NCBI GenBank assembly: GCA_903927965.1
Contig: CAIYPA010000329.1
Span: 1-64,000, forward strand
Reading direction: 5' to 3'
From: an uncultured Bacteroidia bacterium
Lineage (GTDB): Bacteria > Bacteroidota > Bacteroidia > Bacteroidales > Prolixibacteraceae
Length of the DNA stretch: 64,000 nucleotides
The notes below the pieces were generated by a model. It did not search any database, had not been told where the DNA came from, and was given only the letters and a program-made list of their open reading frames with translations. Position 1 is the first letter of the stretch. The number at the start of each line of letters is the position of its first letter. Positions 1-64,000 of this stretch are shown here, piece by piece. A program made the position numbers and the translations under genes.

Positions 1-626
1 TGGTACCGATCGGAGATCAACTTTTATTCCCTGAATTTGACTATTGTTTAAATATAGGTGGATTTTCAAATATTTCTTTTGAAAGCAATGGTCGCAGGAT
101 TGCCTCGGATATTTCACCTTCAAATATTGTATTGAACGAACTGGCACAGCAAAAAGGACAAACTTTCGATCGCGATGGGCAATTGGGATCCGCTGGTACG
201 GTGGATCCCCACTTACTTGGTCAATTAAACAACCTTGATTTTTATCAGAAAAAATGGCCTAAATCACTTGGGAGGGAATGGGTTGATAATCAAATAATTC
301 CATTGTTAAAAAATTCGGGGCTTACAATAGAAGACCAGGCAGCAACCTTTTACGAACACATTGCCTTCCAGATTTCGGACACGACTGGCAGTACAGGTCA
401 ACTTTTGATAACCGGGGGAGGTGCTAAAAACCTTTTTCTGGTTGAAAAGTTGAAGCAAAAATGCTCCTGCCGTATTGTTCTTCCCGATGAAAAACTGATC
501 GATTTTAAAGAAGCCTTGATTTTTGCTTTTCTTGGGGTACTTTCCTTTAAAGGACAAGTCAATGTCCTCTCATCGATCACAGGTTCATCCCGCGACCACA
601 TAGGGGGCATCCTATATAAGGTGTAA
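1..626 (+). CDS. anmK: Anhydro-N-acetylmuramic acid kinase, 3' part
   Basis: This is the C-terminal portion of AnmK; the gene begins before the window and the open frame runs from base 3. AnmK phosphorylates and opens 1,6-anhydro-MurNAc in the cytoplasm so that murein turnover products can be recycled to MurNAc-6-phosphate. The visible part holds the family's characteristic stretches: a VPIGDQLLF segment, LNIGGFSNIS, the D-R-DG segment (FDRDGQLG) and a late glycine-rich TGGGAKN nucleotide-binding turn of the ASKHA fold. A TTG at 132 could be mistaken for a start, but clear homology continues upstream of it, so it is internal. No terminator is evident in the roughly 100 bp before the next gene. 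Confidence 0.93.
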   Translation, partial: VPIGDQLLFPEFDYCLNIGGFSNISFESNGRRIASDISPSNIVLNELAQQKGQTFDRDGQLGSAGTVDPHLLGQLNNLDFYQKKWPKSLGREWVDNQIIPLLKNSGLTIEDQAATFYEHIAFQISDTTGSTGQLLITGGGAKNLFLVEKLKQKCSCRIVLPDEKLIDFKEALIFAFLGVLSFKGQVNVLSSITGSSRDHIGGILYKV

Positions 627-677
627 ATTGATGATAAAACTCATTAAAAAAAGGTTAATTACCCGACAAATAAAAAA

Positions 678-706
678 TTGCAGCAAAAACTATTTTCATA
701 TTTTTG
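678..706 (+). promoter_or_regulatory. Bacteroidetes-type promoter for the C69 peptidase
   Basis: The -33-like TTG is at 678-680 and the -7 box TATTTTTG (TAnnTTTG form) at 699-706, separated by 18 bp. The implied transcription start falls about 20 bp before the ATG at 734. It also argues against the TTG start at 704, which would lie inside the -7 box. Confidence 0.45.
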
Positions 707-733
707 TCAAAACTGAAATTAAAACAATTTTCA

Positions 734-2410
734 ATGTATAAAACAAAATCCTTTTTCTTCCTTCTGATATCGGTTTTTTTGCAGTTCACGCCTGCTGATG
801 CCTGTACCAATTTCCTTATTTCAAAAGGTGCAACAAAAGATGGTTCTGCGATGATTACCTATGCAGCTGATTCCCATACACTTTATGGAGAACTTTATTT
901 TTGGCCGGCAGCCAATTATGCTGATGGTACCCTACTTGATGTTTATGAGTGGGATACTGGAAAATACATGGGGAAAATTCCACAGGTCCGTCACACTTAC
1001 CAGGTAACCGGAAATATCAACGAGAACCAGGTGGCAATTGGAGAAACAACTTATGGCGGCAGAAAAGAACTTGCAACTCAAAAAGATGCAATTGTTGATT
1101 ATGGAAGCCTGATTTACATTGCGTTACAGCGTTCAAGAAGTGCAAGGGAAGCCATTGGCATCATGGCGGACCTTGTAAAAAACTTCGGTTATGCTTCAAG
1201 TGGGGAATCGTTTTCAATCGCTGACCCAAATGAAGTTTGGATATTCGAAATGATCGGTAAAGGCGAGGGTCAGAAAGGGGCGGTTTGGGTTGCCATGCGG
1301 ATTCCTGATGGTTATATCTCAGGACATGCCAATCAAGCCCGGATCACGCGTTTCCCTTTAAACGATCCGAACAATTGCCTTTATTCAGCCGATGTCATCT
1401 CTTTTGCCCGCGAAAAAGGTTGGTTTGAGGGAAAAAATACGGACTTTAGCTTTTCCGATACTTATGCCCCGGTTGATTTCAGTGGAGCCCGATTCTGTGA
1501 AGCAAGGGTTTGGTCTGGCTTCAATAAGGTCAACAAGCAAATGGGACAATATGAAAACTATGCGATGGGTAAGGTTACTTATGATGGAAATAAAGTTGCC
1601 ACCAACAGAATGCCACTCTGGATCAAACCCGATTCGCTTCTTTCGTTAAAGGATGTGATGAACCTCATGCGCGACCATTACGAAGGTACAGCTCTTGATA
1701 TGACAAAAGATTTGGGTGCCGGCCCTTATGGAGTCCCATATCGCTGGCGTCCAATGACATGGAAGGTCGATTCTGTATCCTATGTTCATGAAAGGGCGAT
1801 TTCCACACAGCAAACAGGGTTCTCGTTTGTTGCCCAATGCCGTTCAAATTTACCTAATCCAATCGGTGGAATTTTATGGTTTGGCCTCGACGATACCTAT
1901 ATGACCTGTTACATGCCAATCTATTGCGGGATCAAGCAAATCCCAAATTCCTTGAAAGTTGGGGATGGCGATATGCTTACATGGTCGGACAATTCGGCTT
2001 TCTGGGTCTTCAACCAGGTTTCTAACCTTTGTTATACAAGGTACAGCGACATGATCGTGGACCTTAAAAAAGTACAGTCACAGCTTGAGAACAAATTTTT
2101 CAGCTTTACACCGGTTGTTGATCAGGCTGCTCTGACCCTCTGGAACAATGGTGAAAAAGACCTGGCTTATCAGTTTTTAACGGAATACTCTGTAAATCAG
2201 GTTGAAACAGCGGTTAAAAAATGGAGGGAGCTGGGACATTTCCTATTGATAAAATACAAGGATGGAAATGTGATGATTGAGAAAAATGGCGTTTTTGAAA
2301 GGAACGAATCTGGCAAATTGCCTGCTTCCCCACTCCATCCGGCATACCCGGACTGGTATTACCGGAAAATCATCGAAAACAATAAAGAGCATTTTAAAGC
2401 TGTAGAATAG
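734..2410 (+). CDS. Secreted C69-family dipeptidase
   Basis: A 558-residue exported peptidase of family C69 (PepD-like, N-terminal nucleophile hydrolase), probably acting on dipeptides in the periplasm or outside the cell. Residues 1-23 form a signal peptide (MYKTKSFFFLLISVFLQF...ADA). The next residue, Cys24 of ACTNFLISKG, matches the family's N-terminal Cys nucleophile, so maturation would expose the catalytic residue. Length and the early ITYAADSH segment fit the family. I chose the ATG at 734 over the in-frame TTG at 704 because it gives a clean signal peptide and because a promoter box overlaps the TTG. The gene appears monocistronic, with a promoter upstream and a hairpin terminator downstream. 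Confidence 0.88.
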   Translation: MYKTKSFFFLLISVFLQFTPADACTNFLISKGATKDGSAMITYAADSHTLYGELYFWPAANYADGTLLDVYEWDTGKYMGKIPQVRHTYQVTGNINENQVAIGETTYGGRKELATQKDAIVDYGSLIYIALQRSRSAREAIGIMADLVKNFGYASSGESFSIADPNEVWIFEMIGKGEGQKGAVWVAMRIPDGYISGHANQARITRFPLNDPNNCLYSADVISFAREKGWFEGKNTDFSFSDTYAPVDFSGARFCEARVWSGFNKVNKQMGQYENYAMGKVTYDGNKVATNRMPLWIKPDSLLSLKDVMNLMRDHYEGTALDMTKDLGAGPYGVPYRWRPMTWKVDSVSYVHERAISTQQTGFSFVAQCRSNLPNPIGGILWFGLDDTYMTCYMPIYCGIKQIPNSLKVGDGDMLTWSDNSAFWVFNQVSNLCYTRYSDMIVDLKKVQSQLENKFFSFTPVVDQAALTLWNNGEKDLAYQFLTEYSVNQVETAVKKWRELGHFLLIKYKDGNVMIEKNGVFERNESGKLPASPLHPAYPDWYYRKIIENNKEHFKAVE

Positions 2411-2470
2411 GTAACCAATTTATACATATTCCGATTAAAGCAGTAGAATTGCCTCATATTGAATAAATTG

Positions 2471-2510
2471 ACAAAAACCCGATGGATTAAAACATTCACC
2501 GGGTTTTTGT
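2471..2510 (+). terminator. Rho-independent-type terminator after the C69 peptidase
   Basis: A perfect 11-bp inverted repeat (ACAAAAACCCG at 2471-2481, CGGGTTTTTGT at 2500-2510) with an 18-nt loop. The 3' arm itself contains a T-run. It lies 61 bp past the stop codon of the peptidase gene. Confidence 0.7.
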
Positions 2511-2607
2511 TTAAGAAACGAAATAATTGTTAAGTGTTGTTTTTAAACGGCTGGTTCACGCTATTGATTTGAGGTGGGATTCATCTATAAATTAAAAGTT
2601 TATAAAC

Positions 2608-3144
2608 ATGAAAGTTAAAAATTTAATTCCATTCCTGATTTGCGCCACTATTGTGACTCAATCCCAATTTCAGTGTTTTGGTAAAAGTAAAGAATTGCCC
2701 TATCTTCGTGACGGGATATCTTTCTCAATTGCAGAAGGTTGGAAAATGATTGCAAATGATTCGATCGGTAACCAAGCCTATTACTTTTCGGCTGAAAGGA
2801 CAGGATCGAAAACCACTGGTTTGATTACTGTTACTTGGGCCAACAAAGAAGAAGACCTGAATAAAACAATAATTGCCCAACAACAAAACATGAAAAATTC
2901 CAATATCTACCGAAATCCGGGAATTGAGTTTTCGATGGCGGTTCCTGACAAGTTGGCGGGCAAGAATGTCCTCCGGTGCGAATATGCCACAATTGTCAAG
3001 GGGCAAAAACTCGAAGGGACGATTTATTGCTTGAATTGTTCCCGAAAAACGGTCATCATATTCTTCCAAAGCGGACTTGATGATCATAATAATAATCAAA
3101 AAGGATTTGAATTGTTCCGGAAGACCTATAATTGCAGGGAATAA
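2608..3144 (+). CDS. Exported protein of unknown function
   Basis: A 178-residue protein I cannot assign to a family with confidence. Residues 1-25 look like a signal peptide (MKVKNLIPFLICATIVTQ), so it is probably periplasmic or surface-exposed. The mature part begins with a GISFSIAEGWKM segment followed by alternating beta-rich stretches. This resembles the small PsbP/DUF1795-like fold found in other short exported proteins, but that is an impression, not an identification. It contains several cysteines (CEYAT, CLNCS, the penultimate YNCRE) that could form disulfides. It lies alone between the peptidase terminator and the exopolysaccharide locus. Confidence 0.6.
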   Translation: MKVKNLIPFLICATIVTQSQFQCFGKSKELPYLRDGISFSIAEGWKMIANDSIGNQAYYFSAERTGSKTTGLITVTWANKEEDLNKTIIAQQQNMKNSNIYRNPGIEFSMAVPDKLAGKNVLRCEYATIVKGQKLEGTIYCLNCSRKTVIIFFQSGLDDHNNNQKGFELFRKTYNCRE

Positions 3145-3268
3145 AATAACTGTCCATACTGATCCCAACTATTCATAAAATAGGATTTGGAAATCAATCA
3201 AGGAATACCTATCATTGCTATTTGATAGATTATTTGGACATGTTCGATCTTATTTAAGAACAAAATTG

Positions 3269-3276
3269 TAAATTTG
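3269..3276 (+). promoter_or_regulatory. Possible -7 box upstream of the polysaccharide locus
   Basis: TAAATTTG matches the Bacteroidetes -7 form TAnnTTTG and lies 73 bp before the ATG at 3350. I see no good -33 TTTG at the expected 17-23 bp spacing, so this is a weak call. Confidence 0.28.
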
Positions 3277-3349
3277 TTTTTATGTGATTGAAGGGGCGAA
3301 GCTGTAAGTCCTAATTAGTAATCAATTAAACACCAAAACATAAAATAAA

Positions 3350-3736
3350 ATGAGGCACAAGATTCTGATTATAGATGATGAAAAAAGTATCCGTATGTTG
3401 CTTGAGAATTTCCTATCCAAAAACTACGATGTTGTAAGCAAGAGTGACGGTAGAGATGCGCTTGAATGGCTTGAAGGGAACCTTCCCGATTTAATCATAT
3501 GCGATGTGCAAATGCCAATTATGAAAGGATATGAATTTATTGAAAAAGTACGTCAGCGTGGATATACAAAACACACGCCGATCGTCATGTTATCTGGCGT
3601 TGAAAGTAGTAATGAAAGGGTTAAGTGTTACAGGCTCGGTGCACAGGACTTTTTAGCAAAACCATTCAATCCTGAGGAGTTAAGTGAGATTATACTTAAA
3701 AATTTGTTTCCGGTTCACTATGCTTTAAAATGGTAA
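3350..3736 (+). CDS. CheY-like single-domain response regulator
   Basis: A 128-residue stand-alone receiver domain. The acidic pair is in IIDDEKS near the N-terminus, the phospho-acceptor is Asp52 in IICDVQMP, the switch Ser is in VMLSGVE and the conserved Lys is in LAKPFNPEE. All catalytic residues are therefore present and it should be phosphorylated. There is no output domain. It ends 1 bp before the sugar transferase gene, so the two are almost certainly co-transcribed. The transferase begins with a second, degenerate receiver. Together with the HPt protein at 31274 and the two hybrid kinases, this is the likely terminal receiver of a phosphorelay inside the exopolysaccharide locus; that role is inference. 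Confidence 0.9.
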   Translation: MRHKILIIDDEKSIRMLLENFLSKNYDVVSKSDGRDALEWLEGNLPDLIICDVQMPIMKGYEFIEKVRQRGYTKHTPIVMLSGVESSNERVKCYRLGAQDFLAKPFNPEELSEIILKNLFPVHYALKW

Positions 3737-3737
3737 T

Positions 3738-4949
3738 ATGGAAAAATTATTAAAAGTCCTTTATATCGGACGTTCCACACAAAATATTGAAGGACTGCGG
3801 ACACATTCTGGTGTTTCGGTCATTCAACTGTCGAATATGCAGGAGGCAGTTAATTATCTGGAAAAGAATGACAATCCAGATACAGTGATCTCAGAGAATT
3901 ACCTGTCGGGGGGAAGCGGATTCCTTATGCACGAATGGATCAGGGCAAGGCCTGAATTCAATAAAGTTGCATTTATCCTTGTCTCGTTTGAATTCAAAGA
4001 TGAATTGTTCATCACGGCCTTTGAAAGTCGCATTGATGACTACTATGTACTTCCCCTTCCGCCGGCTATAAGCATGGTAGGCAGAATCGAGTTTTTAATC
4101 GATTTCAGGAACAAAAATTCTTTAAAATCGTTTGAAAGTTATATAAAGCCTGATGATAAATTTAAAATGCCACCAATAAAACGGGCATTTGATTTGTTTG
4201 TTGCCATTTCGGCATTGATCGTACTTTCACCTCTTTTGTTGCTCGTTGTGATTGCGATAAGGCTTGAATCGAAAGGGAAAGTTTACTACATTTCGAAAAG
4301 GTATGGCCGTGTACCTTTTAATTTTTACAAATTGCGTTCCATGCGTGTTGGGGCCGATTTGGAATTGGAAAAACTTGCCAAGGAAAAAAATAAATACAAC
4401 ACCACCTTATCCCGAAAAACAGATATTGATTATTCTTTGCCATGCCCAAAATGTGCAGCTTTAACCAATGGAGAGACTTGCTCACCGATCCAATATATTG
4501 AAAACCACGCAATATGTGATTATTCGTACAACAAACAGAAAAAAGAGATTGCAGAAGCAAATTCAGTCTATAAAAAAATTTTAGATGATCCCCGAATCAC
4601 CAAAGTTGGAAAATTTATCCGCAATACCAGCATCGATGAACTTCCGCAGTTGATCAATGTAATTAAAGGCGACATGTCTATTGTAGGAAACCGGCCGCTA
4701 CCTATGGTAGATGAGGCATCTTTACTAACAAAGGACACGATGGCAAAACGGTTTAATGCACCGGCGGGAATAACCGGATTGTGGCAGGTCGAGTTACGTT
4801 CGAGAAAAGGGAAAATGTCGGAGGAGGAGAGGAATAAGCTTGACAACGAATACTCGGACCACTTTGAAGGCAATAATTACTCGTTCTGGTACGACATGAA
4901 ATTGATACTTAGGACGATTCCTGCATTGTTTCAAAAGGATACAGTTTAA
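3738..4949 (+). CDS. Pseudo-receiver fused to priming sugar-phosphate transferase
   Basis: A 403-residue fusion. Residues 1-130 look like a receiver domain, but the acidic pocket is gone (YIGRS where IIDD is expected), the phospho-acceptor is Glu53 (VISENYLSG) and the conserved Lys is missing (YYVLPLPP). From about residue 145 it is a bacterial sugar transferase (WcaJ/PglC-like): a basic stretch and hydrophobic hairpin (IKRAFDLFVAISALIVLSP), YRV-like KRYGR, KLRSMR, then TSIDELPQLINVIKGDMS and GNRPLP. It transfers a sugar phosphate to undecaprenyl phosphate at the cytoplasmic membrane, the first step of polysaccharide assembly. An insert between KLRSMR and TSIDELPQ holds four cysteines (236, 239, 248, 260), a possible metal site. 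The fusion suggests allosteric control by the adjacent CheY-like protein. Confidence 0.88.
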   Translation: MEKLLKVLYIGRSTQNIEGLRTHSGVSVIQLSNMQEAVNYLEKNDNPDTVISENYLSGGSGFLMHEWIRARPEFNKVAFILVSFEFKDELFITAFESRIDDYYVLPLPPAISMVGRIEFLIDFRNKNSLKSFESYIKPDDKFKMPPIKRAFDLFVAISALIVLSPLLLLVVIAIRLESKGKVYYISKRYGRVPFNFYKLRSMRVGADLELEKLAKEKNKYNTTLSRKTDIDYSLPCPKCAALTNGETCSPIQYIENHAICDYSYNKQKKEIAEANSVYKKILDDPRITKVGKFIRNTSIDELPQLINVIKGDMSIVGNRPLPMVDEASLLTKDTMAKRFNAPAGITGLWQVELRSRKGKMSEEERNKLDNEYSDHFEGNNYSFWYDMKLILRTIPALFQKDTV

Positions 4950-5044
4950 TAATCAATTTTAATTATTTGCATTTGTAGTTTCGTTTCTGCTGCCGTTTTT
5001 GGTTACTCAGCAGGTGATTTTGAATTTAATTTTAATAGACACTC

Positions 5045-5818
5045 GTGAAACGCAGTTTTCATATACAATTTTTAATTGTTATCATTGGATTATTGCATTT
5101 ATCAGGTTTTGGACAAACTCCAAAAAAGTTTAATCTATTGACTGATGACCTTTCAATGATGCTTCCACCGCTCGAAACTTTGATCGATTCGGCATTGAAA
5201 AAAAATCCTTTCGTGAAATTCAGGGAACGTCAGATCAGTGTCAACAAAAACAAACTAAAGGACCAGCGCTCATTGTGGATGAAGAATTTCGGTGTCCAAA
5301 CAGATGTCCGATACGGGACGTTTGACAATTTCTCGACCAATACGGCTGAAGGACAGAATCCTGCGTTACTTGCTACAAGGAGTGTCCAATTGAATTATGG
5401 TGCCGGTGCATATATGAAGTTTCCGATTTTCGATATTGTGAACCGAAAAAATCAGATCAATATGGCCAAATCGGAGGTCGGACAGGCTGAGGATATGGCC
5501 AAAGAGCAGCGGAACGAATTGCGGCAACAAGTTATCAAACAGTATAATGACCTGATCTTAAAACAGAAACTGGTGAAGATCAGGTCGAAATACCTTGAAA
5601 CTTCAAGGATCAATATGGAAATGATCGAAAAGGAATTTCAAAACGGTGTGATTACATTAAGTGAATATTCAAGAATATCAGAGATATACACTACAGGTGA
5701 ATCGAATTTTGAAATTGTCAAAACTGATTTTATTACGGCTTTTATGCTCCTTGAAGAGAGTATCGGATTTAAATTGAACCTAAACATCGCAATAAAACCA
5801 GCCAATGAAAATAATTGA
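5045..5818 (+). CDS. Half-length TolC/OEP-family protein
   Basis: A 257-residue exported protein with a GTG start and a signal peptide (HIQFLIVIIGLLHLSGFGQ). The mature part matches one repeat of the outer-membrane efflux (OEP/TolC) fold: an LIDSALKKNPFVKF helix, a long coiled-coil region, beta-strand segments around DVRYGTFDN and GAGAYMKFPI, and a second helical pair ending in TLSEYSRI. Typical TolC proteins are 400-500 residues with two such repeats; this has one. It overlaps the Wzz-like gene by 14 bp, so expression is coupled and the two products probably work together. No Wza-type export channel is in the window, so this protein may take that role, or support one encoded elsewhere. Confidence 0.75.
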   Translation: MKRSFHIQFLIVIIGLLHLSGFGQTPKKFNLLTDDLSMMLPPLETLIDSALKKNPFVKFRERQISVNKNKLKDQRSLWMKNFGVQTDVRYGTFDNFSTNTAEGQNPALLATRSVQLNYGAGAYMKFPIFDIVNRKNQINMAKSEVGQAEDMAKEQRNELRQQVIKQYNDLILKQKLVKIRSKYLETSRINMEMIEKEFQNGVITLSEYSRISEIYTTGESNFEIVKTDFITAFMLLEESIGFKLNLNIAIKPANENN

Positions 5819-8543
5819 CCTCATTAGGTTGTTGCGCAAGCATATTGTTTTGTTGCTGGTTACTCCAATTCTTCTGGCTGGATTAGTGGTTTACCTCACA
5901 AGAAAACCCGATTTTAAGTATGCCTCCGAAACAACGCTTTATACAGGACTTGCAACTGGTTCAAGTGTTGAGATGGATAAATCTTTTAACTATTTCGCAA
6001 CCAATACGGCTTTTGACAACCTGATTAATGTCATTAAATCGAGAGAAACCCAACAAGAGCTGGTAATCAGGTTATTAGCCCAGCATTTAATGCTACCGAA
6101 TTACGATGTCCGATACATTTCAAGCAGCTCGTATGATAACCTAAAACAAATCACTCCAGCTTACATTAATTCATTGGTTGTAAAATCAGCAGATCATACC
6201 CAGGGTTCTGTGAACAATGCCCTAGCAGTAACAAAAAAAGACAGCCTAAAAGACGAAAATAGTCAAAATGCAGAAAAACAGATACATATTGTTAATATTA
6301 ATGAAACTCTCTTTTCAATCAGCCAAAAATACCATGTGTCCGTTGATCAAATAAAAATGATGAATGGTCTGAAAAATAACAATGTCAGAGTAGGTCAATC
6401 GCTTATTGTCGGAAAGCTCTTAGACGATTTTTCAAAATCCTCAAAAATTGCTGATACCATTTTAGTTCCGAAACTTAGCAGCGATACCTCCGCAACATTC
6501 TCTTTTTCAGATCTGAACAACTCCGGTCTTAGTTCCAACACACTACCTCCGTCGATCAACGCAGCTGATTATGAGCAAACTGTCAAAAACCTTACCGATT
6601 ACATGGCGAGCAGTGATACCAATTTTGTGTATCGGCTTTTAAACTTTGAAGATCCGCATTATTCGATTCAGGCTATTTCTTCGATCAATGTGCAACGAAT
6701 AGCCAACAGCGACATGGTCAAATTAAAATATGAGACCGATGATCCAGGAATTTGTCAGCAGACATTGGCTCTTCTAACCGATGTTTGTATTAAAAATTAC
6801 AAAGGGATTAAGGAAAACAGATCGGATGCAGTGGTCAAATATTTTGAGTTTCAGTTAAAACAGGCTGCCGGCCGGCTTAAAGTTGCAGAAGATAAACTAT
6901 TAAAATTCAATAAAGACAACAATATTATCAACTATTACGAACAGAGTAAGGCCGTAGCTGTTGTAAAAGAAGACCTTGATGTTGAGTTTAACAATAAGAG
7001 GATCAAACTTGCAGGAATACAGGCAGGAATTAAAGGTCTGGAGGAGAAACTTGGGATTCAGCAGCAAATTCAACTAAAAAGTTCGAATATCCTCGAAAAA
7101 AGGAATGAACTTGGTGAAGTAAATTACAAAATACTCTCTGCAGAAATTTTAGGGGCACAGGATGTTAAAAATGGACAGCAATTGGTTGATTTGAAAAATA
7201 GGGCAGAGAAACTGAAAAATGAAATCAAATCTGCCGTAGGAGAATTTTATTCCTTTAGCAACTCAAAAGAAGGACTTCCAATCAGTACGATATTGAATGA
7301 TTGGATCAGCAATGTTATTGAAGCAGAGAACACCAAAGCAGGAATAGATGTACTGGGGGAAAGGATCAAAGAATTTCAGAAACAATATGCAGTTTATGCA
7401 CCGGCAGGAGCCAATATTAAAAGGATCGAACGGGAAATATCCGTTTCGGAACAGGAGTTTCTTGAAATTTTACATGGTCTGAATCTCGCGAAACTGAAAA
7501 TGCAAGATAATGAATTGTCCTCCAATATCAAAGCTGTTGACCCACCCTATTTCCCAGTGTCTCCGATACCCACAAAGCGCAAGATACTTATTGTTGTAGC
7601 TGGTTTGCTTGGTTTTATGATTGTTTTAACAACTGTTTTTGTTTTGGAATATTTTGATGATACTTTAAGAAATCAGACAAAGGCTTCCCGAATCCTGAAA
7701 TTAGAATTTTTATCTGCCTTTCCCAAAATCATGTTAAAGGTACAGAACACAAATTTCTTGTTCATAACCAACCGTTTACTTGAAATTGCGATCCAAAATA
7801 TCGAACGCTATTTGAGTGCAGACAGATCACAAAAAACAACTAAAACGTTATTGATTTTCAGCACCTTAAGAAATGAGGGAAAAACGGTTATTATCGGAAA
7901 CTTAGCGCAGAAGTTAAAGAAGCAAGGAAAGAAAGTATTTGTGCTCAATTTCACTTACGAATCGTTGCGCAAAACAGAAGTGACCCAAATAGGCTACCCG
8001 GATATTCGCAACCAAAATTTTACTACAAGGTTCACCAATAAACGGAGGAAATTTTCAGTTATCAATTGGCTTTTAGGTTATCCCGACACACGGATCAATT
8101 ATGATAGCCCATTTCTGCAACACTACGAAAACGTTCTTGACGAACACGAGTTTATGTATTACAACGTTGATGAGAGCTTTTATTCTGTGAATAATTACAA
8201 GGAAATTCTCGCACTGAATAACTATTATCTGTCATTTACTCCCGATTTTGTTCTTATTGAGCTGCCGCCGATCCTGTTTTATCCATATCCAGTAGGATTA
8301 CTTTCTGATACTGATATGTCAATACTGATTTGCCGTTCAAACAGGATATGGTCAGAAGCCGATCAGGGGGCGCTAGATGTATTGACAGAGCTTACAAAAC
8401 AAAAAACCCACTTTTTACTGAATGGCGTAGAACTACAGGTAATTGAGTCGATATTAGGAGACCTGCCTAAAAAGAGAAGCTGGCTGCGCCGGAAATTGAA
8501 AAGCGTTTTTAGGCTTCAGTTCTTTTCAAGAAATCAAATTTAA
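5805..8543 (+). CDS. Wzz/BY-kinase-like chain-length protein with a LysM domain
   Basis: A 912-residue inner-membrane protein of the polysaccharide co-polymerase type. TM1 is near residues 15-32 and TM2 near 592-614, preceded by the proline-rich PPYFPVSPIP typical of Wzz. The periplasmic region between them holds long coiled coils (about 330-570) and, unusually, a LysM domain at about 160-204 (NINETLFSISQKY...VRVGQSLIVG), which in other proteins binds peptidoglycan or chitin-like glycans. The C-terminal part is an ATPase fold with a Walker-A-like STLRNEGKTV near 686-695. The second Walker motif is altered (VLIELPPIL, Glu for the usual Asp), and the C-terminal Tyr cluster of BY-kinases is absent. 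It is therefore probably not an active tyrosine kinase. It overlaps the TolC-like gene by 14 bp. Confidence 0.85.
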   Translation: MKIIDLIRLLRKHIVLLLVTPILLAGLVVYLTRKPDFKYASETTLYTGLATGSSVEMDKSFNYFATNTAFDNLINVIKSRETQQELVIRLLAQHLMLPNYDVRYISSSSYDNLKQITPAYINSLVVKSADHTQGSVNNALAVTKKDSLKDENSQNAEKQIHIVNINETLFSISQKYHVSVDQIKMMNGLKNNNVRVGQSLIVGKLLDDFSKSSKIADTILVPKLSSDTSATFSFSDLNNSGLSSNTLPPSINAADYEQTVKNLTDYMASSDTNFVYRLLNFEDPHYSIQAISSINVQRIANSDMVKLKYETDDPGICQQTLALLTDVCIKNYKGIKENRSDAVVKYFEFQLKQAAGRLKVAEDKLLKFNKDNNIINYYEQSKAVAVVKEDLDVEFNNKRIKLAGIQAGIKGLEEKLGIQQQIQLKSSNILEKRNELGEVNYKILSAEILGAQDVKNGQQLVDLKNRAEKLKNEIKSAVGEFYSFSNSKEGLPISTILNDWISNVIEAENTKAGIDVLGERIKEFQKQYAVYAPAGANIKRIEREISVSEQEFLEILHGLNLAKLKMQDNELSSNIKAVDPPYFPVSPIPTKRKILIVVAGLLGFMIVLTTVFVLEYFDDTLRNQTKASRILKLEFLSAFPKIMLKVQNTNFLFITNRLLEIAIQNIERYLSADRSQKTTKTLLIFSTLRNEGKTVIIGNLAQKLKKQGKKVFVLNFTYESLRKTEVTQIGYPDIRNQNFTTRFTNKRRKFSVINWLLGYPDTRINYDSPFLQHYENVLDEHEFMYYNVDESFYSVNNYKEILALNNYYLSFTPDFVLIELPPILFYPYPVGLLSDTDMSILICRSNRIWSEADQGALDVLTELTKQKTHFLLNGVELQVIESILGDLPKKRSWLRRKLKSVFRLQFFSRNQI

Positions 8544-8588
8544 ATGTATTTATTAACCAATCGATTAACCGATTTGATTACAAACTAA

Positions 8589-11500
8589 ATGAATATCAGA
8601 AGTAAATTGTTCCTTCTATTTTTCGCGTCTGTCTCGATCTTGTTTGCCGTTTTGTTCATTGTCAGAAATGCACAAGAACATCAAAACAGTATAATTTTAC
8701 AATCGGCAACTGACCAACAAGTTATACTTATTAATTCGGCCATCAATGTTCATTCGGTCCAACTTGATCAGATCGTTAAAGACTATTCAAACTGGGACGA
8801 TATCCTTCCCAATCTAAAGGTCATTAACAATAAATGGGCAAAAGACAATATTGAAAGCATCGTGAATTCGTTCGATTTGTATTCTGTTAATGTCTATAAT
8901 GCTGATTACAAGTTAATTTATAATTTCGGTAATAAGTTTACCAATTATTTTTCTGATCCGGAAATAGGTAAAAAAATATCAAGAACCATTGCTGAAGGAA
9001 AAAAAATCCACTTCTTTGAGGTTTTGCCCAAAGGGCTTTTTGAGATCTCTGGATCCTCAATTCATCCAACACTTGACACTGCACATGTGACAACTCCTTC
9101 CGGATATTTTTTCATTTGCAGGTTATGGGACAAGGATTTTCTTAATGAACTTTCACAAAATACCGCAAGCCGTGTATATTTTGAAGCTATTGCCCATCGG
9201 TACGATCAATTCATCACAAGTGATTCGATCGTTGTCTCCAAAAAACTCTCTAACTATGCCGGTCTGAAAATCGGAGATATCGTTGTTAAAAAACAAAATT
9301 CTGTACTTCTAAACTATCACAAGAACACTGATTATGTATTTTATCTTATCAGCACTTTGCTGTTAATCTTTATTTCGTTCTTTTTTATTATACTCTACTA
9401 TTGGATTAGGCGGCCACTAAAGATCATCTCCTATAGTTTGCAGCAAGGGGATACATCCCAACTTGAAGTCCTAAAAAAAAATAACAATGAATTCAGTCAG
9501 ATTGCCGGATTGATCTCCATATTCTATCGTCAGAAGCAGGAACTGGAACGTGAAAATACTGAAATAAACAAGATTCAGCGTGAATTGATCCGGCAGAGGA
9601 GCATACTTCATGGGATGGCATTGGCTTCAAATCACCTCCTGACCAACGAGGATTTTGATTCTGCCGTATCCTATGCACTTGAATCAATCGGACTAGCTTC
9701 TGGTATAGACCAAATTTTCATCTATAAAAATATTTCCGAGAACTCTTCAAGGGAGAAAAAAGTCAAACGTATCTATGAATATATCAATCCTTCAATAAAA
9801 AAGCAGGTTGACCCTAAAGAGGCCGAGGTGATATCGTTTACCTATAAAGCCAATAGTTGGTATAAACCACTTTTACAAGGAAAAACAATTAAAGGATTCA
9901 CTAAAGAATTTCAGCCAAATGTTAGGCAACTATTTGAAAAACAATTAATTAATTCGATAATGATCCTACCGGTCATTGATCCGAAAAACCATATGTTCTG
10001 GGGTTTTGTAGGTTTTGCTGACTCCACAGACGACCACTTGTGGACCATTGCAGAAGAAACTGTCCTAAGTATGCTGGCAAACAATATAGCAGGGGCTTTA
10101 AGGCGACAAAAATCTCAGGAAGAATTAAGGGAAGCAATGGTGATGGCCAAATCGGCTGATCGTGCAAAATCTGAGTTTCTTGCGTCAATGTCGCATGAAA
10201 TCAGGACACCAATGAATGGAGTGATCGGGATGACAAGTTTGTTATTGCTTTCTGAACTTACGCCCACTCAGCGCGAATATGTGAACATCATCGAGAATTC
10301 GGGTGAAGGACTGATGAATATCATCAATGAGATTTTGGACTTCTCAAAAATCGAATCCGGAAGGATGGAATTGGAAGAGACTTCCTTTGATTTGCGGCTT
10401 TGTGTCGAGGATGTTCTTGACCTAATGGCACCCAAATCATTGGAAAAGCACCTTGATATTATTTACTTTATTGATCCCCAAATACATCAGCATATTTTTG
10501 GTGATGGCTTCAGGTTGCGTCAAATCATTGTAAACCTTGTGAGCAACGCGATTAAATTCACGAATAAAGGGGATATTTTAATTACCATTACGCTGGCTTC
10601 ACAGGACGGATTAGATGTTGCCCTTGAATTCTCGGTTCAAGATACGGGTATTGGAATCCCATCTGAAAAAATTGATTCGCTATTTTCGCCATTTACCCAG
10701 GTGGACGCCTCTACAACCAGGAAATATGGGGGAACTGGCCTTGGGCTTGCAATTACTGCTAGTTTGGTAAAATTGATGCATGGCAGAATTTGGGTCATCA
10801 GCGAATACGGCAAAGGATCTGATTTTCGTTTCACAATCAAAACGAGGTATTCCACTCCTCAGGAAGATATTAATCCATTGTATAAAACACTTCAGAGTTT
10901 ATCCGGAAAATCGGTTTTAATTGTTGATGACAATGCAACCAACCGTAAGGTTTTAACTTCACAGTGTGAATATTGGGGCTTAAAAACATTGGCACTGGAA
11001 ACCGGAGTTGAAGCTTTGAAATTGCTTGACCAACAACATTTCGATATAGCTATTCTTGATATGCAAATGCCTGATATGGATGGTATTATGTTAGCAGGAA
11101 GGATCAGGGTCAAATTTACAAAAGAACAGTTACCGCTTATTATGCTCACTTCGGTTGGTTTTAGCAGAGAAACGGATGAATTGGGTAAACTATTTTCATT
11201 TTTTGTGAATAAGCCAATCAAACATTCACAACTGGCAGAGATTTTATTAAAAGTGATCGCCCCATTTAAGAAAACCGAAATGGTGGATACAACACCGAAC
11301 GAAGATTTTGCCCAGATTGCAGTAAAATTTCCCTTTCGGATTTTAGTTGCAGAAGACAATCTGATCAATCAGAAATTAATACGTAATATTTTTGAATTAT
11401 TGGGATATAAAATCGATATCGCAGCCAATGGTATCGAAGTATTGGAAGCCCTCAAACGGAAGATATACGATGTCATTTTTATGGATATTCAAATGCCTGA

Positions 11501-11720
11501 AATGAATGGTTATGAAACTACAAGGATTATCATTTCCCATAGGAACATGACCAGGCCAATCATTATTGCAATGACAGCCAATGCAATGCAGGGCGACCGT
11601 GAAAAATGCTTTGAAGTTGGAATGGACGATTATGTCACAAAACCGATGAGGGTTGATAACCTGATTAAAGTTTTGCACAATTGGGGTGAAAAAAAATTCC
11701 CAAACAGCCTTTATATTTGA
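8589..11720 (+). CDS. CHASE4 hybrid histidine kinase with two receivers
   Basis: A 1043-residue membrane sensor kinase. A TM segment at 5-25 is followed by an extracytoplasmic CHASE4 domain (DYSNWDD, WAKDNI), a second TM near 251-275, then a short linker and coiled coil. A GAF domain follows at about 345-500. The HisKA domain has phospho-acceptor His536 in MSHEIRTPMNG and is followed by an HATPase with the N box (LVSNAIKFT) and G boxes (DTGIGIP, GGTGLGLAI). Two receivers close the protein, with Asp824 (AILDMQMPD) and Asp966 (IFMDIQMPE). There is no HPt domain in the chain, so phosphate would have to pass to a separate HPt protein; one is encoded at 31274. It lies inside the exopolysaccharide operon. 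The ligand of the CHASE4 domain is unknown. Confidence 0.92.
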   Translation: MNIRSKLFLLFFASVSILFAVLFIVRNAQEHQNSIILQSATDQQVILINSAINVHSVQLDQIVKDYSNWDDILPNLKVINNKWAKDNIESIVNSFDLYSVNVYNADYKLIYNFGNKFTNYFSDPEIGKKISRTIAEGKKIHFFEVLPKGLFEISGSSIHPTLDTAHVTTPSGYFFICRLWDKDFLNELSQNTASRVYFEAIAHRYDQFITSDSIVVSKKLSNYAGLKIGDIVVKKQNSVLLNYHKNTDYVFYLISTLLLIFISFFFIILYYWIRRPLKIISYSLQQGDTSQLEVLKKNNNEFSQIAGLISIFYRQKQELERENTEINKIQRELIRQRSILHGMALASNHLLTNEDFDSAVSYALESIGLASGIDQIFIYKNISENSSREKKVKRIYEYINPSIKKQVDPKEAEVISFTYKANSWYKPLLQGKTIKGFTKEFQPNVRQLFEKQLINSIMILPVIDPKNHMFWGFVGFADSTDDHLWTIAEETVLSMLANNIAGALRRQKSQEELREAMVMAKSADRAKSEFLASMSHEIRTPMNGVIGMTSLLLLSELTPTQREYVNIIENSGEGLMNIINEILDFSKIESGRMELEETSFDLRLCVEDVLDLMAPKSLEKHLDIIYFIDPQIHQHIFGDGFRLRQIIVNLVSNAIKFTNKGDILITITLASQDGLDVALEFSVQDTGIGIPSEKIDSLFSPFTQVDASTTRKYGGTGLGLAITASLVKLMHGRIWVISEYGKGSDFRFTIKTRYSTPQEDINPLYKTLQSLSGKSVLIVDDNATNRKVLTSQCEYWGLKTLALETGVEALKLLDQQHFDIAILDMQMPDMDGIMLAGRIRVKFTKEQLPLIMLTSVGFSRETDELGKLFSFFVNKPIKHSQLAEILLKVIAPFKKTEMVDTTPNEDFAQIAVKFPFRILVAEDNLINQKLIRNIFELLGYKIDIAANGIEVLEALKRKIYDVIFMDIQMPEMNGYETTRIIISHRNMTRPIIIAMTANAMQGDREKCFEVGMDDYVTKPMRVDNLIKVLHNWGEKKFPNSLYI

Positions 11721-11777
11721 TAGGTATGAAAAAGCCAATAACATTCATTAATTGAAACGATAAAAAAGGATGTAATT

Positions 11778-14700
11778 ATGGAAATACTTAGTATTCAATC
11801 AATTAAGCTATTGAATAGGTTTATCTTATCCTTTTCAAATATTTCTTCATTTGATGGGTTGACCCAATCTATTGAAAATATCCTCGAAGAATTATTTAAT
11901 ATAAAATATACAGAATTATATCTTATTGATACAGAAGGGGTTTGTTTAAACCTAGTTTACTCAAAAGGATTCACAAAAGAAGAAAACCGGTTTGCTTCCT
12001 TAAATGCAATGGAAGGTTATCCTGGTGAAGTTTATCGATCAAAAGAATTAATCCATATTATTAATTTACAGATCGTTGAAGACAATAAGAAAGAAAAAGG
12101 GGATATTTCAAACCAATTTAGGACACAGGTATATTTACCAATCAAGGATCAGGATCGTGTAAGTGGAGTTTTAGTGATTAAGGACACAGAACCAGATAGG
12201 TTTAACGAAGGTGATGTTGAAATTCTTTCCACTATTTGCAACCTAATCGGTACTTTCCTCAGCAAACTAGAGAATATCAATCTCTTAAACCAAGCTATAA
12301 ACTCAAAAAAAACAATTCTGAACGCCAGTTATTTAGGAATGTCTGACGATATTTTGCAGCAAAAAAATCAGTATGATGAATTACAGCTTGCTAATTTACG
12401 GTTCAGGTCGCTTATTTCCAGTATTCAGGCCGGTATAATGGTTGAGGATGAACAAAGAAAAGTCGTGCTCGTCAATCAGCATTTTTGCAATTTGTTTTCA
12501 ATTCCTGTGCAACCAGACCTTTTGATTGGAATGAATTGTGAGGAAGCTGCAGAGGCATCGAAAACCATGTTCAAGGATCCGGTTTCCTTTATTAACGACA
12601 TAAACCATACATTGGCCAATAGGCAAATCGTGACCGGCTTAGAATTGCAAATGAGCAATGGGACTTCCCTTGAACGAGATTTTATACCTATTGAGGATTT
12701 AGGGAAAAAGAATTTTGGGATTCTTTGGATTTACAGGGATATCACAAAAAGGAAAAGAAATGAAAAAGATCTCTTGCTCCAAAGCAGGCTACTAAGTGGA
12801 ACGGCACAAGCCATGAATTATTTATTGACAGTGCAGGATTATGACGAAGCCATCCGGAAAGCACTGGAGGCTATAGGTGTTGCTGCAGGAGTTGACAGAG
12901 TTTATATTTTCGAGAATATAGAGGATAAAATCAATGACCAAACTTTCTTTAGTCAGAAATATGAATGGTCAGCACCCGGTATCATTCCTCAGATCGACAG
13001 TCCAGAATTGCAGAAAATTTCATTTGAAGAAAATTTTCCAAAGTGGTACAATAACCTTTTATCAGGGCAAACGGTTTTTGGGTTAAGCGAGGCTTTCCCG
13101 GAAACTGAACGTAAACTTATTGGAAAAGATGTCAAATCTGCAGTAGCCGCACCCATCTTTGTCAATGACAAGCTTTGGGGAATTGTAGGTTTTGACGATT
13201 GTTCTATTGGTACCGAATGGTCAACCAACGAAATTTCAACACTTAAAGCCCTTGCAGGAAGCATAGGTGGCAGTATTTCACGCAGGATTATTGAAGATGA
13301 GTTGATCAGTTCCAGGCAAATTGCGGAATATGCCTTCAAAACGAAATCAGAATTTCTGGCTACCATGTCCCATGAGATCAGGACACCTATGCACGGTGTA
13401 ATAGGGATGACCAGCCTCTTGATGCAAACACAATTGACTTATGACCAGCGTGACTATGCTGAAACAATCAGGGTCAGTGGTGAATTATTGCTTAACCTGA
13501 TCAACGATATTCTTGATTTCTCCAAAATAGAATCGGGTAAAATGGTCCTTGAGGAACAAAATTTTGATTTGAGATTGGCTATCGAAGAAGTCATTGACCT
13601 GCTTTCAACAACCGCAAATGAAAAAAGACTTGGTCTTTATTACGATGTCGATCCGGCTATTCCATTAACAATCAGGGGAGACTTATCCCGGTTAAGACAA
13701 ATCCTTGTGAACCTCACAGGAAATGCCCTCAAATTTACAACAGTTGGAGAAGTCATCATAGATGTTAAGGAAATAACGAAACATAACGATGTATCGGTCC
13801 TTGAATTTTCGGTGAAGGACACGGGAATGGGCATCCCACCTGAAAAAGTGAACCTTCTTTTTAAACCTTTTAGCCAGATTGATGCATCAGCAACACGAAA
13901 ACATGGTGGAACCGGCCTGGGACTTGCCATTTGTTACAATTTGGTAAAAATGATGGATGGCAATATCAGGGTTAAGAGCGAAGTCAACCGGGGTTCAGAG
14001 TTTATTTTCACCTTAAAAACAATCATTCAGTCTGTTAATGAACCCAACAAATCCTTGTTGACAGAACTTTCAATCCTGAAAGGCAAAAATATCCTTTTGG
14101 CAGATGAAAACCCTACGAGTATAGAAATCAAAGGTAAACTACTCAGGGGATTAAATATCAACCTATTGTCTGCCAATTCTGCAAGAATGTGCCTGAATAT
14201 TCTCAATAACAATAAAAGCATAGATCTGATAATAATTGATAATGACATCTCCGATATGGAGACCAACATTTTAATATCTTCAATAAAAAGAATAAAAGAG
14301 TATGTGGATTGTCCAATACTTATGATCAATTATGGCAATGTAAAAGAAAATCGGTCAGATAAGCTGATTGATTCCATTATCAGGATAAGCAAACCTTTAA
14401 AGCATTCGCAATTCATCTCTTATATTGTTAAAATCTTTTCGGAGAATAGCACAAGTAAAACACATCCTATCATACAACCACCTCAGATTCAAAAGCTCAA
14501 TGGTCTTTATCCGTTAAACATACTTGTAGCAGAAGACAATGCGATAAATCAAAAGCTGATTACGCGTTTGTTTGAAATGTTGGGATACGATATTCAACTT
14601 GCAGCAAATGGTTTCGAAGCGATCAAAACAGTGAACAACATGAATATCGATATTATTTTTATGGATATTCAAATGCCTGAAATGGATGGAATAGAAGCGA

Positions 14701-14891
14701 CAAAGAGAATCATTGAGAAATGGGGAGCAAAAAAGCCCCTGATTGTAGCAATGACAGCCAACGCGCTTCAAAATGATAAAGAAAAGTGTCTTGAAGCAGG
14801 AATGGATGATTACATGAGCAAACCACTAACCATCGATCAGGTGAGCTCGAGAATAGGGAAATGGGCTTCATTAAGCAATCGTAACAAATAG
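11778..14891 (+). CDS. Cytoplasmic GAF/PAS hybrid histidine kinase
   Basis: A 1037-residue soluble hybrid kinase with no evident TM helix. Order: GAF (about 20-165), PAS (about 205-330), a second GAF (about 355-495), HisKA with His532 (MSHEIRTPMHG), HATPase (DTGMGIP, GGTGLGLAI), receiver 1 (about 768-885) and receiver 2 with Asp963 (IFMDIQMPEMDG). Receiver 1 diverges from the usual pattern (LLADENPTS, IIIDNDISDME, ISKPLKHSQ). It keeps acidic residues, a candidate acceptor Asp821 and the Lys, so phosphorylation remains possible. From its second GAF onward it is plainly paralogous to the kinase encoded just upstream (both have a MNYLL/SNHLLT-type helix and an AAGVD/ASGID core). No HPt domain is present. 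It probably senses an intracellular signal. Confidence 0.9.
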   Translation: MEILSIQSIKLLNRFILSFSNISSFDGLTQSIENILEELFNIKYTELYLIDTEGVCLNLVYSKGFTKEENRFASLNAMEGYPGEVYRSKELIHIINLQIVEDNKKEKGDISNQFRTQVYLPIKDQDRVSGVLVIKDTEPDRFNEGDVEILSTICNLIGTFLSKLENINLLNQAINSKKTILNASYLGMSDDILQQKNQYDELQLANLRFRSLISSIQAGIMVEDEQRKVVLVNQHFCNLFSIPVQPDLLIGMNCEEAAEASKTMFKDPVSFINDINHTLANRQIVTGLELQMSNGTSLERDFIPIEDLGKKNFGILWIYRDITKRKRNEKDLLLQSRLLSGTAQAMNYLLTVQDYDEAIRKALEAIGVAAGVDRVYIFENIEDKINDQTFFSQKYEWSAPGIIPQIDSPELQKISFEENFPKWYNNLLSGQTVFGLSEAFPETERKLIGKDVKSAVAAPIFVNDKLWGIVGFDDCSIGTEWSTNEISTLKALAGSIGGSISRRIIEDELISSRQIAEYAFKTKSEFLATMSHEIRTPMHGVIGMTSLLMQTQLTYDQRDYAETIRVSGELLLNLINDILDFSKIESGKMVLEEQNFDLRLAIEEVIDLLSTTANEKRLGLYYDVDPAIPLTIRGDLSRLRQILVNLTGNALKFTTVGEVIIDVKEITKHNDVSVLEFSVKDTGMGIPPEKVNLLFKPFSQIDASATRKHGGTGLGLAICYNLVKMMDGNIRVKSEVNRGSEFIFTLKTIIQSVNEPNKSLLTELSILKGKNILLADENPTSIEIKGKLLRGLNINLLSANSARMCLNILNNNKSIDLIIIDNDISDMETNILISSIKRIKEYVDCPILMINYGNVKENRSDKLIDSIIRISKPLKHSQFISYIVKIFSENSTSKTHPIIQPPQIQKLNGLYPLNILVAEDNAINQKLITRLFEMLGYDIQLAANGFEAIKTVNNMNIDIIFMDIQMPEMDGIEATKRIIEKWGAKKPLIVAMTANALQNDKEKCLEAGMDDYMSKPLTIDQVSSRIGKWASLSNRNK

Positions 14892-14925
14892 ATTATAAAG
14901 TGTTTATAAAATTAAACCAATTTAG

Positions 14926-16296
14926 TTGAAAAAAACATTTATAAAGATTGTAAAGGAGGATAATTTCCTTTCATTAATTGGCAATCTTACCATCGCTTTT
15001 TTTGGATTTGCCGGCTTTGCCCTTTTAACCCGAAGTTTTTCTCTTGATATTTTTGGTCAATGGGTTTTATTTATATCATCCGGTGCGTTTATCGAGATGT
15101 TCAGATTTGGAATAACGAATACTGCCATTATCCGCTATTTGGCCGGAGTGGAACTGAATGACCGCCTAAAATACATTGGATCAAACGGATTAATAGGATT
15201 AGTAGCTACAGTTTTTGTTTCATTGGCACTCATTGCATGTCATTTTGCCTTTACTGAATCTATTAAACATGCCGGATACGAATTATTCTTCAGCTGGTAT
15301 CCGCTGCTTGCACTGATCAACCTACCCTACAATACTGCATTGGTGATTATGCAGGCAGATCAAAAATTCGGGAAGATATTATTTGTCAAAACGCTCAACA
15401 GCGGAGGATTCTTTTTGGTGCTTATCGTCAATTATTTCTTCCTGCAAATGACCCTCCTTCAGTTGGTGTTTGCAATGTTAGTTATAAATGCCATTACATC
15501 GGCAGTTTGCATCATTGCTGGATGGGATGGCTTAAGGCACATCCGAAAAGCGACCAGACAAACAAATAAAGTGTTGCTCGATTTTGGAAAATACACCACA
15601 TTCACCCTTATTGGAACCAATTTACTCCGAAGTGCCGATACTTTGATCATAAGCTTAAGCCCTTTGGGAACTGCAGCGGTTGCATTGTACAGCATTCCGA
15701 TGAAACTTACAGAATTGCAACAAATTCCATTGCGAAGCTTCGTTGCAACAGCTTTTCCGAAGATGTCGAAGGCAAGTATCCAAGGAAAATTAAATGAAGT
15801 TAAGGAGATTTTTTACACCTATTCAGGGGCAATGAGTTATCTTTTTGTATTTATTAGCCTTTTCACTTTCCTTTTTGCCGATTTTTTCGTTTTGGTACTG
15901 GGCGGCAGGCAATATCTTGGAGTCGATCCTATCACAGGTTTCAATACGGCAAACATTGTCCGTATCTTCTCATTGTACGGCCTGTTGCTACCAATTGACC
16001 GGATGACAGGGATTGGTCTCGACAGCATTAACAGACCGAATGTCAATGCATTAAAAGTCCTGTATATGGTTATTTTTAATGTTGTGGGCGATTTGGTTGC
16101 GATCTTTATATTCAAGTCGCTTGCGCTTGTTGCAGTCGGGTCCATAATTTTTACAATTATTGGTATTTGGGTTGGATTCATTTATTTGGACAGGGAATTG
16201 TCGATAAATTACCTGTCGATTTTTACAAAAGGAATTGATTTTTACAAATCGATGTATCAAAAATTAATGAATCAAATGGTTCGGAAAGCAGGATAA
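14926..16296 (+). CDS. Wzx-type polysaccharide flippase
   Basis: A 456-residue integral membrane protein with roughly 12-14 hydrophobic segments, of the MOP/oligosaccharide flippase superfamily. It would move undecaprenyl-linked repeat units from the cytoplasmic to the periplasmic face. The TTG at 14926 is taken as the start because it gives a usual basic N-terminus (MKKTFIKIVKEDN) and there is no ATG before the first membrane segment. The PMKLTELQQIPLRSF stretch between helices is typical of this family. It is followed 27 bp later by the polymerase gene, the normal partner. Confidence 0.87.
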   Translation: MKKTFIKIVKEDNFLSLIGNLTIAFFGFAGFALLTRSFSLDIFGQWVLFISSGAFIEMFRFGITNTAIIRYLAGVELNDRLKYIGSNGLIGLVATVFVSLALIACHFAFTESIKHAGYELFFSWYPLLALINLPYNTALVIMQADQKFGKILFVKTLNSGGFFLVLIVNYFFLQMTLLQLVFAMLVINAITSAVCIIAGWDGLRHIRKATRQTNKVLLDFGKYTTFTLIGTNLLRSADTLIISLSPLGTAAVALYSIPMKLTELQQIPLRSFVATAFPKMSKASIQGKLNEVKEIFYTYSGAMSYLFVFISLFTFLFADFFVLVLGGRQYLGVDPITGFNTANIVRIFSLYGLLLPIDRMTGIGLDSINRPNVNALKVLYMVIFNVVGDLVAIFIFKSLALVAVGSIIFTIIGIWVGFIYLDRELSINYLSIFTKGIDFYKSMYQKLMNQMVRKAG

Positions 16297-16322
16297 AACG
16301 TTTTTTGAATTGTATTTTTCCA

Positions 16323-17813
16323 ATGCAGTATATTACAAATCCATTTGATCAATTTACCGGTTCCGACCGGTTGAGATCACCCTATTTTATGCTCATACTT
16401 GTTTTTCTGGTTGTCTTATCAGCCTGGATCACCAGTAAATTGGGTATGGCTATTGGTATGGGATTAATTGTTCTGCCATTCATTTTTACCTATTTGTACC
16501 TGTTGTTCATGTACCCTATACTAGGACTTTACACAGCAATAATACTGGGTTTTATCCTTCTTGGCCTGGGACGTTATGTTAAAGGAGTGCAGGTAGGGCT
16601 TGCGATGGACGGGATTCTTTATATGACCTTTATTGCATTAATTTTCAACAAGTTCAGAGAACGGGTCGATTGGACTCCTGCAAAGAAGGATATCACTTTA
16701 TTGTCGGCAATTTGGTTTGCCTATTCCTTATTGGAAGTTGTAAATCCCGAGGCAAGAAGTTTTGAAGCGTGGTTTTCGGGACGTGGTATTGGTTTGTATA
16801 TGATGCTGATAGTACCGCTAACTTTGATCTTTGTGGATTCCAATCGGAAATTGGATGCGATACTCATTTTATGGGGGATCTTTACTTTATTGGTGACCTT
16901 TAAAGGCATTGGCCAACTTACATTTGGAGTCGATCAATGGGAGAAAGCATGGTTGGATGAAGGCAATTATAAAACGCACATTTTATTCGGGAAACTAAGG
17001 ATATTCTCTTTTTTGAGCGATGCGGGACAATATGGTGCCAATCAGGCCTACTCAGGGGTCGTAGCAACCATTGTTTCAATGGTCCAGAAAGATTGGCGCA
17101 AAAAAATGTTTTTTATTTTTGTCGCATTGATGGGGTTCTATGGGATGATTATTTCCGGTACGCGTGGAGCAATCAGCATCCCATTAGCAGGCTTTAGTTG
17201 CTACTTTGTTCTGAGGAAAAATATTGGGGTAATGGTCACGGGCTTTTTCCTGCTGATTGTGGTTTTTGTTTTCTTTAAATATACCTTGATTGGTCAGGGA
17301 AATCAACAAATCAGAAGAATGAGGACTGCCTTCGATCCAAACGATGCTTCGTTACAGGTTCGCCTTGACAATCAAAAGAAACTGAAAGTTTATCTGGCGA
17401 CACGTCCTTTTGGGGGAGGGATCGGTCATGGTGGGGTAAAAGCCCAGCGTTATCTCCCGAACGCCTATTTATCACAAATAGCCACCGATAGCTGGTATGT
17501 CCTGATTTGGGTGGAGCAAGGCATTATCGGATTGCTACTTCATCTATTTATTCTTTTTTACACGGTTGGAAAAACATCCTTCCAGATCATGTTCCGGATC
17601 CGGGACCCAATACTTAAAATGAAAATGGCTGCCCTTACTGCCGGCATGTTTGGTGTTATGGTAGCCTCATATGGGAATGCAGTATTGGGTCAATTACCCA
17701 CCAGCATTCTGATTTATGTATCCATGGCGATAATGTTAAATTCCGAAAGACTGGATACGCCGATAGATCTAATTGCCTCCGAACAAAAAGAGCTGTCGAG
17801 TTTAGCCGAATAG
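16323..17813 (+). CDS. O-antigen ligase/Wzy-like polymerase
   Basis: A 496-residue membrane protein with about ten or more hydrophobic segments, of the O-antigen ligase/Wzy_C superfamily. It would polymerise the flipped repeat units in the periplasm. Visible signatures are the IISGTRGAI segment before a membrane helix and the late periplasmic loop DSWYVLIWVEQGIIGLLL, in which an acidic/aromatic stretch precedes a Glu-Gly-Gly pattern typical of these enzymes. I prefer the ATG at 16323; an in-frame TTG lies at 16305. It is adjacent to wzx-like and glycosyltransferase genes, so Wzy is more likely than WaaL. Confidence 0.83.
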   Translation: MQYITNPFDQFTGSDRLRSPYFMLILVFLVVLSAWITSKLGMAIGMGLIVLPFIFTYLYLLFMYPILGLYTAIILGFILLGLGRYVKGVQVGLAMDGILYMTFIALIFNKFRERVDWTPAKKDITLLSAIWFAYSLLEVVNPEARSFEAWFSGRGIGLYMMLIVPLTLIFVDSNRKLDAILILWGIFTLLVTFKGIGQLTFGVDQWEKAWLDEGNYKTHILFGKLRIFSFLSDAGQYGANQAYSGVVATIVSMVQKDWRKKMFFIFVALMGFYGMIISGTRGAISIPLAGFSCYFVLRKNIGVMVTGFFLLIVVFVFFKYTLIGQGNQQIRRMRTAFDPNDASLQVRLDNQKKLKVYLATRPFGGGIGHGGVKAQRYLPNAYLSQIATDSWYVLIWVEQGIIGLLLHLFILFYTVGKTSFQIMFRIRDPILKMKMAALTAGMFGVMVASYGNAVLGQLPTSILIYVSMAIMLNSERLDTPIDLIASEQKELSSLAE

Positions 17814-17860
17814 ACTACCAATTAGCTGATAATTAATAAATCACAATTAAATAGAATAAA

Positions 17861-19051
17861 ATGACAGGCAGAGATTTCATTATTACTGGATTACAACCAT
17901 GGGATATCCCAATTGGTTCGAATGCTATCGACATTGCAAAAGAAATTGCTATCGGGAATAGGGTACTTTATGTGAACAGTCCTTTGGATCAAATGACTAT
18001 TTTGCGGAACAAACCTACCCCCGAAATTAAACAACGGTTGGAGGTACTAAGAAAACAAAAAGTGCCCTTAAGAAAGATAACTGATTCCTTATGGGTCCTT
18101 GATTTTCCTTTCTCGGTATGGTCGATCAACCAATTGCCAGATGGTTTCCTGTTTGATTTTTTTAACCGCCTTAATAACAAAAAGACTTTTAAATATATTT
18201 CAAAAATTGCAGATGAGCTGAATTTTAAAGATGTTATTCATTTCATTGATAATGATATCTATCGGAGTTTCTATGCAAAGGAGTATCTTCGTCCGGCACT
18301 TTCTGTTTATTACAGACGGGACAATCTTCAACCTTTTGATTATTGGAAAAAGCATGTTGGCCGTTTGGAACCATTGCTTATAAAAAAAAGTGATTTGGTT
18401 GTGTGCAATTCGCCTCAATTGGCCGATTTTGCACGGAAGTTCAATAACAAAAGTTTTGACATCGGTCAAGGAGTTGACCTTGCTGCATATGATGCAGATT
18501 TAAATTTTACTGTTCCCAAAGAAGTGGAAGTAATACCTTTGCCAAGAATCGGATACATTGGCGACATAACCAGTTTTCGTCTAGACCCCGATTTGATTTA
18601 TGAGTTGGCTAAGAGCAAACCTGATTATTCATTTGTTATGATTGGCCGTGAGGACAAAGTATTTGCATCTCACGCACTGCATACCTTAAAAAATGTATTT
18701 TTTCTGGGAAGTGTCGCAAAAAATATGGTTCCCACGTATATGTCAACCTTACAAGTCTGCCTGAACCCTCAATTGCTGAATGAGATCACCAACGGTAATT
18801 ACCCGCGGAAAGTCGATGAATACCTAGCTTTAGGGAAACCAGTTATCGCGACAAAAACAGCGACAATGGAACTATTTAAAGATCATGCTTATCTGTGCAA
18901 AAACGTGAGCGACTATCAGGAAGCTGTCGAAAAAGCACTTAAAGATAACAGTGAAGACAAGATGCGGGAACGGATCCTATTTGCACAGTCGCACAGTTGG
19001 AAAAACAACGCCGAGAGTATTTTCAATCATATCGAGCAAACACAAAGCTAA
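17861..19051 (+). CDS. GT-B glycosyltransferase (TuaH-like)
   Basis: A 396-residue cytoplasmic glycosyltransferase with a GT-B fold, similar to the TuaH/GT1-GT4 group seen in exopolysaccharide clusters. The N-terminal half carries IITGLQPWDIPIGSNA and VVCNSPQLADFARK. The C-terminal half carries the nucleotide-sugar-binding part (GYIGDIT, MIGREDKVF, VDEYLALGKPVI). The classic E-x7-E pair is replaced by a weaker N-x-x-R-K-x-D-E arrangement. No membrane segments are seen. It probably adds one of the sugars of the repeat unit; donor and acceptor cannot be read from the sequence. Confidence 0.82.
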   Translation: MTGRDFIITGLQPWDIPIGSNAIDIAKEIAIGNRVLYVNSPLDQMTILRNKPTPEIKQRLEVLRKQKVPLRKITDSLWVLDFPFSVWSINQLPDGFLFDFFNRLNNKKTFKYISKIADELNFKDVIHFIDNDIYRSFYAKEYLRPALSVYYRRDNLQPFDYWKKHVGRLEPLLIKKSDLVVCNSPQLADFARKFNNKSFDIGQGVDLAAYDADLNFTVPKEVEVIPLPRIGYIGDITSFRLDPDLIYELAKSKPDYSFVMIGREDKVFASHALHTLKNVFFLGSVAKNMVPTYMSTLQVCLNPQLLNEITNGNYPRKVDEYLALGKPVIATKTATMELFKDHAYLCKNVSDYQEAVEKALKDNSEDKMRERILFAQSHSWKNNAESIFNHIEQTQS

Positions 19052-19062
19052 AATAAGATACT

Positions 19063-20001
19063 ATGTATTACAGGAATGTCTCAGACTTGAATAAAATTAT
19101 CCTGAAAAGGTTAAGTATTATTCCACGTGATTTTGATTTGATTGTCGGAATTCCGAGGAGTGGAATGTTGCCTGCCAATCTGCTTGCCTTGTACCTTAAC
19201 AAGCCATATACCGATATCAATTCGTTTTTAAATGGCCACATTTATAAAGCAGGTGCCCGCGGCCAGTTTTTCGATATTAAAGATTTTAAAAAAATACTTA
19301 TCGTCGATGATAGTATTGCTTCAGGCTCTGCAATTTCGAAAAGCAAGGAAAGTTTAAAAAATTTAACTTCTGATTTTTCAATTAAATATTGTGCGATCTA
19401 TGTGATACCGGGGAAAGAGAACCTCGTGGACTATTATTTTGAAGTTGTTCCCCTCCCACGATATTTTCAATGGAATATTCTCAACCATACCTCACTTGAA
19501 AAAGCATGTTTTGATATTGATGGTGTATTGTGTGTTGACCCGTTGCCTGAACAAAATGACGACGGTGAAAAATACATCGATTTCATTCTTCATGCCCAAC
19601 CTTTGTTCATACCTGGAAGCAGGATCGGGACAATTGTCACATCACGGCTTGAAAAATACAGGCGTGAAACTGAGATCTGGCTGGAAGCCAACAATGTTAA
19701 ATACAATCAGCTTGTATTGCTTGACCTTCCTGATATGGAAGCCAGGATGAAAGCCAATTGTCACGCAGAGCATAAGGCTAAAACATACATGTCAAAATCA
19801 TATATCCTCTTTATTGAAAGCTCGTTGTCACAAGCTATTGTAATTAACCGGATTACAAAAAAACCGGTTCTTTGTACCGAAAATTTTGAGATGATTTTCG
19901 ATGCCGAGTCAATTATGTACAACATAACGAGCGGGAAATATTTCCCTTTTTTAAGAAAGGTCGCCTTGAAAATCAGAAATAAATTACGCAAAAGGAAGTA
20001 A
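19063..20001 (+). CDS. Phosphoribosyltransferase-HAD phosphatase fusion
   Basis: A 312-residue two-domain protein. Residues 1-145 form a type I phosphoribosyltransferase-like domain with the PRPP motif ILIVDDSIASGSA (about 80-92) and an N-terminal VGIPRSGMLPA loop. Residues from about 148 form a HAD-like hydrolase: motif I is FDIDGVLC (Asp152 and Asp154), with a later TIVTSRLEK motif-II-like Thr/Ser and LFIESS near the C-terminus. The parts are well conserved, so both may be active. Such fusions are not part of nucleotide salvage; the position between glycosyltransferase genes, with gaps of about 10-25 bp, implies a role in making or trimming a phosphorylated sugar precursor or substituent. 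The substrate is unknown. Confidence 0.78.
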   Translation: MYYRNVSDLNKIILKRLSIIPRDFDLIVGIPRSGMLPANLLALYLNKPYTDINSFLNGHIYKAGARGQFFDIKDFKKILIVDDSIASGSAISKSKESLKNLTSDFSIKYCAIYVIPGKENLVDYYFEVVPLPRYFQWNILNHTSLEKACFDIDGVLCVDPLPEQNDDGEKYIDFILHAQPLFIPGSRIGTIVTSRLEKYRRETEIWLEANNVKYNQLVLLDLPDMEARMKANCHAEHKAKTYMSKSYILFIESSLSQAIVINRITKKPVLCTENFEMIFDAESIMYNITSGKYFPFLRKVALKIRNKLRKRK

Positions 20002-20025
20002 AGCAAAACTTTGAAATTCATATTC

Positions 20026-21240
20026 ATGGACTCTGATTATTGGTTAATTGGAATAAATAGTTTTCAAATATTGATTCTAATTATTCTGGGTTTATCTGTA
20101 TTTTACATTTTTCTGTTTTCACTGGTTGGTTTGTTTTATAAACAACACCCCTATCCAGGGATTGTCCGAAATCGGAAAATTGCTGTCCTAATACCCGGAT
20201 ACAAAGAAGATGAAGTCATTGTTGAAGTTGCTAAGGAGGCACTTTCGCAAGACTACCCTTCTGATATGTTTGATGTTGTTATCATTGCAGATTCTTTTCA
20301 ACCTGAAACTTTGAGCAATCTAAGGCAATTGCCAATAAAAGTAATTGAAGTCTCTTTTGAAACCAGCACCAAATCAAAAGCACTCAACAAAGCGATGGAA
20401 CAACTTGACAATTCTTATGATATCGTTGTGATTTTAGATGCCGATAATGTGATGGCCCATGATTTTCTAACCAAGATCAACAGTATCTTTGAACTGGATT
20501 GCATTGCCGTTCAAGGTCATAGGACCGCAAAAAATACGAATACCTCATTGGCCATACTCGATGCTGTTAGTGAAGAAATTAACAATCACATCTTTAGAAA
20601 GGGTCACCGCGTACTTGGTCTCTCTTCTGCGATCATCGGTTCGGGAATGGCCTTTAAATACGGTTTCTTCAAAAGCATGATGTTGTCGGTAAAGGCAATT
20701 GGTGGGTTTGACAAGGAAATTGAATTGAAACTGCTGAAGGAAGGTCATCGGATTTTATATCTTGATGATGCTTACGTATATGATGAAAAAGTTCAGAAAG
20801 CAGATGTTTTCAGCAATCAACGCCGTCGGTGGCTTTCAGCCCAGCTGCACTATTTCCGTCAGGATTTTTTGCTTTCGGTGAAACATTTGATCACAAAAGG
20901 CAATCTCGATTACTTTGATAAGGCAATGCAGTTCATTCAGCCTCCTCGAATTTTATTGCTCGGAGCCGTACTTTTGCTTGGTTCATTGTTTTTAGTTTTG
21001 AATTATTCATTAAACAACAACTTAATTTATAATCAACTTTGGATTACAGTTATTGTTGGTTGTATTGCTTCATTTATGTTTTCAATACCTGGTTCCTTTT
21101 ATAATCTAAACACATTCCGGGCAGTTGCAAGTTTGCCTAAGGGAATGTTCCTGATGTTCGGATCATTGCTAAAAATAAAGGGGGCAAATAAAAAGTTTAT
21201 TCATACCAAACACACATCAATAACGACCAATAAAAAATAA
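20026..21240 (+). CDS. Membrane family-2 glycosyltransferase
   Basis: A 404-residue GT2 enzyme (GT-A fold, cellulose/hyaluronan-synthase-like) with one N-terminal TM segment and two C-terminal segments. Motifs in order are IPGYKEDEVI, VVILDADNVM (the D-x-D metal site), an acceptor-site ELKLLKEGH and QRRRWLSAQ, which corresponds to the Q-x-x-R-W signature. These are the residues used for UDP-sugar binding and inverting transfer. I prefer the ATG at 20026 over the in-frame TTG at 20011. It sits between the PRTase-HAD fusion and the asparagine-synthetase-like gene, in tight succession. Confidence 0.85.
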   Translation: MDSDYWLIGINSFQILILIILGLSVFYIFLFSLVGLFYKQHPYPGIVRNRKIAVLIPGYKEDEVIVEVAKEALSQDYPSDMFDVVIIADSFQPETLSNLRQLPIKVIEVSFETSTKSKALNKAMEQLDNSYDIVVILDADNVMAHDFLTKINSIFELDCIAVQGHRTAKNTNTSLAILDAVSEEINNHIFRKGHRVLGLSSAIIGSGMAFKYGFFKSMMLSVKAIGGFDKEIELKLLKEGHRILYLDDAYVYDEKVQKADVFSNQRRRWLSAQLHYFRQDFLLSVKHLITKGNLDYFDKAMQFIQPPRILLLGAVLLLGSLFLVLNYSLNNNLIYNQLWITVIVGCIASFMFSIPGSFYNLNTFRAVASLPKGMFLMFGSLLKIKGANKKFIHTKHTSITTNKK

Positions 21241-21244
21241 CATC

Positions 21245-23026
21245 ATGGGAACTTCAAGCCATTTTCAAACCAGGATTTCAAATTTGCTTAAAAAAGATTT
21301 TTCTGACCTGTCGAAATTTGAACAATTCAATCAGGATCAATCGTATTTATTCCTGAACGGTAGCATTTACAACGAGAAACCTGAAAACCTCCTTCCCAAT
21401 TTTCTAAAAATAGGTACAGATTTCCTGAAATCGATCGATGGGGATTTTTTAATTATCCTTGTTCTGGATAACAAAGTGCTGATTTTAAGGGATAGGCATG
21501 GTTCCGGAAAACAATTGTTTTACACCAATGAAATCTGCTCGACACAGTTGATTGATTTTAAGTCAATTAAGGATTTTACGATCAAACCTGATTATGAAGC
21601 CCTTTTTACATTCCTGAGCATCGGCTATATTCCATCTCCCATGACTTCGATTGAAGGTATAAAAAAACTAGCCGGTGGATGTTTACTGTGCTTTGAAAAC
21701 AACACAACCTCAACGCTTGACCTATTTGACTACGATGATTTTATAAAAAATGCCAGTTCAACGAAATTATCAATCGATGAAGCGACAATCGAGTATGAAA
21801 GGCTTCATAAGCAATCAATTGCAAACAGGATTAAGGGCGTTGACAAGGTTGGACTATTGTTGAGTGGTGGATATGATTCAGGTGGGAATATTTCTGCCCT
21901 GCGCGATATCTATAAAGGCAATGTTGTCTCCTATTCGATTGGGTTTAAAGATAATCCATGGACCGAATTGCCATTGGCGAAGATCCTTTCCGAAAGATAT
22001 CAAAGTACCCATTATGAATATGAAATTGATGGTTCTGAATTAATGGATTTACCACTTATCGTGAAAGCACTTGGAGATCCATTTCAGGAAGGTGGCCTGA
22101 TGCTCAACTACTCAGCTATGCGGTTGGTTAAAGAAAGCGGTGAGGCTCCTCAGGTTATCCTTGGTGGTGATGGAAACGACCAACACTTTGGAACTTCCGG
22201 AAAAGAGCTGGCGTTGCACTGGAAGTTCAAAAAGAATGGAACTCAAATCTTCCAAAAATTATTTGATTCCTTTGGAAATGGACCTTTATTCGAAAAAGAC
22301 AACCTGTTTTTCAGGGCGCAATTCCATAACCGGAAAATCCTTCATATTCAGCAAAGTGACACTTTTGGGTTTACGAAATATCAATTGAATAAATTGAATA
22401 CTCTGGATTATAAAGTTCCTGAATATCAATATCTTAAAAATAGTCCCAAAAAATATACCGATTTTGACCATTTCTTCTTTTGCAGAAATTTTAACGTTGA
22501 TATTAAACAAGTTATCAATGAGGTGATCTTGTTCAAAGCTTCCAAGATGGCCGATCTGTTTTCCAATTCCATCTCATTCCCTTACATGAGTACCGAACTC
22601 TACGAATTCCTGAAAAAAATGCCTGTCGATTATAAATTTCACGGAACCTTGGAGGAACTTTCAAAAGGTCAGGGCAAATCCAAATTTCTACATAAACGTT
22701 ACTTAAAACCAAAATTGCCCTCTGAGATTACTGACCGTAAAAAACAAGGCGGTTTTGCACCCCTTCCCATTTTTTTGAAAAACGACGCACAACGAAAAAT
22801 AATTTTTGATGTGATCGTGAAGTCCGATGCAGTTGAAGCCATGTTCAATAAACAAAAAATTCAGAGGTTCCTTCAGCAGTACGATCAAATTGCCAACTCT
22901 AAGGGTTACTGGTTCTGGTATCAACAAGTTCAGGCAAACCAAATCATTAATTTGCTGACCCTTGTTGTATGGTGGGAAATTTTCATAAACGGCAAAGATT
23001 TCAAGTCAATTGCAGAACTCCTGTAA
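21245..23026 (+). CDS. Asparagine-synthetase-like protein without the glutaminase Cys
   Basis: A 593-residue homologue of asparagine synthetase B. The N-terminal region resembles the class II glutamine amidotransferase fold (LFLNGSIYN, DGDFLIILVLDN, LRDRHGSGKQLFY) but begins MGTSSHF, so the essential Cys2 is absent and glutamine hydrolysis by this domain is unlikely. The synthetase domain is intact in outline: PP-loop LLSGGYDSGG near residue 205-214 for ATP pyrophosphatase chemistry, and LGGDGNDQHFG. It probably activates a carboxylate, for example a uronic acid, by adenylation and amidates or otherwise modifies it. That role is inference from the gene context and from similar genes in other polysaccharide loci. 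It starts 4 bp after the preceding gene. Confidence 0.8.
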   Translation: MGTSSHFQTRISNLLKKDFSDLSKFEQFNQDQSYLFLNGSIYNEKPENLLPNFLKIGTDFLKSIDGDFLIILVLDNKVLILRDRHGSGKQLFYTNEICSTQLIDFKSIKDFTIKPDYEALFTFLSIGYIPSPMTSIEGIKKLAGGCLLCFENNTTSTLDLFDYDDFIKNASSTKLSIDEATIEYERLHKQSIANRIKGVDKVGLLLSGGYDSGGNISALRDIYKGNVVSYSIGFKDNPWTELPLAKILSERYQSTHYEYEIDGSELMDLPLIVKALGDPFQEGGLMLNYSAMRLVKESGEAPQVILGGDGNDQHFGTSGKELALHWKFKKNGTQIFQKLFDSFGNGPLFEKDNLFFRAQFHNRKILHIQQSDTFGFTKYQLNKLNTLDYKVPEYQYLKNSPKKYTDFDHFFFCRNFNVDIKQVINEVILFKASKMADLFSNSISFPYMSTELYEFLKKMPVDYKFHGTLEELSKGQGKSKFLHKRYLKPKLPSEITDRKKQGGFAPLPIFLKNDAQRKIIFDVIVKSDAVEAMFNKQKIQRFLQQYDQIANSKGYWFWYQQVQANQIINLLTLVVWWEIFINGKDFKSIAELL

Positions 23027-23067
23027 AAATATGATCGAAAAATTATTTAAATGGCAACTTAATTTTT

Positions 23068-23073
23068 AAGGAG
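23068..23073 (+). promoter_or_regulatory. Clear Shine-Dalgarno site
   Basis: AAGGAG lies 7 bp before the ATG at 23081. Most genes in the window lack such a site, so this one stands out and fixes the start of the next glycosyltransferase. Confidence 0.5.
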
Positions 23074-23080
23074 AATACTT

Positions 23081-24241
23081 ATGAAAATAGGAATAGAGGC
23101 GCAACGGATTTTCCGTCAAAAAAAACATGGTATGGATATGGTTGCCCTTGAATTGATCCGTAACCTTCAATTAATTGACAATGAGAATGATTACGTCATA
23201 TTTATTAAGCCTGATGTTGATGATACTGTGATAAGGGAAACAGCCAATTTCAAGATTGTCAGGTTAAAAGGAGGGTTTTATCCTTTATGGGAACAAATAG
23301 CCTTACCAAAAGCTGCAAAAAAATATGGCTGTCAATTGCTTCATTGTACAAGCAATACGGCTCCTGTTTGCACTTCAATTCCTCTTGTAGTAACGCTTCA
23401 TGATATCATTTACATGGAGAGCAGTTATGTCAAAATTATGAGAGGTACAGGGACACTTTACCAAAAATTCGGGAATGCCTATAGAAAATTATTCGTTCCG
23501 AGGATCATCAGGAAAAGTGACAAAATAATAACAGTATCCCATTTCGAGAAAAATCGCATCGGACAATTTTTCGGAATGGCCGGAGACCAAAGGTTAACAG
23601 CAGTTTATAATGGCGTAAGCGAACATTTTATACCTGTTAACGACCAGCAGGTGTTACAACGCGTTAAAGAAAAATACCATCTTCCCGATCATTTCTTCTT
23701 CTTCCTTGGGAATACCGATCCGAAAAAAAATACCAAAGGAGTGCTTAAGGCCTTTTCAGACTTCCTGAAACAAACCGGGAGCAGTGCTCAACTGGTTATG
23801 CTTGATTACGACCTAAAGGAATTGGAGGCACTTCTATCTGAAATTGGAGACAAGGAATTGATCAACAGGATTGTACTTACAGGTTATGTTGTAAATACTG
23901 ACCTGCCTGCCATTTATTGCCAGAGTGAGTTGTTTTTATATCCTTCTCTCCGGGAGAGTTTTGGTATTCCAATGCTTGAAGCGATGGCATGTGGTGTACC
24001 AGTTATCACTTCAAATACTTCATCGATGCCTGAGGTGGCTGGTGATGCGGCACTCCTGATTGACCCGTTCAAACCCGAAGAGATCACCAAGGCAATGATT
24101 CAAATTACCTCTGATTTCACTCTTAAAGAAGATCTGATCAGAAAGGGGATTGTTCAGGCAGCAAAATTTTCATGGAAGGCTATGGCTCAGGACGTCCTGA
24201 GTATTTATCGGAACGTCTGTGGAGAAAACTTAAGAAAATGA
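23081..24241 (+). CDS. Family-4 glycosyltransferase
   Basis: A 386-residue soluble GT-B retaining glycosyltransferase of family GT4. The N-terminal domain contains the acceptor-side GMDMVALELIRNL loop. The C-terminal domain contains FFLGNTDPKKNTKG and the family signature PSLRESFGIPMLEAMACG with the E-x7-E pair, followed by a CGVPVIT loop. No membrane segments are present, so it acts at the inner face of the membrane on the lipid-linked repeat unit. An AAGGAG ribosome-binding site precedes it. The donor sugar is unknown. Confidence 0.88.
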   Translation: MKIGIEAQRIFRQKKHGMDMVALELIRNLQLIDNENDYVIFIKPDVDDTVIRETANFKIVRLKGGFYPLWEQIALPKAAKKYGCQLLHCTSNTAPVCTSIPLVVTLHDIIYMESSYVKIMRGTGTLYQKFGNAYRKLFVPRIIRKSDKIITVSHFEKNRIGQFFGMAGDQRLTAVYNGVSEHFIPVNDQQVLQRVKEKYHLPDHFFFFLGNTDPKKNTKGVLKAFSDFLKQTGSSAQLVMLDYDLKELEALLSEIGDKELINRIVLTGYVVNTDLPAIYCQSELFLYPSLRESFGIPMLEAMACGVPVITSNTSSMPEVAGDAALLIDPFKPEEITKAMIQITSDFTLKEDLIRKGIVQAAKFSWKAMAQDVLSIYRNVCGENLRK

Positions 24242-24337
24242 TAAAACGATACATTAACAGAGCTTGTAATCTGATCTGTGTAATTCATAATTTGACCAGT
24301 CACAAAAAAATGGTTTCTTCAAACGAAAAACAACCAT

Positions 24338-25120
24338 ATGAATAAACTTTATACGTATTTCATGTATTTTCTTGAATATCTGAAACATAAGGACATTCTG
24401 TCGATTATTGCATCTGTAAACTACCTTTTATTTAAAAAATCGCTAAGAACTGACCGGATAATAAAGAGTTCAATTGGCACTTTTTTTTGCCGTAGAAACA
24501 CAAATGACTTTCAATTTGCAAATTATCATTATGAATGGGGAGTAAAAAAATTCATTTTAAAGCGTGCCAAAGAGTTTACTTTTTACATTGATGGGGGTGC
24601 TGGGATAGGTGATTATAGCATCCTGCTTTCCAAATTCAATATTCGGTGCATTGCGTTTGAGCCAATACTATTGACTTTTGAAGTTCTACAACTAAACCTG
24701 CAACTAAATAATCTTGATCCAAAACTGGCACTACCTGTCGGTTTAGGGAACGAGAATAAATTGGTTAGATTTAGTTTTAACCCGGTCAATACAGGGGCTT
24801 CACATCTCGATAGGGAAAATAATCCCGAAAACATTCTGGTTGAAATGCGCACGTTTGATTCATTGCTCCCTGAACTTAATATTAACATGGAAGAACATAT
24901 CCTTTTCAAATTGGATGTGGAAGGGATGGAATTGGAGGCAATGCAGGGTGCAAGCGGATTTATCAGATCGTATCCACACCTTATGATCATTTTTGAAGAA
25001 AAACATTCGGTAAAAGCAACGATTATCAGTTTTCTCAATGAATTGGCTACTTTTGAGTACGGAACTGTGGATGAATATAATATGTATGCAAAAAAAATCA
25101 TTAATAACCCTCTTATTTAG
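24338..25120 (+). CDS. FkbM-family methyltransferase
   Basis: A 260-residue SAM-dependent methyltransferase of the FkbM type, commonly O-methylating sugars in polysaccharide and glycoprotein pathways. Motif I is FYIDGGAGIGDYSI (glycine-rich SAM loop), followed by AFEPI at the end of beta-2, and the late ILFKLDVEGMELEAMQG stretch that is the best FkbM signature. It is separated from the previous gene by 96 bp and ends 6 bp before the next glycosyltransferase, so it probably belongs to the same transcript. Confidence 0.85.
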   Translation: MNKLYTYFMYFLEYLKHKDILSIIASVNYLLFKKSLRTDRIIKSSIGTFFCRRNTNDFQFANYHYEWGVKKFILKRAKEFTFYIDGGAGIGDYSILLSKFNIRCIAFEPILLTFEVLQLNLQLNNLDPKLALPVGLGNENKLVRFSFNPVNTGASHLDRENNPENILVEMRTFDSLLPELNINMEEHILFKLDVEGMELEAMQGASGFIRSYPHLMIIFEEKHSVKATIISFLNELATFEYGTVDEYNMYAKKIINNPLI

Positions 25121-25126
25121 GACGTT

Positions 25127-26317
25127 ATGTTGGTCTTAAAGATAATTTTCTGGTTCCTGTTTTTCATTGTTTTTTATGCCTATATCGGCTATGGCATAGT
25201 GCTTTATGTTATTATAAAATTTAAAAGGCTCATTAAAGGGAAAAAACAAACGTTGACCCATTCTGGTTACGAACCCGATGTGACTTTATTTATCGCTGCA
25301 TACAATGAAAAAGATTTTGTGGCTGAAAAAATAAAGAACTCTAAGGAATTGGAATACCCTCCTGAAAAGTTGCACATGGTGTGGGTAACCGATGGTTCAG
25401 ATGATGGCACACCTGAGGAGTTAAAAAAATACGATGGGATCGTGGTCTATCACCTTCCTCAACGGAATGGCAAAATTGGAGCAATGAACCGCGGTATGAA
25501 ATTTGTCAAAACACCCGTAGTTGTATTTTGTGATGCCAATACCATGTTAGGAAGAGAATCAATCCGCCGGATCGTGAACCTTTTCAGCGATCCAAAGGTT
25601 GGGTGCGTTTCAGGAGAAAAGCGCATCTTTAGCAAAGAATCGGATGCCGCAGCCGGAGCAGGTGAAGGGCTATATTGGAAATATGAATCAACATTGAAAA
25701 AGTGGGATGCCGAACTTTATTCAGTGGTGGGTGCTGCAGGGGAACTCTTTGCAATTCGGACTGAACTTTATCAGGAAGTTGAAAGGGATACCTTGCTCGA
25801 CGATTTCATCATCTCCTTACGTGTCGCACAGAAGGGATATACGATTCAATATGATCCTGACGCCTATGCCATCGAATCAGCTTCAGCCAATGTTAAGGAG
25901 GAATTGAAGCGGAAAGTTAGGATCTCGGCAGGAGGTATTCAATCTGTCATCCGGCTTCGTTCACTTTTAAACATTTTTCGTTATGGTGTTTTGTCATTTC
26001 AGTATATTTCACACAGGGTATTGCGCTGGACACTTGCCCCTCTCTGTTTGCTGCTTATGATACCGGTTGGCCTGGTGTTGGCCATTGACAGTGGGATACT
26101 TGATTTTCAATTTTATACGATCTTATTTTGGTTACAAATCCTGTTTTATTTATCAGCACTCCTGGGATGGTATCTTGAAAATCGTGCCATTAAAGTGAAA
26201 ATATTGTTTGTCCCTTATTATATTTTCATCATGAACCTTTCGGTTTTTTTAGGCCTGAAAAGGTATATTAAAGGTTCACAATCTGTAAACTGGGAGAGGG
26301 CAAAACGTGGCATTTAA
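25127..26317 (+). CDS. Membrane family-2 glycosyltransferase
   Basis: A 396-residue GT2 enzyme with one N-terminal TM segment and three C-terminal TM segments, organised like processive membrane synthases. Motifs are FIAAYNEKDF, WVTDGSDDGT, FCDANTML (D-A-N in place of D-x-D), DDFIISLR (catalytic acidic region) and RKVRISAGGIQ in the place of Q-x-x-R-W. It starts 6 bp after the FkbM gene. It could extend or export a glycan, or add one residue to the repeat unit; the sequence does not decide. Confidence 0.84.
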   Translation: MLVLKIIFWFLFFIVFYAYIGYGIVLYVIIKFKRLIKGKKQTLTHSGYEPDVTLFIAAYNEKDFVAEKIKNSKELEYPPEKLHMVWVTDGSDDGTPEELKKYDGIVVYHLPQRNGKIGAMNRGMKFVKTPVVVFCDANTMLGRESIRRIVNLFSDPKVGCVSGEKRIFSKESDAAAGAGEGLYWKYESTLKKWDAELYSVVGAAGELFAIRTELYQEVERDTLLDDFIISLRVAQKGYTIQYDPDAYAIESASANVKEELKRKVRISAGGIQSVIRLRSLLNIFRYGVLSFQYISHRVLRWTLAPLCLLLMIPVGLVLAIDSGILDFQFYTILFWLQILFYLSALLGWYLENRAIKVKILFVPYYIFIMNLSVFLGLKRYIKGSQSVNWERAKRGI

Positions 26318-26337
26318 TTGCATTAAATTATTAAGTT

Positions 26338-28011
26338 GTGTCTGAAATAAGTACCAGGGTCGTCATTTTTTTCGGTTTTTTGCTAACTCAATGTGGTTTT
26401 GCTTCTGCCAATAGTGTACTTATTGATAACGCGACTACCCTGATTGATGCCAATTATCAGCCTTACAATAAACTTGTTGCAGGTGATACCCTGTTTTTGC
26501 AGGCAGGCAACCGGGACTATCTGTTATTCAGGAATTTTCAAGGAAAACCACAAAAAGCTTTTGTATTGATCAATTCCGGAGGGGTAGTTGTAATCAGTAC
26601 AGATCATTATTTTGGGATATCTTTTCAAAACTGCAGTTTTTTCAAACTGACCGGATCGGGTGTTGTTGATTATTTCTATGGAATTAAAATCAATCATGTT
26701 ACAAACGGAGCGGGCATCGGAATTGGATTGTTGAGTACTGATTTTGAAGTTGACCACATTTCCATCTCCGATGTTTTGATCAGCGGTATTATCGCAAAAT
26801 CAGATCCCGATTGCCTCTTAACGGCAACAAGGGGCAATTTTACCCAATACAACACATTAATACACGACAATTATATTGAAAATTCCGGTAATGAAGGGAT
26901 GTATATTGGCAGTACCAAATACCTGGGACAGACAGTCAGATGTGATGGGCAGGATCTTCTTCTGATGCCGTCCCTGCTTGATGGGGTCAAAATTTACAAT
27001 AACATCATTAAGTATTCTGGTTGGGATGGTATCCAGGTTAGCTCTGCTACCCACAATTGCCAGGTTTATGATAATATTATCTTATTTGATAGCCAGGCAG
27101 AAGTTTTGAGTCAAATGTCTGGTATAATATTGGGTGGAGGTTCAAAATGCGATTGTTACAATAACTACATTTCCGACGGAAAAGGTGATGGAATTGAAAA
27201 CCATGGACTTGGGGGTAACCGAATTTTTAACAATATTGTTGTAAATGCTGGAAAGACATACCTTGCCGATGATCTGAGTGGCCCTAAAATGAAGCATGGA
27301 ATTTACGTTACTGATATCTCGGTTCAAAAAGATTCCTCTTTTTTTATTCAGAACAATACCATTATTAATCCAAAATCAGATGGGATCCGCTTTTCAAGTA
27401 TCGTTAGCCGGAAAAGCCTGATTTCATCCAATGTGATCATCAATCCAGGGAATTTTGATTATTATGAGAACGACAATACTCATTTTACGGGTATGGATTC
27501 TTATGTGATGTTACAGGACAACAGTTCCGATATTTTGCTTAAAAACAACTATTTCGCGAGGAATTTGACCAATTCCGGGCTTTTACCTGACTTTTCACTT
27601 GACAAAAATTCTCCTTTGATTGATGCAGGCTATGCCAATCAGCCCAAAATTGGTTTCGACTTCAAATATCATATCCGCCGCTCCGACAATCCTCCTGATA
27701 TTGGTGCCTATGAATATGATACCCAGACAGGTCTGCCCCAGCAGACTAAAAGGGTATCTTCGCTGATCCTATTTCCAAATCCGGTAAAAACAGAATTGAC
27801 AATAAAGTTTAATCCAAATTATTTGGGGAATACGGTACTTTTAGTTTACAATATAGCGGGATTGCAGGTATTCAGAAAGGAAATAACAGGATTATCAAAT
27901 GAATCACAATCACTTAGTATCAATGTTGGTTCATTGGTCCCGGGCGTTTACCTCTACTCTGTCAAGACAGGGAATCAATTGGATTCAGGGAAATTTTTAA
28001 AGGTGAATTAG
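26338..28011 (+). CDS. Secreted beta-helix protein with T9SS sorting domain
   Basis: A 557-residue exported protein with a GTG start and signal peptide (VVIFFGFLLTQCGFASA). Residues about 60-420 form a right-handed parallel beta-helix, visible as repeated short strands with Asn ladders (KIYNNIIKYSGWDGI, VYDNII, CYNNYISDGKGDGIENH, IFNNIV). This is the fold of polysaccharide lyases, epimerases and glycosidases. Residues about 475-557 are a type A T9SS C-terminal sorting domain (ILFPNPVKTELTI...GVYLYSVKTG), so the protein is moved across the outer membrane and held at the surface or released. Its position in the exopolysaccharide operon suggests it trims or modifies the polymer. No catalytic residues can be assigned with confidence. 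Confidence 0.82.
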   Translation: MSEISTRVVIFFGFLLTQCGFASANSVLIDNATTLIDANYQPYNKLVAGDTLFLQAGNRDYLLFRNFQGKPQKAFVLINSGGVVVISTDHYFGISFQNCSFFKLTGSGVVDYFYGIKINHVTNGAGIGIGLLSTDFEVDHISISDVLISGIIAKSDPDCLLTATRGNFTQYNTLIHDNYIENSGNEGMYIGSTKYLGQTVRCDGQDLLLMPSLLDGVKIYNNIIKYSGWDGIQVSSATHNCQVYDNIILFDSQAEVLSQMSGIILGGGSKCDCYNNYISDGKGDGIENHGLGGNRIFNNIVVNAGKTYLADDLSGPKMKHGIYVTDISVQKDSSFFIQNNTIINPKSDGIRFSSIVSRKSLISSNVIINPGNFDYYENDNTHFTGMDSYVMLQDNSSDILLKNNYFARNLTNSGLLPDFSLDKNSPLIDAGYANQPKIGFDFKYHIRRSDNPPDIGAYEYDTQTGLPQQTKRVSSLILFPNPVKTELTIKFNPNYLGNTVLLVYNIAGLQVFRKEITGLSNESQSLSINVGSLVPGVYLYSVKTGNQLDSGKFLKVN

Positions 28012-28035
28012 CTTATTTTACTAAAGAACATTAAT

Positions 28036-28043
28036 TATATTTG
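28036..28043 (+). promoter_or_regulatory. Possible -7 box for ugd
   Basis: TATATTTG fits TAnnTTTG and sits 30 bp before the ATG of ugd, in a 62-bp gap. A -33 TTTG is not evident, so this may be a weak or secondary promoter within the locus. Confidence 0.3.
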
Positions 28044-28073
28044 CTGATATTTTATAACTAAAACCACAACAAA

Positions 28074-29399
28074 ATGAAAGTCGCAATCGTAGGAAGTGGA
28101 TACGTGGGCCTTGTAACCGGAACATGTTTCGCAGAAGTTGGTATCGAAGTCACTTGTGTTGACATTGACCAAAAGAAAATTGAGAATTTAAAAAATGGCA
28201 TTATTCCGATTTTTGAGCCCGGGCTCGATGAGATGGTACTCAGGAACATGAAAAAAGGGAGATTGCAGTTCACGACTGACATATCGGAAGCTCTTGAAAA
28301 TTGTGAAGTGCTGTTCACAGCTGTAGGTACGCCCCCCGATAAAGATGGAAGTGCCGATCTTCAGTATGTTTTAAGTGTTGCCCGTGATTGTGGCAAAAAC
28401 ATGAAAGATTATTTGCTGATCGTGACCAAAAGCACAGTGCCAGTTGGAACTGCCCAGAAAGTAAGAAAGGCGTTGCAGGAGGAATTGGACAAACGGGGAG
28501 TTGACATTAAGTTTGATGTTGCATCCAATCCTGAATTCCTGAAGGAGGGTGCTGCAATCACCGATTTTCTCAAACCTGACCGTATTGTGGTTGGCCTTGA
28601 TTCGCCCCGGGCTGAAGAATTAATGAAAAGCCTCTATAAACCTTTTACATTAAACGGACATCCCATTATTTTCATGGACATCACTTCAGCTGAGATGACC
28701 AAATATGCTGCCAATGCGATGCTCGCAACAAAAATCAGTTTTATGAACGACATCGCCAATTTGTGCGAGATTGTTGGTGCAGATATCAACAGTGTCCGAA
28801 AAGGGATCGGATCAGATTCAAGGATTGGGAACAAATTTATTTATCCAGGGATCGGTTATGGTGGGTCTTGTTTTCCTAAAGATGTTAAGGCATTGATTCA
28901 TACTGCTGAAGATTTCAAATATGAGCTAAGGGTACTCAAAGCTGTTGAAGAAGTAAATCAGGATCAGAAATCAGTCTTGTTCAATAAAGTGTTGAATTAT
29001 TTTAATGGCGATATCGCTGACAAGACCATTGCCATGTGGGGATTATCCTTTAAACCACAAACCGACGATATGCGCGAAGCACCCTCATTGGTAATTGCAA
29101 AAAAACTACTTGAAGCCGGCGCAAAAGTTAAAGCGTACGATCCGGTTGCCATGAACGAAGCCAAACACACATTAAAGGATACTATTACCTATTCGGAGGA
29201 CCAATATGAAGCATTAATCGATGCAGATTGCTTGTTGCTGATCACCGAATGGCCAGAATTCAAATTCCCAAATTTCAACATTGTAAGGAAATTAATGAAC
29301 AAACCTGTAATTTTCGATGGCCGCAATATTTATGAATTGGACGAAATGAAACGGTTGGGCTTTACCTATTTCTGTATCGGGATAAATACATCAAATTAA
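28074..29399 (+). CDS. ugd: UDP-glucose 6-dehydrogenase
   Basis: A 441-residue cytoplasmic enzyme that oxidises UDP-glucose twice to UDP-glucuronate using NAD. The N-terminal Rossmann motif is [12 protein letters not shown], the substrate/hinge region includes [11 protein letters not shown], and catalytic Cys266 lies in [14 protein letters not shown]. The C-terminal UDP-binding domain includes [17 protein letters not shown]. Length and motifs are those of the full-size family. The next gene encodes UDP-glucuronate decarboxylase, so the two steps lead from UDP-glucose to UDP-xylose, the likely pentose donor for this polysaccharide. Confidence 0.95.
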
Positions 29400-29412
29400 T
29401 AATTGAAATAAA

Positions 29413-30351
29413 ATGATCAAGAAAAAGGTTTTAGTTACAGGTGGGGCTGGTTTTGTGGGTTCACATCTTTGCGACCGGCTGTTGAAAGAGGGCAATGAAG
29501 TTGTTTGTCTAGATAACTATTTCACTGGTCAGAAGCAGAATATTGTTCATTTACTGGATAACCCTTTCTTTGAATTGATCCGGCATGATGTAACAATGCC
29601 TTTTTTCATTGAGGTGGACGAGATTTATAATCTTGCCTGTCCGGCATCCCCCATCCATTATCAATATAACGCCATCAAGACAATGAAAACCTCTGTGATG
29701 GGGGCGATCAATATGCTGGGTTTGGCTAAACGGATAAAAGCCAAGATCCTTCAGGCTTCAACCAGTGAAGTTTATGGTGATCCTCAGGTGCACCCACAAA
29801 CAGAAAGCTACTGGGGACATGTGAATCCCATTGGTGAACGTTCGTGCTACGACGAGGGAAAACGTTCAGCTGAAACCCTTTTCGTCAACTATTACAAACA
29901 AAATAATGTCAGGATCAAAATTATCAGGATCTTTAATACTTTTGGTCCGCGCATGCACCCCCACGATGGAAGGGTCGTATCGAATTTTATTGTCCAGGCA
30001 TTAAAAAATGAGGACATCACCATTTATGGTGATGGTCAGCAAACCCGTAGTTTCCAATATGTTGATGATCTAATCGAAGGCATGGTCAGAATGATGGCCT
30101 CGCGTGAAGATTTCACGGGACCCGTAAATATCGGAAATCCCAATGAATTCACAATTCTCCAACTGGCAGAACATGTCATTGACCTGACCAATTCAAAATC
30201 AAAGATTGTCAGAATGCCCTTGCCTCCCGATGATCCCACTCAAAGGCAACCCAATATTAGCCTCGCAAAAAAGGAACTGGATTGGGAACCCAAGATACAG
30301 TTGAAGGAAGGGTTGCTGAAAACGATCGAGTACTTTTCTTCCATCATTTAG
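29413..30351 (+). CDS. uxs: UDP-glucuronate decarboxylase (UDP-xylose synthase)
   Basis: A 312-residue extended short-chain dehydrogenase. The NAD-binding motif is [12 protein letters not shown], the catalytic Tyr-x-x-x-Lys is in YDEGKRSAE, the partner Thr/Ser is in [10 protein letters not shown], and NLACPASP with [10 protein letters not shown] is diagnostic of the UXS subgroup rather than UDP-glucose epimerase. It decarboxylates UDP-glucuronate to UDP-xylose. It starts 13 bp after ugd, which supplies its substrate. Confidence 0.92.
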
Positions 30352-30365
30352 AGGATATTTTTTTA

Positions 30366-31253
30366 ATGCACTTGGTTATTTCGCAAAATGCACACGTGAG
30401 GATCCTTGTTACAGGTTCCAATGGCCAGTTGGGAAACGAAATTCAGCAATTGGCGAATGATTACAAATTTTATATTTTTGATTATACTGATATTGAGGAA
30501 CTTGACATATCCAATAGCCAACATGTAGATGCTTATTTTGATGCAACCAAGCCACAAGTAATCATCAATTGTGCAGCTTATACAGCAGTTGACAAAGCTG
30601 AAACAGATGAAACTGTTGCTTACCTTGTAAACGCAAAAGCTACAGAAAATCTTGCACGATCTGCATCTCGTACTGGAGCAATGATCGTTCATGTTTCTAC
30701 TGATTATGTTTTTGATGGAAGGGCTTATATTCCATACAATGAATCAGATCTGACAAATCCCCAATCTGCCTACGGGCGGAGCAAACTCGCAGGTGAAGAG
30801 GCTGTCATGCAAAATGCGACAAATGGCATCATCATCCGGACTTCCTGGTTGTATTCAGCATTTGGCAATAATTTCATAAAGACGATGATCAGGTACGGCA
30901 AGGAACGTCAGGAATTAAAGGTGGTATTTGATCAGATTGGGACTCCTACTTATGCGAAAGACCTCGCAAAAGTAATCCTCGATATTATCCCGAAAGCTAT
31001 AACCAATTCAGGAGTAAATCTTTATCATTATTCAAACGAGGGAGTGGCAAGTTGGTACGATTTTGCTAAGTTTATTATCAACTTTTGCAGTATTGATTGT
31101 GATGTTAAACCCATCCTGACCAAAGATTACCCATTACCTGCACCCAGGCCATTCTATAGTGTACTCAATAAATCAAAGATCAAAGAGACTTTTAATATTG
31201 AAATTCCCTATTGGACCTCAAGTGTAATTGCATGTATTAAACGACTTCAATAA
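30366..31253 (+). CDS. rfbD: dTDP-4-dehydrorhamnose reductase-like (RfbD)
   Basis: A 295-residue NAD(P)-dependent reductase of the RmlD family. The N-terminal motif ILVTGSNGQLGNEI, the CAAYTAVDKAE segment, VSTDYVFDG and YGRSKLAGEE (Tyr-x-x-x-Lys) are all typical, and the domain is full length. It would reduce dTDP-4-keto-rhamnose to dTDP-rhamnose. The partner genes rmlA, rmlB and rmlC are not in the window and must lie elsewhere if that is the substrate. Three starts are possible: a far upstream one inside uxs (rejected), ATG at 30366, and GTG at 30396, which would give the family-typical MRILVTGS beginning. Confidence 0.88.
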   Translation: MHLVISQNAHVRILVTGSNGQLGNEIQQLANDYKFYIFDYTDIEELDISNSQHVDAYFDATKPQVIINCAAYTAVDKAETDETVAYLVNAKATENLARSASRTGAMIVHVSTDYVFDGRAYIPYNESDLTNPQSAYGRSKLAGEEAVMQNATNGIIIRTSWLYSAFGNNFIKTMIRYGKERQELKVVFDQIGTPTYAKDLAKVILDIIPKAITNSGVNLYHYSNEGVASWYDFAKFIINFCSIDCDVKPILTKDYPLPAPRPFYSVLNKSKIKETFNIEIPYWTSSVIACIKRLQ

Positions 31254-31273
31254 CAAATATAAATATAAACAAT

Positions 31274-31618
31274 ATGGCACAAATTGACTGGAAAGAATTC
31301 AATGATTATTTTAAATATTTTGATAAAGAGATCACGATTGAAGTTATAAATATCTACATTAATGAATATGACGAAAGAATACGCACGTTAGAAAAAAATA
31401 TTGAGGAGAAAGACTTTGTAAATCTGGCGTTTAACGCGCATAGCCTCAAAAGTGTGATCTCAAATTATATGGCTCCGTCTGTATATAGTCTTTCTCAATC
31501 TCTCGTGGATTTGGCCAAGAAAGATGATATACAACATATTCCAGAAACTTTTGAAGAACTAAAGAAGGCTTCAAAAGAACTATTATATGAACTGATTGGA
31601 TACCTGCATAAGCGATAA
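31274..31618 (+). CDS. Stand-alone HPt phosphotransfer protein
   Basis: A 114-residue helical protein with the HPt signature FNAHSLKSVISN; the phospho-acceptor would be His56. It has no kinase or receiver domain. HPt proteins shuttle phosphoryl groups between receiver domains in multistep relays. Here it closes the exopolysaccharide locus, whose two hybrid kinases end in receivers and lack their own HPt, and whose first gene encodes a free CheY-like receiver. It is therefore the probable missing link of a locus-encoded relay (inference). It follows rfbD by 20 bp. Confidence 0.85.
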   Translation: MAQIDWKEFNDYFKYFDKEITIEVINIYINEYDERIRTLEKNIEEKDFVNLAFNAHSLKSVISNYMAPSVYSLSQSLVDLAKKDDIQHIPETFEELKKASKELLYELIGYLHKR

Positions 31619-31744
31619 ATAAATACATTCATTTTTTCTAAAAAAGGTAACCAAAACATATCAATTATCAAACTAAATTACTTGCTCAAGAATGTAAAGA
31701 AGTATTTTACGGGGTCAAATTTCAAACTATTGAAAAATAAAAAG

Positions 31745-33778
31745 ATGAAAAAACTACTGTTTTTTGCGACGTTGATAATATTCGTCGGATTTTGGTCGTG
31801 TACAAAAAAAACCACAGGAGACCCTACACCTATCATTCCAACCACAAAGACTACCAAGGACCTTGTTGTTCCTGCATCTTTTGATTTCCAAACCACAAAA
31901 GAAATTGCTTTGGGAATTGTTGTTAAAAATTCAAGTTCCAATTTATCGGATGTTCCTGTATCGGTTTACCTTGACAATCCTGGGCCACCTGAGTCTCCCA
32001 GGTTAGACGCCAGACTGTATGGAACTTATACAAGCCAGGCCGATGGCCGTATTGATGCGACCATAAAAGTACCCTATACACAGGATAGTTTATACCTGTC
32101 AACGAATTTTATAGGTCTTGAATCTGAATCTGGCTTTGCTTTCAGTGGTTCAACAGCTACCTATACTTACGGTCAGGGTAATACGATTAAATCAGCTCCG
32201 TTATTTGTCCTGCAGGCAGCCCAAAATAAGGCTACCGTGGTTTATTCCTATATTGGTGCTTTCAACAATAGTGGACTCCCACTTTATCTGGTGACACCTC
32301 GTGATCCAATATCACAAAGTCTCTTAAATGACGTGAACGCATCCCTGCCTGAACGTGTAAAATTGACAGTCAGCCATCCACAATACTTAAAGTCTGATAA
32401 TGAGGGTGATGTAATTCTGACAAAGGATGCTGATGTTTGGATCACTTTTGTAAGTGAGGGTGCAGGTTACATGAATGCAATAGGTTATTACACTTATAAC
32501 GCTGCAAATCCCCCTGCTGATGCTTCCAAGATTGCAAAACACAACATTATTTTCCCGAACGCATCTTTACCCGGATCGGGAGGATCGTTGCAATCGGGGG
32601 ATAAAGTTTTTTTAGGGAGATTTACTGCCGGTACAGGAATAGGGTGGTTTATCGTGGCAAATGGTTGGAACAATACAACAGTTGCAGGACAAACCATTTA
32701 TTATTCAGAGCCTTCTTTCAATCCTGAATCCACAGCATCGCTTAAACAGCATACTGTCCTGCTGGCCGATAAAGTCAGGAATTTGAATATTTTAGGCTTT
32801 GAAGACCTGAACCGGGTAACAGGTGGCTCGGACGAAGATTTTAATGATGCCCTTTTTTATGTCACTGCAAATCCCGCCAGTGCAATTGATGGAACTTCTG
32901 TTCCGCTTATTGATACTCCATTGGATGATGACAAAGATGGGGTAACGAATGCATTTGACGAATTCCCAAATGATGCAAAAAGGGCCCATACGAGTTATTA
33001 TCCTGGAAAAGACCAATACAACAGTTTGCTGGTTGAGGACTTGTGGCCTTCATTGGGCGACTTTGATTTTAACGACCTGGTTGTTGACTGTAATTTTAAA
33101 AATGTCACAAACGCCCAGACAAATGTTGTCGAGATGTTCATTAAACTAAAAGTGAGGGCGATTGGTGCATCTTATAAAAATGGTTTTGGTATTCAGCTTC
33201 CGGTTGCACCATCTGTTGTTTCTTCCGTAACTTTGACTGACCAGTCCGGGACTGTTAAAAGTATTGGCGTAGAAGCCGGTCAGGACAAAACTGTGGTCAT
33301 TGCTTTCGATAATGCCTTCACGCTTCTACCTTCAACAGGGGGATCAGGGGTAAATGTAATTCAAGGCAACGGATGGTCTGAACCAAAAGATATTGAATTG
33401 CATATCCTCTTTACGACACCTCAGACTGTGGCCAATTTAGGAACTGCGCCATTTAATCCCTTTATCTATGTTAATGGCGACAGGACTAAAGAAATCCACA
33501 TGGCTGGTGCGAAACCAACAAATAAAGCAAGCACCTCATTTTTTGGTCAAAGCAGCGATTCTTCCAACCCTGCAACAGGCAGATATTACAAATCCACAAA
33601 TAACCTGATCTGGATGATGGAAGTACCTTCAAGTTTTCAGTATCCAATTGAAACAAACGATATTACAAAGTCATACCTCAAATTTGGAGCCTGGGCAGAA
33701 TCTGGTGGATCGCAATTCACTGACTGGTATCTGGATAAAACCGGATATCGCAATAGCAGCCTGATATACAAGAAATAA
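31745..33778 (+). CDS. LruC-domain lipoprotein (first copy)
   Basis: A 677-residue exported protein. It starts MKKLLFFATLIIFVGFWSCTKK, a lipoprotein signal with Cys20 as the likely lipidated residue. Order of parts: a beta-rich region from about 40 on; a DUF4114-like element (LGFEDLNRVTGGSDEDFND); an acidic calcium-binding loop of thrombospondin-3 type (DDDKDGVTNAFDEFPND); then the LruC domain (LLVEDLWPSLGDFDFNDLVVDC and the rest to the C-terminus). It is probably surface-exposed. I chose the ATG at 31745 over the TTG at 31682 because it gives the lipoprotein signal. It is a tandem paralogue of the next gene, and the two share long nearly identical C-terminal stretches. Function is unknown. 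Confidence 0.82.
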   Translation: MKKLLFFATLIIFVGFWSCTKKTTGDPTPIIPTTKTTKDLVVPASFDFQTTKEIALGIVVKNSSSNLSDVPVSVYLDNPGPPESPRLDARLYGTYTSQADGRIDATIKVPYTQDSLYLSTNFIGLESESGFAFSGSTATYTYGQGNTIKSAPLFVLQAAQNKATVVYSYIGAFNNSGLPLYLVTPRDPISQSLLNDVNASLPERVKLTVSHPQYLKSDNEGDVILTKDADVWITFVSEGAGYMNAIGYYTYNAANPPADASKIAKHNIIFPNASLPGSGGSLQSGDKVFLGRFTAGTGIGWFIVANGWNNTTVAGQTIYYSEPSFNPESTASLKQHTVLLADKVRNLNILGFEDLNRVTGGSDEDFNDALFYVTANPASAIDGTSVPLIDTPLDDDKDGVTNAFDEFPNDAKRAHTSYYPGKDQYNSLLVEDLWPSLGDFDFNDLVVDCNFKNVTNAQTNVVEMFIKLKVRAIGASYKNGFGIQLPVAPSVVSSVTLTDQSGTVKSIGVEAGQDKTVVIAFDNAFTLLPSTGGSGVNVIQGNGWSEPKDIELHILFTTPQTVANLGTAPFNPFIYVNGDRTKEIHMAGAKPTNKASTSFFGQSSDSSNPATGRYYKSTNNLIWMMEVPSSFQYPIETNDITKSYLKFGAWAESGGSQFTDWYLDKTGYRNSSLIYKK

Positions 33779-33811
33779 AACTGAACCTGATTTTAAATTA
33801 ATTCAAATAAT

Positions 33812-33846
33812 AAGGTCATCAATGAAAGTTGGTGACCTTTTTTTGT
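33812..33846 (+). terminator. Terminator after the first LruC gene
   Basis: A 9-bp stem with one G-T pair (AAGGTCATC at 33812-33820, GGTGACCTT at 33831-33839) and a 10-nt loop is followed by a T-rich run to 33844. Confidence 0.65.
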
Positions 33847-33973
33847 TTTGAGTTGTGTTGAAAAAGGGTTGTACAGCAAAATAAAAAACTCCCTTACAAT
33901 ATGATTTTTTAGATATTTAACCTAACTTTTTAATTACGCTTAATATCTAAAAGGAACGTTAAAAAACTCATTA

Positions 33974-34003
33974 TTTGCCACTCCAGTGTGATAATTACTT
34001 TTG
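33974..34003 (+). promoter_or_regulatory. Bacteroidetes-type promoter for the second LruC gene
   Basis: TTTG at 33974-33977 and TACTTTTG at 33996-34003 are separated by 18 bp, matching both elements of the Bacteroidetes promoter. The start codon is 83 bp downstream, leaving a leader of about 75 nt. Together with the terminator at 33812 this accounts for most of the 308-bp gap 33779-34086; I see nothing else in it. Confidence 0.5.
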
Positions 34004-34086
34004 TTAGGCAATAAAGGTTGAATAAATTCAGATTTCACTTTTAATACCTTATCCGGATTGATTAATATAAATTTTAAATAACAATT

Positions 34087-36123
34087 ATGAAACAGCTTAT
34101 AATTTTTACTCTGATCCTGTTGATGATGGGGCTTTTTTCATGTATGAAAAATACGGCTGTTGACAATATTGGAACAACAGATCCCACAACCAAAACAATG
34201 AGGGATTTGACAGTTCCTTCCTCGTTTGAGTTTAAGACAACAAAAGAAGTTGCATTGGGGATACTTATAAAGAACCCAACCTCGGTAATGTCGGATGTCC
34301 CGGTTTCTGTCTATCTTGATTATCCGGGATCCACTGAGTCACCGAATCCTGATGCAAGGTTGTATGGAACCTATGTTAGCCAATCAGACGGAAGAATCGA
34401 TGAAATGATCAAGTTACCTCTTTCACAAGATAGTATCTATTTAGCAACAGATTACATAGGACTTGAGAATGAATCAGGGATCAGGATAACCGGTAATATT
34501 GCCTCGTACACCTTTGGTACAGGTAATACAATCAAATCAGCTTCCATTTCAGATCCTTCCGGTTCCCCATTGAAAGCAGCTCCATCCTATACATTTATGG
34601 GATCTTTCAATGCTCAGGGAGTACCTGGCTATCTAATGCCAACCAATGATGTGCTTGACAAATACTTTCTCATAGACCTTAATGCATCTATTCCAGAAAA
34701 AGGCAATGTACCTTTAAATCACCCTCAATTTCTTGCTAGTGGAATTGTCGGAGATGTTATTCTGAATCAAAAAGCAGACGTTTGGATCACCTTTGTCAGT
34801 GAAGGGGCGGGATTTACTAATGCAATCGGCTATTTTACCTACAATCCGGCCACACCGCCACAAAAAATCAGTGATATCGCCAACCTTAAAATCATCTTCC
34901 CAAATGTTTCATTAAACGGGACAGGTGGGGGGTTACTTTCTGGAAATAAGGTGCATCTTGGCCTTTTCGATGCAAATACAGCGCTTGGATGGTTTATCGT
35001 TGCCAATGGCTGGAATGGAACAACGGTAAATGGTTCAATCCTCTATTTTTCTGACCCTGTATTAAATGTATCTGAGACAAATGCATTAAAACATCAGCAC
35101 ACTGTACTGATCAACGATACCAAAAGATCCCTTTTTATCCTGGGTTTTGAGGATATGAACAGATCAACAGGTGGTTCCGATAACGATTTTAATGATGAGG
35201 TTTTCTATATCACAACAAATCCTGTCAGTGCTATCAAATCAGAAAATATACCCGTGGTCGTTTTGCCATCCGATGATGACAAAGATGGTGTTACCAATAC
35301 TTTGGATGAATTCCCGAATGATCCAGCAAGGGCACATACAAGTTATTATCCGGCTAAAAATCAATATAACAGCCTTTTGGTTGAAGATCTATGGCCTTCT
35401 TTAGGGGATTTTGATTTCAACGACATGGTCGTTGATTGTAACTACGAAAATGTCACCAATGCTCAAAATAATGTTGTTGAAACATATATCAAATTAAAAG
35501 TCAGGGCTATAGGTGCTTCGTTTAAAAATGGATTTGGAATCCAGCTTCCGATTGCCCCTTCTGCAGTTTCATCAGTTACTTTAACAGACCAGTCCGGGAT
35601 TAATAGTAGTATAGGGGTTGAAGCGGGTCAGGACAAGGCCGTGGTCATTGCATTCAATGATGCATTTAAGCTTTTGCCTTCCACTGGAGGAACCGGGGTC
35701 AATGTTATTCCAGGAAATGGTGTATCGACACCAAAGGAGATCACATTGCACATCCTTTTTGCGACACCGCAAACAGTTGCCAACCTTGGAACAGCCCCAT
35801 TTAATCCATTTATCTATGTAAATGGAGATCGTACCAAGGAAGTGCATCTGCCAATGGCAAAACCGACCACAAAAGCCAATGTAGCCTTTTTTGGAACAAG
35901 CAGCGATACTTCAAATCCTGCTACTGGCAGATATTATAAATCTTCCAATAACCTGGTCTGGATGATGGAGGTACCTTCAAGTTTCCAATATACAATTGAG
36001 ACAAACGATATTACGAAATCGTACCTTAAATTTGGAGCCTGGGCAGAGTCTGGTGGAACGCAATTCACCGACTGGTATCTTGATAAAACAGGGTATCGCA
36101 ATAGTAGCTTGATTTATAAATAG
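34087..36123 (+). CDS. LruC-domain lipoprotein (second copy)
   Basis: A 678-residue paralogue of the preceding protein with the same layout: lipoprotein signal (LIIFTLILLMMGLFSCMKN, Cys19), DUF4114-like LGFEDMNRSTGGSDNDFND, calcium-loop DDDKDGVTNTLDEFPND, and the LruC domain (LWPSLGDFDFNDMVVDC). The C-terminal 300 residues are close to identical to those of the first copy, while the middle (about 160-210) has diverged and carries an insert. It has its own promoter and terminator, so the duplicated genes can be expressed separately. It is probably a surface lipoprotein; the biological role is unknown. Confidence 0.82.
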   Translation: MKQLIIFTLILLMMGLFSCMKNTAVDNIGTTDPTTKTMRDLTVPSSFEFKTTKEVALGILIKNPTSVMSDVPVSVYLDYPGSTESPNPDARLYGTYVSQSDGRIDEMIKLPLSQDSIYLATDYIGLENESGIRITGNIASYTFGTGNTIKSASISDPSGSPLKAAPSYTFMGSFNAQGVPGYLMPTNDVLDKYFLIDLNASIPEKGNVPLNHPQFLASGIVGDVILNQKADVWITFVSEGAGFTNAIGYFTYNPATPPQKISDIANLKIIFPNVSLNGTGGGLLSGNKVHLGLFDANTALGWFIVANGWNGTTVNGSILYFSDPVLNVSETNALKHQHTVLINDTKRSLFILGFEDMNRSTGGSDNDFNDEVFYITTNPVSAIKSENIPVVVLPSDDDKDGVTNTLDEFPNDPARAHTSYYPAKNQYNSLLVEDLWPSLGDFDFNDMVVDCNYENVTNAQNNVVETYIKLKVRAIGASFKNGFGIQLPIAPSAVSSVTLTDQSGINSSIGVEAGQDKAVVIAFNDAFKLLPSTGGTGVNVIPGNGVSTPKEITLHILFATPQTVANLGTAPFNPFIYVNGDRTKEVHLPMAKPTTKANVAFFGTSSDTSNPATGRYYKSSNNLVWMMEVPSSFQYTIETNDITKSYLKFGAWAESGGTQFTDWYLDKTGYRNSSLIYK

Positions 36124-36149
36124 ATATAGATATTCAACTCAATAAGAAG

Positions 36150-36182
36150 GAGCCATCAGTTAATAAGGATGGCTCTTTTTTT
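36150..36182 (+). terminator. Terminator after the second LruC gene
   Basis: An 8-bp perfect stem (GAGCCATC at 36150-36157, GATGGCTC at 36168-36175) with a 10-nt loop and a 7-T tail. It separates the plus-strand block from the minus-strand genes that follow. Confidence 0.8.
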
Positions 36183-36197
36183 GAAAAAGAAATTGCT

Positions 36198-36536
36198 TCA
36201 GATAGAGATAACTTTGCCAGAAGTATTTATCAATCGAACAAGATCGGACATGGTCCCCTTTCGACCGGATGCAAGTTCAGGAGCGAGATTATAAAAATTC
36301 AGACAGGTCGTACAGGTAACCAATGAAGAGCCCCTTTTCTCAAGTTCGAGAAGTTCATCTTCAATCTCAGAACCTTTTGTGTTGAGCTTGACCCCATCTG
36401 CATAAAAAAAGACGTTTGGGGGTGTCTGATTTTCTTTCAATAATGTCTTAAAGAAATTGATAACCAGAACAGTCTGGAGTTCAAGGGGCCCGCTTCCCAT
36501 CCCATCTCGGGTTACAATTAACAAGAGGTTTTCCAT
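36198..36536 (-). CDS. DsrE-family protein, YedF C-domain-like
   Basis: A 112-residue small protein of the DsrE/DsrF-like sulfur-relay fold. The order of elements matches the C-terminal domain of YedF-type selenium/sulfur proteins: GMGSGPLEL at the start, ADGVKLNTKGSE in the middle and a cysteine motif TCTTCLNFYNL, which in the family is CGTCLDFY. Cys of TTCLNFY is the likely persulfide-carrying residue. The N-terminal TusA-like domain of full YedF is absent. It is the last gene of a minus-strand run, but a hairpin at 36565-36590 separates it from the TPR gene upstream, so it may be transcribed independently. Confidence 0.75.
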   Translation of the reverse strand: MENLLLIVTRDGMGSGPLELQTVLVINFFKTLLKENQTPPNVFFYADGVKLNTKGSEIEDELLELEKRGSSLVTCTTCLNFYNLAPELASGRKGTMSDLVRLINTSGKVISI

Positions 36537-36564
36537 AGCTATTTCAATTTATCATTTTAAATTA

Positions 36565-36590
36565 AAATGCCTGGCATAAACCAGGCATTT
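36565..36590 (-). terminator. Terminator after the TPR-protein gene
   Basis: A perfect 10-bp inverted repeat (AAATGCCTGG / CCAGGCATTT) with a 6-nt loop. Read on the minus strand it is followed by a T-rich stretch. It lies 28 bp beyond the stop codon of the gene at 36618-37280. Confidence 0.65.
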
Positions 36591-36617
36591 ATTATTTGAA
36601 ATAAAATAAAAAATTGA

Positions 36618-37280
36618 TTATAAAGTTGCGATTTGCTTATCACAAGTTTCTTTTAATGCTTTTGCTTTATCATCGGCCGGGTTATATTCCAATGTTTTAT
36701 CCAAAGAAGTGATAGCCAAGGCAAATTCCTTTTTCGCTTTTCCCATTTCGGCTACATACCCAGGATCTTTAGCATCCTTGAACTTTTTTGTATTGATCTT
36801 ATCAATAGCAGCCTTCAAAATGGCATTGGCTGCGTTCACGTGGCCAACTGCTTCGGCAAAATAGTTCTTGGATATCTCGACTTTAAACTTAACATTTTGT
36901 GGAAACTTCGTATTCCCTTCGGTGATAGCTTTTTGGTACTCGTCATTTTTTTTCTGAAACTTCAAAATCGCGGCCTTATTAAAGAGTGCATCCTCAGCCC
37001 TATAATTGTTTGCATAGGCAATATCATAGTATTTAATGGCTTTATCCATATCGTTTACCTTAATTGCACAAATCGCACAATTATAGATCATTGCATAATC
37101 CTGTGGCAGTGTTCCCCACACTGCCAGGGCTTTTTCATAATTCTCCAATGCTTTGGCATAATCCTTGGCATTTAGAGCATCGTTACCGGCATTCTGCAAT
37201 TTAACCGACTCCTGGGCGAAAAGTGTCCCAAAACTAAGACACAAAAAAATAAAAAAGGCAAATTTCTTCATACATTTCAT
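36618..37280 (-). CDS. Exported TPR-repeat protein
   Basis: A 220-residue protein with a signal peptide (FAFFIFLCLSFGTLFAQ) followed by at least three tetratricopeptide-like helical hairpins: GNDALNAKDYAKALENYEKAL, NCAICAIKVNDMDKAIKYYD and NKAAILKFQKKNDEYQKAI, with a fourth, weaker one near the C-terminus (SLDKTLEYNPADDKAK). TPR proteins mediate protein-protein contacts; a specific partner cannot be read. It has a good promoter of its own on the minus strand (37332-37362) and a terminator, so it is probably monocistronic. Confidence 0.78.
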   Translation of the reverse strand: MKCMKKFAFFIFLCLSFGTLFAQESVKLQNAGNDALNAKDYAKALENYEKALAVWGTLPQDYAMIYNCAICAIKVNDMDKAIKYYDIAYANNYRAEDALFNKAAILKFQKKNDEYQKAITEGNTKFPQNVKFKVEISKNYFAEAVGHVNAANAILKAAIDKINTKKFKDAKDPGYVAEMGKAKKEFALAITSLDKTLEYNPADDKAKALKETCDKQIATL

Positions 37281-37331
37281 TTTTTAAAAGTTTTACTAAT
37301 GTAACAATGGATTGACTGTTTGTGTTCGCGC

Positions 37332-37362
37332 CAAAAATACAAATTAATTGGAAAAATCCAAA
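37332..37362 (-). promoter_or_regulatory. Bacteroidetes-type promoter for the TPR-protein gene
   Basis: On the minus strand, TTTG (37359-37362) and TATTTTTG (37332-37339) are separated by 19 bp. The start codon lies about 50 bp downstream. Both elements match the Bacteroidetes consensus. Confidence 0.5.
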
Positions 37363-37376
37363 TTAATTCATCATGT

Positions 37377-37658
37377 TCATGGATTATAAAGATCCCGGTG
37401 ATAGAAACCAAGGATATTATTGATCATAAGGCAATAAGAATCAGAACGTTGGTCATCTGGTTCCAATTCCTTATAATGTGAAAATTTGTTTAAAGCTATG
37501 CCCCACTGTTGTAATTTAAAATAGACTTCTCCTTTCAAAAAAACTGCCTCATGATGACCTTCATTTTCCAATTGATCAAGTATCTTTAATGCATCCTCAG
37601 GAAATCCATTTTCAAGGGCGATTTTAGCCTCATTGATATATTTTTCATTTTCAATCAT
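37377..37658 (-). CDS. Small TPR-like protein
   Basis: A 93-residue soluble protein made of two TPR-like helical hairpins (AKIALENGFPEDALKIL and VFLKGEVYFKLQQWGIALNKF). It has no signal peptide. Its ATG overlaps the stop codon of the glycerate kinase gene by 4 bp (ATGA), so it is translated by coupling with that gene. Being so short, it could be a minor partner or chaperone-like adaptor; no function can be assigned. Confidence 0.65.
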   Translation of the reverse strand: MIENEKYINEAKIALENGFPEDALKILDQLENEGHHEAVFLKGEVYFKLQQWGIALNKFSHYKELEPDDQRSDSYCLMINNILGFYHRDLYNP

Positions 37659-38779
37659 TTATAGATAGCATTAATCAGGTTTCCCAACTCCATGGATAAT
37701 GATTTTGTCAGACTATGGGAATTTTTCATCGCATAGTCGAGGTCACAGGGACCGTTCGTGATAGAAAAAACACCGTTAAAAATCGATGATACTTCCGGTT
37801 TGACAATTCCGCCAATGGCTAAGACTGGAATTCCTGCCTTATGTGCCTCTTTCGCTACCGCAGCTGCCCCTTTTCCATTTGCCGTCTGCAAGTCAACACG
37901 CCCCTCCCCGGTTATCACCAAATCACATGTTTTCAATTCATTGATTATACCAAGCGTCTCCATAATTGTTTCAGCGCCGTTCACAATCCTTGCATTTAAC
38001 AACGCAATTAGGGGAATCGCAATCCCTCCGGCAGCACCACCACCGATCATTGCATGTAACGCTTTCCCGGAAGTCTTCTCCAAAACAGTTAAGTAATTTT
38101 CAAATCCAATTGTAAGATCCTCTATCATTTGAGGAGTTGCCCCCTTTTGTGGGCCATAAACCGAGATCCCACCATCATCGCCAAAAATGGGATTGACAAC
38201 ATCTGAAGCGATTACAATTTCGCAATTCAACAGATTTGAATTGACCTCCTCTGAATCAATATGAGCAACCCTTATCAATCCCTGTCCACCTTCAGGCACA
38301 TCTTCCCCACTGCTGTCCAGTAGTTTATAGCCCAATGCTTTCAACATTCCAATCCCACCATCCACCGTGGCACTTCCCCCGATTCCAAGAATAATTTTTT
38401 TAGCCCCAAGTTCAATTGCATAATTGATCAGTTCACCTGTTCCCCTTGACGAAGCAACCATCGGATCCAATTCGTTTAATGCCAGCATCTTCAATCCCGA
38501 AGCTTCAGCCATTTCGACAATGGCACATTCTGATTTCTCCAGCCAACCAAATCGGGAATTAACCTTTCTTCCCAACGGATCAGTAACCTCAACCGGTACA
38601 AACCTTCCTTTCAAGCTGTTGACCAAAACCTCAGATGTCCCGTCACCCCCATCCGCGAGTGGGCGCAAAACCAATTCAAATTCTGGATTTGCCAATGATA
38701 GTCCTTCTGCAATCGCGTTTGCAAATTCGGAGGCTGTCATTGAACCTTTCATTGCATTTGGGGAAATAAGAATACGCAT
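37655..38779 (-). CDS. Glycerate kinase (GarK/GlxK family)
   Basis: A 374-residue cytoplasmic enzyme of the glycerate kinase family (PF02595), which phosphorylates D-glycerate, usually to 2-phosphoglycerate, feeding glycolysis. Signatures along the chain are ISPNAMKGSMTASEFA at the N-terminus, LADGGDGTSE, GIGGSATVDGGIGM, GGGAAGGI and TGEGRVDLQTANGKG near the C-terminus. Length is typical. It is followed by a translationally coupled small TPR gene. Confidence 0.92.
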   Translation of the reverse strand: MRILISPNAMKGSMTASEFANAIAEGLSLANPEFELVLRPLADGGDGTSEVLVNSLKGRFVPVEVTDPLGRKVNSRFGWLEKSECAIVEMAEASGLKMLALNELDPMVASSRGTGELINYAIELGAKKIILGIGGSATVDGGIGMLKALGYKLLDSSGEDVPEGGQGLIRVAHIDSEEVNSNLLNCEIVIASDVVNPIFGDDGGISVYGPQKGATPQMIEDLTIGFENYLTVLEKTSGKALHAMIGGGAAGGIAIPLIALLNARIVNGAETIMETLGIINELKTCDLVITGEGRVDLQTANGKGAAAVAKEAHKAGIPVLAIGGIVKPEVSSIFNGVFSITNGPCDLDYAMKNSHSLTKSLSMELGNLINAIYK

Positions 38780-38788
38780 TATTAATTA

Positions 38789-38858
38789 AGGAATGAAGGA
38801 ATGAAGGAATGAAAATACAGAAATAGGGAAATATATAGAAATAGATTGAAATAAGGAA
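38789..38858. repeat. Short tandem repeats (AGGAATGA and GAAATA families)
   Basis: Three copies of AGGAATGA (38789-38812) are followed by an irregular GAAATA-rich tract (38815-38858). Reverse complements of both recur elsewhere in the window: ATTCCTTC-type repeats at 60421-60464, and GAAATAAATT / TATTTCAATG-type repeats at 63424-63459 and 59709-59752. They fill the 100-bp gap between the glycerate kinase and relA genes. Confidence 0.7.
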
Positions 38859-38879
38859 CCAAAAGAAATATGAATTTAA

Positions 38880-41072
38880 TTACGAGTCGGAACGGCTGAC
38901 GGAGAGGACACCTTTGATATTTTTCAGCTTTAGCATCAAAAAATCGAGGTGCTCCAGATCGTTTACGAATACCCTCAGGGTACCATCAAACGATTTGTCT
39001 TCCGAATTGATTGAAATTGAACGCATTTGAATACCGACCTCTTTGGCAATAATCCGCGAAATATCGGTGACGATCCCATTCCTGTCGGAACCGGCGATAT
39101 GAATAGAAGCTTGAAAAGAATTTCTTTTACCGGTGTTCCGCCATTTCGCCTTGATGATCCGGTAAGGATACCGCTCGGTCATTTGCTTTGCATTCGGACA
39201 AGTGACGCGGTGGATCTTGATCCCTTCCTGAATGGTCACAAAACCAAAAATATCGTCCCCGAAAATTGGATTGCAACAAACTGCCAGCTTGTATATCACA
39301 TTTTTCAGGTTGTTGTCGATCACAAGAAAATCGTCACTTGTGTCAAAGGCCAGATCCTTAACTTCTTGAACAGGGAGAATTTCCGCCAATTTTTCTTTTT
39401 GCGATTCCTCTAGTTTTCCTACAATCAACTCTTTGATTTCAAGTGGGTCAATCTTACCTACAGAAACATTGAAATAAAGATCGGCAGCAAGCTTCAATTT
39501 ATAATGCTTTATCAGATCCCTGATAACCAAATCATTGAAATCTATCTTCCAATTTTTGAATTTCCGTTTGATAATTTCCTTCCCATTCTCGGCTTCCCGT
39601 TTGTGCTCCTCGTTCAAACTTGCCTTAATCCTCGACTTGGCTTTTGTCGTGATCACAAAATCAAGCCAGTCCATTTTGGGCTTCTGATTATTTGAGGTTT
39701 CAACAGAAATCTGGTCCCCATTTTTAAGCTGGTATTTTAAGGTGACCAGTTTCCCGTTCACTTTCCCACCGACACATTTATCCCCAATTTTGGAATGGAT
39801 TTCATAGGCAAAATCAAGCAATGTGGCCCCTGCCCTTAGCTTGATAAGATCTCCCTTTGGAGTGAAGACGAAAATCTCATCATCATAAATATTGACCTTG
39901 AAATCGTCGAGAAAGTCAACCGCATTCAATTGCGGGTTTTCCAGGATTTCACGGATATTTTTAAGCCATTTATCGATCTCTGCCCCACCTTTTCCCCCTT
40001 TATACCTCCAATGTGCAGCCAAGCCATTTTCTGCAATATCGTCCATACGGTGGGTACGTATCTGGACTTCGACCCATCGTTTGTCGGGTCCGAGAACCGT
40101 TGTGTGCAACGATTCGTAACCATTTGATTTAGGATATGTTATCCAATCCCTCAACCGGTCAGGATTGGAAAGGTACTCTTCAGTCACGACGGAAAAAACC
40201 TGCCAGCAAGCCGATTTTTCATCCACAGGTTCACAATTCAAAATAATCCGGATTGCAAAAAGATCATAAACTTCGTGGAAATCGACCTTTTGCTTTTGCA
40301 TTTTGTTCCAAATGGAATAGATCGATTTTGTACGGGCCTTCATTTCAAAATCGAAACCCCGGCTTTGAAGCTTTAGCTCGATGGGTTTCACAAAAGCTGA
40401 AACAAAACTTGCTCGTTCGACTGCCGATTCCTTCAATTTTTCTACAATCACTTCATAATCTTTCGGATGCAGATATTTCAACGAAAGGTCGAGCAATTCG
40501 GAATTGACCTTGTAAAGTCCCAAACGGTGCGCAAGTGGTGCATACAAATGCCATGTATCTGTGGCATAACGTTTTTGCTTTTCCGTATCGAACCTATCCA
40601 ACGTCCGCATATCCTGCAATTGGTCGGCAATTTTTATCAGGATTACTTTCACGTCTCCTGATAAAGCCAGCATCAACCGCCTGAAATTCTCACTTTGAAA
40701 TGCAAGGTTGTCGGTATTTAAGGAGTTTATTTTTATGATGCCGTCAAGGATTTCGGCCACACTGATTCCAAATCGTTTCTTGACCTCATCAAACGGAAAA
40801 TCCACTACATTCCTGCCAAAAACATTGTGAAGCAATGCTGAAATCAGTGAATCGGTCGATAACCCAAGTTCATTTATTGCAATCTTCGCAACCGAAACAG
40901 AATGAAAAAGAACGAACTCCCCATTCGCCCAAACTGAATTTCCAAGCGTTTCAAACGCAAAATCAAAAGCTTTCCCAATCAGGGCAAGATCGCCTTCGGG
41001 GAACGTTTTTGCACACTGGAAATAAAGGGCATTGTAGGCATTTTGTATTTTTTCATTGATAATGATATCCAT
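38880..41072 (-). CDS. relA: RelA-type (p)ppGpp synthetase with degenerate hydrolase site
   Basis: A 730-residue long RelA/SpoT homologue, the stringent-response enzyme. The N-terminal HD hydrolase domain keeps His57 but has LLHN (His82-Asn83) where HD is required, followed by VFGRN in place of the usual VVEDT; hydrolysis of (p)ppGpp is therefore unlikely. The synthetase domain looks intact (KARTKSIYSIWNKM, YDLFAIRII, YPKSNGYESLHTTV, EVQIRT, AAHWRYK). TGS (FVFTPKGDLIKLRAGATLLDFAYEIHS), a zinc-finger/conserved-cysteine region (AVCCNPIFGDDI) and a C-terminal ACT domain follow. It should respond to uncharged tRNA at the ribosome. A separate hydrolase-competent SpoT must exist elsewhere. Confidence 0.9.
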   Translation of the reverse strand: MDIIINEKIQNAYNALYFQCAKTFPEGDLALIGKAFDFAFETLGNSVWANGEFVLFHSVSVAKIAINELGLSTDSLISALLHNVFGRNVVDFPFDEVKKRFGISVAEILDGIIKINSLNTDNLAFQSENFRRLMLALSGDVKVILIKIADQLQDMRTLDRFDTEKQKRYATDTWHLYAPLAHRLGLYKVNSELLDLSLKYLHPKDYEVIVEKLKESAVERASFVSAFVKPIELKLQSRGFDFEMKARTKSIYSIWNKMQKQKVDFHEVYDLFAIRIILNCEPVDEKSACWQVFSVVTEEYLSNPDRLRDWITYPKSNGYESLHTTVLGPDKRWVEVQIRTHRMDDIAENGLAAHWRYKGGKGGAEIDKWLKNIREILENPQLNAVDFLDDFKVNIYDDEIFVFTPKGDLIKLRAGATLLDFAYEIHSKIGDKCVGGKVNGKLVTLKYQLKNGDQISVETSNNQKPKMDWLDFVITTKAKSRIKASLNEEHKREAENGKEIIKRKFKNWKIDFNDLVIRDLIKHYKLKLAADLYFNVSVGKIDPLEIKELIVGKLEESQKEKLAEILPVQEVKDLAFDTSDDFLVIDNNLKNVIYKLAVCCNPIFGDDIFGFVTIQEGIKIHRVTCPNAKQMTERYPYRIIKAKWRNTGKRNSFQASIHIAGSDRNGIVTDISRIIAKEVGIQMRSISINSEDKSFDGTLRVFVNDLEHLDFLMLKLKNIKGVLSVSRSDS

Positions 41073-41139
41073 GTTAAAGCAATTTAGTATATATTATTGA
41101 TATACAATGAATTAATTAAACACTACAAACAGAGGGCAT

Positions 41140-41706
41140 TCAATGGTTCAGATTCCATGGATCACCATTCTGTTGAATCGTAAAACTGGCATGGATGCTG
41201 AATTTATCGGAAAACTTGTAACCCACAAATAGGGAACTGCCGTAATTTGATTGATTTGACCACCCCGGCGTTGGTGCCAAAGCATTAAAGTTCCTGTCGG
41301 AGAAAGCAGCTGTGCCCATAAAGAGCTTGTTATTGACCTGATAGGTTTTGCTTCCATAATATCCATAAAAACTGTCCCATCCGTTCAGCTTGAAAAAACC
41401 TTTTGCATTAATGACCATTGGATTAAACGACATGAATCCGGTTCCGGCTGCAACTTTCCAATCCTTTATTGGTTTGAAGTTCATTGCCGGCAATACAAAT
41501 TGTTGCTTTTGGGGAGCGATATCCATATTCTGGAAAATTTCAGGTGCCGCTTTCAAATCCCGATCCATCTCAAGTTTTGGAAATCCCATTCCCGAGTTAG
41601 GAATCTTGTGACTTTTGACTTTTAAGGAATCCTTTTCAATAACTTGTGCAATTGCTTGAACCTGTAAAAATCCGATGATCACGAATAAAACTACAAAGAA
41701 TTTCAT
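41140..41706 (-). CDS. Exported protein of unknown function
   Basis: A 188-residue protein with a signal peptide (FFVVLFVIIGFLQVQAIAQ). The mature part is rich in aromatic residues and short beta-strands (DSFYGYYGSKTYQV, GSSLFVGYKFSDKFSIHASF), as in small outer-membrane beta-barrels. The ending, ASFTIQQNGDPWNLNH, is consistent with a barrel strand. I do not recognise the family. It lies 30 bp after the CBM9-like gene and may form an operon with it. Confidence 0.55.
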   Translation of the reverse strand: MKFFVVLFVIIGFLQVQAIAQVIEKDSLKVKSHKIPNSGMGFPKLEMDRDLKAAPEIFQNMDIAPQKQQFVLPAMNFKPIKDWKVAAGTGFMSFNPMVINAKGFFKLNGWDSFYGYYGSKTYQVNNKLFMGTAAFSDRNFNALAPTPGWSNQSNYGSSLFVGYKFSDKFSIHASFTIQQNGDPWNLNH

Positions 41707-41736
41707 TTCCTGAGTTCCTTAAAATTTGATGACAAG

Positions 41737-42369
41737 TTATCTTTCAAGTTCGAGAAAAGAGAAAAACTCCGGTCTATGAAAATCAGGAGCCGGTGTTTTA
41801 ATGGCCACCCAACTGATGTAGTGTGGCACCTTTGTTTCGTCACCGCACTTGTAAAAATTCGCCTGGAATGTATCCCCAGCTTTTAGTCCGATCAAGTCAA
41901 GCGGAACTGCGATTGTTAGCGACCAGTAACAAAGTTGGCCGCCCTCAGGCAGGGATTCAATTTTTAAGGAAGGCCACCTTAAAATGCTGGCGAGATTGGC
42001 CTCGTCAAGGGGTTTTCTTGCATGACGATCACTCCCAATAGCTGATAAACAAACACCCAGGGAATTAAATTCAAAGTTCCGGTATTCGTCACCATGTTTT
42101 ACGAAAAATTCAACACAAGAGTCTTGCCAGACAGGTTCCTGATCCTTTCGGCAAACAGCCCTGAAAAAATCATGATTGACAATGAAATGGAGCCAAAGTT
42201 TTTGGTCACAATAGCCAGCATAAACCGTAACATCAGGCCGGTATGGAAATTCATCCCAATTGACCTGATCAATTTTAAAACAAGTCCCTGAGGCAATCAG
42301 ACGCCTGGCTATATTTTCAGGGGCTTCAGGATATAACTCTTTCAGATAAGGAATTTTCAGCGCAGCCAT
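41737..42369 (-). CDS. CBM9/DOMON-like carbohydrate-binding protein
   Basis: A 210-residue protein matching the carbohydrate-binding module family 9-like domain. Evidence is the WQDSCVEFFVKHGDEYRNFEFNS stretch, the earlier VTVYAGYCDQKLWLHF strand pattern, and the late FQANFYKCGD and HYISWVA strands. No signal peptide is obvious, so it may be cytoplasmic or use an unrecognised route. I prefer the ATG at 42369; an in-frame TTG at 42387 would add six residues. Related domains occur alone in many Bacteroidetes genomes without a known function. Confidence 0.7.
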   Translation of the reverse strand: MAALKIPYLKELYPEAPENIARRLIASGTCFKIDQVNWDEFPYRPDVTVYAGYCDQKLWLHFIVNHDFFRAVCRKDQEPVWQDSCVEFFVKHGDEYRNFEFNSLGVCLSAIGSDRHARKPLDEANLASILRWPSLKIESLPEGGQLCYWSLTIAVPLDLIGLKAGDTFQANFYKCGDETKVPHYISWVAIKTPAPDFHRPEFFSFLELER

Positions 42370-42476
42370 AACAATTCTTTTTTGCAAAATAGCAGAATTT
42401 ATCCGATAATCTGAACAAATTATTTAAAATAAGATTCACCAGGCTTTACGAAGTTGGATATGGAAATTTGCGACTG

Positions 42477-42634
42477 GCTATTGGCTGCTGGCAACTTGCT
42501 GTCCTTCAATTAGAAAAGAGGTAATAAAAAAAATAAAATACTTTTGGGAATTCAGAAATCCCATGTTTTTCTAATTACTGGCTTTCCAAATACAGAAGAA
42601 GACATAAGTTTAGATGCTGCCAGTAGCCAACAGC
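42477..42634. repeat. Nested imperfect palindrome (MITE-like)
   Basis: Three nested inverted repeats lie here: an outer pair at 42477-42493 and 42618-42634 (15 of 17 bases paired), an inner AATTAGAAAA / TTTTCTAATT pair, and a core TGGGA...TCCCA hairpin. The outer arm shares the CTGGC-type words of the repeat array at 59569-59685. It fills most of the 300-bp gap 42370-42671, which otherwise holds no gene. No transposase is present. Confidence 0.5.
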
Positions 42635-42671
42635 AGTCTCGGAAAAAGCAAAAATAAGTTGTAACAGCCAG

Positions 42672-44612
42672 TTATTCAGGCAGTAGCCTATTTTCAACCA
42701 TTCTGTTGTTGTATTCCTGAATAACAGCTTTGACCTTACGTTCCAATCGAAACTGAACGGAATCATTTTTCCCAACAAGGTTGTCTTTCATAAGGGGATC
42801 TTTCGCCTTGTTAAACAAAGCAACTGTTTGATGGGTATTGTGCTGAATGACCCAGTCGTCCCAAATCAATTGAAATGAATTTCCAATATAATTTACAGCG
42901 ATTTTATCTACTGCAGGATCAAACAAATCCTTTCCAAAAGCAAAATAAGGTTTGTCGTATCCAAGAAAATTAAGGAGTGTTGGCATCACATCGATCTGTT
43001 GGGCAACGCTATAATCCTTTCCTGTCCTAAGTTGTCCTCCAGGTGTATAAAAAATCAAGGGGACACCGAATGCACCCAACGAGGTTTTATATAAATCATG
43101 ATAGCGGGCAATGGTATGGTCACCAGTGATCACGAAAATTGTGTTTTTGAACCAAGGCTGTTTCGATGCTTCATTAAAAAACACGCTCAAAGAGTAATCG
43201 GCATAACGGATACTTTTATAAATGGGGAGTGGCCCATCCGCAAAACGACCAGCCAGTTCCGGAGGTATTTTAAAAGGATGATGGGATGAAACAGTAAATA
43301 CCGAAGCCAGGAATGGTTCAGGTAACTGACTACACTGTCGGGCAAAGAAAGGGAGGAATTTGTGGTCCCAAATGCCCCATACTCCATCGAAATCTTTATT
43401 ATTTGCATACTCATTCTTACCAATGTATTTTGAAATTCCAGCTTGCACCGTAAAACCATTCAACCCCAATGAACCGTTTGGGGCACCATGTGCGAATGCT
43501 GTAGAATAGCCCTTTGTTGACAAACACGAGGCAATCGTACTGATTGTATTGTTGGCATAAAAGGAATGTGTAAATGGCTCCTGTAACGAAGGGATACCGG
43601 CAATCAAAGCAGGTGTGGCATCGATTGAATACCTTGTATTGCAAAAAGAATTCAGATAGACCAATGAATGTTCGGCCAGGGAATCTAGGAACGGCGTATA
43701 TCCCATATAAGATCCATTGTCAAGATCATGGTTATAACAACCAAGGCTCTCCTTTCCGAGACTTTCAACAATGACCACAACCACATTCAATTTCTTAAAT
43801 ACATTTGCCGTATCGGGATAATGAACCGGTGAATAGATTGATTTCAACTCCTGAGGGGAAAAATATTCCTGCTTTTTAAAGACCGGTTTGCGCGATATAC
43901 GGATCATGCAAAAAGGTGTATTCTGAACAATCGCCACATCATTGGGATGGATGGTGTATTGCCCGGCATCGCTGGGCACCAATGGGAAATCTTGCTTTGG
44001 TGGAAGTCCGCTTCGTAATCCAATAATGATTAATCCTGTAAGCAGTACCATAGCAAGGGTTGAAACCACATAATATTTTATTCCGATCAATTTGGAACTT
44101 TCCACCTTTACTTTTTGTGAAAACCATATAAGCATGATAATCAAAATGATCCAAATAAAAAGGATATAATAATAGTCAAGAAAGAAATGTTTTGCCAACT
44201 GTAGGTAGTTTTCTTCATCTTTGAACTCATCAAAAACGATCACTGTTGTACGCCTTTGGGTGAAACGAAAGTAAATAAAGTCAATACAATTAAGTGCCAG
44301 CCCAACCGCATTTGAAACGTAAAAAAGATAATCCAGTGGTTTCTGAAAATTTTGTGAATGCCTGAATTTAAACGGAACCAACTGAAATACAATATAAAGC
44401 AAATTAATATAGAGGATGGCACTAATATCGAATCGCAATCCTCCTAGCATCATGACTATAAAAAGCCCAAAGTTCAAACCTGGAAATAATCCTGTATTGA
44501 AGGCATAAAAGAGAATCCTGCAGATCGTGTAAAGGAACATAACGACAGAAAGTTTATATGCCAAAACAGCAATTGGTGACCGCCAATTTAGAATTGATTT
44601 AGTAGATTCCAT
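42672..44612 (-). CDS. LTA-synthase-like membrane phosphotransferase/sulfatase (1)
   Basis: A 646-residue membrane protein of the alkaline phosphatase/sulfatase superfamily, LTA-synthase-like subgroup. It has about five N-terminal TM segments (residues about 10-200) and a large periplasmic catalytic domain. Catalytic-domain motifs are VVVIVESLGKES (metal-binding Glu near 284), the nucleophile region NTRYSIDATPALI (Ser near 329), SSHHPF and VITGDHT (late metal site). Such enzymes transfer phosphoglycerol or phosphoethanolamine from a membrane lipid to a glycan. The nucleophile position is Ser rather than the Thr typical of LtaS. It is the last gene of a four-gene operon and a close paralogue of the next gene. 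Confidence 0.85.
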   Translation of the reverse strand: MESTKSILNWRSPIAVLAYKLSVVMFLYTICRILFYAFNTGLFPGLNFGLFIVMMLGGLRFDISAILYINLLYIVFQLVPFKFRHSQNFQKPLDYLFYVSNAVGLALNCIDFIYFRFTQRRTTVIVFDEFKDEENYLQLAKHFFLDYYYILFIWIILIIMLIWFSQKVKVESSKLIGIKYYVVSTLAMVLLTGLIIIGLRSGLPPKQDFPLVPSDAGQYTIHPNDVAIVQNTPFCMIRISRKPVFKKQEYFSPQELKSIYSPVHYPDTANVFKKLNVVVVIVESLGKESLGCYNHDLDNGSYMGYTPFLDSLAEHSLVYLNSFCNTRYSIDATPALIAGIPSLQEPFTHSFYANNTISTIASCLSTKGYSTAFAHGAPNGSLGLNGFTVQAGISKYIGKNEYANNKDFDGVWGIWDHKFLPFFARQCSQLPEPFLASVFTVSSHHPFKIPPELAGRFADGPLPIYKSIRYADYSLSVFFNEASKQPWFKNTIFVITGDHTIARYHDLYKTSLGAFGVPLIFYTPGGQLRTGKDYSVAQQIDVMPTLLNFLGYDKPYFAFGKDLFDPAVDKIAVNYIGNSFQLIWDDWVIQHNTHQTVALFNKAKDPLMKDNLVGKNDSVQFRLERKVKAVIQEYNNRMVENRLLPE

Positions 44613-44647
44613 AATAAGTTTTTACATCAAGCTTAAATCAATATTGG

Positions 44648-46561
44648 TTATCTTGGTACTAACCGATTGTCAATCATTCGATTATTGTATTGTTGGATAA
44701 CAGCTTCAACTTTGTGTTCCATCCTGTTTTGAATAGAATCGTTTTGCCCAGCAAGGTTGTTTTTCATCAATGGGTCGTTGAACCGGTTATACAACCCAAC
44801 TGTTGTGGTTGTGTTGTGTTGGATAACCCAACCGTCCCAAATCAATTGGAAAGTATTTCCGATATAATTTACCGCAATCCGGTCAGTGTGATCATCAAAC
44901 AAGTCTTTTCCAAACGCAAACCAGGGCCTGTCATAGCCTAGATAATTCAGGATTGTTGGCATAATATCAATCTGTTGCGCAATACGGTCATCAAATCTGG
45001 GTGGTATTTGCCTTCCCGGGGTATAAAAAATAAGGGGTACGCCAAAAGCACCCAGCGATGTTTTGTATTCCTCGTGAAAACGACCACTTGTGTGATCCCC
45101 AGTGATCACAAAAATTGTGTTCCCGAACCAGGATTGTCGTGCTGCTTCCTTAAAAAACATCTGTAAGGAATAGTCGGCATATCGGATGCTCCTGTAAATT
45201 GGCATTGGTCCACTCGCAAAACGGTCCTCCAGTTCTGAAGGTAATTTAAACGGATCGTGGGAAGAAACTGTAAATATAGATGTAAAGAACGGCTCTTTTA
45301 ACTTTGAACACTCGCGTGCATAGAAGAGAAGGAATTTATGGTCCCAGATGCCCCAAACTCCATCATAATCGGCATTGTTGTTGTATTCGTCCTTGCCGAT
45401 GTACCTATTGAACCCGGCCACACTTGCAAAGGCATTCAGTCCGATAGATCCATTGGCGCCACTATGTGCATACATACAGTCATAACCTTTTTCAGATAAA
45501 CAGGACGCCAGGCTCATAAAAGAATTGTTCGCATAAAAGGATTCGGTAAACGACTCCTGCAAGGAAGGGATACTTGCCAGGCATGAGGGACTTGCGTCGA
45601 TCGACAAATGGCCGTTAGCGAACGAGTTCGTGAAAACAAGGGCGTGATTTGCCAATGAATCCAGGAAAGGGGTGTATCCTTTGTAATTCCCATTGTCGAG
45701 GGTTCGATTGAAACAACCAACCGACTCTTTTGAAAGACTTTCTACAATCAAAACGACAACATTCATCTTGTTAAAGGTCTTTACAGGATCGGGTTGGTAA
45801 ACAGGATTATAGATCGTTTTCAACTCTGTATCCGAGAAATATTCCAATCTTTTAAAAATAGGCTTACGCGACGTCCGTAACATACAAAACGGGGTATTCT
45901 GGACTATAGCAGCATCAACCGGGTGCTTTACATATTGCCCGGCATCGCTTGGCACAAGCGGGAACAATTGTTTTGGTGGCAGTCCGCTTCTTAATCCGAT
46001 AACCATTAATACTAAGAAAACAACTAAAATTCCAGTGTGAAGAATGTAATACTTCTTACCTGACAATAAAGAACGTCCAATCTTAAACCGGCTGGAAAAC
46101 CAGACCAGAAAAACCACTAAAAGCAACCAAATCAAAACAATATAAAAATATGCGATAAAAAAATGCCAAGCAAGTGGCAGATAGTTCTGCTCATTTTTAA
46201 ACTCGCTGAAGATCATTACCGTTGTGCGACGCAAGGAAAACCTGAAATAGATAAAATCGATACAGTTGAGTACCAGTCCAATCGCGTTGGTAAAATAGAA
46301 CAGGTAATCAACACTTTTTTGATAACCAGCTTTTTCCCTGAATTTAAACGGTACCAGGAACAATAGGATATACAGCAGGTTAAAATAAAGAACAGCACTC
46401 AGGTCGAAACGTAACCCGCCTAGCATGATCATCAGAAAATAAGGTAAATCGATACCAGAAAAAAGCCCCGGATTAAAGGCATAGAATAACACCCTGCATA
46501 CTGAATACAGGAACATCACCAGGGAAAGTTTATAAACCAAAATTCCTAATGGGGATCGCAT
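44648..46561 (-). CDS. LTA-synthase-like membrane phosphotransferase/sulfatase (2)
   Basis: A 637-residue close paralogue of the preceding protein, with the same five TM segments (about residues 7-190) and catalytic domain: VVVLIVESLSKES, the nucleophile region NGHLSIDASPSCL (Ser), SSHDPF and VITGDHTSG. The nucleophile is again Ser. The nearly equal length and conserved order show a tandem duplication; the two coding regions are 35 bp apart. It would act in the periplasm on lipid-derived head groups. Different targets for the two copies are possible. Confidence 0.85.
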   Translation of the reverse strand: MRSPLGILVYKLSLVMFLYSVCRVLFYAFNPGLFSGIDLPYFLMIMLGGLRFDLSAVLYFNLLYILLFLVPFKFREKAGYQKSVDYLFYFTNAIGLVLNCIDFIYFRFSLRRTTVMIFSEFKNEQNYLPLAWHFFIAYFYIVLIWLLLVVFLVWFSSRFKIGRSLLSGKKYYILHTGILVVFLVLMVIGLRSGLPPKQLFPLVPSDAGQYVKHPVDAAIVQNTPFCMLRTSRKPIFKRLEYFSDTELKTIYNPVYQPDPVKTFNKMNVVVLIVESLSKESVGCFNRTLDNGNYKGYTPFLDSLANHALVFTNSFANGHLSIDASPSCLASIPSLQESFTESFYANNSFMSLASCLSEKGYDCMYAHSGANGSIGLNAFASVAGFNRYIGKDEYNNNADYDGVWGIWDHKFLLFYARECSKLKEPFFTSIFTVSSHDPFKLPSELEDRFASGPMPIYRSIRYADYSLQMFFKEAARQSWFGNTIFVITGDHTSGRFHEEYKTSLGAFGVPLIFYTPGRQIPPRFDDRIAQQIDIMPTILNYLGYDRPWFAFGKDLFDDHTDRIAVNYIGNTFQLIWDGWVIQHNTTTTVGLYNRFNDPLMKNNLAGQNDSIQNRMEHKVEAVIQQYNNRMIDNRLVPR

Positions 46562-46641
46562 TTCAAGTTAAATTAAAAGGTTTTACCTATTGGCAAAACT
46601 GGAAAACAAATCTTTTATTATTAAATTTAACTTATTGATTA

Positions 46642-47697
46642 TTAAAATGTTAAATGATAACTTAGCCCATATCCATTGTGTCCGAGGAACAAGGGCATTA
46701 TCGAAGATTTATAGCCTGAGATATTTGGTTTTTTTGATAGGATTTTTTGCCCCCTGCCCAAGGCAATTTCTCCGCAGGCATAACCAATCGCAATGGCTAA
46801 AGGATAATCGCCCGCCCAATGGACCCCATTGTTTACCATCGCATAACCCACAAGGCCCATAATGGAATAACCAACTGGTTTAATGTATTTATTGGTTGGA
46901 TAATTACCTGCAAGGATGGTTACGGTTGCCATGATTGTTGCCAGATGCCCCGAAGGAAACCCATCATAATTGGAAACATCTTTCTGATAAGTGCCCCAAT
47001 TGACAAATGGGTGCCATTCGCCACCAGATTTTGTCGATTGAAAGGGACTTTGCCGACCTGATAATCGCTTAAGTAGCTGTGTTGTAATGGCAAGTGAAAA
47101 AAACATTTCACCCAATTGCGAAGCAGTCTGTCTGGCGCGGTAATCATTTTTTGAGATACCATACCCCCAAAAACCACCGGCAACCATAATGCTCGGCCAA
47201 CCCTCACCCAGGAAATAGAAAAATGAATTCAGGTTTTGCGGCAAATCTAGAACCCCTACTTCCAAACTACCGATATTAAGCGCAACAGCCCGGTGAAATT
47301 TCCGATTGGGGTCAAGGTGAATGAATCTTCCAAATTGCTGGCATCCATCTAAAATTTGTTGATCAAAGGCAATCAACAGTGCGGAAGAACCAAGGATCAA
47401 TCCTATATTGCCAAGATTTCGCTTTGCGATAGTGACTTTAGCAAGTTGTCCCAGATCAGAGGGAACGTGTTTTATGAACTCAAACGGCCTGGGTTTATAA
47501 AAAAGGATCGACTCGGAGGAGTTCAAAGAATAAACCTGTGCTTTGGCCAATCGGACCGTATCCTTCCAGGATTTAAAAACTAAGGTATCCTTACCTTTAA
47601 AGTCCTCACCTGCTATCGATTTCAATGCGAAACAAGGCACTGCCAATAATAAAACCAGCAATCGGAAATTCAGAAACACTATTTTTCCATTCATCAT
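46642..47697 (-). CDS. PAP2-family phosphatase
   Basis: A 351-residue exported or membrane-associated phosphatase with an N-terminal signal/TM (FLNFRLLVLLLAVPCFALKSIAG) and hydrophobic segments around the catalytic domain. The three PAP2 signatures are KRLSGRQSP, GFPSGHLATIM and NNGVHWAGDYPLAIAIGYACGE, which supply the phosphate-binding Lys/Arg, the catalytic His and the His nucleophile. Substrates are usually lipid phosphates such as phosphatidic acid, phosphatidylglycerol phosphate or undecaprenyl pyrophosphate. Its ATG overlaps the upstream sulfatase gene's stop codon by 4 bp, so the two are coupled. Confidence 0.85.
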   Translation of the reverse strand: MMNGKIVFLNFRLLVLLLAVPCFALKSIAGEDFKGKDTLVFKSWKDTVRLAKAQVYSLNSSESILFYKPRPFEFIKHVPSDLGQLAKVTIAKRNLGNIGLILGSSALLIAFDQQILDGCQQFGRFIHLDPNRKFHRAVALNIGSLEVGVLDLPQNLNSFFYFLGEGWPSIMVAGGFWGYGISKNDYRARQTASQLGEMFFSLAITTQLLKRLSGRQSPFQSTKSGGEWHPFVNWGTYQKDVSNYDGFPSGHLATIMATVTILAGNYPTNKYIKPVGYSIMGLVGYAMVNNGVHWAGDYPLAIAIGYACGEIALGRGQKILSKKPNISGYKSSIMPLFLGHNGYGLSYHLTF

Positions 47698-49622
47698 TTA
47701 TTCCATTTGTTTAGGCGGTTTTTTTGGATATAATTTGCAGATTGATAATACATTATTGCCTCATTAACCACATTCTCGCCAGGTTGTTGCTTGTCAATTT
47801 TTCCTGTAAAACGATCAATTTTATAGGAGGTCACCTTTTGCTGGGGACTTAGAATTGTCAACCCATCATTTTTAATAAACCCCAATTTCTGATAATTGGC
47901 TATAAATGCCCTTTCGTCCACCTTGCTCATTTTCAGGATATCCTTGCCAAAAAATTTGCTTTCATAATTCCAGTTTAACAACCCGAACAACGTAGGTGCA
48001 ACATCAATCTGGCTCGACAATTTATCGATCCTTTGAGGTTGGATCAGGTTTGGGTTATAGACAATCAACGGAATCTGATATTCCATAAAGGGCAATTCCG
48101 CCTGACCTGCACTTCCTGCACAATGGTCGGCCATGATCACGATCAGGGTATTTTTGAACCATGGTTTCACACTTGCCTTACGGATCAGTTCCCCAATGGC
48201 ATAATCACAGTACTTTACGGCTCCCTCGCGGTTTGTACCGGAAGGGATATCGATAAACCCTTCAGGATAGGTAAATGGCCTATGATTGGAAGTGGTCATT
48301 GCCAGGTTCAGAAAGGGTTTCCCGGCAGCATATGAAAGATCGGCCTCCTTTATTACTTTTGTAAACAAATCCTGATCGCAGATGCCCCAAGCATTGGAAA
48401 ATGTAACCTCATTATCAGGGATTTGTCCATGATCTATAATGTTGTAACCGTTATTTTCGAAAAAATAGTTCATGTTGTCGAAATAGCCGTAACCCCCATA
48501 AATAAATTTCAGGTCGTAGCCCCTCTCTCTAAAAAGCTGGCCCATGGAGAACATATTTTCGCTATGGGCACGTTTGATCACACTTTGACCTGGCTTGGGA
48601 GGTGCCGAAAGCGCAACAGCCTCCAGTCCCCAGATGGTGCGTGTCCCGACGGCATAAAAGTTCGTGAACAGCAACGATTGATTGACCAGAGTATCAAGAG
48701 AGGGTGTTAGTTTACCTTTTTTGCTTCCCATGTATTCCAGGAATTCGCCACTCAAACTTTCGACGGTGACAAATAAAACGTTGTACCTTTTCTCCTCTCC
48801 CCCATCGTTTTTGACTTTACGCGTGATATCTGTCAACTCACTGTTGATGAATTCACTATTTTCAGTTTTAATCTCTTTCCTTAAATTCTGGAAATTGGTG
48901 GAGTTGTCACGTGTGGCATAAAACGTCTCATAATCAAGCTCATTGTTCAGGAAAGCTGCAAAAAGGGAATAGATCCCATTTTTTGAAAGTTCGTTGTTGT
49001 ACCTGTTGGACGTCTTTTCTGCCCAGCTAAAATTCACAAATAGGAAAGAGAGAACAGGCAACATTAAAAGACCTACTCCATATACCATCCTATTGGCTGG
49101 TTTACTTTTACTTTCCAGGGAAACTGATAGCCATTTCTTCTTCAAAATAAGATATATAATCGCCAAATCGCTGATCAATATCACACTTACCAAAAGCGGT
49201 ATCGGATAGGATTCCCAGATGTTGGTGAGCACTTCTGTTGTGTAAACAAGATAATCTACGGCAATAAAGTTATATCTTACACCAAATTCGTCCCAGAAGA
49301 AATATTCGGAGACCCCATTAAACAACAGGATGTAAAAAGCGATAAAATAGGCAGAATAGGCAAACCATTTGTGAAACCGGGAATTAAAGAATTTGTCGGT
49401 CACAAACATCAAAAAGATCACAAACGGGATCATAAAATAGGAGAACGCCACAGTATCGAAAAACAGCCCGATCAGGTAAAATCGGAGCAAACCGACAAGC
49501 GAGGTATTCACCTCACTTGCAGAAACTCCGCAAAGAATTGATCTGCTGATAAATGAGATAACAATGAATACGATATATAAAAGAAGGACACCTCCAAACC
49601 GGGTATTCAGAACTTTCTTCAT
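47694..49622 (-). CDS. LTA-synthase-like membrane phosphotransferase (3)
   Basis: A 642-residue membrane enzyme with five N-terminal TM segments (VLLLYIVFIVISFISRS and others) and a periplasmic sulfatase-fold domain. Motifs are LFVTVESLSGEFL (metal-binding Glu), the nucleophile region GTRTIWGLEAVAL (Thr), MTTSNHRPF and IVIMADHCAG (metal site). It is more distant from copies 1 and 2 than they are from each other, and is closest to classical LtaS/OpgB in having Thr at the nucleophile. It is the first gene of the operon, with a strong promoter directly upstream. It would use a phospholipid head group as donor. Confidence 0.86.
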   Translation of the reverse strand: MKKVLNTRFGGVLLLYIVFIVISFISRSILCGVSASEVNTSLVGLLRFYLIGLFFDTVAFSYFMIPFVIFLMFVTDKFFNSRFHKWFAYSAYFIAFYILLFNGVSEYFFWDEFGVRYNFIAVDYLVYTTEVLTNIWESYPIPLLVSVILISDLAIIYLILKKKWLSVSLESKSKPANRMVYGVGLLMLPVLSFLFVNFSWAEKTSNRYNNELSKNGIYSLFAAFLNNELDYETFYATRDNSTNFQNLRKEIKTENSEFINSELTDITRKVKNDGGEEKRYNVLFVTVESLSGEFLEYMGSKKGKLTPSLDTLVNQSLLFTNFYAVGTRTIWGLEAVALSAPPKPGQSVIKRAHSENMFSMGQLFRERGYDLKFIYGGYGYFDNMNYFFENNGYNIIDHGQIPDNEVTFSNAWGICDQDLFTKVIKEADLSYAAGKPFLNLAMTTSNHRPFTYPEGFIDIPSGTNREGAVKYCDYAIGELIRKASVKPWFKNTLIVIMADHCAGSAGQAELPFMEYQIPLIVYNPNLIQPQRIDKLSSQIDVAPTLFGLLNWNYESKFFGKDILKMSKVDERAFIANYQKLGFIKNDGLTILSPQQKVTSYKIDRFTGKIDKQQPGENVVNEAIMYYQSANYIQKNRLNKWNK

Positions 49623-49646
49623 GATAATTAACAGAGTTTAAAACTA

Positions 49647-49678
49647 CAAATATACGAACCTCACACCATTCAGGCAAA
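49647..49678 (-). promoter_or_regulatory. Bacteroidetes-type promoter for the sulfatase/PAP2 operon
   Basis: On the minus strand, TTTG (49675-49678) and TATATTTG (49647-49654) are separated by 20 bp. The start codon is 25 bp downstream. Both elements match the consensus; it is back to back with the candidate promoter for the diacylglycerol kinase gene. Confidence 0.55.
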
Positions 49679-49732
49679 CCAATCGCTGCTTTGAAAAATT
49701 AATTCATATTTTCATAGTTCATCCGATAAATG

Positions 49733-49740
49733 TACTTTTG
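49733..49740 (+). promoter_or_regulatory. -7 box for the diacylglycerol kinase gene
   Basis: TACTTTTG fits TAnnTTTG and lies 25 bp before the ATG at 49766. The -33 element is weak. The box overlaps the region just after the alternative ATG at 49730, which argues for the later start. Confidence 0.35.
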
Positions 49741-49765
49741 CACCGAACAAAGAACTCAGTTTTCT

Positions 49766-50659
49766 ATGAATCAATCGTTTGTAAAAGAAAAGATCATCTA
49801 TCTTATCAATCCGGTTTCAGGAACAGGCAAGAAAAAGCACCTCCCCGAATTAATTATGGAGATCAGCGACAAAAATATTTTTGAAACCGAGGTGATTTTT
49901 ACCCGATACAAAGGTGAGGCAACTGAAATAGTCGGAAAGAAACTCAAGGAAAATACCCGATATTTTGTGGCTGTCGGTGGCGATGGCACAGTCAATGAAA
50001 TTGCAAAATCGTTGCTCAACACCCAGGGAATCATGGGTATTATCCCGATCGGATCGGGAAATGGCCTTGCACGCCACCTTCAAATCCCACTCGATCCTAA
50101 AAAGGCGATTGAAACCATTAACAAACAAAGAGACAAAGCGATCGATTACGGGATGATCAATGGTAATCCTTTCTTTTGTACTTGTGGAGTCGGTTTTGAT
50201 GCCTTGATCGGCGAGAAATTTGGCAATTCCAAAGGACGTGGATTGTCCACCTATGTTAAAACAACAATTCGTGAGTTTTATAATTATATCCCTGATTCAT
50301 ATCAACTTACCATCGACAATAATTTACCGGTTACACATAAGGCATTTCTGATCACTTTTGCAAATGCATCGCAATACGGAAACGACGCCTACATTTCCCC
50401 CAATGCCGATATCAGTGATGGCAAACTTGATATATGCATTATGGCACCTTTCAAATTGCACAATGCAGCTGGAATCGGGGCCAGGTTGTTTTTAAAAAAT
50501 ATAGACAAAAGTAAGTTCCTGAATATCATTCAGGGAAGTAAAATTTTATTGGAACGTTCCTATGAAGGGGTTGTCCATTTTGATGGTGAACCCTGTCGAA
50601 TGGGAAAAATGTTGGAAATATCGGTGGTTGGAAAAGGATTGAAGGTGTTGGTTCCATAA
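49766..50659 (+). CDS. Diacylglycerol/lipid kinase
   Basis: A 297-residue cytoplasmic lipid kinase of the DAGK catalytic (YegS/DgkB-like) family. Signatures are YLINPVSGTGKKK, the nucleotide loop VGGDGTVNEIAKSL and the PIGSGNGLARHL motif, followed by the later FDGEPC catalytic-loop segment. It phosphorylates diacylglycerol or a related lipid to phosphatidate. It is divergent from the LTA-synthase-like operon, whose reactions would release diacylglycerol; recycling of that product is the natural role for this kinase (inference). The ATG at 49766 is preferred because it matches the family N-terminus. Confidence 0.88.
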   Translation: MNQSFVKEKIIYLINPVSGTGKKKHLPELIMEISDKNIFETEVIFTRYKGEATEIVGKKLKENTRYFVAVGGDGTVNEIAKSLLNTQGIMGIIPIGSGNGLARHLQIPLDPKKAIETINKQRDKAIDYGMINGNPFFCTCGVGFDALIGEKFGNSKGRGLSTYVKTTIREFYNYIPDSYQLTIDNNLPVTHKAFLITFANASQYGNDAYISPNADISDGKLDICIMAPFKLHNAAGIGARLFLKNIDKSKFLNIIQGSKILLERSYEGVVHFDGEPCRMGKMLEISVVGKGLKVLVP

Positions 50660-50684
50660 ATTTTCCTTTAAAATTTAATAATCA

Positions 50685-50718
50685 AACGCTGTCAGGAACT
50701 GCGTACGCTGACAGGTTT
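50685..50718. repeat. Interrupted palindrome
   Basis: AAACGCTGTCAG at the left and CTGACAGGTTT at the right pair through CTGTCAG/CTGACAG (7 of 7), with partial pairing outside and a 12-nt loop. No T-run follows, so it is more likely a REP-like intergenic element than an intrinsic terminator. Confidence 0.4.
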
Positions 50719-50746
50719 GAGCCCTTCAAAAAAAACCTAGAATGGT

Positions 50747-50806
50747 GATTTGGAATTTCTAATGTGCCTATGTGTTTTATCTATGCACCTATGTGTTTAA
50801 AAACCT
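50747..50806 (+). repeat. Dispersed intergenic repeat, copy 1
   Basis: About 60 bp built from words such as GATTTGGAATTTCT, ATGTGCCTATGTGTT and CTATGCACCTATGTG. The reverse complement of much of this element is at 59764-59862, so it is a dispersed family. With the palindrome at 50685 and a further short tandem of CCCCAAGC/TCCATGC-like words at 50920-50970, it fills the 312-bp gap between the lipid kinase and the ABC permease. I see no gene there. Confidence 0.6.
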
Positions 50807-50971
50807 GAAATATAAGCATATAGATTTCATTCAATGGCACAAACTTTGGGTTCAAGTACATTTTCAAATTTCCAAATTATTACATCTTCAAATTTTTCGG
50901 TCTCCCTTTTCCGGTGGCTGTGCGAAGCCGAAGCCCCGACTCCTTGCCCCAAGCTCCATGCCCCAAGCCAA

Positions 50972-53416
50972 TTACTCGGATCTCAACGAAACCCCTGAAT
51001 CAGAATTAATAGTGTGCCACAACTGACGGTAAATGGTGAACACTGCAACAAGGAATACGGCCGCAAATACGAAGACATAATTTGTAAGGCTAAGCGAGAC
51101 GTGATATGCAAATCGGTCAAGCCAGTAATAGGAGAGTAAAAACGCAATCGGCAAAGCGATGATCCCGGCAAAAGTGATCAGCCTGAAAATTTCTTTGGTC
51201 AAAAGAATGACCAACTCTTTGGTCCCGGCCCCCAGCACCTTTCGGATACCGATCTCTTTTGTACGGTAAATTGTGGTCAAGGCAAGCAGCGAATAAAGGC
51301 CCATGCAGGCAATAAAAATGGCAAAAAACGAAAATATCAGGGCAACCTGACCAGTTGATTGCTCTTCGTTGTAAAAATCACCCAAGCTTTGTTTCATCGC
51401 ATACTGCGAGAACTGATTGTTCGGATAAAGATGTTCCCACAATTTTTTAATCCTGGCTAAAGTTTCGGTATTGTATTCAGTCAATCTGATACTAATAAAC
51501 CTGATCTGGTTTGAACGTACAGGAAATAAAATAATTGGTTGTATTTCAGTATGTAACGACTCAAAATTAAAATTTTCGACTATTCCCTTAATGATCAGGC
51601 AATTTGTAGAAGTATCCGAATTGATGCGATATATAGTTGACCCAATCGGATCCTTTAGTCCAAGATGTTTGACAACTTCCTCATTGACAACAATATCGAT
51701 CGTATCTTTCGACTGGTGCGGTTTCCGTTCAAAACTTCCTTCTTTAAGCGTCATTCCATAGGTTTCGAAAAACATCGAATCGGCTCCCATGACAAACATC
51801 AACAAATTATTTGACCTGTCGGATCCGTTCTGGAAACTCTCCATGCCCATTGGTTTTCCCGGAACAACATCCGAAAAGGAGACATCCTCAACTCCTTCAA
51901 GTTCCAGCAACTTCTCCCGGAATCCTTTACCCCCGTCACTTAATCCAATAACATTCTGAATTACTATTAGTTGCTCTTTATCAAAACCAACCCCGATATT
52001 TTGGACGAACCTAAGTTGCCGATAGATTGTGGAAGTCGAATAGATGATCACAAGCGAAAACACAAACTGAATGATCACAAGGAGGCCGCGCAAACCCTTG
52101 CTGCTGGCACTGAACTGTTTTTGCTGTCTTAAAATCGCTGCCGGACTGAAGCGGATGATATAAAATGCTGGATAAATCCCGGCAAGGACGCCAGTGAAAA
52201 GGGTTATCCCAAAAATCAATGGTGATAATTTGAAAAGTAGCAATTGTATGTTCAGATTGGGGCCTTGTTCGGCAAGTACTGCATTTGGATAGATCAACTC
52301 GACAAGAACAAGTGCAAAGAACAAAGAGATAAAGCTGATTGTGATCGACTCGGCAAGGAGTTGTCTCGACAATTCACGCCGTTGCGATCCCAAAATCTTA
52401 CGGATGCCGATTTCACGCACCCTTCCGGCCAGTCGTGCCGTTGAAAGGTTCGCATAGTTTATACTGGCTATAAGGATGATCAGGATGGAAATCCCTGCAA
52501 TAATGAGTAAGGTCTGAATATTTACATTTTTTGAAAACTCATATTTCAGGTGTGAATACATATGGATATCGGAAACTTTTTGCAACCTGAGGACGAGGTA
52601 CTCATCCTGTTGGTTCATTTCCGCTATGGTTTTTCCCATCGTCTTCTCTATTTCGTTACCTGCTTCCTTAATAAAACCTTTAAGCAGTTTGTTTTCAAGC
52701 GATGACAGATCCAGAAAAGGTGGATCAGCAGGCTCAAACGGATTGGCTTGTTCATTGAACCTGTAATACGTATAAAGGTTAAACGAAGTCCAATCAAGCT
52801 TTGGCATGATCAATGAAGATATAGATACAAGCGATTCATAATGCAAGTGTGAATTGGACGGACAGTCTTCAACGATACCTGTTACTTTCCATTTTTTCTC
52901 TTTTTCGACTGTAAGGATTTTCCCAATGGCACCTTCAGGAAACAACTGATTGGCAATTGATTGCGATAAAACGATTGAACGTGGCTCATTTAAACAGGTT
53001 CGTGGATCCCCTTTTATCAGTTTAAAGCCAAAAAGATCGAAAAAAGTAGAATCAACATACAGGAGTTCTCTGCTTTTAAGTAATGTTGAAACTGGGGAAA
53101 TAACTGTAATGTCACGGTCGATCCTGAAAATACGGCACGATTGTTCAATTTCAGGTACATAAGGCTTGAGCCCAAATGCGAACATAGGGGATGTCAATGC
53201 AACCTTTGACTCCAGCCCACCCAGTTTTGAGTCGAGATAGACGCGGTAAAGCCGGTCAGAAGAGGGGTGAAAGTCATCATATTTGGCTTGCTGACTGATA
53301 TAGACCATCACCAAAATTGCACAAGCCATTCCTACCGCGAGACCAAAAACATTGATAAAAAAATATTCCTTGTTTCGCAGGAGGTTTCGGAATGCCAATT
53401 TCAGGTAGCTCTTCAT
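50972..53416 (-). CDS. MacB-like ABC transporter permease
   Basis: An 814-residue permease with the double FtsX/MacB_PCD layout. Order: N-terminal TM (VFGLAVGMACAILVMVYIS), a first periplasmic MacB_PCD domain (about 45-265), an FtsX TM block (about 300-450), a second periplasmic domain (about 480-660) and a second FtsX block (about 690-800) ending in YRQLWHTINSDSG. Repeated VREIGIRKILG and TKEIGIRKVLG loops are typical of the cytoplasmic part of FtsX. It works with the ATPase encoded 5 bp upstream. Such systems in Bacteroidetes are usually exporters or mechanotransmission devices for lipoproteins, peptides or antibiotics; the substrate is unknown. Confidence 0.9.
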   Translation of the reverse strand: MKSYLKLAFRNLLRNKEYFFINVFGLAVGMACAILVMVYISQQAKYDDFHPSSDRLYRVYLDSKLGGLESKVALTSPMFAFGLKPYVPEIEQSCRIFRIDRDITVISPVSTLLKSRELLYVDSTFFDLFGFKLIKGDPRTCLNEPRSIVLSQSIANQLFPEGAIGKILTVEKEKKWKVTGIVEDCPSNSHLHYESLVSISSLIMPKLDWTSFNLYTYYRFNEQANPFEPADPPFLDLSSLENKLLKGFIKEAGNEIEKTMGKTIAEMNQQDEYLVLRLQKVSDIHMYSHLKYEFSKNVNIQTLLIIAGISILIILIASINYANLSTARLAGRVREIGIRKILGSQRRELSRQLLAESITISFISLFFALVLVELIYPNAVLAEQGPNLNIQLLLFKLSPLIFGITLFTGVLAGIYPAFYIIRFSPAAILRQQKQFSASSKGLRGLLVIIQFVFSLVIIYSTSTIYRQLRFVQNIGVGFDKEQLIVIQNVIGLSDGGKGFREKLLELEGVEDVSFSDVVPGKPMGMESFQNGSDRSNNLLMFVMGADSMFFETYGMTLKEGSFERKPHQSKDTIDIVVNEEVVKHLGLKDPIGSTIYRINSDTSTNCLIIKGIVENFNFESLHTEIQPIILFPVRSNQIRFISIRLTEYNTETLARIKKLWEHLYPNNQFSQYAMKQSLGDFYNEEQSTGQVALIFSFFAIFIACMGLYSLLALTTIYRTKEIGIRKVLGAGTKELVILLTKEIFRLITFAGIIALPIAFLLSYYWLDRFAYHVSLSLTNYVFVFAAVFLVAVFTIYRQLWHTINSDSGVSLRSE

Positions 53417-53421
53417 TTAAA

Positions 53422-54114
53422 TCATATTATAACATTCGCACGAGAATAACTTTCTGTAACTACATGGCCATCAAATAAATGAATAATACGCTGGGATCGC
53501 TGCGCATGAACCATCGAGTGAGTGACCATGACAATTGTAGTCCCTTCTTCGTTTAAACGGATCAATTGCTGAATGATCTCCTCGCCCTGAGTCGAGTCAA
53601 GGTTCCCGGTAGGTTCGTCTGCAAGGATAATCCTGGGCTTTGCGACAACTGCCCTGGCCACTGCAATACGTTGCTGCTGGCCTCCTGAAAGTTCACTTGG
53701 AAAATAGCTGGCCCGATGTTTCATACTGAATTTTTCAAGCACCTGATCCACACGTTTTGCCCGTTCCGACTGGGGGACTTTCTGATAGATCAACGGTAAT
53801 TCGATATTTTCCCACGCGGTAAGGTCGTCGATGAGGTTAAAACTTTGAAATACGAATGCAAAATTGTTTTTTCGTATTTCTGTCCTGTTCCGTTCGTTTA
53901 GATCAGAAACCAACCTGCCATCCAGGATATATTGACCTGAACTTGGTGCATCAATCAGTCCGATCACGTTGAGCAACGAAGTCTTGCCACATCCTGAAGG
54001 ACCCATGATGCTTACAAACTCCCCTTCCGAAACGCTCAGGTTAATGTTTGTCAGGGCTTTCGTTTCAATATCCTTGTTCCTGAAAACCTTTCCTATGTCA
54101 ATTAGCTCTATCAT
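53422..54114 (-). CDS. ABC transporter ATPase (MacB/LolD type)
   Basis: A 230-residue nucleotide-binding subunit. Walker A is [11 protein letters not shown], the signature motif [14 protein letters not shown], Walker [13 protein letters not shown], and the H-loop is in MVTHSMVHA. These are all intact. The protein is of the size and type that pairs with MacB/LolCE-like permeases and its gene ends 5 bp before the permease gene starts. The divergent sigma-54 regulator gene upstream suggests control of this operon by it. Confidence 0.93.
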
Positions 54115-54284
54115 AGATACTTATTATGCAAATTTAAAATCCGGCTGTTTTTCTTCAGAAGCATGAATTCCGGTCCTAAAGTAAAGAATTAACCTCAATT
54201 GAAGTACCCGGTTTAACACAAATCATACCATCAAAATATTACATTGTAAATCAAGCGATTGAAGAATTTTATAACAAATTGGAT

Positions 54285-54320
54285 GTTCGAATTCGTACAA
54301 TTGGTGAACGATTTCGTACA
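54285..54320. promoter_or_regulatory. Paired direct repeat, possible enhancer-binding site
   Basis: GTTCGAATTCGTACA (54285-54299) and GAACGATTTCGTACA (54306-54320) match at 12 of 15 positions and start 21 bp apart, two helical turns. They lie in the 372-bp divergent gap between the ABC operon and the sigma-54 response regulator gene. The spacing and position suit a dimeric NtrC-type activator acting on either side. No gene is seen in this gap. Confidence 0.42.
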
Positions 54321-54447
54321 TTTGCATTTGTTTAACAAGGTACGCTATACCAACAAATATTTCAACTTATTTCTAATTATTTCAATATATTACTGAATCA
54401 CAATACTTTAGAATTAGATACATTGATTTGTATTTCATTTTGATTTG

Positions 54448-54462
54448 TGGCTTGGTGTTTGT
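54448..54462 (+). promoter_or_regulatory. Possible sigma-54 promoter
   Basis: TGGC at 54448-54451 and TTGT at 54459-54462 keep the -24 GG and the spacing of the -12 element, though the invariant GC is GT here. It lies 24 bp before the start codon of the sigma-54 regulator gene and would imply autoregulation. Confidence 0.28.
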
Positions 54463-54486
54463 AACCGGATTTTAAAATAATTTACC

Positions 54487-55860
54487 ATGGAAAAATTTGG
54501 AAAAATTCTGGCTGTTGACGACAATGAGGACATCCTCTTTTCGCTAAGATTATTGATGAAACCACACGTTGAAAAAATTATTACCACCAATAATGTCACG
54601 TCAATTCCCGACCTGCTCAAAAATGAAGAATTTGATGTCATTCTTCTCGACATGAATTTTACCAAAGATGCTATCAGTGGTCAGGAAGGATTTTTCTGGT
54701 TGACAAAAATCCTTGAAATTGATCCGGATGCTGTTGTTTTGTTTATAACGGCTTATGGGGACATCGAAAAGAGTGTCCGCGCCATTAAGGAAGGTGCCAC
54801 AGATTTTATTCTTAAACCCTGGCAAAACGAAAAGTTGATGGCAACGGTCAATTCTGCCCTTAACCTGAGGCGGTCGAAAAAGGAGATCGAACAATTGAAA
54901 AGCCGTGCCAAAGCAATCAACAACATGATCAACCGTACCTTTAAAGATTTTATTGGTAACTCGACAGAGATGCAAAAAGTTTATACAACCATCTCGAAGG
55001 TTGCCGCAACTGATGCAAGTGTGTTGATCCTTGGCGAAAATGGTACAGGTAAAGAGTTGGTAGCAAGGGCATTGCACAACAATTCGAATAGGGTTGACGA
55101 AGCATTTGTAAGTGTTGACCTTACCTCTATCAGCGAGTCGCTCTTCGAGAGTGAGTTGTTCGGGCATACAAAAGGTTCATTTACAGATGCCAAGGTTGAC
55201 AGACCAGGACGTTTTGAAATCGCATCTGGAGGGACTTTGTTCCTTGATGAAATTGGAAACCTTCCAATGCCACTACAGGCTAAAATCCTCACCATGCTTG
55301 AACGGCGCGAAGTGACAAGGGTAGGCTCCAACAAACCGATCCCCATCGATATCCGGTTGATCTGTGCGACCAATATGCCATTGCACCAGATGATCGAAGA
55401 GGGTAAATTCCGCCAGGATCTTTTGTATCGGATCAATACTGTGGAGATTGACCTTCCCCCGCTTCGCGAACGACATGGTGATATCCCTTTGCTTGCGGTC
55501 CATTTCTTCCAGGTTTACACGAAGAAATACAAAAAACCGCTTCGCGGGTTTACAAAAGATGCGATGAAACGGTTGGAAGATGCTGCATGGCAAGGAAATG
55601 TACGGGAACTTCAGCATGTGATCGAGCGGGCTGTTATCATGAGTGAAACTGAATGGATCAATCCGGGTGACCTTCAGTTAAGGGCATTGAACAAAACGTC
55701 GGAAGAGTTGGAACTCGACAATTATGAACTTGACAAGGTTGAAAAAAATATCATTCTCAAAGTGATGAAAATGCACCAGGGGAACATATCAAAAGCAGCC
55801 GGTGAACTTGGGCTCACCCGTACCTCCCTCTATCGCAGAATGGAAAAATATGGACTCTAA
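54487..55860 (+). CDS. Sigma-54-dependent response regulator (NtrC family)
   Basis: A 457-residue activator. The receiver is at 1-120 with Asp55 (VILLDMNFT) and acidic pair AVDDNED. An AAA+ domain follows with Walker A GENGTGKELV, the sigma-54 contact loop GSFTDA (GAFTGA in the classical form, with GAFTDA-like variants common in Bacteroidetes) and Walker B GGTLFLDEIG. The C-terminus is a Fis-type helix-turn-helix (GNISKAAGELGLTRTSLYRRM). Its gene overlaps the histidine kinase gene by 11 bp, so they form a cognate pair. It is divergent from the ABC exporter operon, a likely target. Confidence 0.93.
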   Translation: MEKFGKILAVDDNEDILFSLRLLMKPHVEKIITTNNVTSIPDLLKNEEFDVILLDMNFTKDAISGQEGFFWLTKILEIDPDAVVLFITAYGDIEKSVRAIKEGATDFILKPWQNEKLMATVNSALNLRRSKKEIEQLKSRAKAINNMINRTFKDFIGNSTEMQKVYTTISKVAATDASVLILGENGTGKELVARALHNNSNRVDEAFVSVDLTSISESLFESELFGHTKGSFTDAKVDRPGRFEIASGGTLFLDEIGNLPMPLQAKILTMLERREVTRVGSNKPIPIDIRLICATNMPLHQMIEEGKFRQDLLYRINTVEIDLPPLRERHGDIPLLAVHFFQVYTKKYKKPLRGFTKDAMKRLEDAAWQGNVRELQHVIERAVIMSETEWINPGDLQLRALNKTSEELELDNYELDKVEKNIILKVMKMHQGNISKAAGELGLTRTSLYRRMEKYGL

Positions 55861-57211
55861 TAATTTTAGGATTTCACTTATTATCAGAGTATTGGCTCTA
55901 TTTGCCAATGCATTGGCAGTTGTATGGTTGTTATTTACGACCAATTATTATTTTACAATGGTCCTGGCTGTTGGTATTGCCATCTATCAGGTCGTCATGC
56001 TGATACAATACGTAGAGACGACAAATACGCTGATCACGAACTTTCTGGAATCTCTTCGTTATTCCGACTTTTCAAGGACTTTTGAAATCAAAGGTATGGG
56101 GCACTCGTTCGACCGCATGACAGAGGCTTTCAGTGTGGTCATCGACGATTTCAGGAAAGTAAGGGAAGAGCGTGAGCAAAATTATTTTTACCTCAAAACA
56201 GTTGTCGAACACATTGGGTTTGGCCTGATCAGCTATCGCGAAGACGGGGAAGTTGAATTGATCAACAATTCGACTAAAAAACTCTTCAAAATCACAAACC
56301 TTAAGAACCTCAGCGAACTGGAGGAGTTCTCCCCTGAGTTGGTTTCCAAACTGATGACGATCAAAAATGGCGAAAGTATTATGGTGAAGATACAGAAGCA
56401 GGATGAGATCCTTCAACTGGTCATCTTTGCAACTGAATTCAAGGTCGCCGACCGCCTTATCAGAATGGCAACGATCAAAGATATCCAGAACGAGCTGGAA
56501 GAGAATGAAATGGAGAGCTGGCAGAAGCTCATCAGGGTACTGACACACGAAATTATGAATTCCATAACCCCCATTGCTTCAATTACCCAATCATTGAACT
56601 ACATGATTAAAGATGTCAGGTCAACCTACACCAATGCGTTCCAGGATGAAGGGGAAATCGAAGCTATTGAGGAGATTGAACTAGCCATTGAAACAATTCA
56701 TAAAAGAAGCACCGGATTAATGCACTTTGTTGAATCGTACCGAAACCTTACACGCATCCCCACACCAAAATTTACCATCTTTCCGATTAGACAATTGTTC
56801 GATAATCTTCAGGGTTTATTGAAAGAGGAGATGCATAACCATCATATTGAATGCTCTACAATCATAATTCCTGAAAATTTGGAGGTATCGGCCGATGAAC
56901 AATTGATCGAACAGGTCATGATCAACCTCTTGAAAAATGCGATCCAGGCACTTGAAAAAACAGACAGTCCAAAGATTGGAATAAAGGCTTTTACAGACCG
57001 GCGGGGTAAAATAATTGTTCAGGTATCGGACAACGGACAAGGTATCCTTCCTGAAGTCCTCGACAAAATTTTTGTACCTTTTTTCACTACCAAGCCCAAA
57101 GGTTCAGGAATTGGTTTAAGTTTGTCTCGCCAGATCCTGCGCCTGCATGGCGGGACTTTGACTGCCCATTCTGTGCCGGATGTTGAAACAGTTTTCACTT
57201 TAAAGTTCTAA
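55850..57211 (+). CDS. Membrane sensor histidine kinase (NtrY-like)
   Basis: A 453-residue sensor kinase with two N-terminal TM segments (about residues 8-60) and almost no periplasmic loop, so it probably senses a membrane or cytoplasmic signal. A PAS-like region is at about 110-215, followed by a dimerisation domain with phospho-acceptor His233 in VLTHEIMNSITPI. The HATPase follows with N box NLLKNAIQAL, DNGQGI and GSGIGLSLSRQI. The ATG at 55850 overlaps the end of the regulator gene by 11 bp; the longer frame starting at 55802 is rejected because its start lies well inside that gene. Confidence 0.9.
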   Translation: MDSNNFRISLIIRVLALFANALAVVWLLFTTNYYFTMVLAVGIAIYQVVMLIQYVETTNTLITNFLESLRYSDFSRTFEIKGMGHSFDRMTEAFSVVIDDFRKVREEREQNYFYLKTVVEHIGFGLISYREDGEVELINNSTKKLFKITNLKNLSELEEFSPELVSKLMTIKNGESIMVKIQKQDEILQLVIFATEFKVADRLIRMATIKDIQNELEENEMESWQKLIRVLTHEIMNSITPIASITQSLNYMIKDVRSTYTNAFQDEGEIEAIEEIELAIETIHKRSTGLMHFVESYRNLTRIPTPKFTIFPIRQLFDNLQGLLKEEMHNHHIECSTIIIPENLEVSADEQLIEQVMINLLKNAIQALEKTDSPKIGIKAFTDRRGKIIVQVSDNGQGILPEVLDKIFVPFFTTKPKGSGIGLSLSRQILRLHGGTLTAHSVPDVETVFTLKF

Positions 57212-57221
57212 AAAGGAAATT

Positions 57222-57869
57222 TTGAAAAGACTTAAGATATTCACACTGACTTTGATATTCACCGGTTTAATTTTTGCAATTTTGGTTGTATGGGCAAATC
57301 ATGTAGTATCCCAAACCGGAAACAGGTACAGTTATAATTCAATCGATTCGATACCGCACAACCATTGTGCCCTCGTTCTGGGTACAAGTAAATACATTTG
57401 GAATGGAAAAAAGAATTTATATTATACCAATCGCATTAAAGCAGCTGTTGACCTATACCAACATCATAAAATTGACTACATCATAGTAAGCGGTGATAAC
57501 CGGAATGTTAACTACAACGAGCCCATTACAATGTACAATGACCTAATCCTTGCGGGTGTTCAACCGGAATGTATCATCCTCGATTATGCCGGGTTCAGGA
57601 CCCTTGATTCAGTAGTCAGGGCAAAAGAGATATTTGGTCAGGACCAATTCACAATTGTATCGCAATCATTTCACAATCAGCGTGCTTTGTACATTGCAAG
57701 AGAAAGGGGAATAGAAGCCATCGCATTTAATGCACCCGAAGTTGATGGTGTTCTTACCCTTCGGGTCCAATTGCGTGAACTGGCAGCCAGGCTGTTATTG
57801 TTCGTTGACCAGTTTACTTCCAAGCAGCCCCATTTCCTGGGCGAAAAAGTTGTTGTTCCGGCAAATTGA
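57222..57869 (+). CDS. SanA/YdcF-like membrane protein (DUF218)
   Basis: A 215-residue protein with a single N-terminal TM segment (IFTLTLIFTGLIFAILVVW) and a DUF218 domain outside the membrane: ALVLGTSKYIWNGKKN, IDYIIVSGDN, PITMYNDLI and FTIVSQSFHNQRAL. This matches SanA, whose loss in enteric bacteria affects the envelope permeability barrier. It starts 10 bp after the kinase gene at a TTG codon and is probably the third gene of the sigma-54 regulator operon, which supports an envelope-related role for that system. Confidence 0.85.
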   Translation: MKRLKIFTLTLIFTGLIFAILVVWANHVVSQTGNRYSYNSIDSIPHNHCALVLGTSKYIWNGKKNLYYTNRIKAAVDLYQHHKIDYIIVSGDNRNVNYNEPITMYNDLILAGVQPECIILDYAGFRTLDSVVRAKEIFGQDQFTIVSQSFHNQRALYIARERGIEAIAFNAPEVDGVLTLRVQLRELAARLLLFVDQFTSKQPHFLGEKVVVPAN

Positions 57870-57927
57870 TCAGAACCCAACCACCTTATAAATCAATCAG
57901 AAAACTACATTCTTCAAACTATTGTTG

Positions 57928-57935
57928 TAAATTTG
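57928..57935 (+). promoter_or_regulatory. Possible -7 box for the NarL-type kinase gene
   Basis: TAAATTTG fits TAnnTTTG and lies 25 bp before the ATG at 57960. The box overlaps the alternative TTG start at 57933. The -33 element is not clear. Confidence 0.3.
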
Positions 57936-57959
57936 CAATGTATCCAAAATAATTCGTTT

Positions 57960-58907
57960 ATGTTGCTCCAATTTGCTCTTGTATTGGCCATGTTGCTTCA
58001 GTTTTTTGCAGCAGGGATCTCCATTAAACTTACACGGGTAACCAAGTACAATGTGTCGTGGATGTTGATCAGTGCCGGTTTTATCATCATGGCGATCAGG
58101 TGCCTTGTTGAATTGCTACCCATGATCTCAGGTTCCGAGCCACAAACTTTCCGTGAAGTATTTGTGTGGTTGGGTGTGGGTGTATCGTTTTTTTTCGCAG
58201 TCGGGGTGTTCCTGATCCAGAAGATTTTTAAATACATGAAAAAAGTGGAACAGGAGAAACGCGACATGGAGAAGATCCTCCTAAACGCTATTATTCAGGC
58301 CGAAGAAAGTGAGCGCAAACGTTTTGCAAAAGACCTTCACGATGGTTTGGGACCCATTCTTTCAACTATAAAGATGTCGCTTTCCTCCCTGACAAAAAGT
58401 GAAAAAGAGGAACAAGCAAAGAAAATTTTGCGCAATACCGACCTGGCCATCGAGGAGGCGATCAAAAGCATCAGGGAGATCTCGAATAACCTTAGTCCGC
58501 ACATCCTCAACAATTTTGGGCTAAACAAGGCGATGCGGAATTTTATCAATAAGATAAACAACTCCGATACAATAAAAATTAATTTCTCCTCAAATTTCGA
58601 GGATTCAAGGTTTGATAGCAATACTGAAGTCGTGTTATACAGGGTCTTATGCGAATTGATCAACAATGCGCTCAAACATTCAGAAGCCCCGTTGATTACG
58701 ATTTCCCTTGAAAAAATACCTGGAAAGATTGTTTGCTCTTACGAGGACAATGGAATTGGTTTCGATACCAACATTTTAAAACCTATGCACTATTCAGGGA
58801 TGGGCTACTCAAATATGGTATCCAGGATCAATTCCCTCAACGGAAGTTTTACCCTTACATCTGAAAAAGGCCTTGGAACTAAAGCGATGATTACTGTCCC
58901 AGTTTAA
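57960..58907 (+). CDS. Sensor histidine kinase, HisKA_3 type
   Basis: A 315-residue kinase of the NarX/DegS-like class. The N-terminal part has three hydrophobic segments (LLQFALVLAMLLQFFAA, VSWMLISAGFIIMAI, WLGVGVSFFFAVGVF) and no large sensor domain. A HisKA_3 domain follows a short coiled coil; the phospho-acceptor is His127 in FAKDLHDGLGPIL. The HATPase has ELINNALKH and ENDGIGF-like EDNGIGFD motifs and ends with GMGYSNM and GLGTKAMI. Its partner regulator is encoded 21 bp downstream. I chose the ATG at 57960 over the TTG at 57933. Confidence 0.9.
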   Translation: MLLQFALVLAMLLQFFAAGISIKLTRVTKYNVSWMLISAGFIIMAIRCLVELLPMISGSEPQTFREVFVWLGVGVSFFFAVGVFLIQKIFKYMKKVEQEKRDMEKILLNAIIQAEESERKRFAKDLHDGLGPILSTIKMSLSSLTKSEKEEQAKKILRNTDLAIEEAIKSIREISNNLSPHILNNFGLNKAMRNFINKINNSDTIKINFSSNFEDSRFDSNTEVVLYRVLCELINNALKHSEAPLITISLEKIPGKIVCSYEDNGIGFDTNILKPMHYSGMGYSNMVSRINSLNGSFTLTSEKGLGTKAMITVPV

Positions 58908-58928
58908 CAAAACTTCATAGAAATTGAT

Positions 58929-59564
58929 ATGGAAATTCTTTTGGTCGATGACCACACATTGTTTAGAAACGGATTGAAGATGTTGCTCGATACCCTTCCG
59001 GGATATGTTGTAACAGGGGAGGCATCGAATGGAAGTGAATTTTTGGAATTAATCTCCAGGCATGTTTTTGATATCGTTTTTCTCGATATTGAAATGCCAG
59101 AAATCAACGGAATCGAAGCAGCCAAAAGGGCAATAGAGCTGCAGCCTGAACTCAAGATCATTACCCTTTCAATGTATGGCGATGAAGAATATTACGATCA
59201 GATGGTCGATGCTGGTGCCAGGGGGTTCCTCTTAAAAAACACGAACCTTCAGGAGGTAAAAACGGCCATCGATACGGTGATGAACGGTGGCAATTACTTT
59301 TCGCAGGAATTGATGCAGAGCATGCTCCGCAACTACAAATCCTTTAAAGAACACAAGGAACCCGGACCTGAACTGTCCGACCGTGAAATAGAAATATTGT
59401 TACTGATCTGTTCAGGACTCTCAAATCAGGAAATTGGGGACCAACTGTTTATCAGCAAACGGACTGTCGAAAAACACCGGGCCAATATCCTCGATAAAAC
59501 CAATTGTAAAAACACCGCTGGACTGGTTATGTATGCAATTAAGAATCAGATGATTATGATGTAG
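58929..59564 (+). CDS. NarL/FixJ-type response regulator
   Basis: A 211-residue transcriptional regulator. The receiver (1-120) has acidic pair VDDH, phospho-acceptor Asp53 (IVFLDIEMPE), switch Ser in TLSMYG and Lys in LLKNTN. The C-terminal LuxR-type helix-turn-helix is LSDREIEILLLI...SNQEIGDQLFISKRTVEKHR. It is co-transcribed with the HisKA_3 kinase gene and should be phosphorylated by it. Targets cannot be read; no nearby operon has an obvious linked site. Confidence 0.93.
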   Translation: MEILLVDDHTLFRNGLKMLLDTLPGYVVTGEASNGSEFLELISRHVFDIVFLDIEMPEINGIEAAKRAIELQPELKIITLSMYGDEEYYDQMVDAGARGFLLKNTNLQEVKTAIDTVMNGGNYFSQELMQSMLRNYKSFKEHKEPGPELSDREIEILLLICSGLSNQEIGDQLFISKRTVEKHRANILDKTNCKNTAGLVMYAIKNQMIMM

Positions 59565-59568
59565 GGGG

Positions 59569-59716
59569 CTCGCAACTGGCGACTGGCTGCTGGCAAGTTG
59601 CACGAGGTGTAATGATGAACGTATTTCTACTGGCGGCTGGCGGCTGGCAACTGGCGGCTGGCAACTGGCGGCTGGCGACTGGCAAGCTGCACGAGGTCAA
59701 ATGATGAACGCATTTC
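59569..59716. repeat. CTGGCRR heptamer array with duplicated unit
   Basis: Heptamers of the type CTGGCGG/CTGGCAA/CTGGCGA occur as four copies at 59569-59596 and eight at 59630-59685. Each tract ends in a near-identical ~38-bp unit (CTGGCAAG...TGCACGAGGT...ATGATGAACG) at 59590-59627 and 59679-59716. The unit length of 7 makes it non-coding, and it is immediately downstream of the regulator gene stop. Confidence 0.75.
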
Positions 59717-59752
59717 AATGTATTTCAATGTATTTCAATATGTTTCAATGTA
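59709..59752. repeat. 10-bp tandem repeat (TATTTCAATG)
   Basis: About four copies of a 10-bp unit, TATTTCAATG with single changes. The reverse-complement words (CATTGAAATA, AATTGAAATA) recur at 38815-38858 and 63424-63459. Confidence 0.65.
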
Positions 59753-59763
59753 AATAATACTGA

Positions 59764-59862
59764 CTTATGTGCCTATGTTAAAAACCTATGTACCTATGTG
59801 TTTAAAAATCTAACACAAAGATACATAGGTAAAAACACAAAGGCACATAGAAATTCCAAATC
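59764..59862 (-). repeat. Dispersed intergenic repeat, copy 2
   Basis: Built of ATGTGCCTATGT and CTATGTACCTATGTG words followed by their inverted forms (ACATAGG, AGGCACATAG), so it can fold on itself. Its minus strand reads GATTTGGAATTTCT-ATGTGCCT, matching the element at 50747-50806. Together the repeats fill the 297-bp gap before the coiled-coil ORF. Confidence 0.6.
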
Positions 59863-60280
59863 ATAATTTACGGATTTCATCCTCGGGCAAACCGGTTTCT
59901 TTACCAATCCTATCAATCGACATTCCGTTTTCTTTTAGCGATTTTGCAAATGCAAGTTGTAATTGTTTGATTATAATTGCTTTATTGTCCAACTCCAGGT
60001 CTTTTTCCTGATTTGATTTTCTTTCAATATCCAATTGTTCCGATGTTTTCTCCAATTGTTCCGATGTTTTCTCGTATTTGTCCTGAAGGAAAGATATTTG
60101 ATTGTCCCTTTCAGTTAATGCTATAAAATATTCATCTTCTTCATACATCTTCTCTTCAAGATAAGGATTTGGTATAATAATGAAATCATTGTCGCTTATG
60201 TCCTGCCTCAAGGTTTCCATTTTACCGCTTCTTAAAAATTGTTCCAATGCGAATTTAAGCATTTTTTGCTTCACAATCAA
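59861..60280 (-). CDS. Coiled-coil ORF, possible remnant of an Rpn-type nuclease gene
   Basis: A 139-residue ORF with a weak start (TTG at 60280 or ATG at 60262). The N-terminal part is short and of no clear family, the middle is a charged coiled coil containing a duplicated EKTSEQL unit, and the end (LKENGMSIDRIGKETGLPEDEIRKL) matches the C-terminal tail commonly seen in Rpn/PD-(D/E)XK nuclease-transposase proteins of Bacteroidetes. The catalytic nuclease domain is absent, and a stop codon lies directly before the ORF. It may be a decayed fragment of such a gene, or a small protein in its own right. Confidence 0.4.
   Translation of the reverse strand: MIVKQKMLKFALEQFLRSGKMETLRQDISDNDFIIIPNPYLEEKMYEEDEYFIALTERDNQISFLQDKYEKTSEQLEKTSEQLDIERKSNQEKDLELDNKAIIIKQLQLAFAKSLKENGMSIDRIGKETGLPEDEIRKL
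60031..60072. repeat. 21-bp direct repeat within the coiled-coil ORF
   Basis: Two perfect head-to-tail copies of a 21-bp unit (60031-60051 and 60052-60072). They encode the duplicated EKTSEQL heptad in frame, a sign of recent slippage or expansion. Confidence 0.8.
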
Positions 60281-60374
60281 TTAAGATATTTTTTACACTT
60301 CGATTTTGTCCATTACGAATAGGATTTCTTGATTGACATACAGAAGGGTAGGTAATGTGGTTAATGCCTTTTCA

Positions 60375-60482
60375 TCCCCCTCCATGCCAAAGTCACACGC
60401 GGTGCCCTTAAACAGTCTGCTCCCTTCATTCCATCATTCTTTTATTCCTTCATTCCTTCATTTTTCGTCTCCCCCTCCATGC
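60375..60482. repeat. 13-bp direct repeats flanking ATTCCTTC repeats
   Basis: TCCCCCTCCATGC at 60375-60387 and again at 60470-60482, 95 bp apart, bracket a tract of TTCATTCC/ATTCCTTC words (60421-60464). This tract is the reverse complement of the AGGAATGA repeats at 38789-38812. It accounts for much of the 310-bp gap 60281-60590; I see no gene there beyond the promoter at its right end. Confidence 0.6.
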
Positions 60483-60519
60483 GTATTAATACCCATCTCA
60501 ATATACCAATTATTACGTC

Positions 60520-60549
60520 TTGTGAGCTTTGAGGGATGACTTAACTTTG
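60520..60549 (+). promoter_or_regulatory. Bacteroidetes-type promoter for the hdr-like operon
   Basis: TTG at 60520-60522 and TAACTTTG at 60542-60549 are separated by 19 bp. The ATG of the first gene is 42 bp downstream of the -7 box. Confidence 0.5.
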
Positions 60550-60590
60550 TATTTGGGGAATTAATGAATTTTTGAAACTGATCATCGAAA

Positions 60591-61301
60591 ATGGGCAAAC
60601 TATACGACAAGCTAAATCAGGACATCCGTTTTATTGAAGGGCTAAATGGTTGCATGAATTGTGGCGTTTGTACTGCCATTTGTCCGGCAGCCGAGTTTTA
60701 CCACTACGACCCCCGTGTAATCTGCGATACGGTACAAAGCAAGGATGAAGCCTTGATCGAAGCACTTTTACGCAGCGAGACCATCTGGTATTGTGGCGAA
60801 TGCATGTCGTGCAAGACACGTTGCCCACGGAACAACACCCCCGGTTTTATTATCATGACATTGCGGAAGCTCTCACAGGAACTTGGGTATTTTACCGATT
60901 CTGAAAAAGGGCGGCAACAATTTGCGATCAAACGGGCAATCGGTGAAAATATACTCCGCACCGGTTATTGTGTCCATCCTGATATCGTTTCGCCTCAGAT
61001 GCACCCCGAACAAGGCCCTGTATGGGATTGGATTTCGAGGAATACACCCGAAATTATGGAAAAATTGGGATCCAATTACAAACAAAATGGAATAGGGGGA
61101 CTTAGAAACATTGCACCCGAAGTCCTTGACGAGATCAACAAGATCTTTGAAGTGACAGGTTGCAAAACAATGTTTGATACAATTGAGAGACATTCAAAGC
61201 ACAAAGCCGATGAAATGGGAATAGAAATATCACCGGAAGGTATTGGCAATGAATATTTTATGACGGTTTATACCGAAAACAACGGAACCCATAACGCTTA
61301 A
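60591..61301 (+). CDS. hdrC: Heterodisulfide reductase subunit C-like iron-sulfur protein (HdrC)
   Basis: A 236-residue protein with two complete [4Fe-4S] motifs near the N-terminus: CMNCGVCTAICP (about 21-32) and CGECMSCKTRCP (about 68-79). Both have the Cys-x2-Cys-x2-Cys-x3-Cys-Pro spacing. The long C-terminal part has no further clusters. HdrC transfers electrons between the flavoprotein HdrA and the HdrB subunit. Its gene is first in a tight operon with hdrB- and hdrA-like genes and a promoter upstream. In this non-methanogen the electron acceptor is not coenzyme M-coenzyme B; quinone or another disulfide is more likely. Confidence 0.85.
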   Translation: MGKLYDKLNQDIRFIEGLNGCMNCGVCTAICPAAEFYHYDPRVICDTVQSKDEALIEALLRSETIWYCGECMSCKTRCPRNNTPGFIIMTLRKLSQELGYFTDSEKGRQQFAIKRAIGENILRTGYCVHPDIVSPQMHPEQGPVWDWISRNTPEIMEKLGSNYKQNGIGGLRNIAPEVLDEINKIFEVTGCKTMFDTIERHSKHKADEMGIEISPEGIGNEYFMTVYTENNGTHNA

Positions 61302-61311
61302 ATTTACAATA

Positions 61312-62379
61312 ATGGTTTTAGAAGGCAAAAAACGGGTTTGGGAAGATTATCAGAAAGAGATTGCCAATGATCACTATTTCTATGTTCGGAGCTGCATCAG
61401 GCAAACCTTCTTTCCGGGATCCGAAACGACCTTTCTCAGGATCATGAAAAATGACCTGGGTAAGGATGTTTTTGAGGATGCCCGCCACACGACCTGCACG
61501 GGAATAGGTTATCATACAGATATTGTTCCACTTGAAACAACAATGACTGTTATCGCCCGTCATTTTGCACTGATGACTGAGGCTGGTTATGTCAATATCA
61601 TTCCATCCTGTGTCACTTCATTCGGATTATATACCGAGGTTCTCGAAACCTGGAAGCACTTCCCCGAAATAGAAGAAAAAATCAGGGAATACCTTTGGAA
61701 AGCCACAAAACGGGAGTTTAAAATACCTGAAAACCTTGTACATACTTCAGATATCATCTACAAGTTCCGCAGCCAGATCAAGGAAAAATCGAAAGTTTCG
61801 TTGATCAACAAAAGAACCGGTGAACCGCTCAAAGTTGTGGAACACATTGGTTGCCATTATTCTAAGATGTTCCCGACAAGTGGGGTTGGCGGGGCTGAAT
61901 TTCCATCAGTTTTGACTGGTATGATCGAGTCGTGGGGCGGGTCGGTCATCGATTATCCCGAACGCCGCCATTGTTGCGGGTTTGGGTTCCGCCAATATCT
62001 GGTAATGGCCAACCGAGGTTATTCGGTCTCCAATTCAAAAAAGAAATTTGAGTCGATGCGCCCTTTTCAGCCCGATTTCATTGTCGCTAATTGCCCCGGA
62101 TGTTCCATGTTCCTCGACAGGTGGCAATACACGATCGCTGAATTGGAGGGAGTTACATACGACAACCGGGGAATGGGAATCCCGGTTCTGACCTATGAAG
62201 AGATGGCCGGACTCGTAATGGGATACTCGCCATGGGAACTTGGTTTACAAATGCATCAGGTTTCCGTCGAACAGCTCCTTGACAAATTGGGCATCAAATA
62301 CGATAAAGAACAAAAATACCGTGGGGCTAAAGGACAAAAAATCGGCGAACCACAAAAACCACAATTCCTTATTGTTTAA
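61312..62379 (+). CDS. hdrB: Heterodisulfide reductase subunit B-like protein (HdrB)
   Basis: A 355-residue protein with two CCG-type cysteine domains. The second is complete: Cys of IGCHYSK, the pair in HCCGFG, and NCPGCSM (CxxC). The first is degraded: Cys in RSCIRQTFFPG, TTCTGIG where CCG is expected, and SCVTSFG where CxxC is expected, so only one non-cubane cluster can be bound. HdrB-type proteins reduce disulfides or pass electrons through such a cluster. It follows hdrC by 10 bp and precedes hdrA by 8 bp. Confidence 0.82.
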   Translation: MVLEGKKRVWEDYQKEIANDHYFYVRSCIRQTFFPGSETTFLRIMKNDLGKDVFEDARHTTCTGIGYHTDIVPLETTMTVIARHFALMTEAGYVNIIPSCVTSFGLYTEVLETWKHFPEIEEKIREYLWKATKREFKIPENLVHTSDIIYKFRSQIKEKSKVSLINKRTGEPLKVVEHIGCHYSKMFPTSGVGGAEFPSVLTGMIESWGGSVIDYPERRHCCGFGFRQYLVMANRGYSVSNSKKKFESMRPFQPDFIVANCPGCSMFLDRWQYTIAELEGVTYDNRGMGIPVLTYEEMAGLVMGYSPWELGLQMHQVSVEQLLDKLGIKYDKEQKYRGAKGQKIGEPQKPQFLIV

Positions 62380-62387
62380 AAATATAA

Positions 62388-63434
62388 ATGTCAGAAAATA
62401 AACAACATATCATTATCATTGGTGGTGGTCCCGCAGGACTTGAAGCCGCTTCCAAACTTGGGTCGGCAGGTTACAGGGTCACTTTATTTGAAAAAGAAGA
62501 ACAGACCGGGGGTAAACTCCGTACATGGTATAAACTTTATCCAGGTTTCAGGCTTGCAGAAGAGGTACAGGATTTTCTGGCAAACGAAATAAAAATCAAT
62601 GTGCCAGAGATCTTTTCAAATGCTGAAGTTGTAAATATAATCCCCGATAACAAGTATCATACTGTAGTTTTGGCCGATGGAAGGAGTTTTATCGCCGATG
62701 CGGTGTTAATTGCAACTGGTTTTGAACTCTTTAAAGGTGAGAAAAAAGAGGAGTATGGTTATAGGATCTACGACAATGTCATCACCTCTGCCGATCTGGA
62801 AAAAAAGCTCCGCCTGGGACAACCGTTAACTACAGCAAACGGACAGACACCGGCAAGGATAGGCTTGATCCATTGTGTGGGTTCACGCGATAAAAAGGTA
62901 GGAAATGTTTACTGTTCACGCCTTTGCTGCATTACCGGCGTAAAGCAGGCAATCGAAATCAAACACCATCTTCCAAAGGCTGAGGTTTTTAATTTCTATA
63001 TGGATATGAGGATGTTCGGACAAAATTTCGAAGAACTTTATATTGAAGCCCAGCAAAAATGGGGCATCACATTTATACGTGGAAGGGTTTCGGAAGTTGC
63101 CGAAAATATAGATGGGTCGTTACAACTCAAAGCTGAGGATACCCTTTCGGGAAGGCCGATCAAAATGAATTTCGACCTTGTTGTTCTTTTGGTTGGGATG
63201 GTTCCTGCTGACCGGACCGAAGCGATTGGGAAATCTGCAAATCTTGGTTTTACATCGGGAAGTTTCCTTGCAAGCGCTGATGCACAGATCAAGCCGAATG
63301 AAACCAACACTCCTGGGATTTTTGTAACGGGTACCTGCAAAGAGCCTTTGTCGGTTGGCGAGACGCTTTCGGATGCAAGGTCGGCGGCGGTAAGGATAAT
63401 ATCGTGGTTAAGGGAGAAAAGGGAAATAAATTGA
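62388..63434 (+). CDS. hdrA: Heterodisulfide reductase subunit A-like flavoprotein (HdrA)
   Basis: A 348-residue FAD/NAD(P)-binding oxidoreductase. The FAD motif is IIIGGGPAGLEAA with FEKEEQTGGKL; a second Rossmann-type motif follows. The diagnostic HdrA cluster motif is present (CVGSRDKK, YCSRLCCITGVKQA, four cysteines). The C-terminal FAD-binding stretch includes GIFVTGTCKEPLSVGETLSDA. It lacks the ferredoxin-like extensions of the longer archaeal HdrA. It would accept electrons from a reduced carrier and distribute them to HdrC/B. The end of the gene runs into an A-rich repeat tract. Confidence 0.86.
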   Translation: MSENKQHIIIIGGGPAGLEAASKLGSAGYRVTLFEKEEQTGGKLRTWYKLYPGFRLAEEVQDFLANEIKINVPEIFSNAEVVNIIPDNKYHTVVLADGRSFIADAVLIATGFELFKGEKKEEYGYRIYDNVITSADLEKKLRLGQPLTTANGQTPARIGLIHCVGSRDKKVGNVYCSRLCCITGVKQAIEIKHHLPKAEVFNFYMDMRMFGQNFEELYIEAQQKWGITFIRGRVSEVAENIDGSLQLKAEDTLSGRPIKMNFDLVVLLVGMVPADRTEAIGKSANLGFTSGSFLASADAQIKPNETNTPGIFVTGTCKEPLSVGETLSDARSAAVRIISWLREKREIN

Positions 63435-63459
63435 AATAAGGTAGAAATAAATTGAAATA
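63424..63459. repeat. GAAATAAATT repeat at the hdrA 3' end
   Basis: Four near-copies of a 10-bp unit (GAAATAAATT, GAAATAAGGT, GAAATAAATT, GAAATATTGG), overlapping the hdrA stop codon and filling the gap before the next gene. They belong to the same word family as the tracts at 38815 and 59709. Confidence 0.65.
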
Positions 63460-63465
63460 TTGGTA

Positions 63466-63804
63466 ATGAAGGAGTGGGGATATTCCATATTGAAAGGGCG
63501 GCAGATCGACTTCGAAAACAACGATTTTTCGATTTCGCGGTTTGTTGAATTGCATGAACCATCGTTTAGTTGGTGCATTGGCTGCGGAAGTTGTACGGCG
63601 ACCTGTTCTGCTGCGAAGTTCACGGATTTCAATCCCCGGAAAGTCAACCTCCTAATACAAAGAGGTGAAATAAAAGGCATTGAAGATGAGATTGCCAAAT
63701 GCATGCTCTGTGGAAAATGCCAGTTGGTTTGTCCCCGGGGCATCAATACGCGGAATGTGGTCCAAAATATCAAACGAGCAATAAGCAAAAGTTATGCACT
63801 TTAA
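63466..63804 (+). CDS. Second HdrC-like iron-sulfur protein
   Basis: A 112-residue ferredoxin-like subunit with two [4Fe-4S] motifs: CIGCGSCTATCS (the last Pro replaced by Ser) and CMLCGKCQLVCP. It resembles the N-terminal half of HdrC, without its long tail. It likely links the soluble HdrABC proteins to the membrane subunit encoded next, with which its gene overlaps by 11 bp. I chose the ATG at 63466 over a TTG at 63460. Confidence 0.82.
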   Translation: MKEWGYSILKGRQIDFENNDFSISRFVELHEPSFSWCIGCGSCTATCSAAKFTDFNPRKVNLLIQRGEIKGIEDEIAKCMLCGKCQLVCPRGINTRNVVQNIKRAISKSYAL

Positions 63805-64000
63805 CCTGTTTGTCATCCCATTTATGGCAGGAATGATCGCCTTATTGATCTTGCTTGCTTTTCGATACTCACAATGGCTATCAAACCTCGAAACCGGTGA
63901 TTGGCGGAAAATTGGCTCGAACCTTTTCACCTTAAAGACTATTTATGCTTTTCGCGAAATTTTCATGGAAAGCCTGATTCATCGTAAAGTATTTAAAGTC
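63794..64000 (+). CDS. Membrane subunit of the hdr-like complex, 5' part
   Basis: The first 69 codons of a gene that continues past the window. The sequence begins MHFNLFVIPFMAGMIALLILL with a TM segment, then a loop (YSQWLSNLETGDWRKI) and FREIFMESLIHRKVFKV. This layout is that of the membrane cytochrome-b-like subunits of HdrE/QmoC/NarI type, in which such a conserved ES-LxHRK segment follows the first helix. It overlaps the preceding gene by 11 bp. Heme ligands cannot be judged from this part. Confidence 0.6.
   Translation, partial: MHFNLFVIPFMAGMIALLILLAFRYSQWLSNLETGDWRKIGSNLFTLKTIYAFREIFMESLIHRKVFKV

Follow-up and report, generated by a model that had tools for sequence, protein, structure and literature searches.

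Why a polysaccharide gene cluster should carry the parts of a phosphorelay, and what such a relay would act on, is the question raised by a 64,000-nt stretch of DNA (the window; positions 1-64,000 of contig CAIYPA010000329.1, GCA_903927965.1) from an uncultured Bacteroidia bacterium of the Prolixibacteraceae. The initial annotation had described between positions 3350 and 31618 a complete relay with no DNA-binding output and had suggested that it controls the initiation of polysaccharide synthesis post-translationally. We conclude from domain content, predicted structures and gene order in relatives that a multistep phosphorelay probably governs exopolysaccharide synthesis at its first committed step, and does so by protein contact.

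Relay genes within the polysaccharide cluster

Pfam searches of 20 proteins encoded at 3350-31618 identified the relay genes embedded in a polysaccharide gene cluster, the genes of which are co-directional and separated by intergenic gaps of no more than 96 bp. Combined with a reading of the sequence, the searches recovered every part of the annotated relay at the same positions:

3350-3736, + strand: free single-domain (CheY-like) receiver (Pfam Response_reg, 105.8 bits)
3738-4949, + strand: priming sugar-phosphate transferase, a small monotopic phosphoglycosyl transferase (PGT; Bac_transf, 173.2 bits) with an N-terminal pseudo-receiver (approximately residues 1-126)
5045-5818, + strand: outer membrane efflux (OEP) family protein, a conserved neighbor of the transferase (Pfam OEP, 74.6 bits)
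5805-8543, + strand: putative Wzc-like co-polymerase with a LysM domain (43.3 bits)
8589-11720, + strand: hybrid histidine kinase 1 (Pfam, motif positions)
11778-14891, + strand: hybrid histidine kinase 2 (Pfam, motif positions)
14926-16296, + strand: putative Wzx-like flippase, recurring downstream of the transferase in relatives
16305-17813, + strand: Wzy_C polymerase or ligase (Pfam), with homologues downstream of the transferase in relatives
28074-31253, + strand: UDP-sugar dehydrogenase, NAD-dependent epimerase and RmlD-like reductase genes (Pfam)
31274-31618, + strand: free HPt protein (Pfam Hpt, 32.3 bits)

The putative co-polymerase also matched GNVR below the cut-off (21.4 bits), and the putative flippase was the one protein among the 20 scanned without any Pfam match. 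Both the order of the OEP gene next to the transferase gene and the position of the Wzc-like gene recur in relatives. HPt domains are rare in the organism's own genome (5 Pfam matches vs 94 for HisKA), which encodes at least one further free HPt, and a genome search found the sugar transferase family in one gene only. Because of this rarity and of the single transferase gene, the presence of the relay parts together at the locus appears to be more than chance. A copy of a Bacteroidota-type promoter motif (TAAATTTG at 3269) lies before the receiver gene, yet it was uninformative because the window is no richer in the motif (68 copies) than shuffled sequences (mean of 71.7). A sigma-70 scan of positions 2400-5900 returned 15 sites, compared to a mean of 11.9 in shuffles.

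Both kinases end in receivers and lack an HPt domain (Pfam), as annotated, although each carries two receivers rather than one. Kinase 1 combines CHASE4, a GAF match below the cut-off, HisKA, HATPase_c and two Response_reg stretches; kinase 2 has GAF, PAS, GAF, HisKA, HATPase_c and two Response_reg stretches, the first of which looks partly degenerate when read by eye. Judged by domain content alone, the two proteins may receive different inputs, one extracytoplasmic (CHASE4) and the other cytoplasmic (GAF/PAS). Hybrid kinases that end in receivers usually need an HPt. The free HPt protein scores above the Pfam cut-off (24.6 bits), in keeping with its annotation, and carries His56 within an AHSLKS motif. 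Its AlphaFold2 model has five helices (mean pLDDT 94.5) and its best PDB match is HptB (7c1i; TM 0.90, 18% identity). H56 and K59 are invariant across 18 aligned HPt sequences, own included, and the histidine was missing only from L079_1322 among the homologous HPt proteins read by eye (part sequences). The locus therefore contains HisKA, receiver, HPt and receiver, all with catalytic residues. We propose this HPt as the shuttle between the kinase receivers and the free receiver; some of the kinases behind the 94 HisKA matches in the genome could also feed it. No DNA-binding family was detected among the 20 proteins, as the initial annotation had noted. Farther along the window are an NtrC-type regulator (54487-55860) and a LuxR-type regulator (58929-59564), each with an adjacent kinase gene.

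The priming transferase and the free receiver

Only 1 bp separates the receiver and transferase genes. The receiver, annotated as intact, holds D9, D10, D52, S82 and K104, and the full set of catalytic residues is retained in 99/105 aligned free receivers. We propose that it is both the terminal phospho-acceptor and the effector. A single-domain receiver encoded with a priming transferase, as present here, is what control of the type described for EpsW and EpsZ requires.

The transferase pairs its strong Bac_transf match with D300 and E301, residues that we take to be the Asp-Glu dyad found in the Bac_transf domain of monotopic phosphoglycosyl transferases; they are conserved in 74/75 and 72/75 aligned rows, respectively. 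Its N-terminus matched Response_reg below threshold (24.2 bits vs a cut-off of 30.2), and AlphaFold2 predicted for it alternating strands and helices with block means of 90-96 pLDDT over residues 11-120. One long helix (residues 146-178) precedes the catalytic part. As much of the catalytic domain was poorly modeled (pTM of 0.45 for the protein), we used the N-terminal domain of the model alone. Receivers led the Foldseek matches in the PDB. Thus, the N-terminus has a receiver fold and not the transmembrane bundle and DUF of large monotopic enzymes of the EpsZ type. The full receiver catalytic set was, however, present in just 1/109 aligned transferase N-termini: the acid pair column had gaps in 21 of the 109 rows, and glutamate was the most common residue in the phospho-acceptor column (56/109), with aspartate in 28/109. 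With a receiver fold but an incomplete complement of catalytic residues (acid pair, phospho-Asp, Ser/Thr, Lys), this domain is a pseudo-receiver, as annotated.

Conservation of the receiver, transferase and HPt genes

We compared gene order in named loci, keeping the 80 best out of 562 relatives. Of these, 72 were counted after leaving out the most remote (L139-L144) and those with no transferase above threshold (L110 and L127); each stretch extended at most 10 kb to either side. In 66 of these 72 loci, the gene immediately before the family transferase encodes a free receiver. The same placement was found in 38/47 loci of a phylum sample and in 0/20 control loci (Fisher p 1.7e-10, kinship not corrected). 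The controls surround other transferases in 18 genomes of the window's family or order, which differ from the phylum-sample genomes, and 2 of the 20 stretches end at ~11 kb (contig ends). Because the fetched control stretches held no receiver, kinase or HPt match, chance proximity of unrelated signaling genes can be rejected for the receiver. In the nine phylum-sample loci with no receiver directly upstream, no called transferase exceeds 273 aa; that of L248 was shortened by the gene caller, which starts at the first ATG. Some family transferases (253-284 aa) have no N-terminal domain in the called frame.

The HPt is linked less regularly. The initial annotation had called for a search of the same gene order in other Bacteroidetes; the receiver-transferase pair was borne out, while no HPt was found in 49/72 named-locus stretches and 34/47 phylum-sample stretches. 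In close kin, the HPt lies farther from the transferase than the 10-kb reach of the named stretches. Seven of the 72 named loci nonetheless carry HPt-receiver-transferase triplets with gaps of 7-28 bp; five of their HPt proteins (not L085 and L092) were scanned with Pfam and matched with E<=0.001, with L080 and L082 above the cut-off. An HPt was also present in 13/47 phylum-sample stretches, spread over 10 genera, vs 0/20 controls (p 0.007), as counted with profiles trained partly on the same loci. Eleven of the 13 match Pfam Hpt with E<=0.01 (L217 and L228 do not), and the HPt of L206 falls just below the cut-off (24.4 bits). All but one of the 13 are C-terminal to a hybrid kinase receiver, 0.3-4.9 kb from the transferase; three of these 12 fused HPt (L214, L215 and L254) belong to loci whose closest free receiver lies 2.8-4.0 kb away from the transferase. 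The free HPt adjoins epimerase and UDP-sugar dehydrogenase genes in 11/11 kin genomes (10 of the same genus and one of the same family), and is on the same contig as the transferase in 3/8 same-genus genomes having both, as well as in G024, of the same family. A hand count of 101 genomes (own plus 100 relatives; transferase E<1e-50, HPt homologue E<1e-10) gave 13 with both genes, 4 with the transferase only, 3 with the HPt only and 81 with neither (Fisher 1.4e-10, kinship ignored). Across the phylum sample, the enrichment of HPt was slight (24/45 genomes with the transferase vs 130/350 without it, hand counts at E<=1e-6, a threshold that misses some such as G331; p 0.05) and we therefore did not rely on HPt presence per genome. 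An expectation of 0.11 HPt in 47 random stretches was rough, its totals being estimated, and was set aside. Taken together, the comparison supports a wiring that the initial annotation had only inferred and that is predicted here from gene content and order.

The many stretches with receiver and transferase but no HPt would also fit direct phosphorylation of the receiver by one or more kinases, with the receiver controlling the transferase and the HPt serving unlinked regulators after being placed in the cluster by chance growth. An earlier Myxococcus study describes such direct phosphorylation of EpsW by the kinase DifE (PMC4671073). Furthermore, three order-level relatives (G073, G080 and G100) encode the HPt homologue on a contig other than the transferase's, with no cluster genes detected around it. 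Against this stand the architecture of both kinases, which as hybrids ending in receivers would be expected to need an HPt, and the recurrence in several lineages of the triplets and of fused-HPt kinases near the transferase. We thus regard the direct route as unlikely, though it is the strongest of the alternatives.

More doubtful still is a relay that ends in a DNA-binding regulator elsewhere and controls transcription, with the free receiver serving as a side branch or sink for phosphate. In 11/72 named loci (from the 80 best out of 562 relatives), a ~235-aa response regulator comes immediately after the HPt, and the single example scanned (L089) is of the LytTR type; a LytTR-type regulator also follows the HPt in phylum-sample locus L217, and a sigma-54 type in named locus L120. 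The Dif system is described as having such a sink, the receiver DifD (PMC12802240). The lack of DNA-binding families among the 20 scanned proteins, the tie of the receiver gene to the transferase gene across the sample and the receiver-fold domain of the transferase itself all argue against this reading. The annotated completeness and lack of DNA-binding output apply to the locus, yet do not amount to a closed circuit, considering the 94 HisKA matches, the one or more further free HPt, the LytTR and sigma-54 regulators of relatives, and G024, where no kinase matched in the 33 kb fetched around receiver, transferase and HPt (L190 and L191).

That the pseudo-receiver is a structural or dimerization module, the receiver acting on another cluster protein such as the Wzc-like one, is very improbable: four of the short transferases without the N-terminal domain do have a receiver directly upstream (L210-L213), but it is the transferase gene, and no other gene of the cluster, that the receiver gene directly precedes, and the target reported in Myxococcus is the transferase (PMC12802240).

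The proposed relay and known systems

In the multistep phosphorelay that we favor, kinase 1, with an outside signal read by CHASE4, and kinase 2, with an inside signal read by GAF/PAS, would each autophosphorylate and pass the phosphate to their own receivers, as their domains suggest. The phosphate would then move to His56 of the free HPt, consistent with the recurrent linkage, and on to Asp52 of the free receiver, a step to which the triplets and the nearby fused-HPt kinases point. By analogy with Myxococcus, the phospho-receiver would bind the transferase, with the non-phosphorylatable pseudo-receiver at the N-terminus as the most likely docking site, and could thereby activate the enzyme's transfer of sugar phosphate to the lipid carrier. 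That the effect is activating and not inhibitory is our guess, made because of the EpsW/EpsZ parallel. Such an arrangement suggests that the signal acts on slime production at the initial chemical step and not via a gene switch. A broader version is about as likely as not: HPt relays of widespread Bacteroidota clusters would end, in place of DNA binding, in a heterodimer of receiver and transferase pseudo-receiver that turns glycan initiation on and off.

HptB, which has the fold of the window's HPt at low identity, is likewise free and shuttles phosphate for hybrid kinases; in Pseudomonas it signals to an unrelated regulator. The aspartate-less receiver domains described in PMC4395418 share the receiver fold without the phospho-acceptor Asp, whereas here glutamate prevails at that position in a domain that forms part of a transferase. 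Receiver domains on small monotopic transferases, as in the window, had already been noted (O'Toole et al., 2021, as cited in PMC12802240). The principle is also known from Myxococcus xanthus, where EpsW activates the transferase EpsZ (PMC12802240, 2025): that study reports a post-translational action of EpsW and proposes contact with, and activation of, the initiating phosphoglycosyl transferase. Against our reading, the earlier paper presents EpsW as a relay intermediate and not an end point (PMC4671073). The experimentally studied EpsW/EpsZ parallel and the neighborhood data support the annotated post-translational control of initiation, an interpretation that overall stands in part. EpsW is likewise a single-domain response regulator encoded within a Wzx/Wzy polysaccharide locus (PMC12802240), but EpsZ is a large transferase with a transmembrane bundle and a DUF, in contrast to the small, pseudo-receiver-bearing enzyme of the window. 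EpsW also receives its input from the chemosensory kinase DifE rather than from hybrid kinases and a free HPt, and the two hosts belong to different phyla. If correct, our model would carry the receiver-based control of polysaccharide initiation described in Myxococcus over to the Bacteroidota and to small transferases, and would add a phosphorelay input to it. The gating of shared lipid carrier use by bacteria would become directly testable in the Bacteroidota, with the HPt-receiver-transferase triplets as compact sets for rebuilding the chain in vitro. Compared to EpsW/EpsZ, what is new is the phylum, the small size of a transferase that itself bears a pseudo-receiver, and the proposed HPt input.

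Relay parts in an exopolysaccharide locus

The genes at 3350-31618 lie on contig 329 of a 7.57-Mb assembly, judged from named relatives to be a Bacteroidota genome; all are on the plus strand, with intergenic gaps of at most 96 bp. In order, they encode:

3350-3736, plus strand: free receiver (Pfam)
3738-4949, plus strand: priming transferase (Pfam)
plus strand: OEP protein (Pfam)
plus strand: LysM Wzc-like protein (Pfam)
8589-11720 and 11778-14891, plus strand: two hybrid kinases (Pfam)
plus strand: putative flippase-like protein (without a Pfam match)
plus strand: Wzy_C protein, glycosyltransferases and sugar-nucleotide enzymes (Pfam)
31274-31618, plus strand: free HPt (Pfam), starting 20 bp past an RmlD-like gene

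Each kinase carries HisKA, HATPase_c and two receivers, and Pfam matched an HPt in neither. No DNA-binding families were found by Pfam among the 20 proteins scanned in this region, confirming the initial annotation, which had described phosphorelay parts without a DNA-binding domain. Two large DUF4114/DUF4842 proteins are encoded in tandem downstream of the HPt (31682-33778 and 34087-36123), and similar proteins reappear close to HPt or transferase genes in relatives. Farther downstream (54487-59564), an NtrC-type regulator adjoins a kinase gene and a LuxR-type regulator occurs with a HisKA_3 kinase.

Recurrence of the neighbourhood and forms of HPt linkage

Among the best 80 of 562 relatives, 72 named loci were counted; the free receiver was directly upstream of the transferase in 66 and an HPt lay within the stretch in 23. 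The transferase family was also found in 45 of 395 phylum-sample genomes (E<=1e-30, own genome included). At the 47 places fetched from them, the window excepted, a receiver directly preceded the transferase in 38 and a free receiver lay within 4 kb of it in 45; the stretches contained a kinase match in 17 cases and an HPt in 13, the latter falling in 10 genera (locus counts take kin loci as separate). None of 20 control loci around other transferases, whose genomes share the family or order of the window, had a receiver, kinase match or HPt in the stretch. Receiver-transferase pairs are duplicated in tandem in L079, L081 and L086; L079 and L081 have two HPt genes each, and one of those in L079 is without the His.

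The HPt is linked in five forms. As in the window, a free HPt sits beside epimerase and UDP-sugar dehydrogenase genes in all 11 kin genomes fetched (G001, G002, G006, G008-G013, G015 and G024); it shares a contig with the transferase in G001, G009, G010 and G024. Four named loci (L075, L076, L079 and L081) also have this block, divergent from the transferase. In a second form, HPt, receiver and transferase make a triplet (L080, L082, L084, L085, L092, L098 and L100). In a third, a hybrid kinase encoded close to the transferase carries the HPt at its end: Pfam finds it at E<=0.01 in L204, L206, L207, L210-L215, L236 and L254, and a purpose-built profile alone does so in L228. In L214, L215 and L254 the free receiver lies 2.8-4.0 kb from the transferase. 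In a fourth (11 of the 72 named loci), the HPt directly precedes a regulator of ~235 aa in the same neighbourhood, of LytTR type in L089, the one named locus scanned, and in phylum-sample locus L217. In the fifth, L120, an HPt located 6.7 kb upstream of the receiver directly precedes a sigma-54 type regulator. The last two forms argue against one fixed circuit, as do the numerous loci whose stretch holds no HPt. Kinases also vary among kin stretches: a kinase-1 homologue occurs in those of G001, G002, G009, G010 and G013, and a kinase match was absent from the 33 kb fetched from G024.

Residues of the receivers, HPt and transferase

The free receiver retains D9, D10, D52, S82 and K104, and the full catalytic set is kept in 99 of 105 aligned free receivers. 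His56 and Lys59 of the HPt are invariant in 18 aligned sequences, the window's included, and its AlphaFold2 model (mean pLDDT 94.5) resembles HptB 7c1i (TM 0.90). In L099, L102, L105 and L108 the upstream "free receiver" is a fused receiver-receiver protein. Close relatives L184 (9537-9953, a receiver by Pfam), L188 and L190 encode a second free receiver of ~134-140 aa, downstream of kinase 1 in the first two; no kinase was found there in L190.

The transferase N-terminus is predicted to adopt a receiver fold, with Gly11 at the acid-pair site and Glu53 at the phospho-acceptor. Across 109 aligned homologues the acceptor column holds 56 Glu and 28 Asp, and the complete receiver set occurs in one (acid-pair gaps in 21 rows). 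This pseudo-receiver shows a conservation pattern specific to it, with G11 and R116 unchanged across 48 rows, and so looks constrained rather than decaying. The catalytic domain carries an insertion with four cysteines (residues 236-260), zinc-knuckle-like in appearance. In an alignment of 75 homologues, Cys occupies each of these four positions in 57 sequences; distant members lack the insertion.

A candidate relay and the EpsW precedent

The simplest chain using every part would run from a kinase to its own receiver, then to the HPt, the free receiver and finally the transferase. What the analysis shows is that the parts are there with intact residues, that HPt and pseudo-receiver have the predicted folds, and that the neighbourhood recurs; each phosphotransfer, the binding, the direction of effect and the signals sensed are inferred. 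The initial annotation's proposal of post-translational relay control of initiation now has more support than was available to its author, although a closed circuit is only a candidate reading. We recognised no account of such control in Bacteroidota among the open-access matches listed, and the word stem 'bacteroid' is absent from the main text of PMC12802240. The principle itself has already been described in Myxococcus. There, PMC4671073 reports that DifE phosphorylates EpsW directly and proposes EpsW as a relay intermediate, a view revised by the later PMC12802240. In the latter, which also mentions receiver domains on small transferases, citing a 2021 survey, EpsW is reported to act after translation, phosphorylated EpsW is close to, and likely in contact with, the transferase EpsZ, and EpsW raises EpsZ activity in Salmonella.
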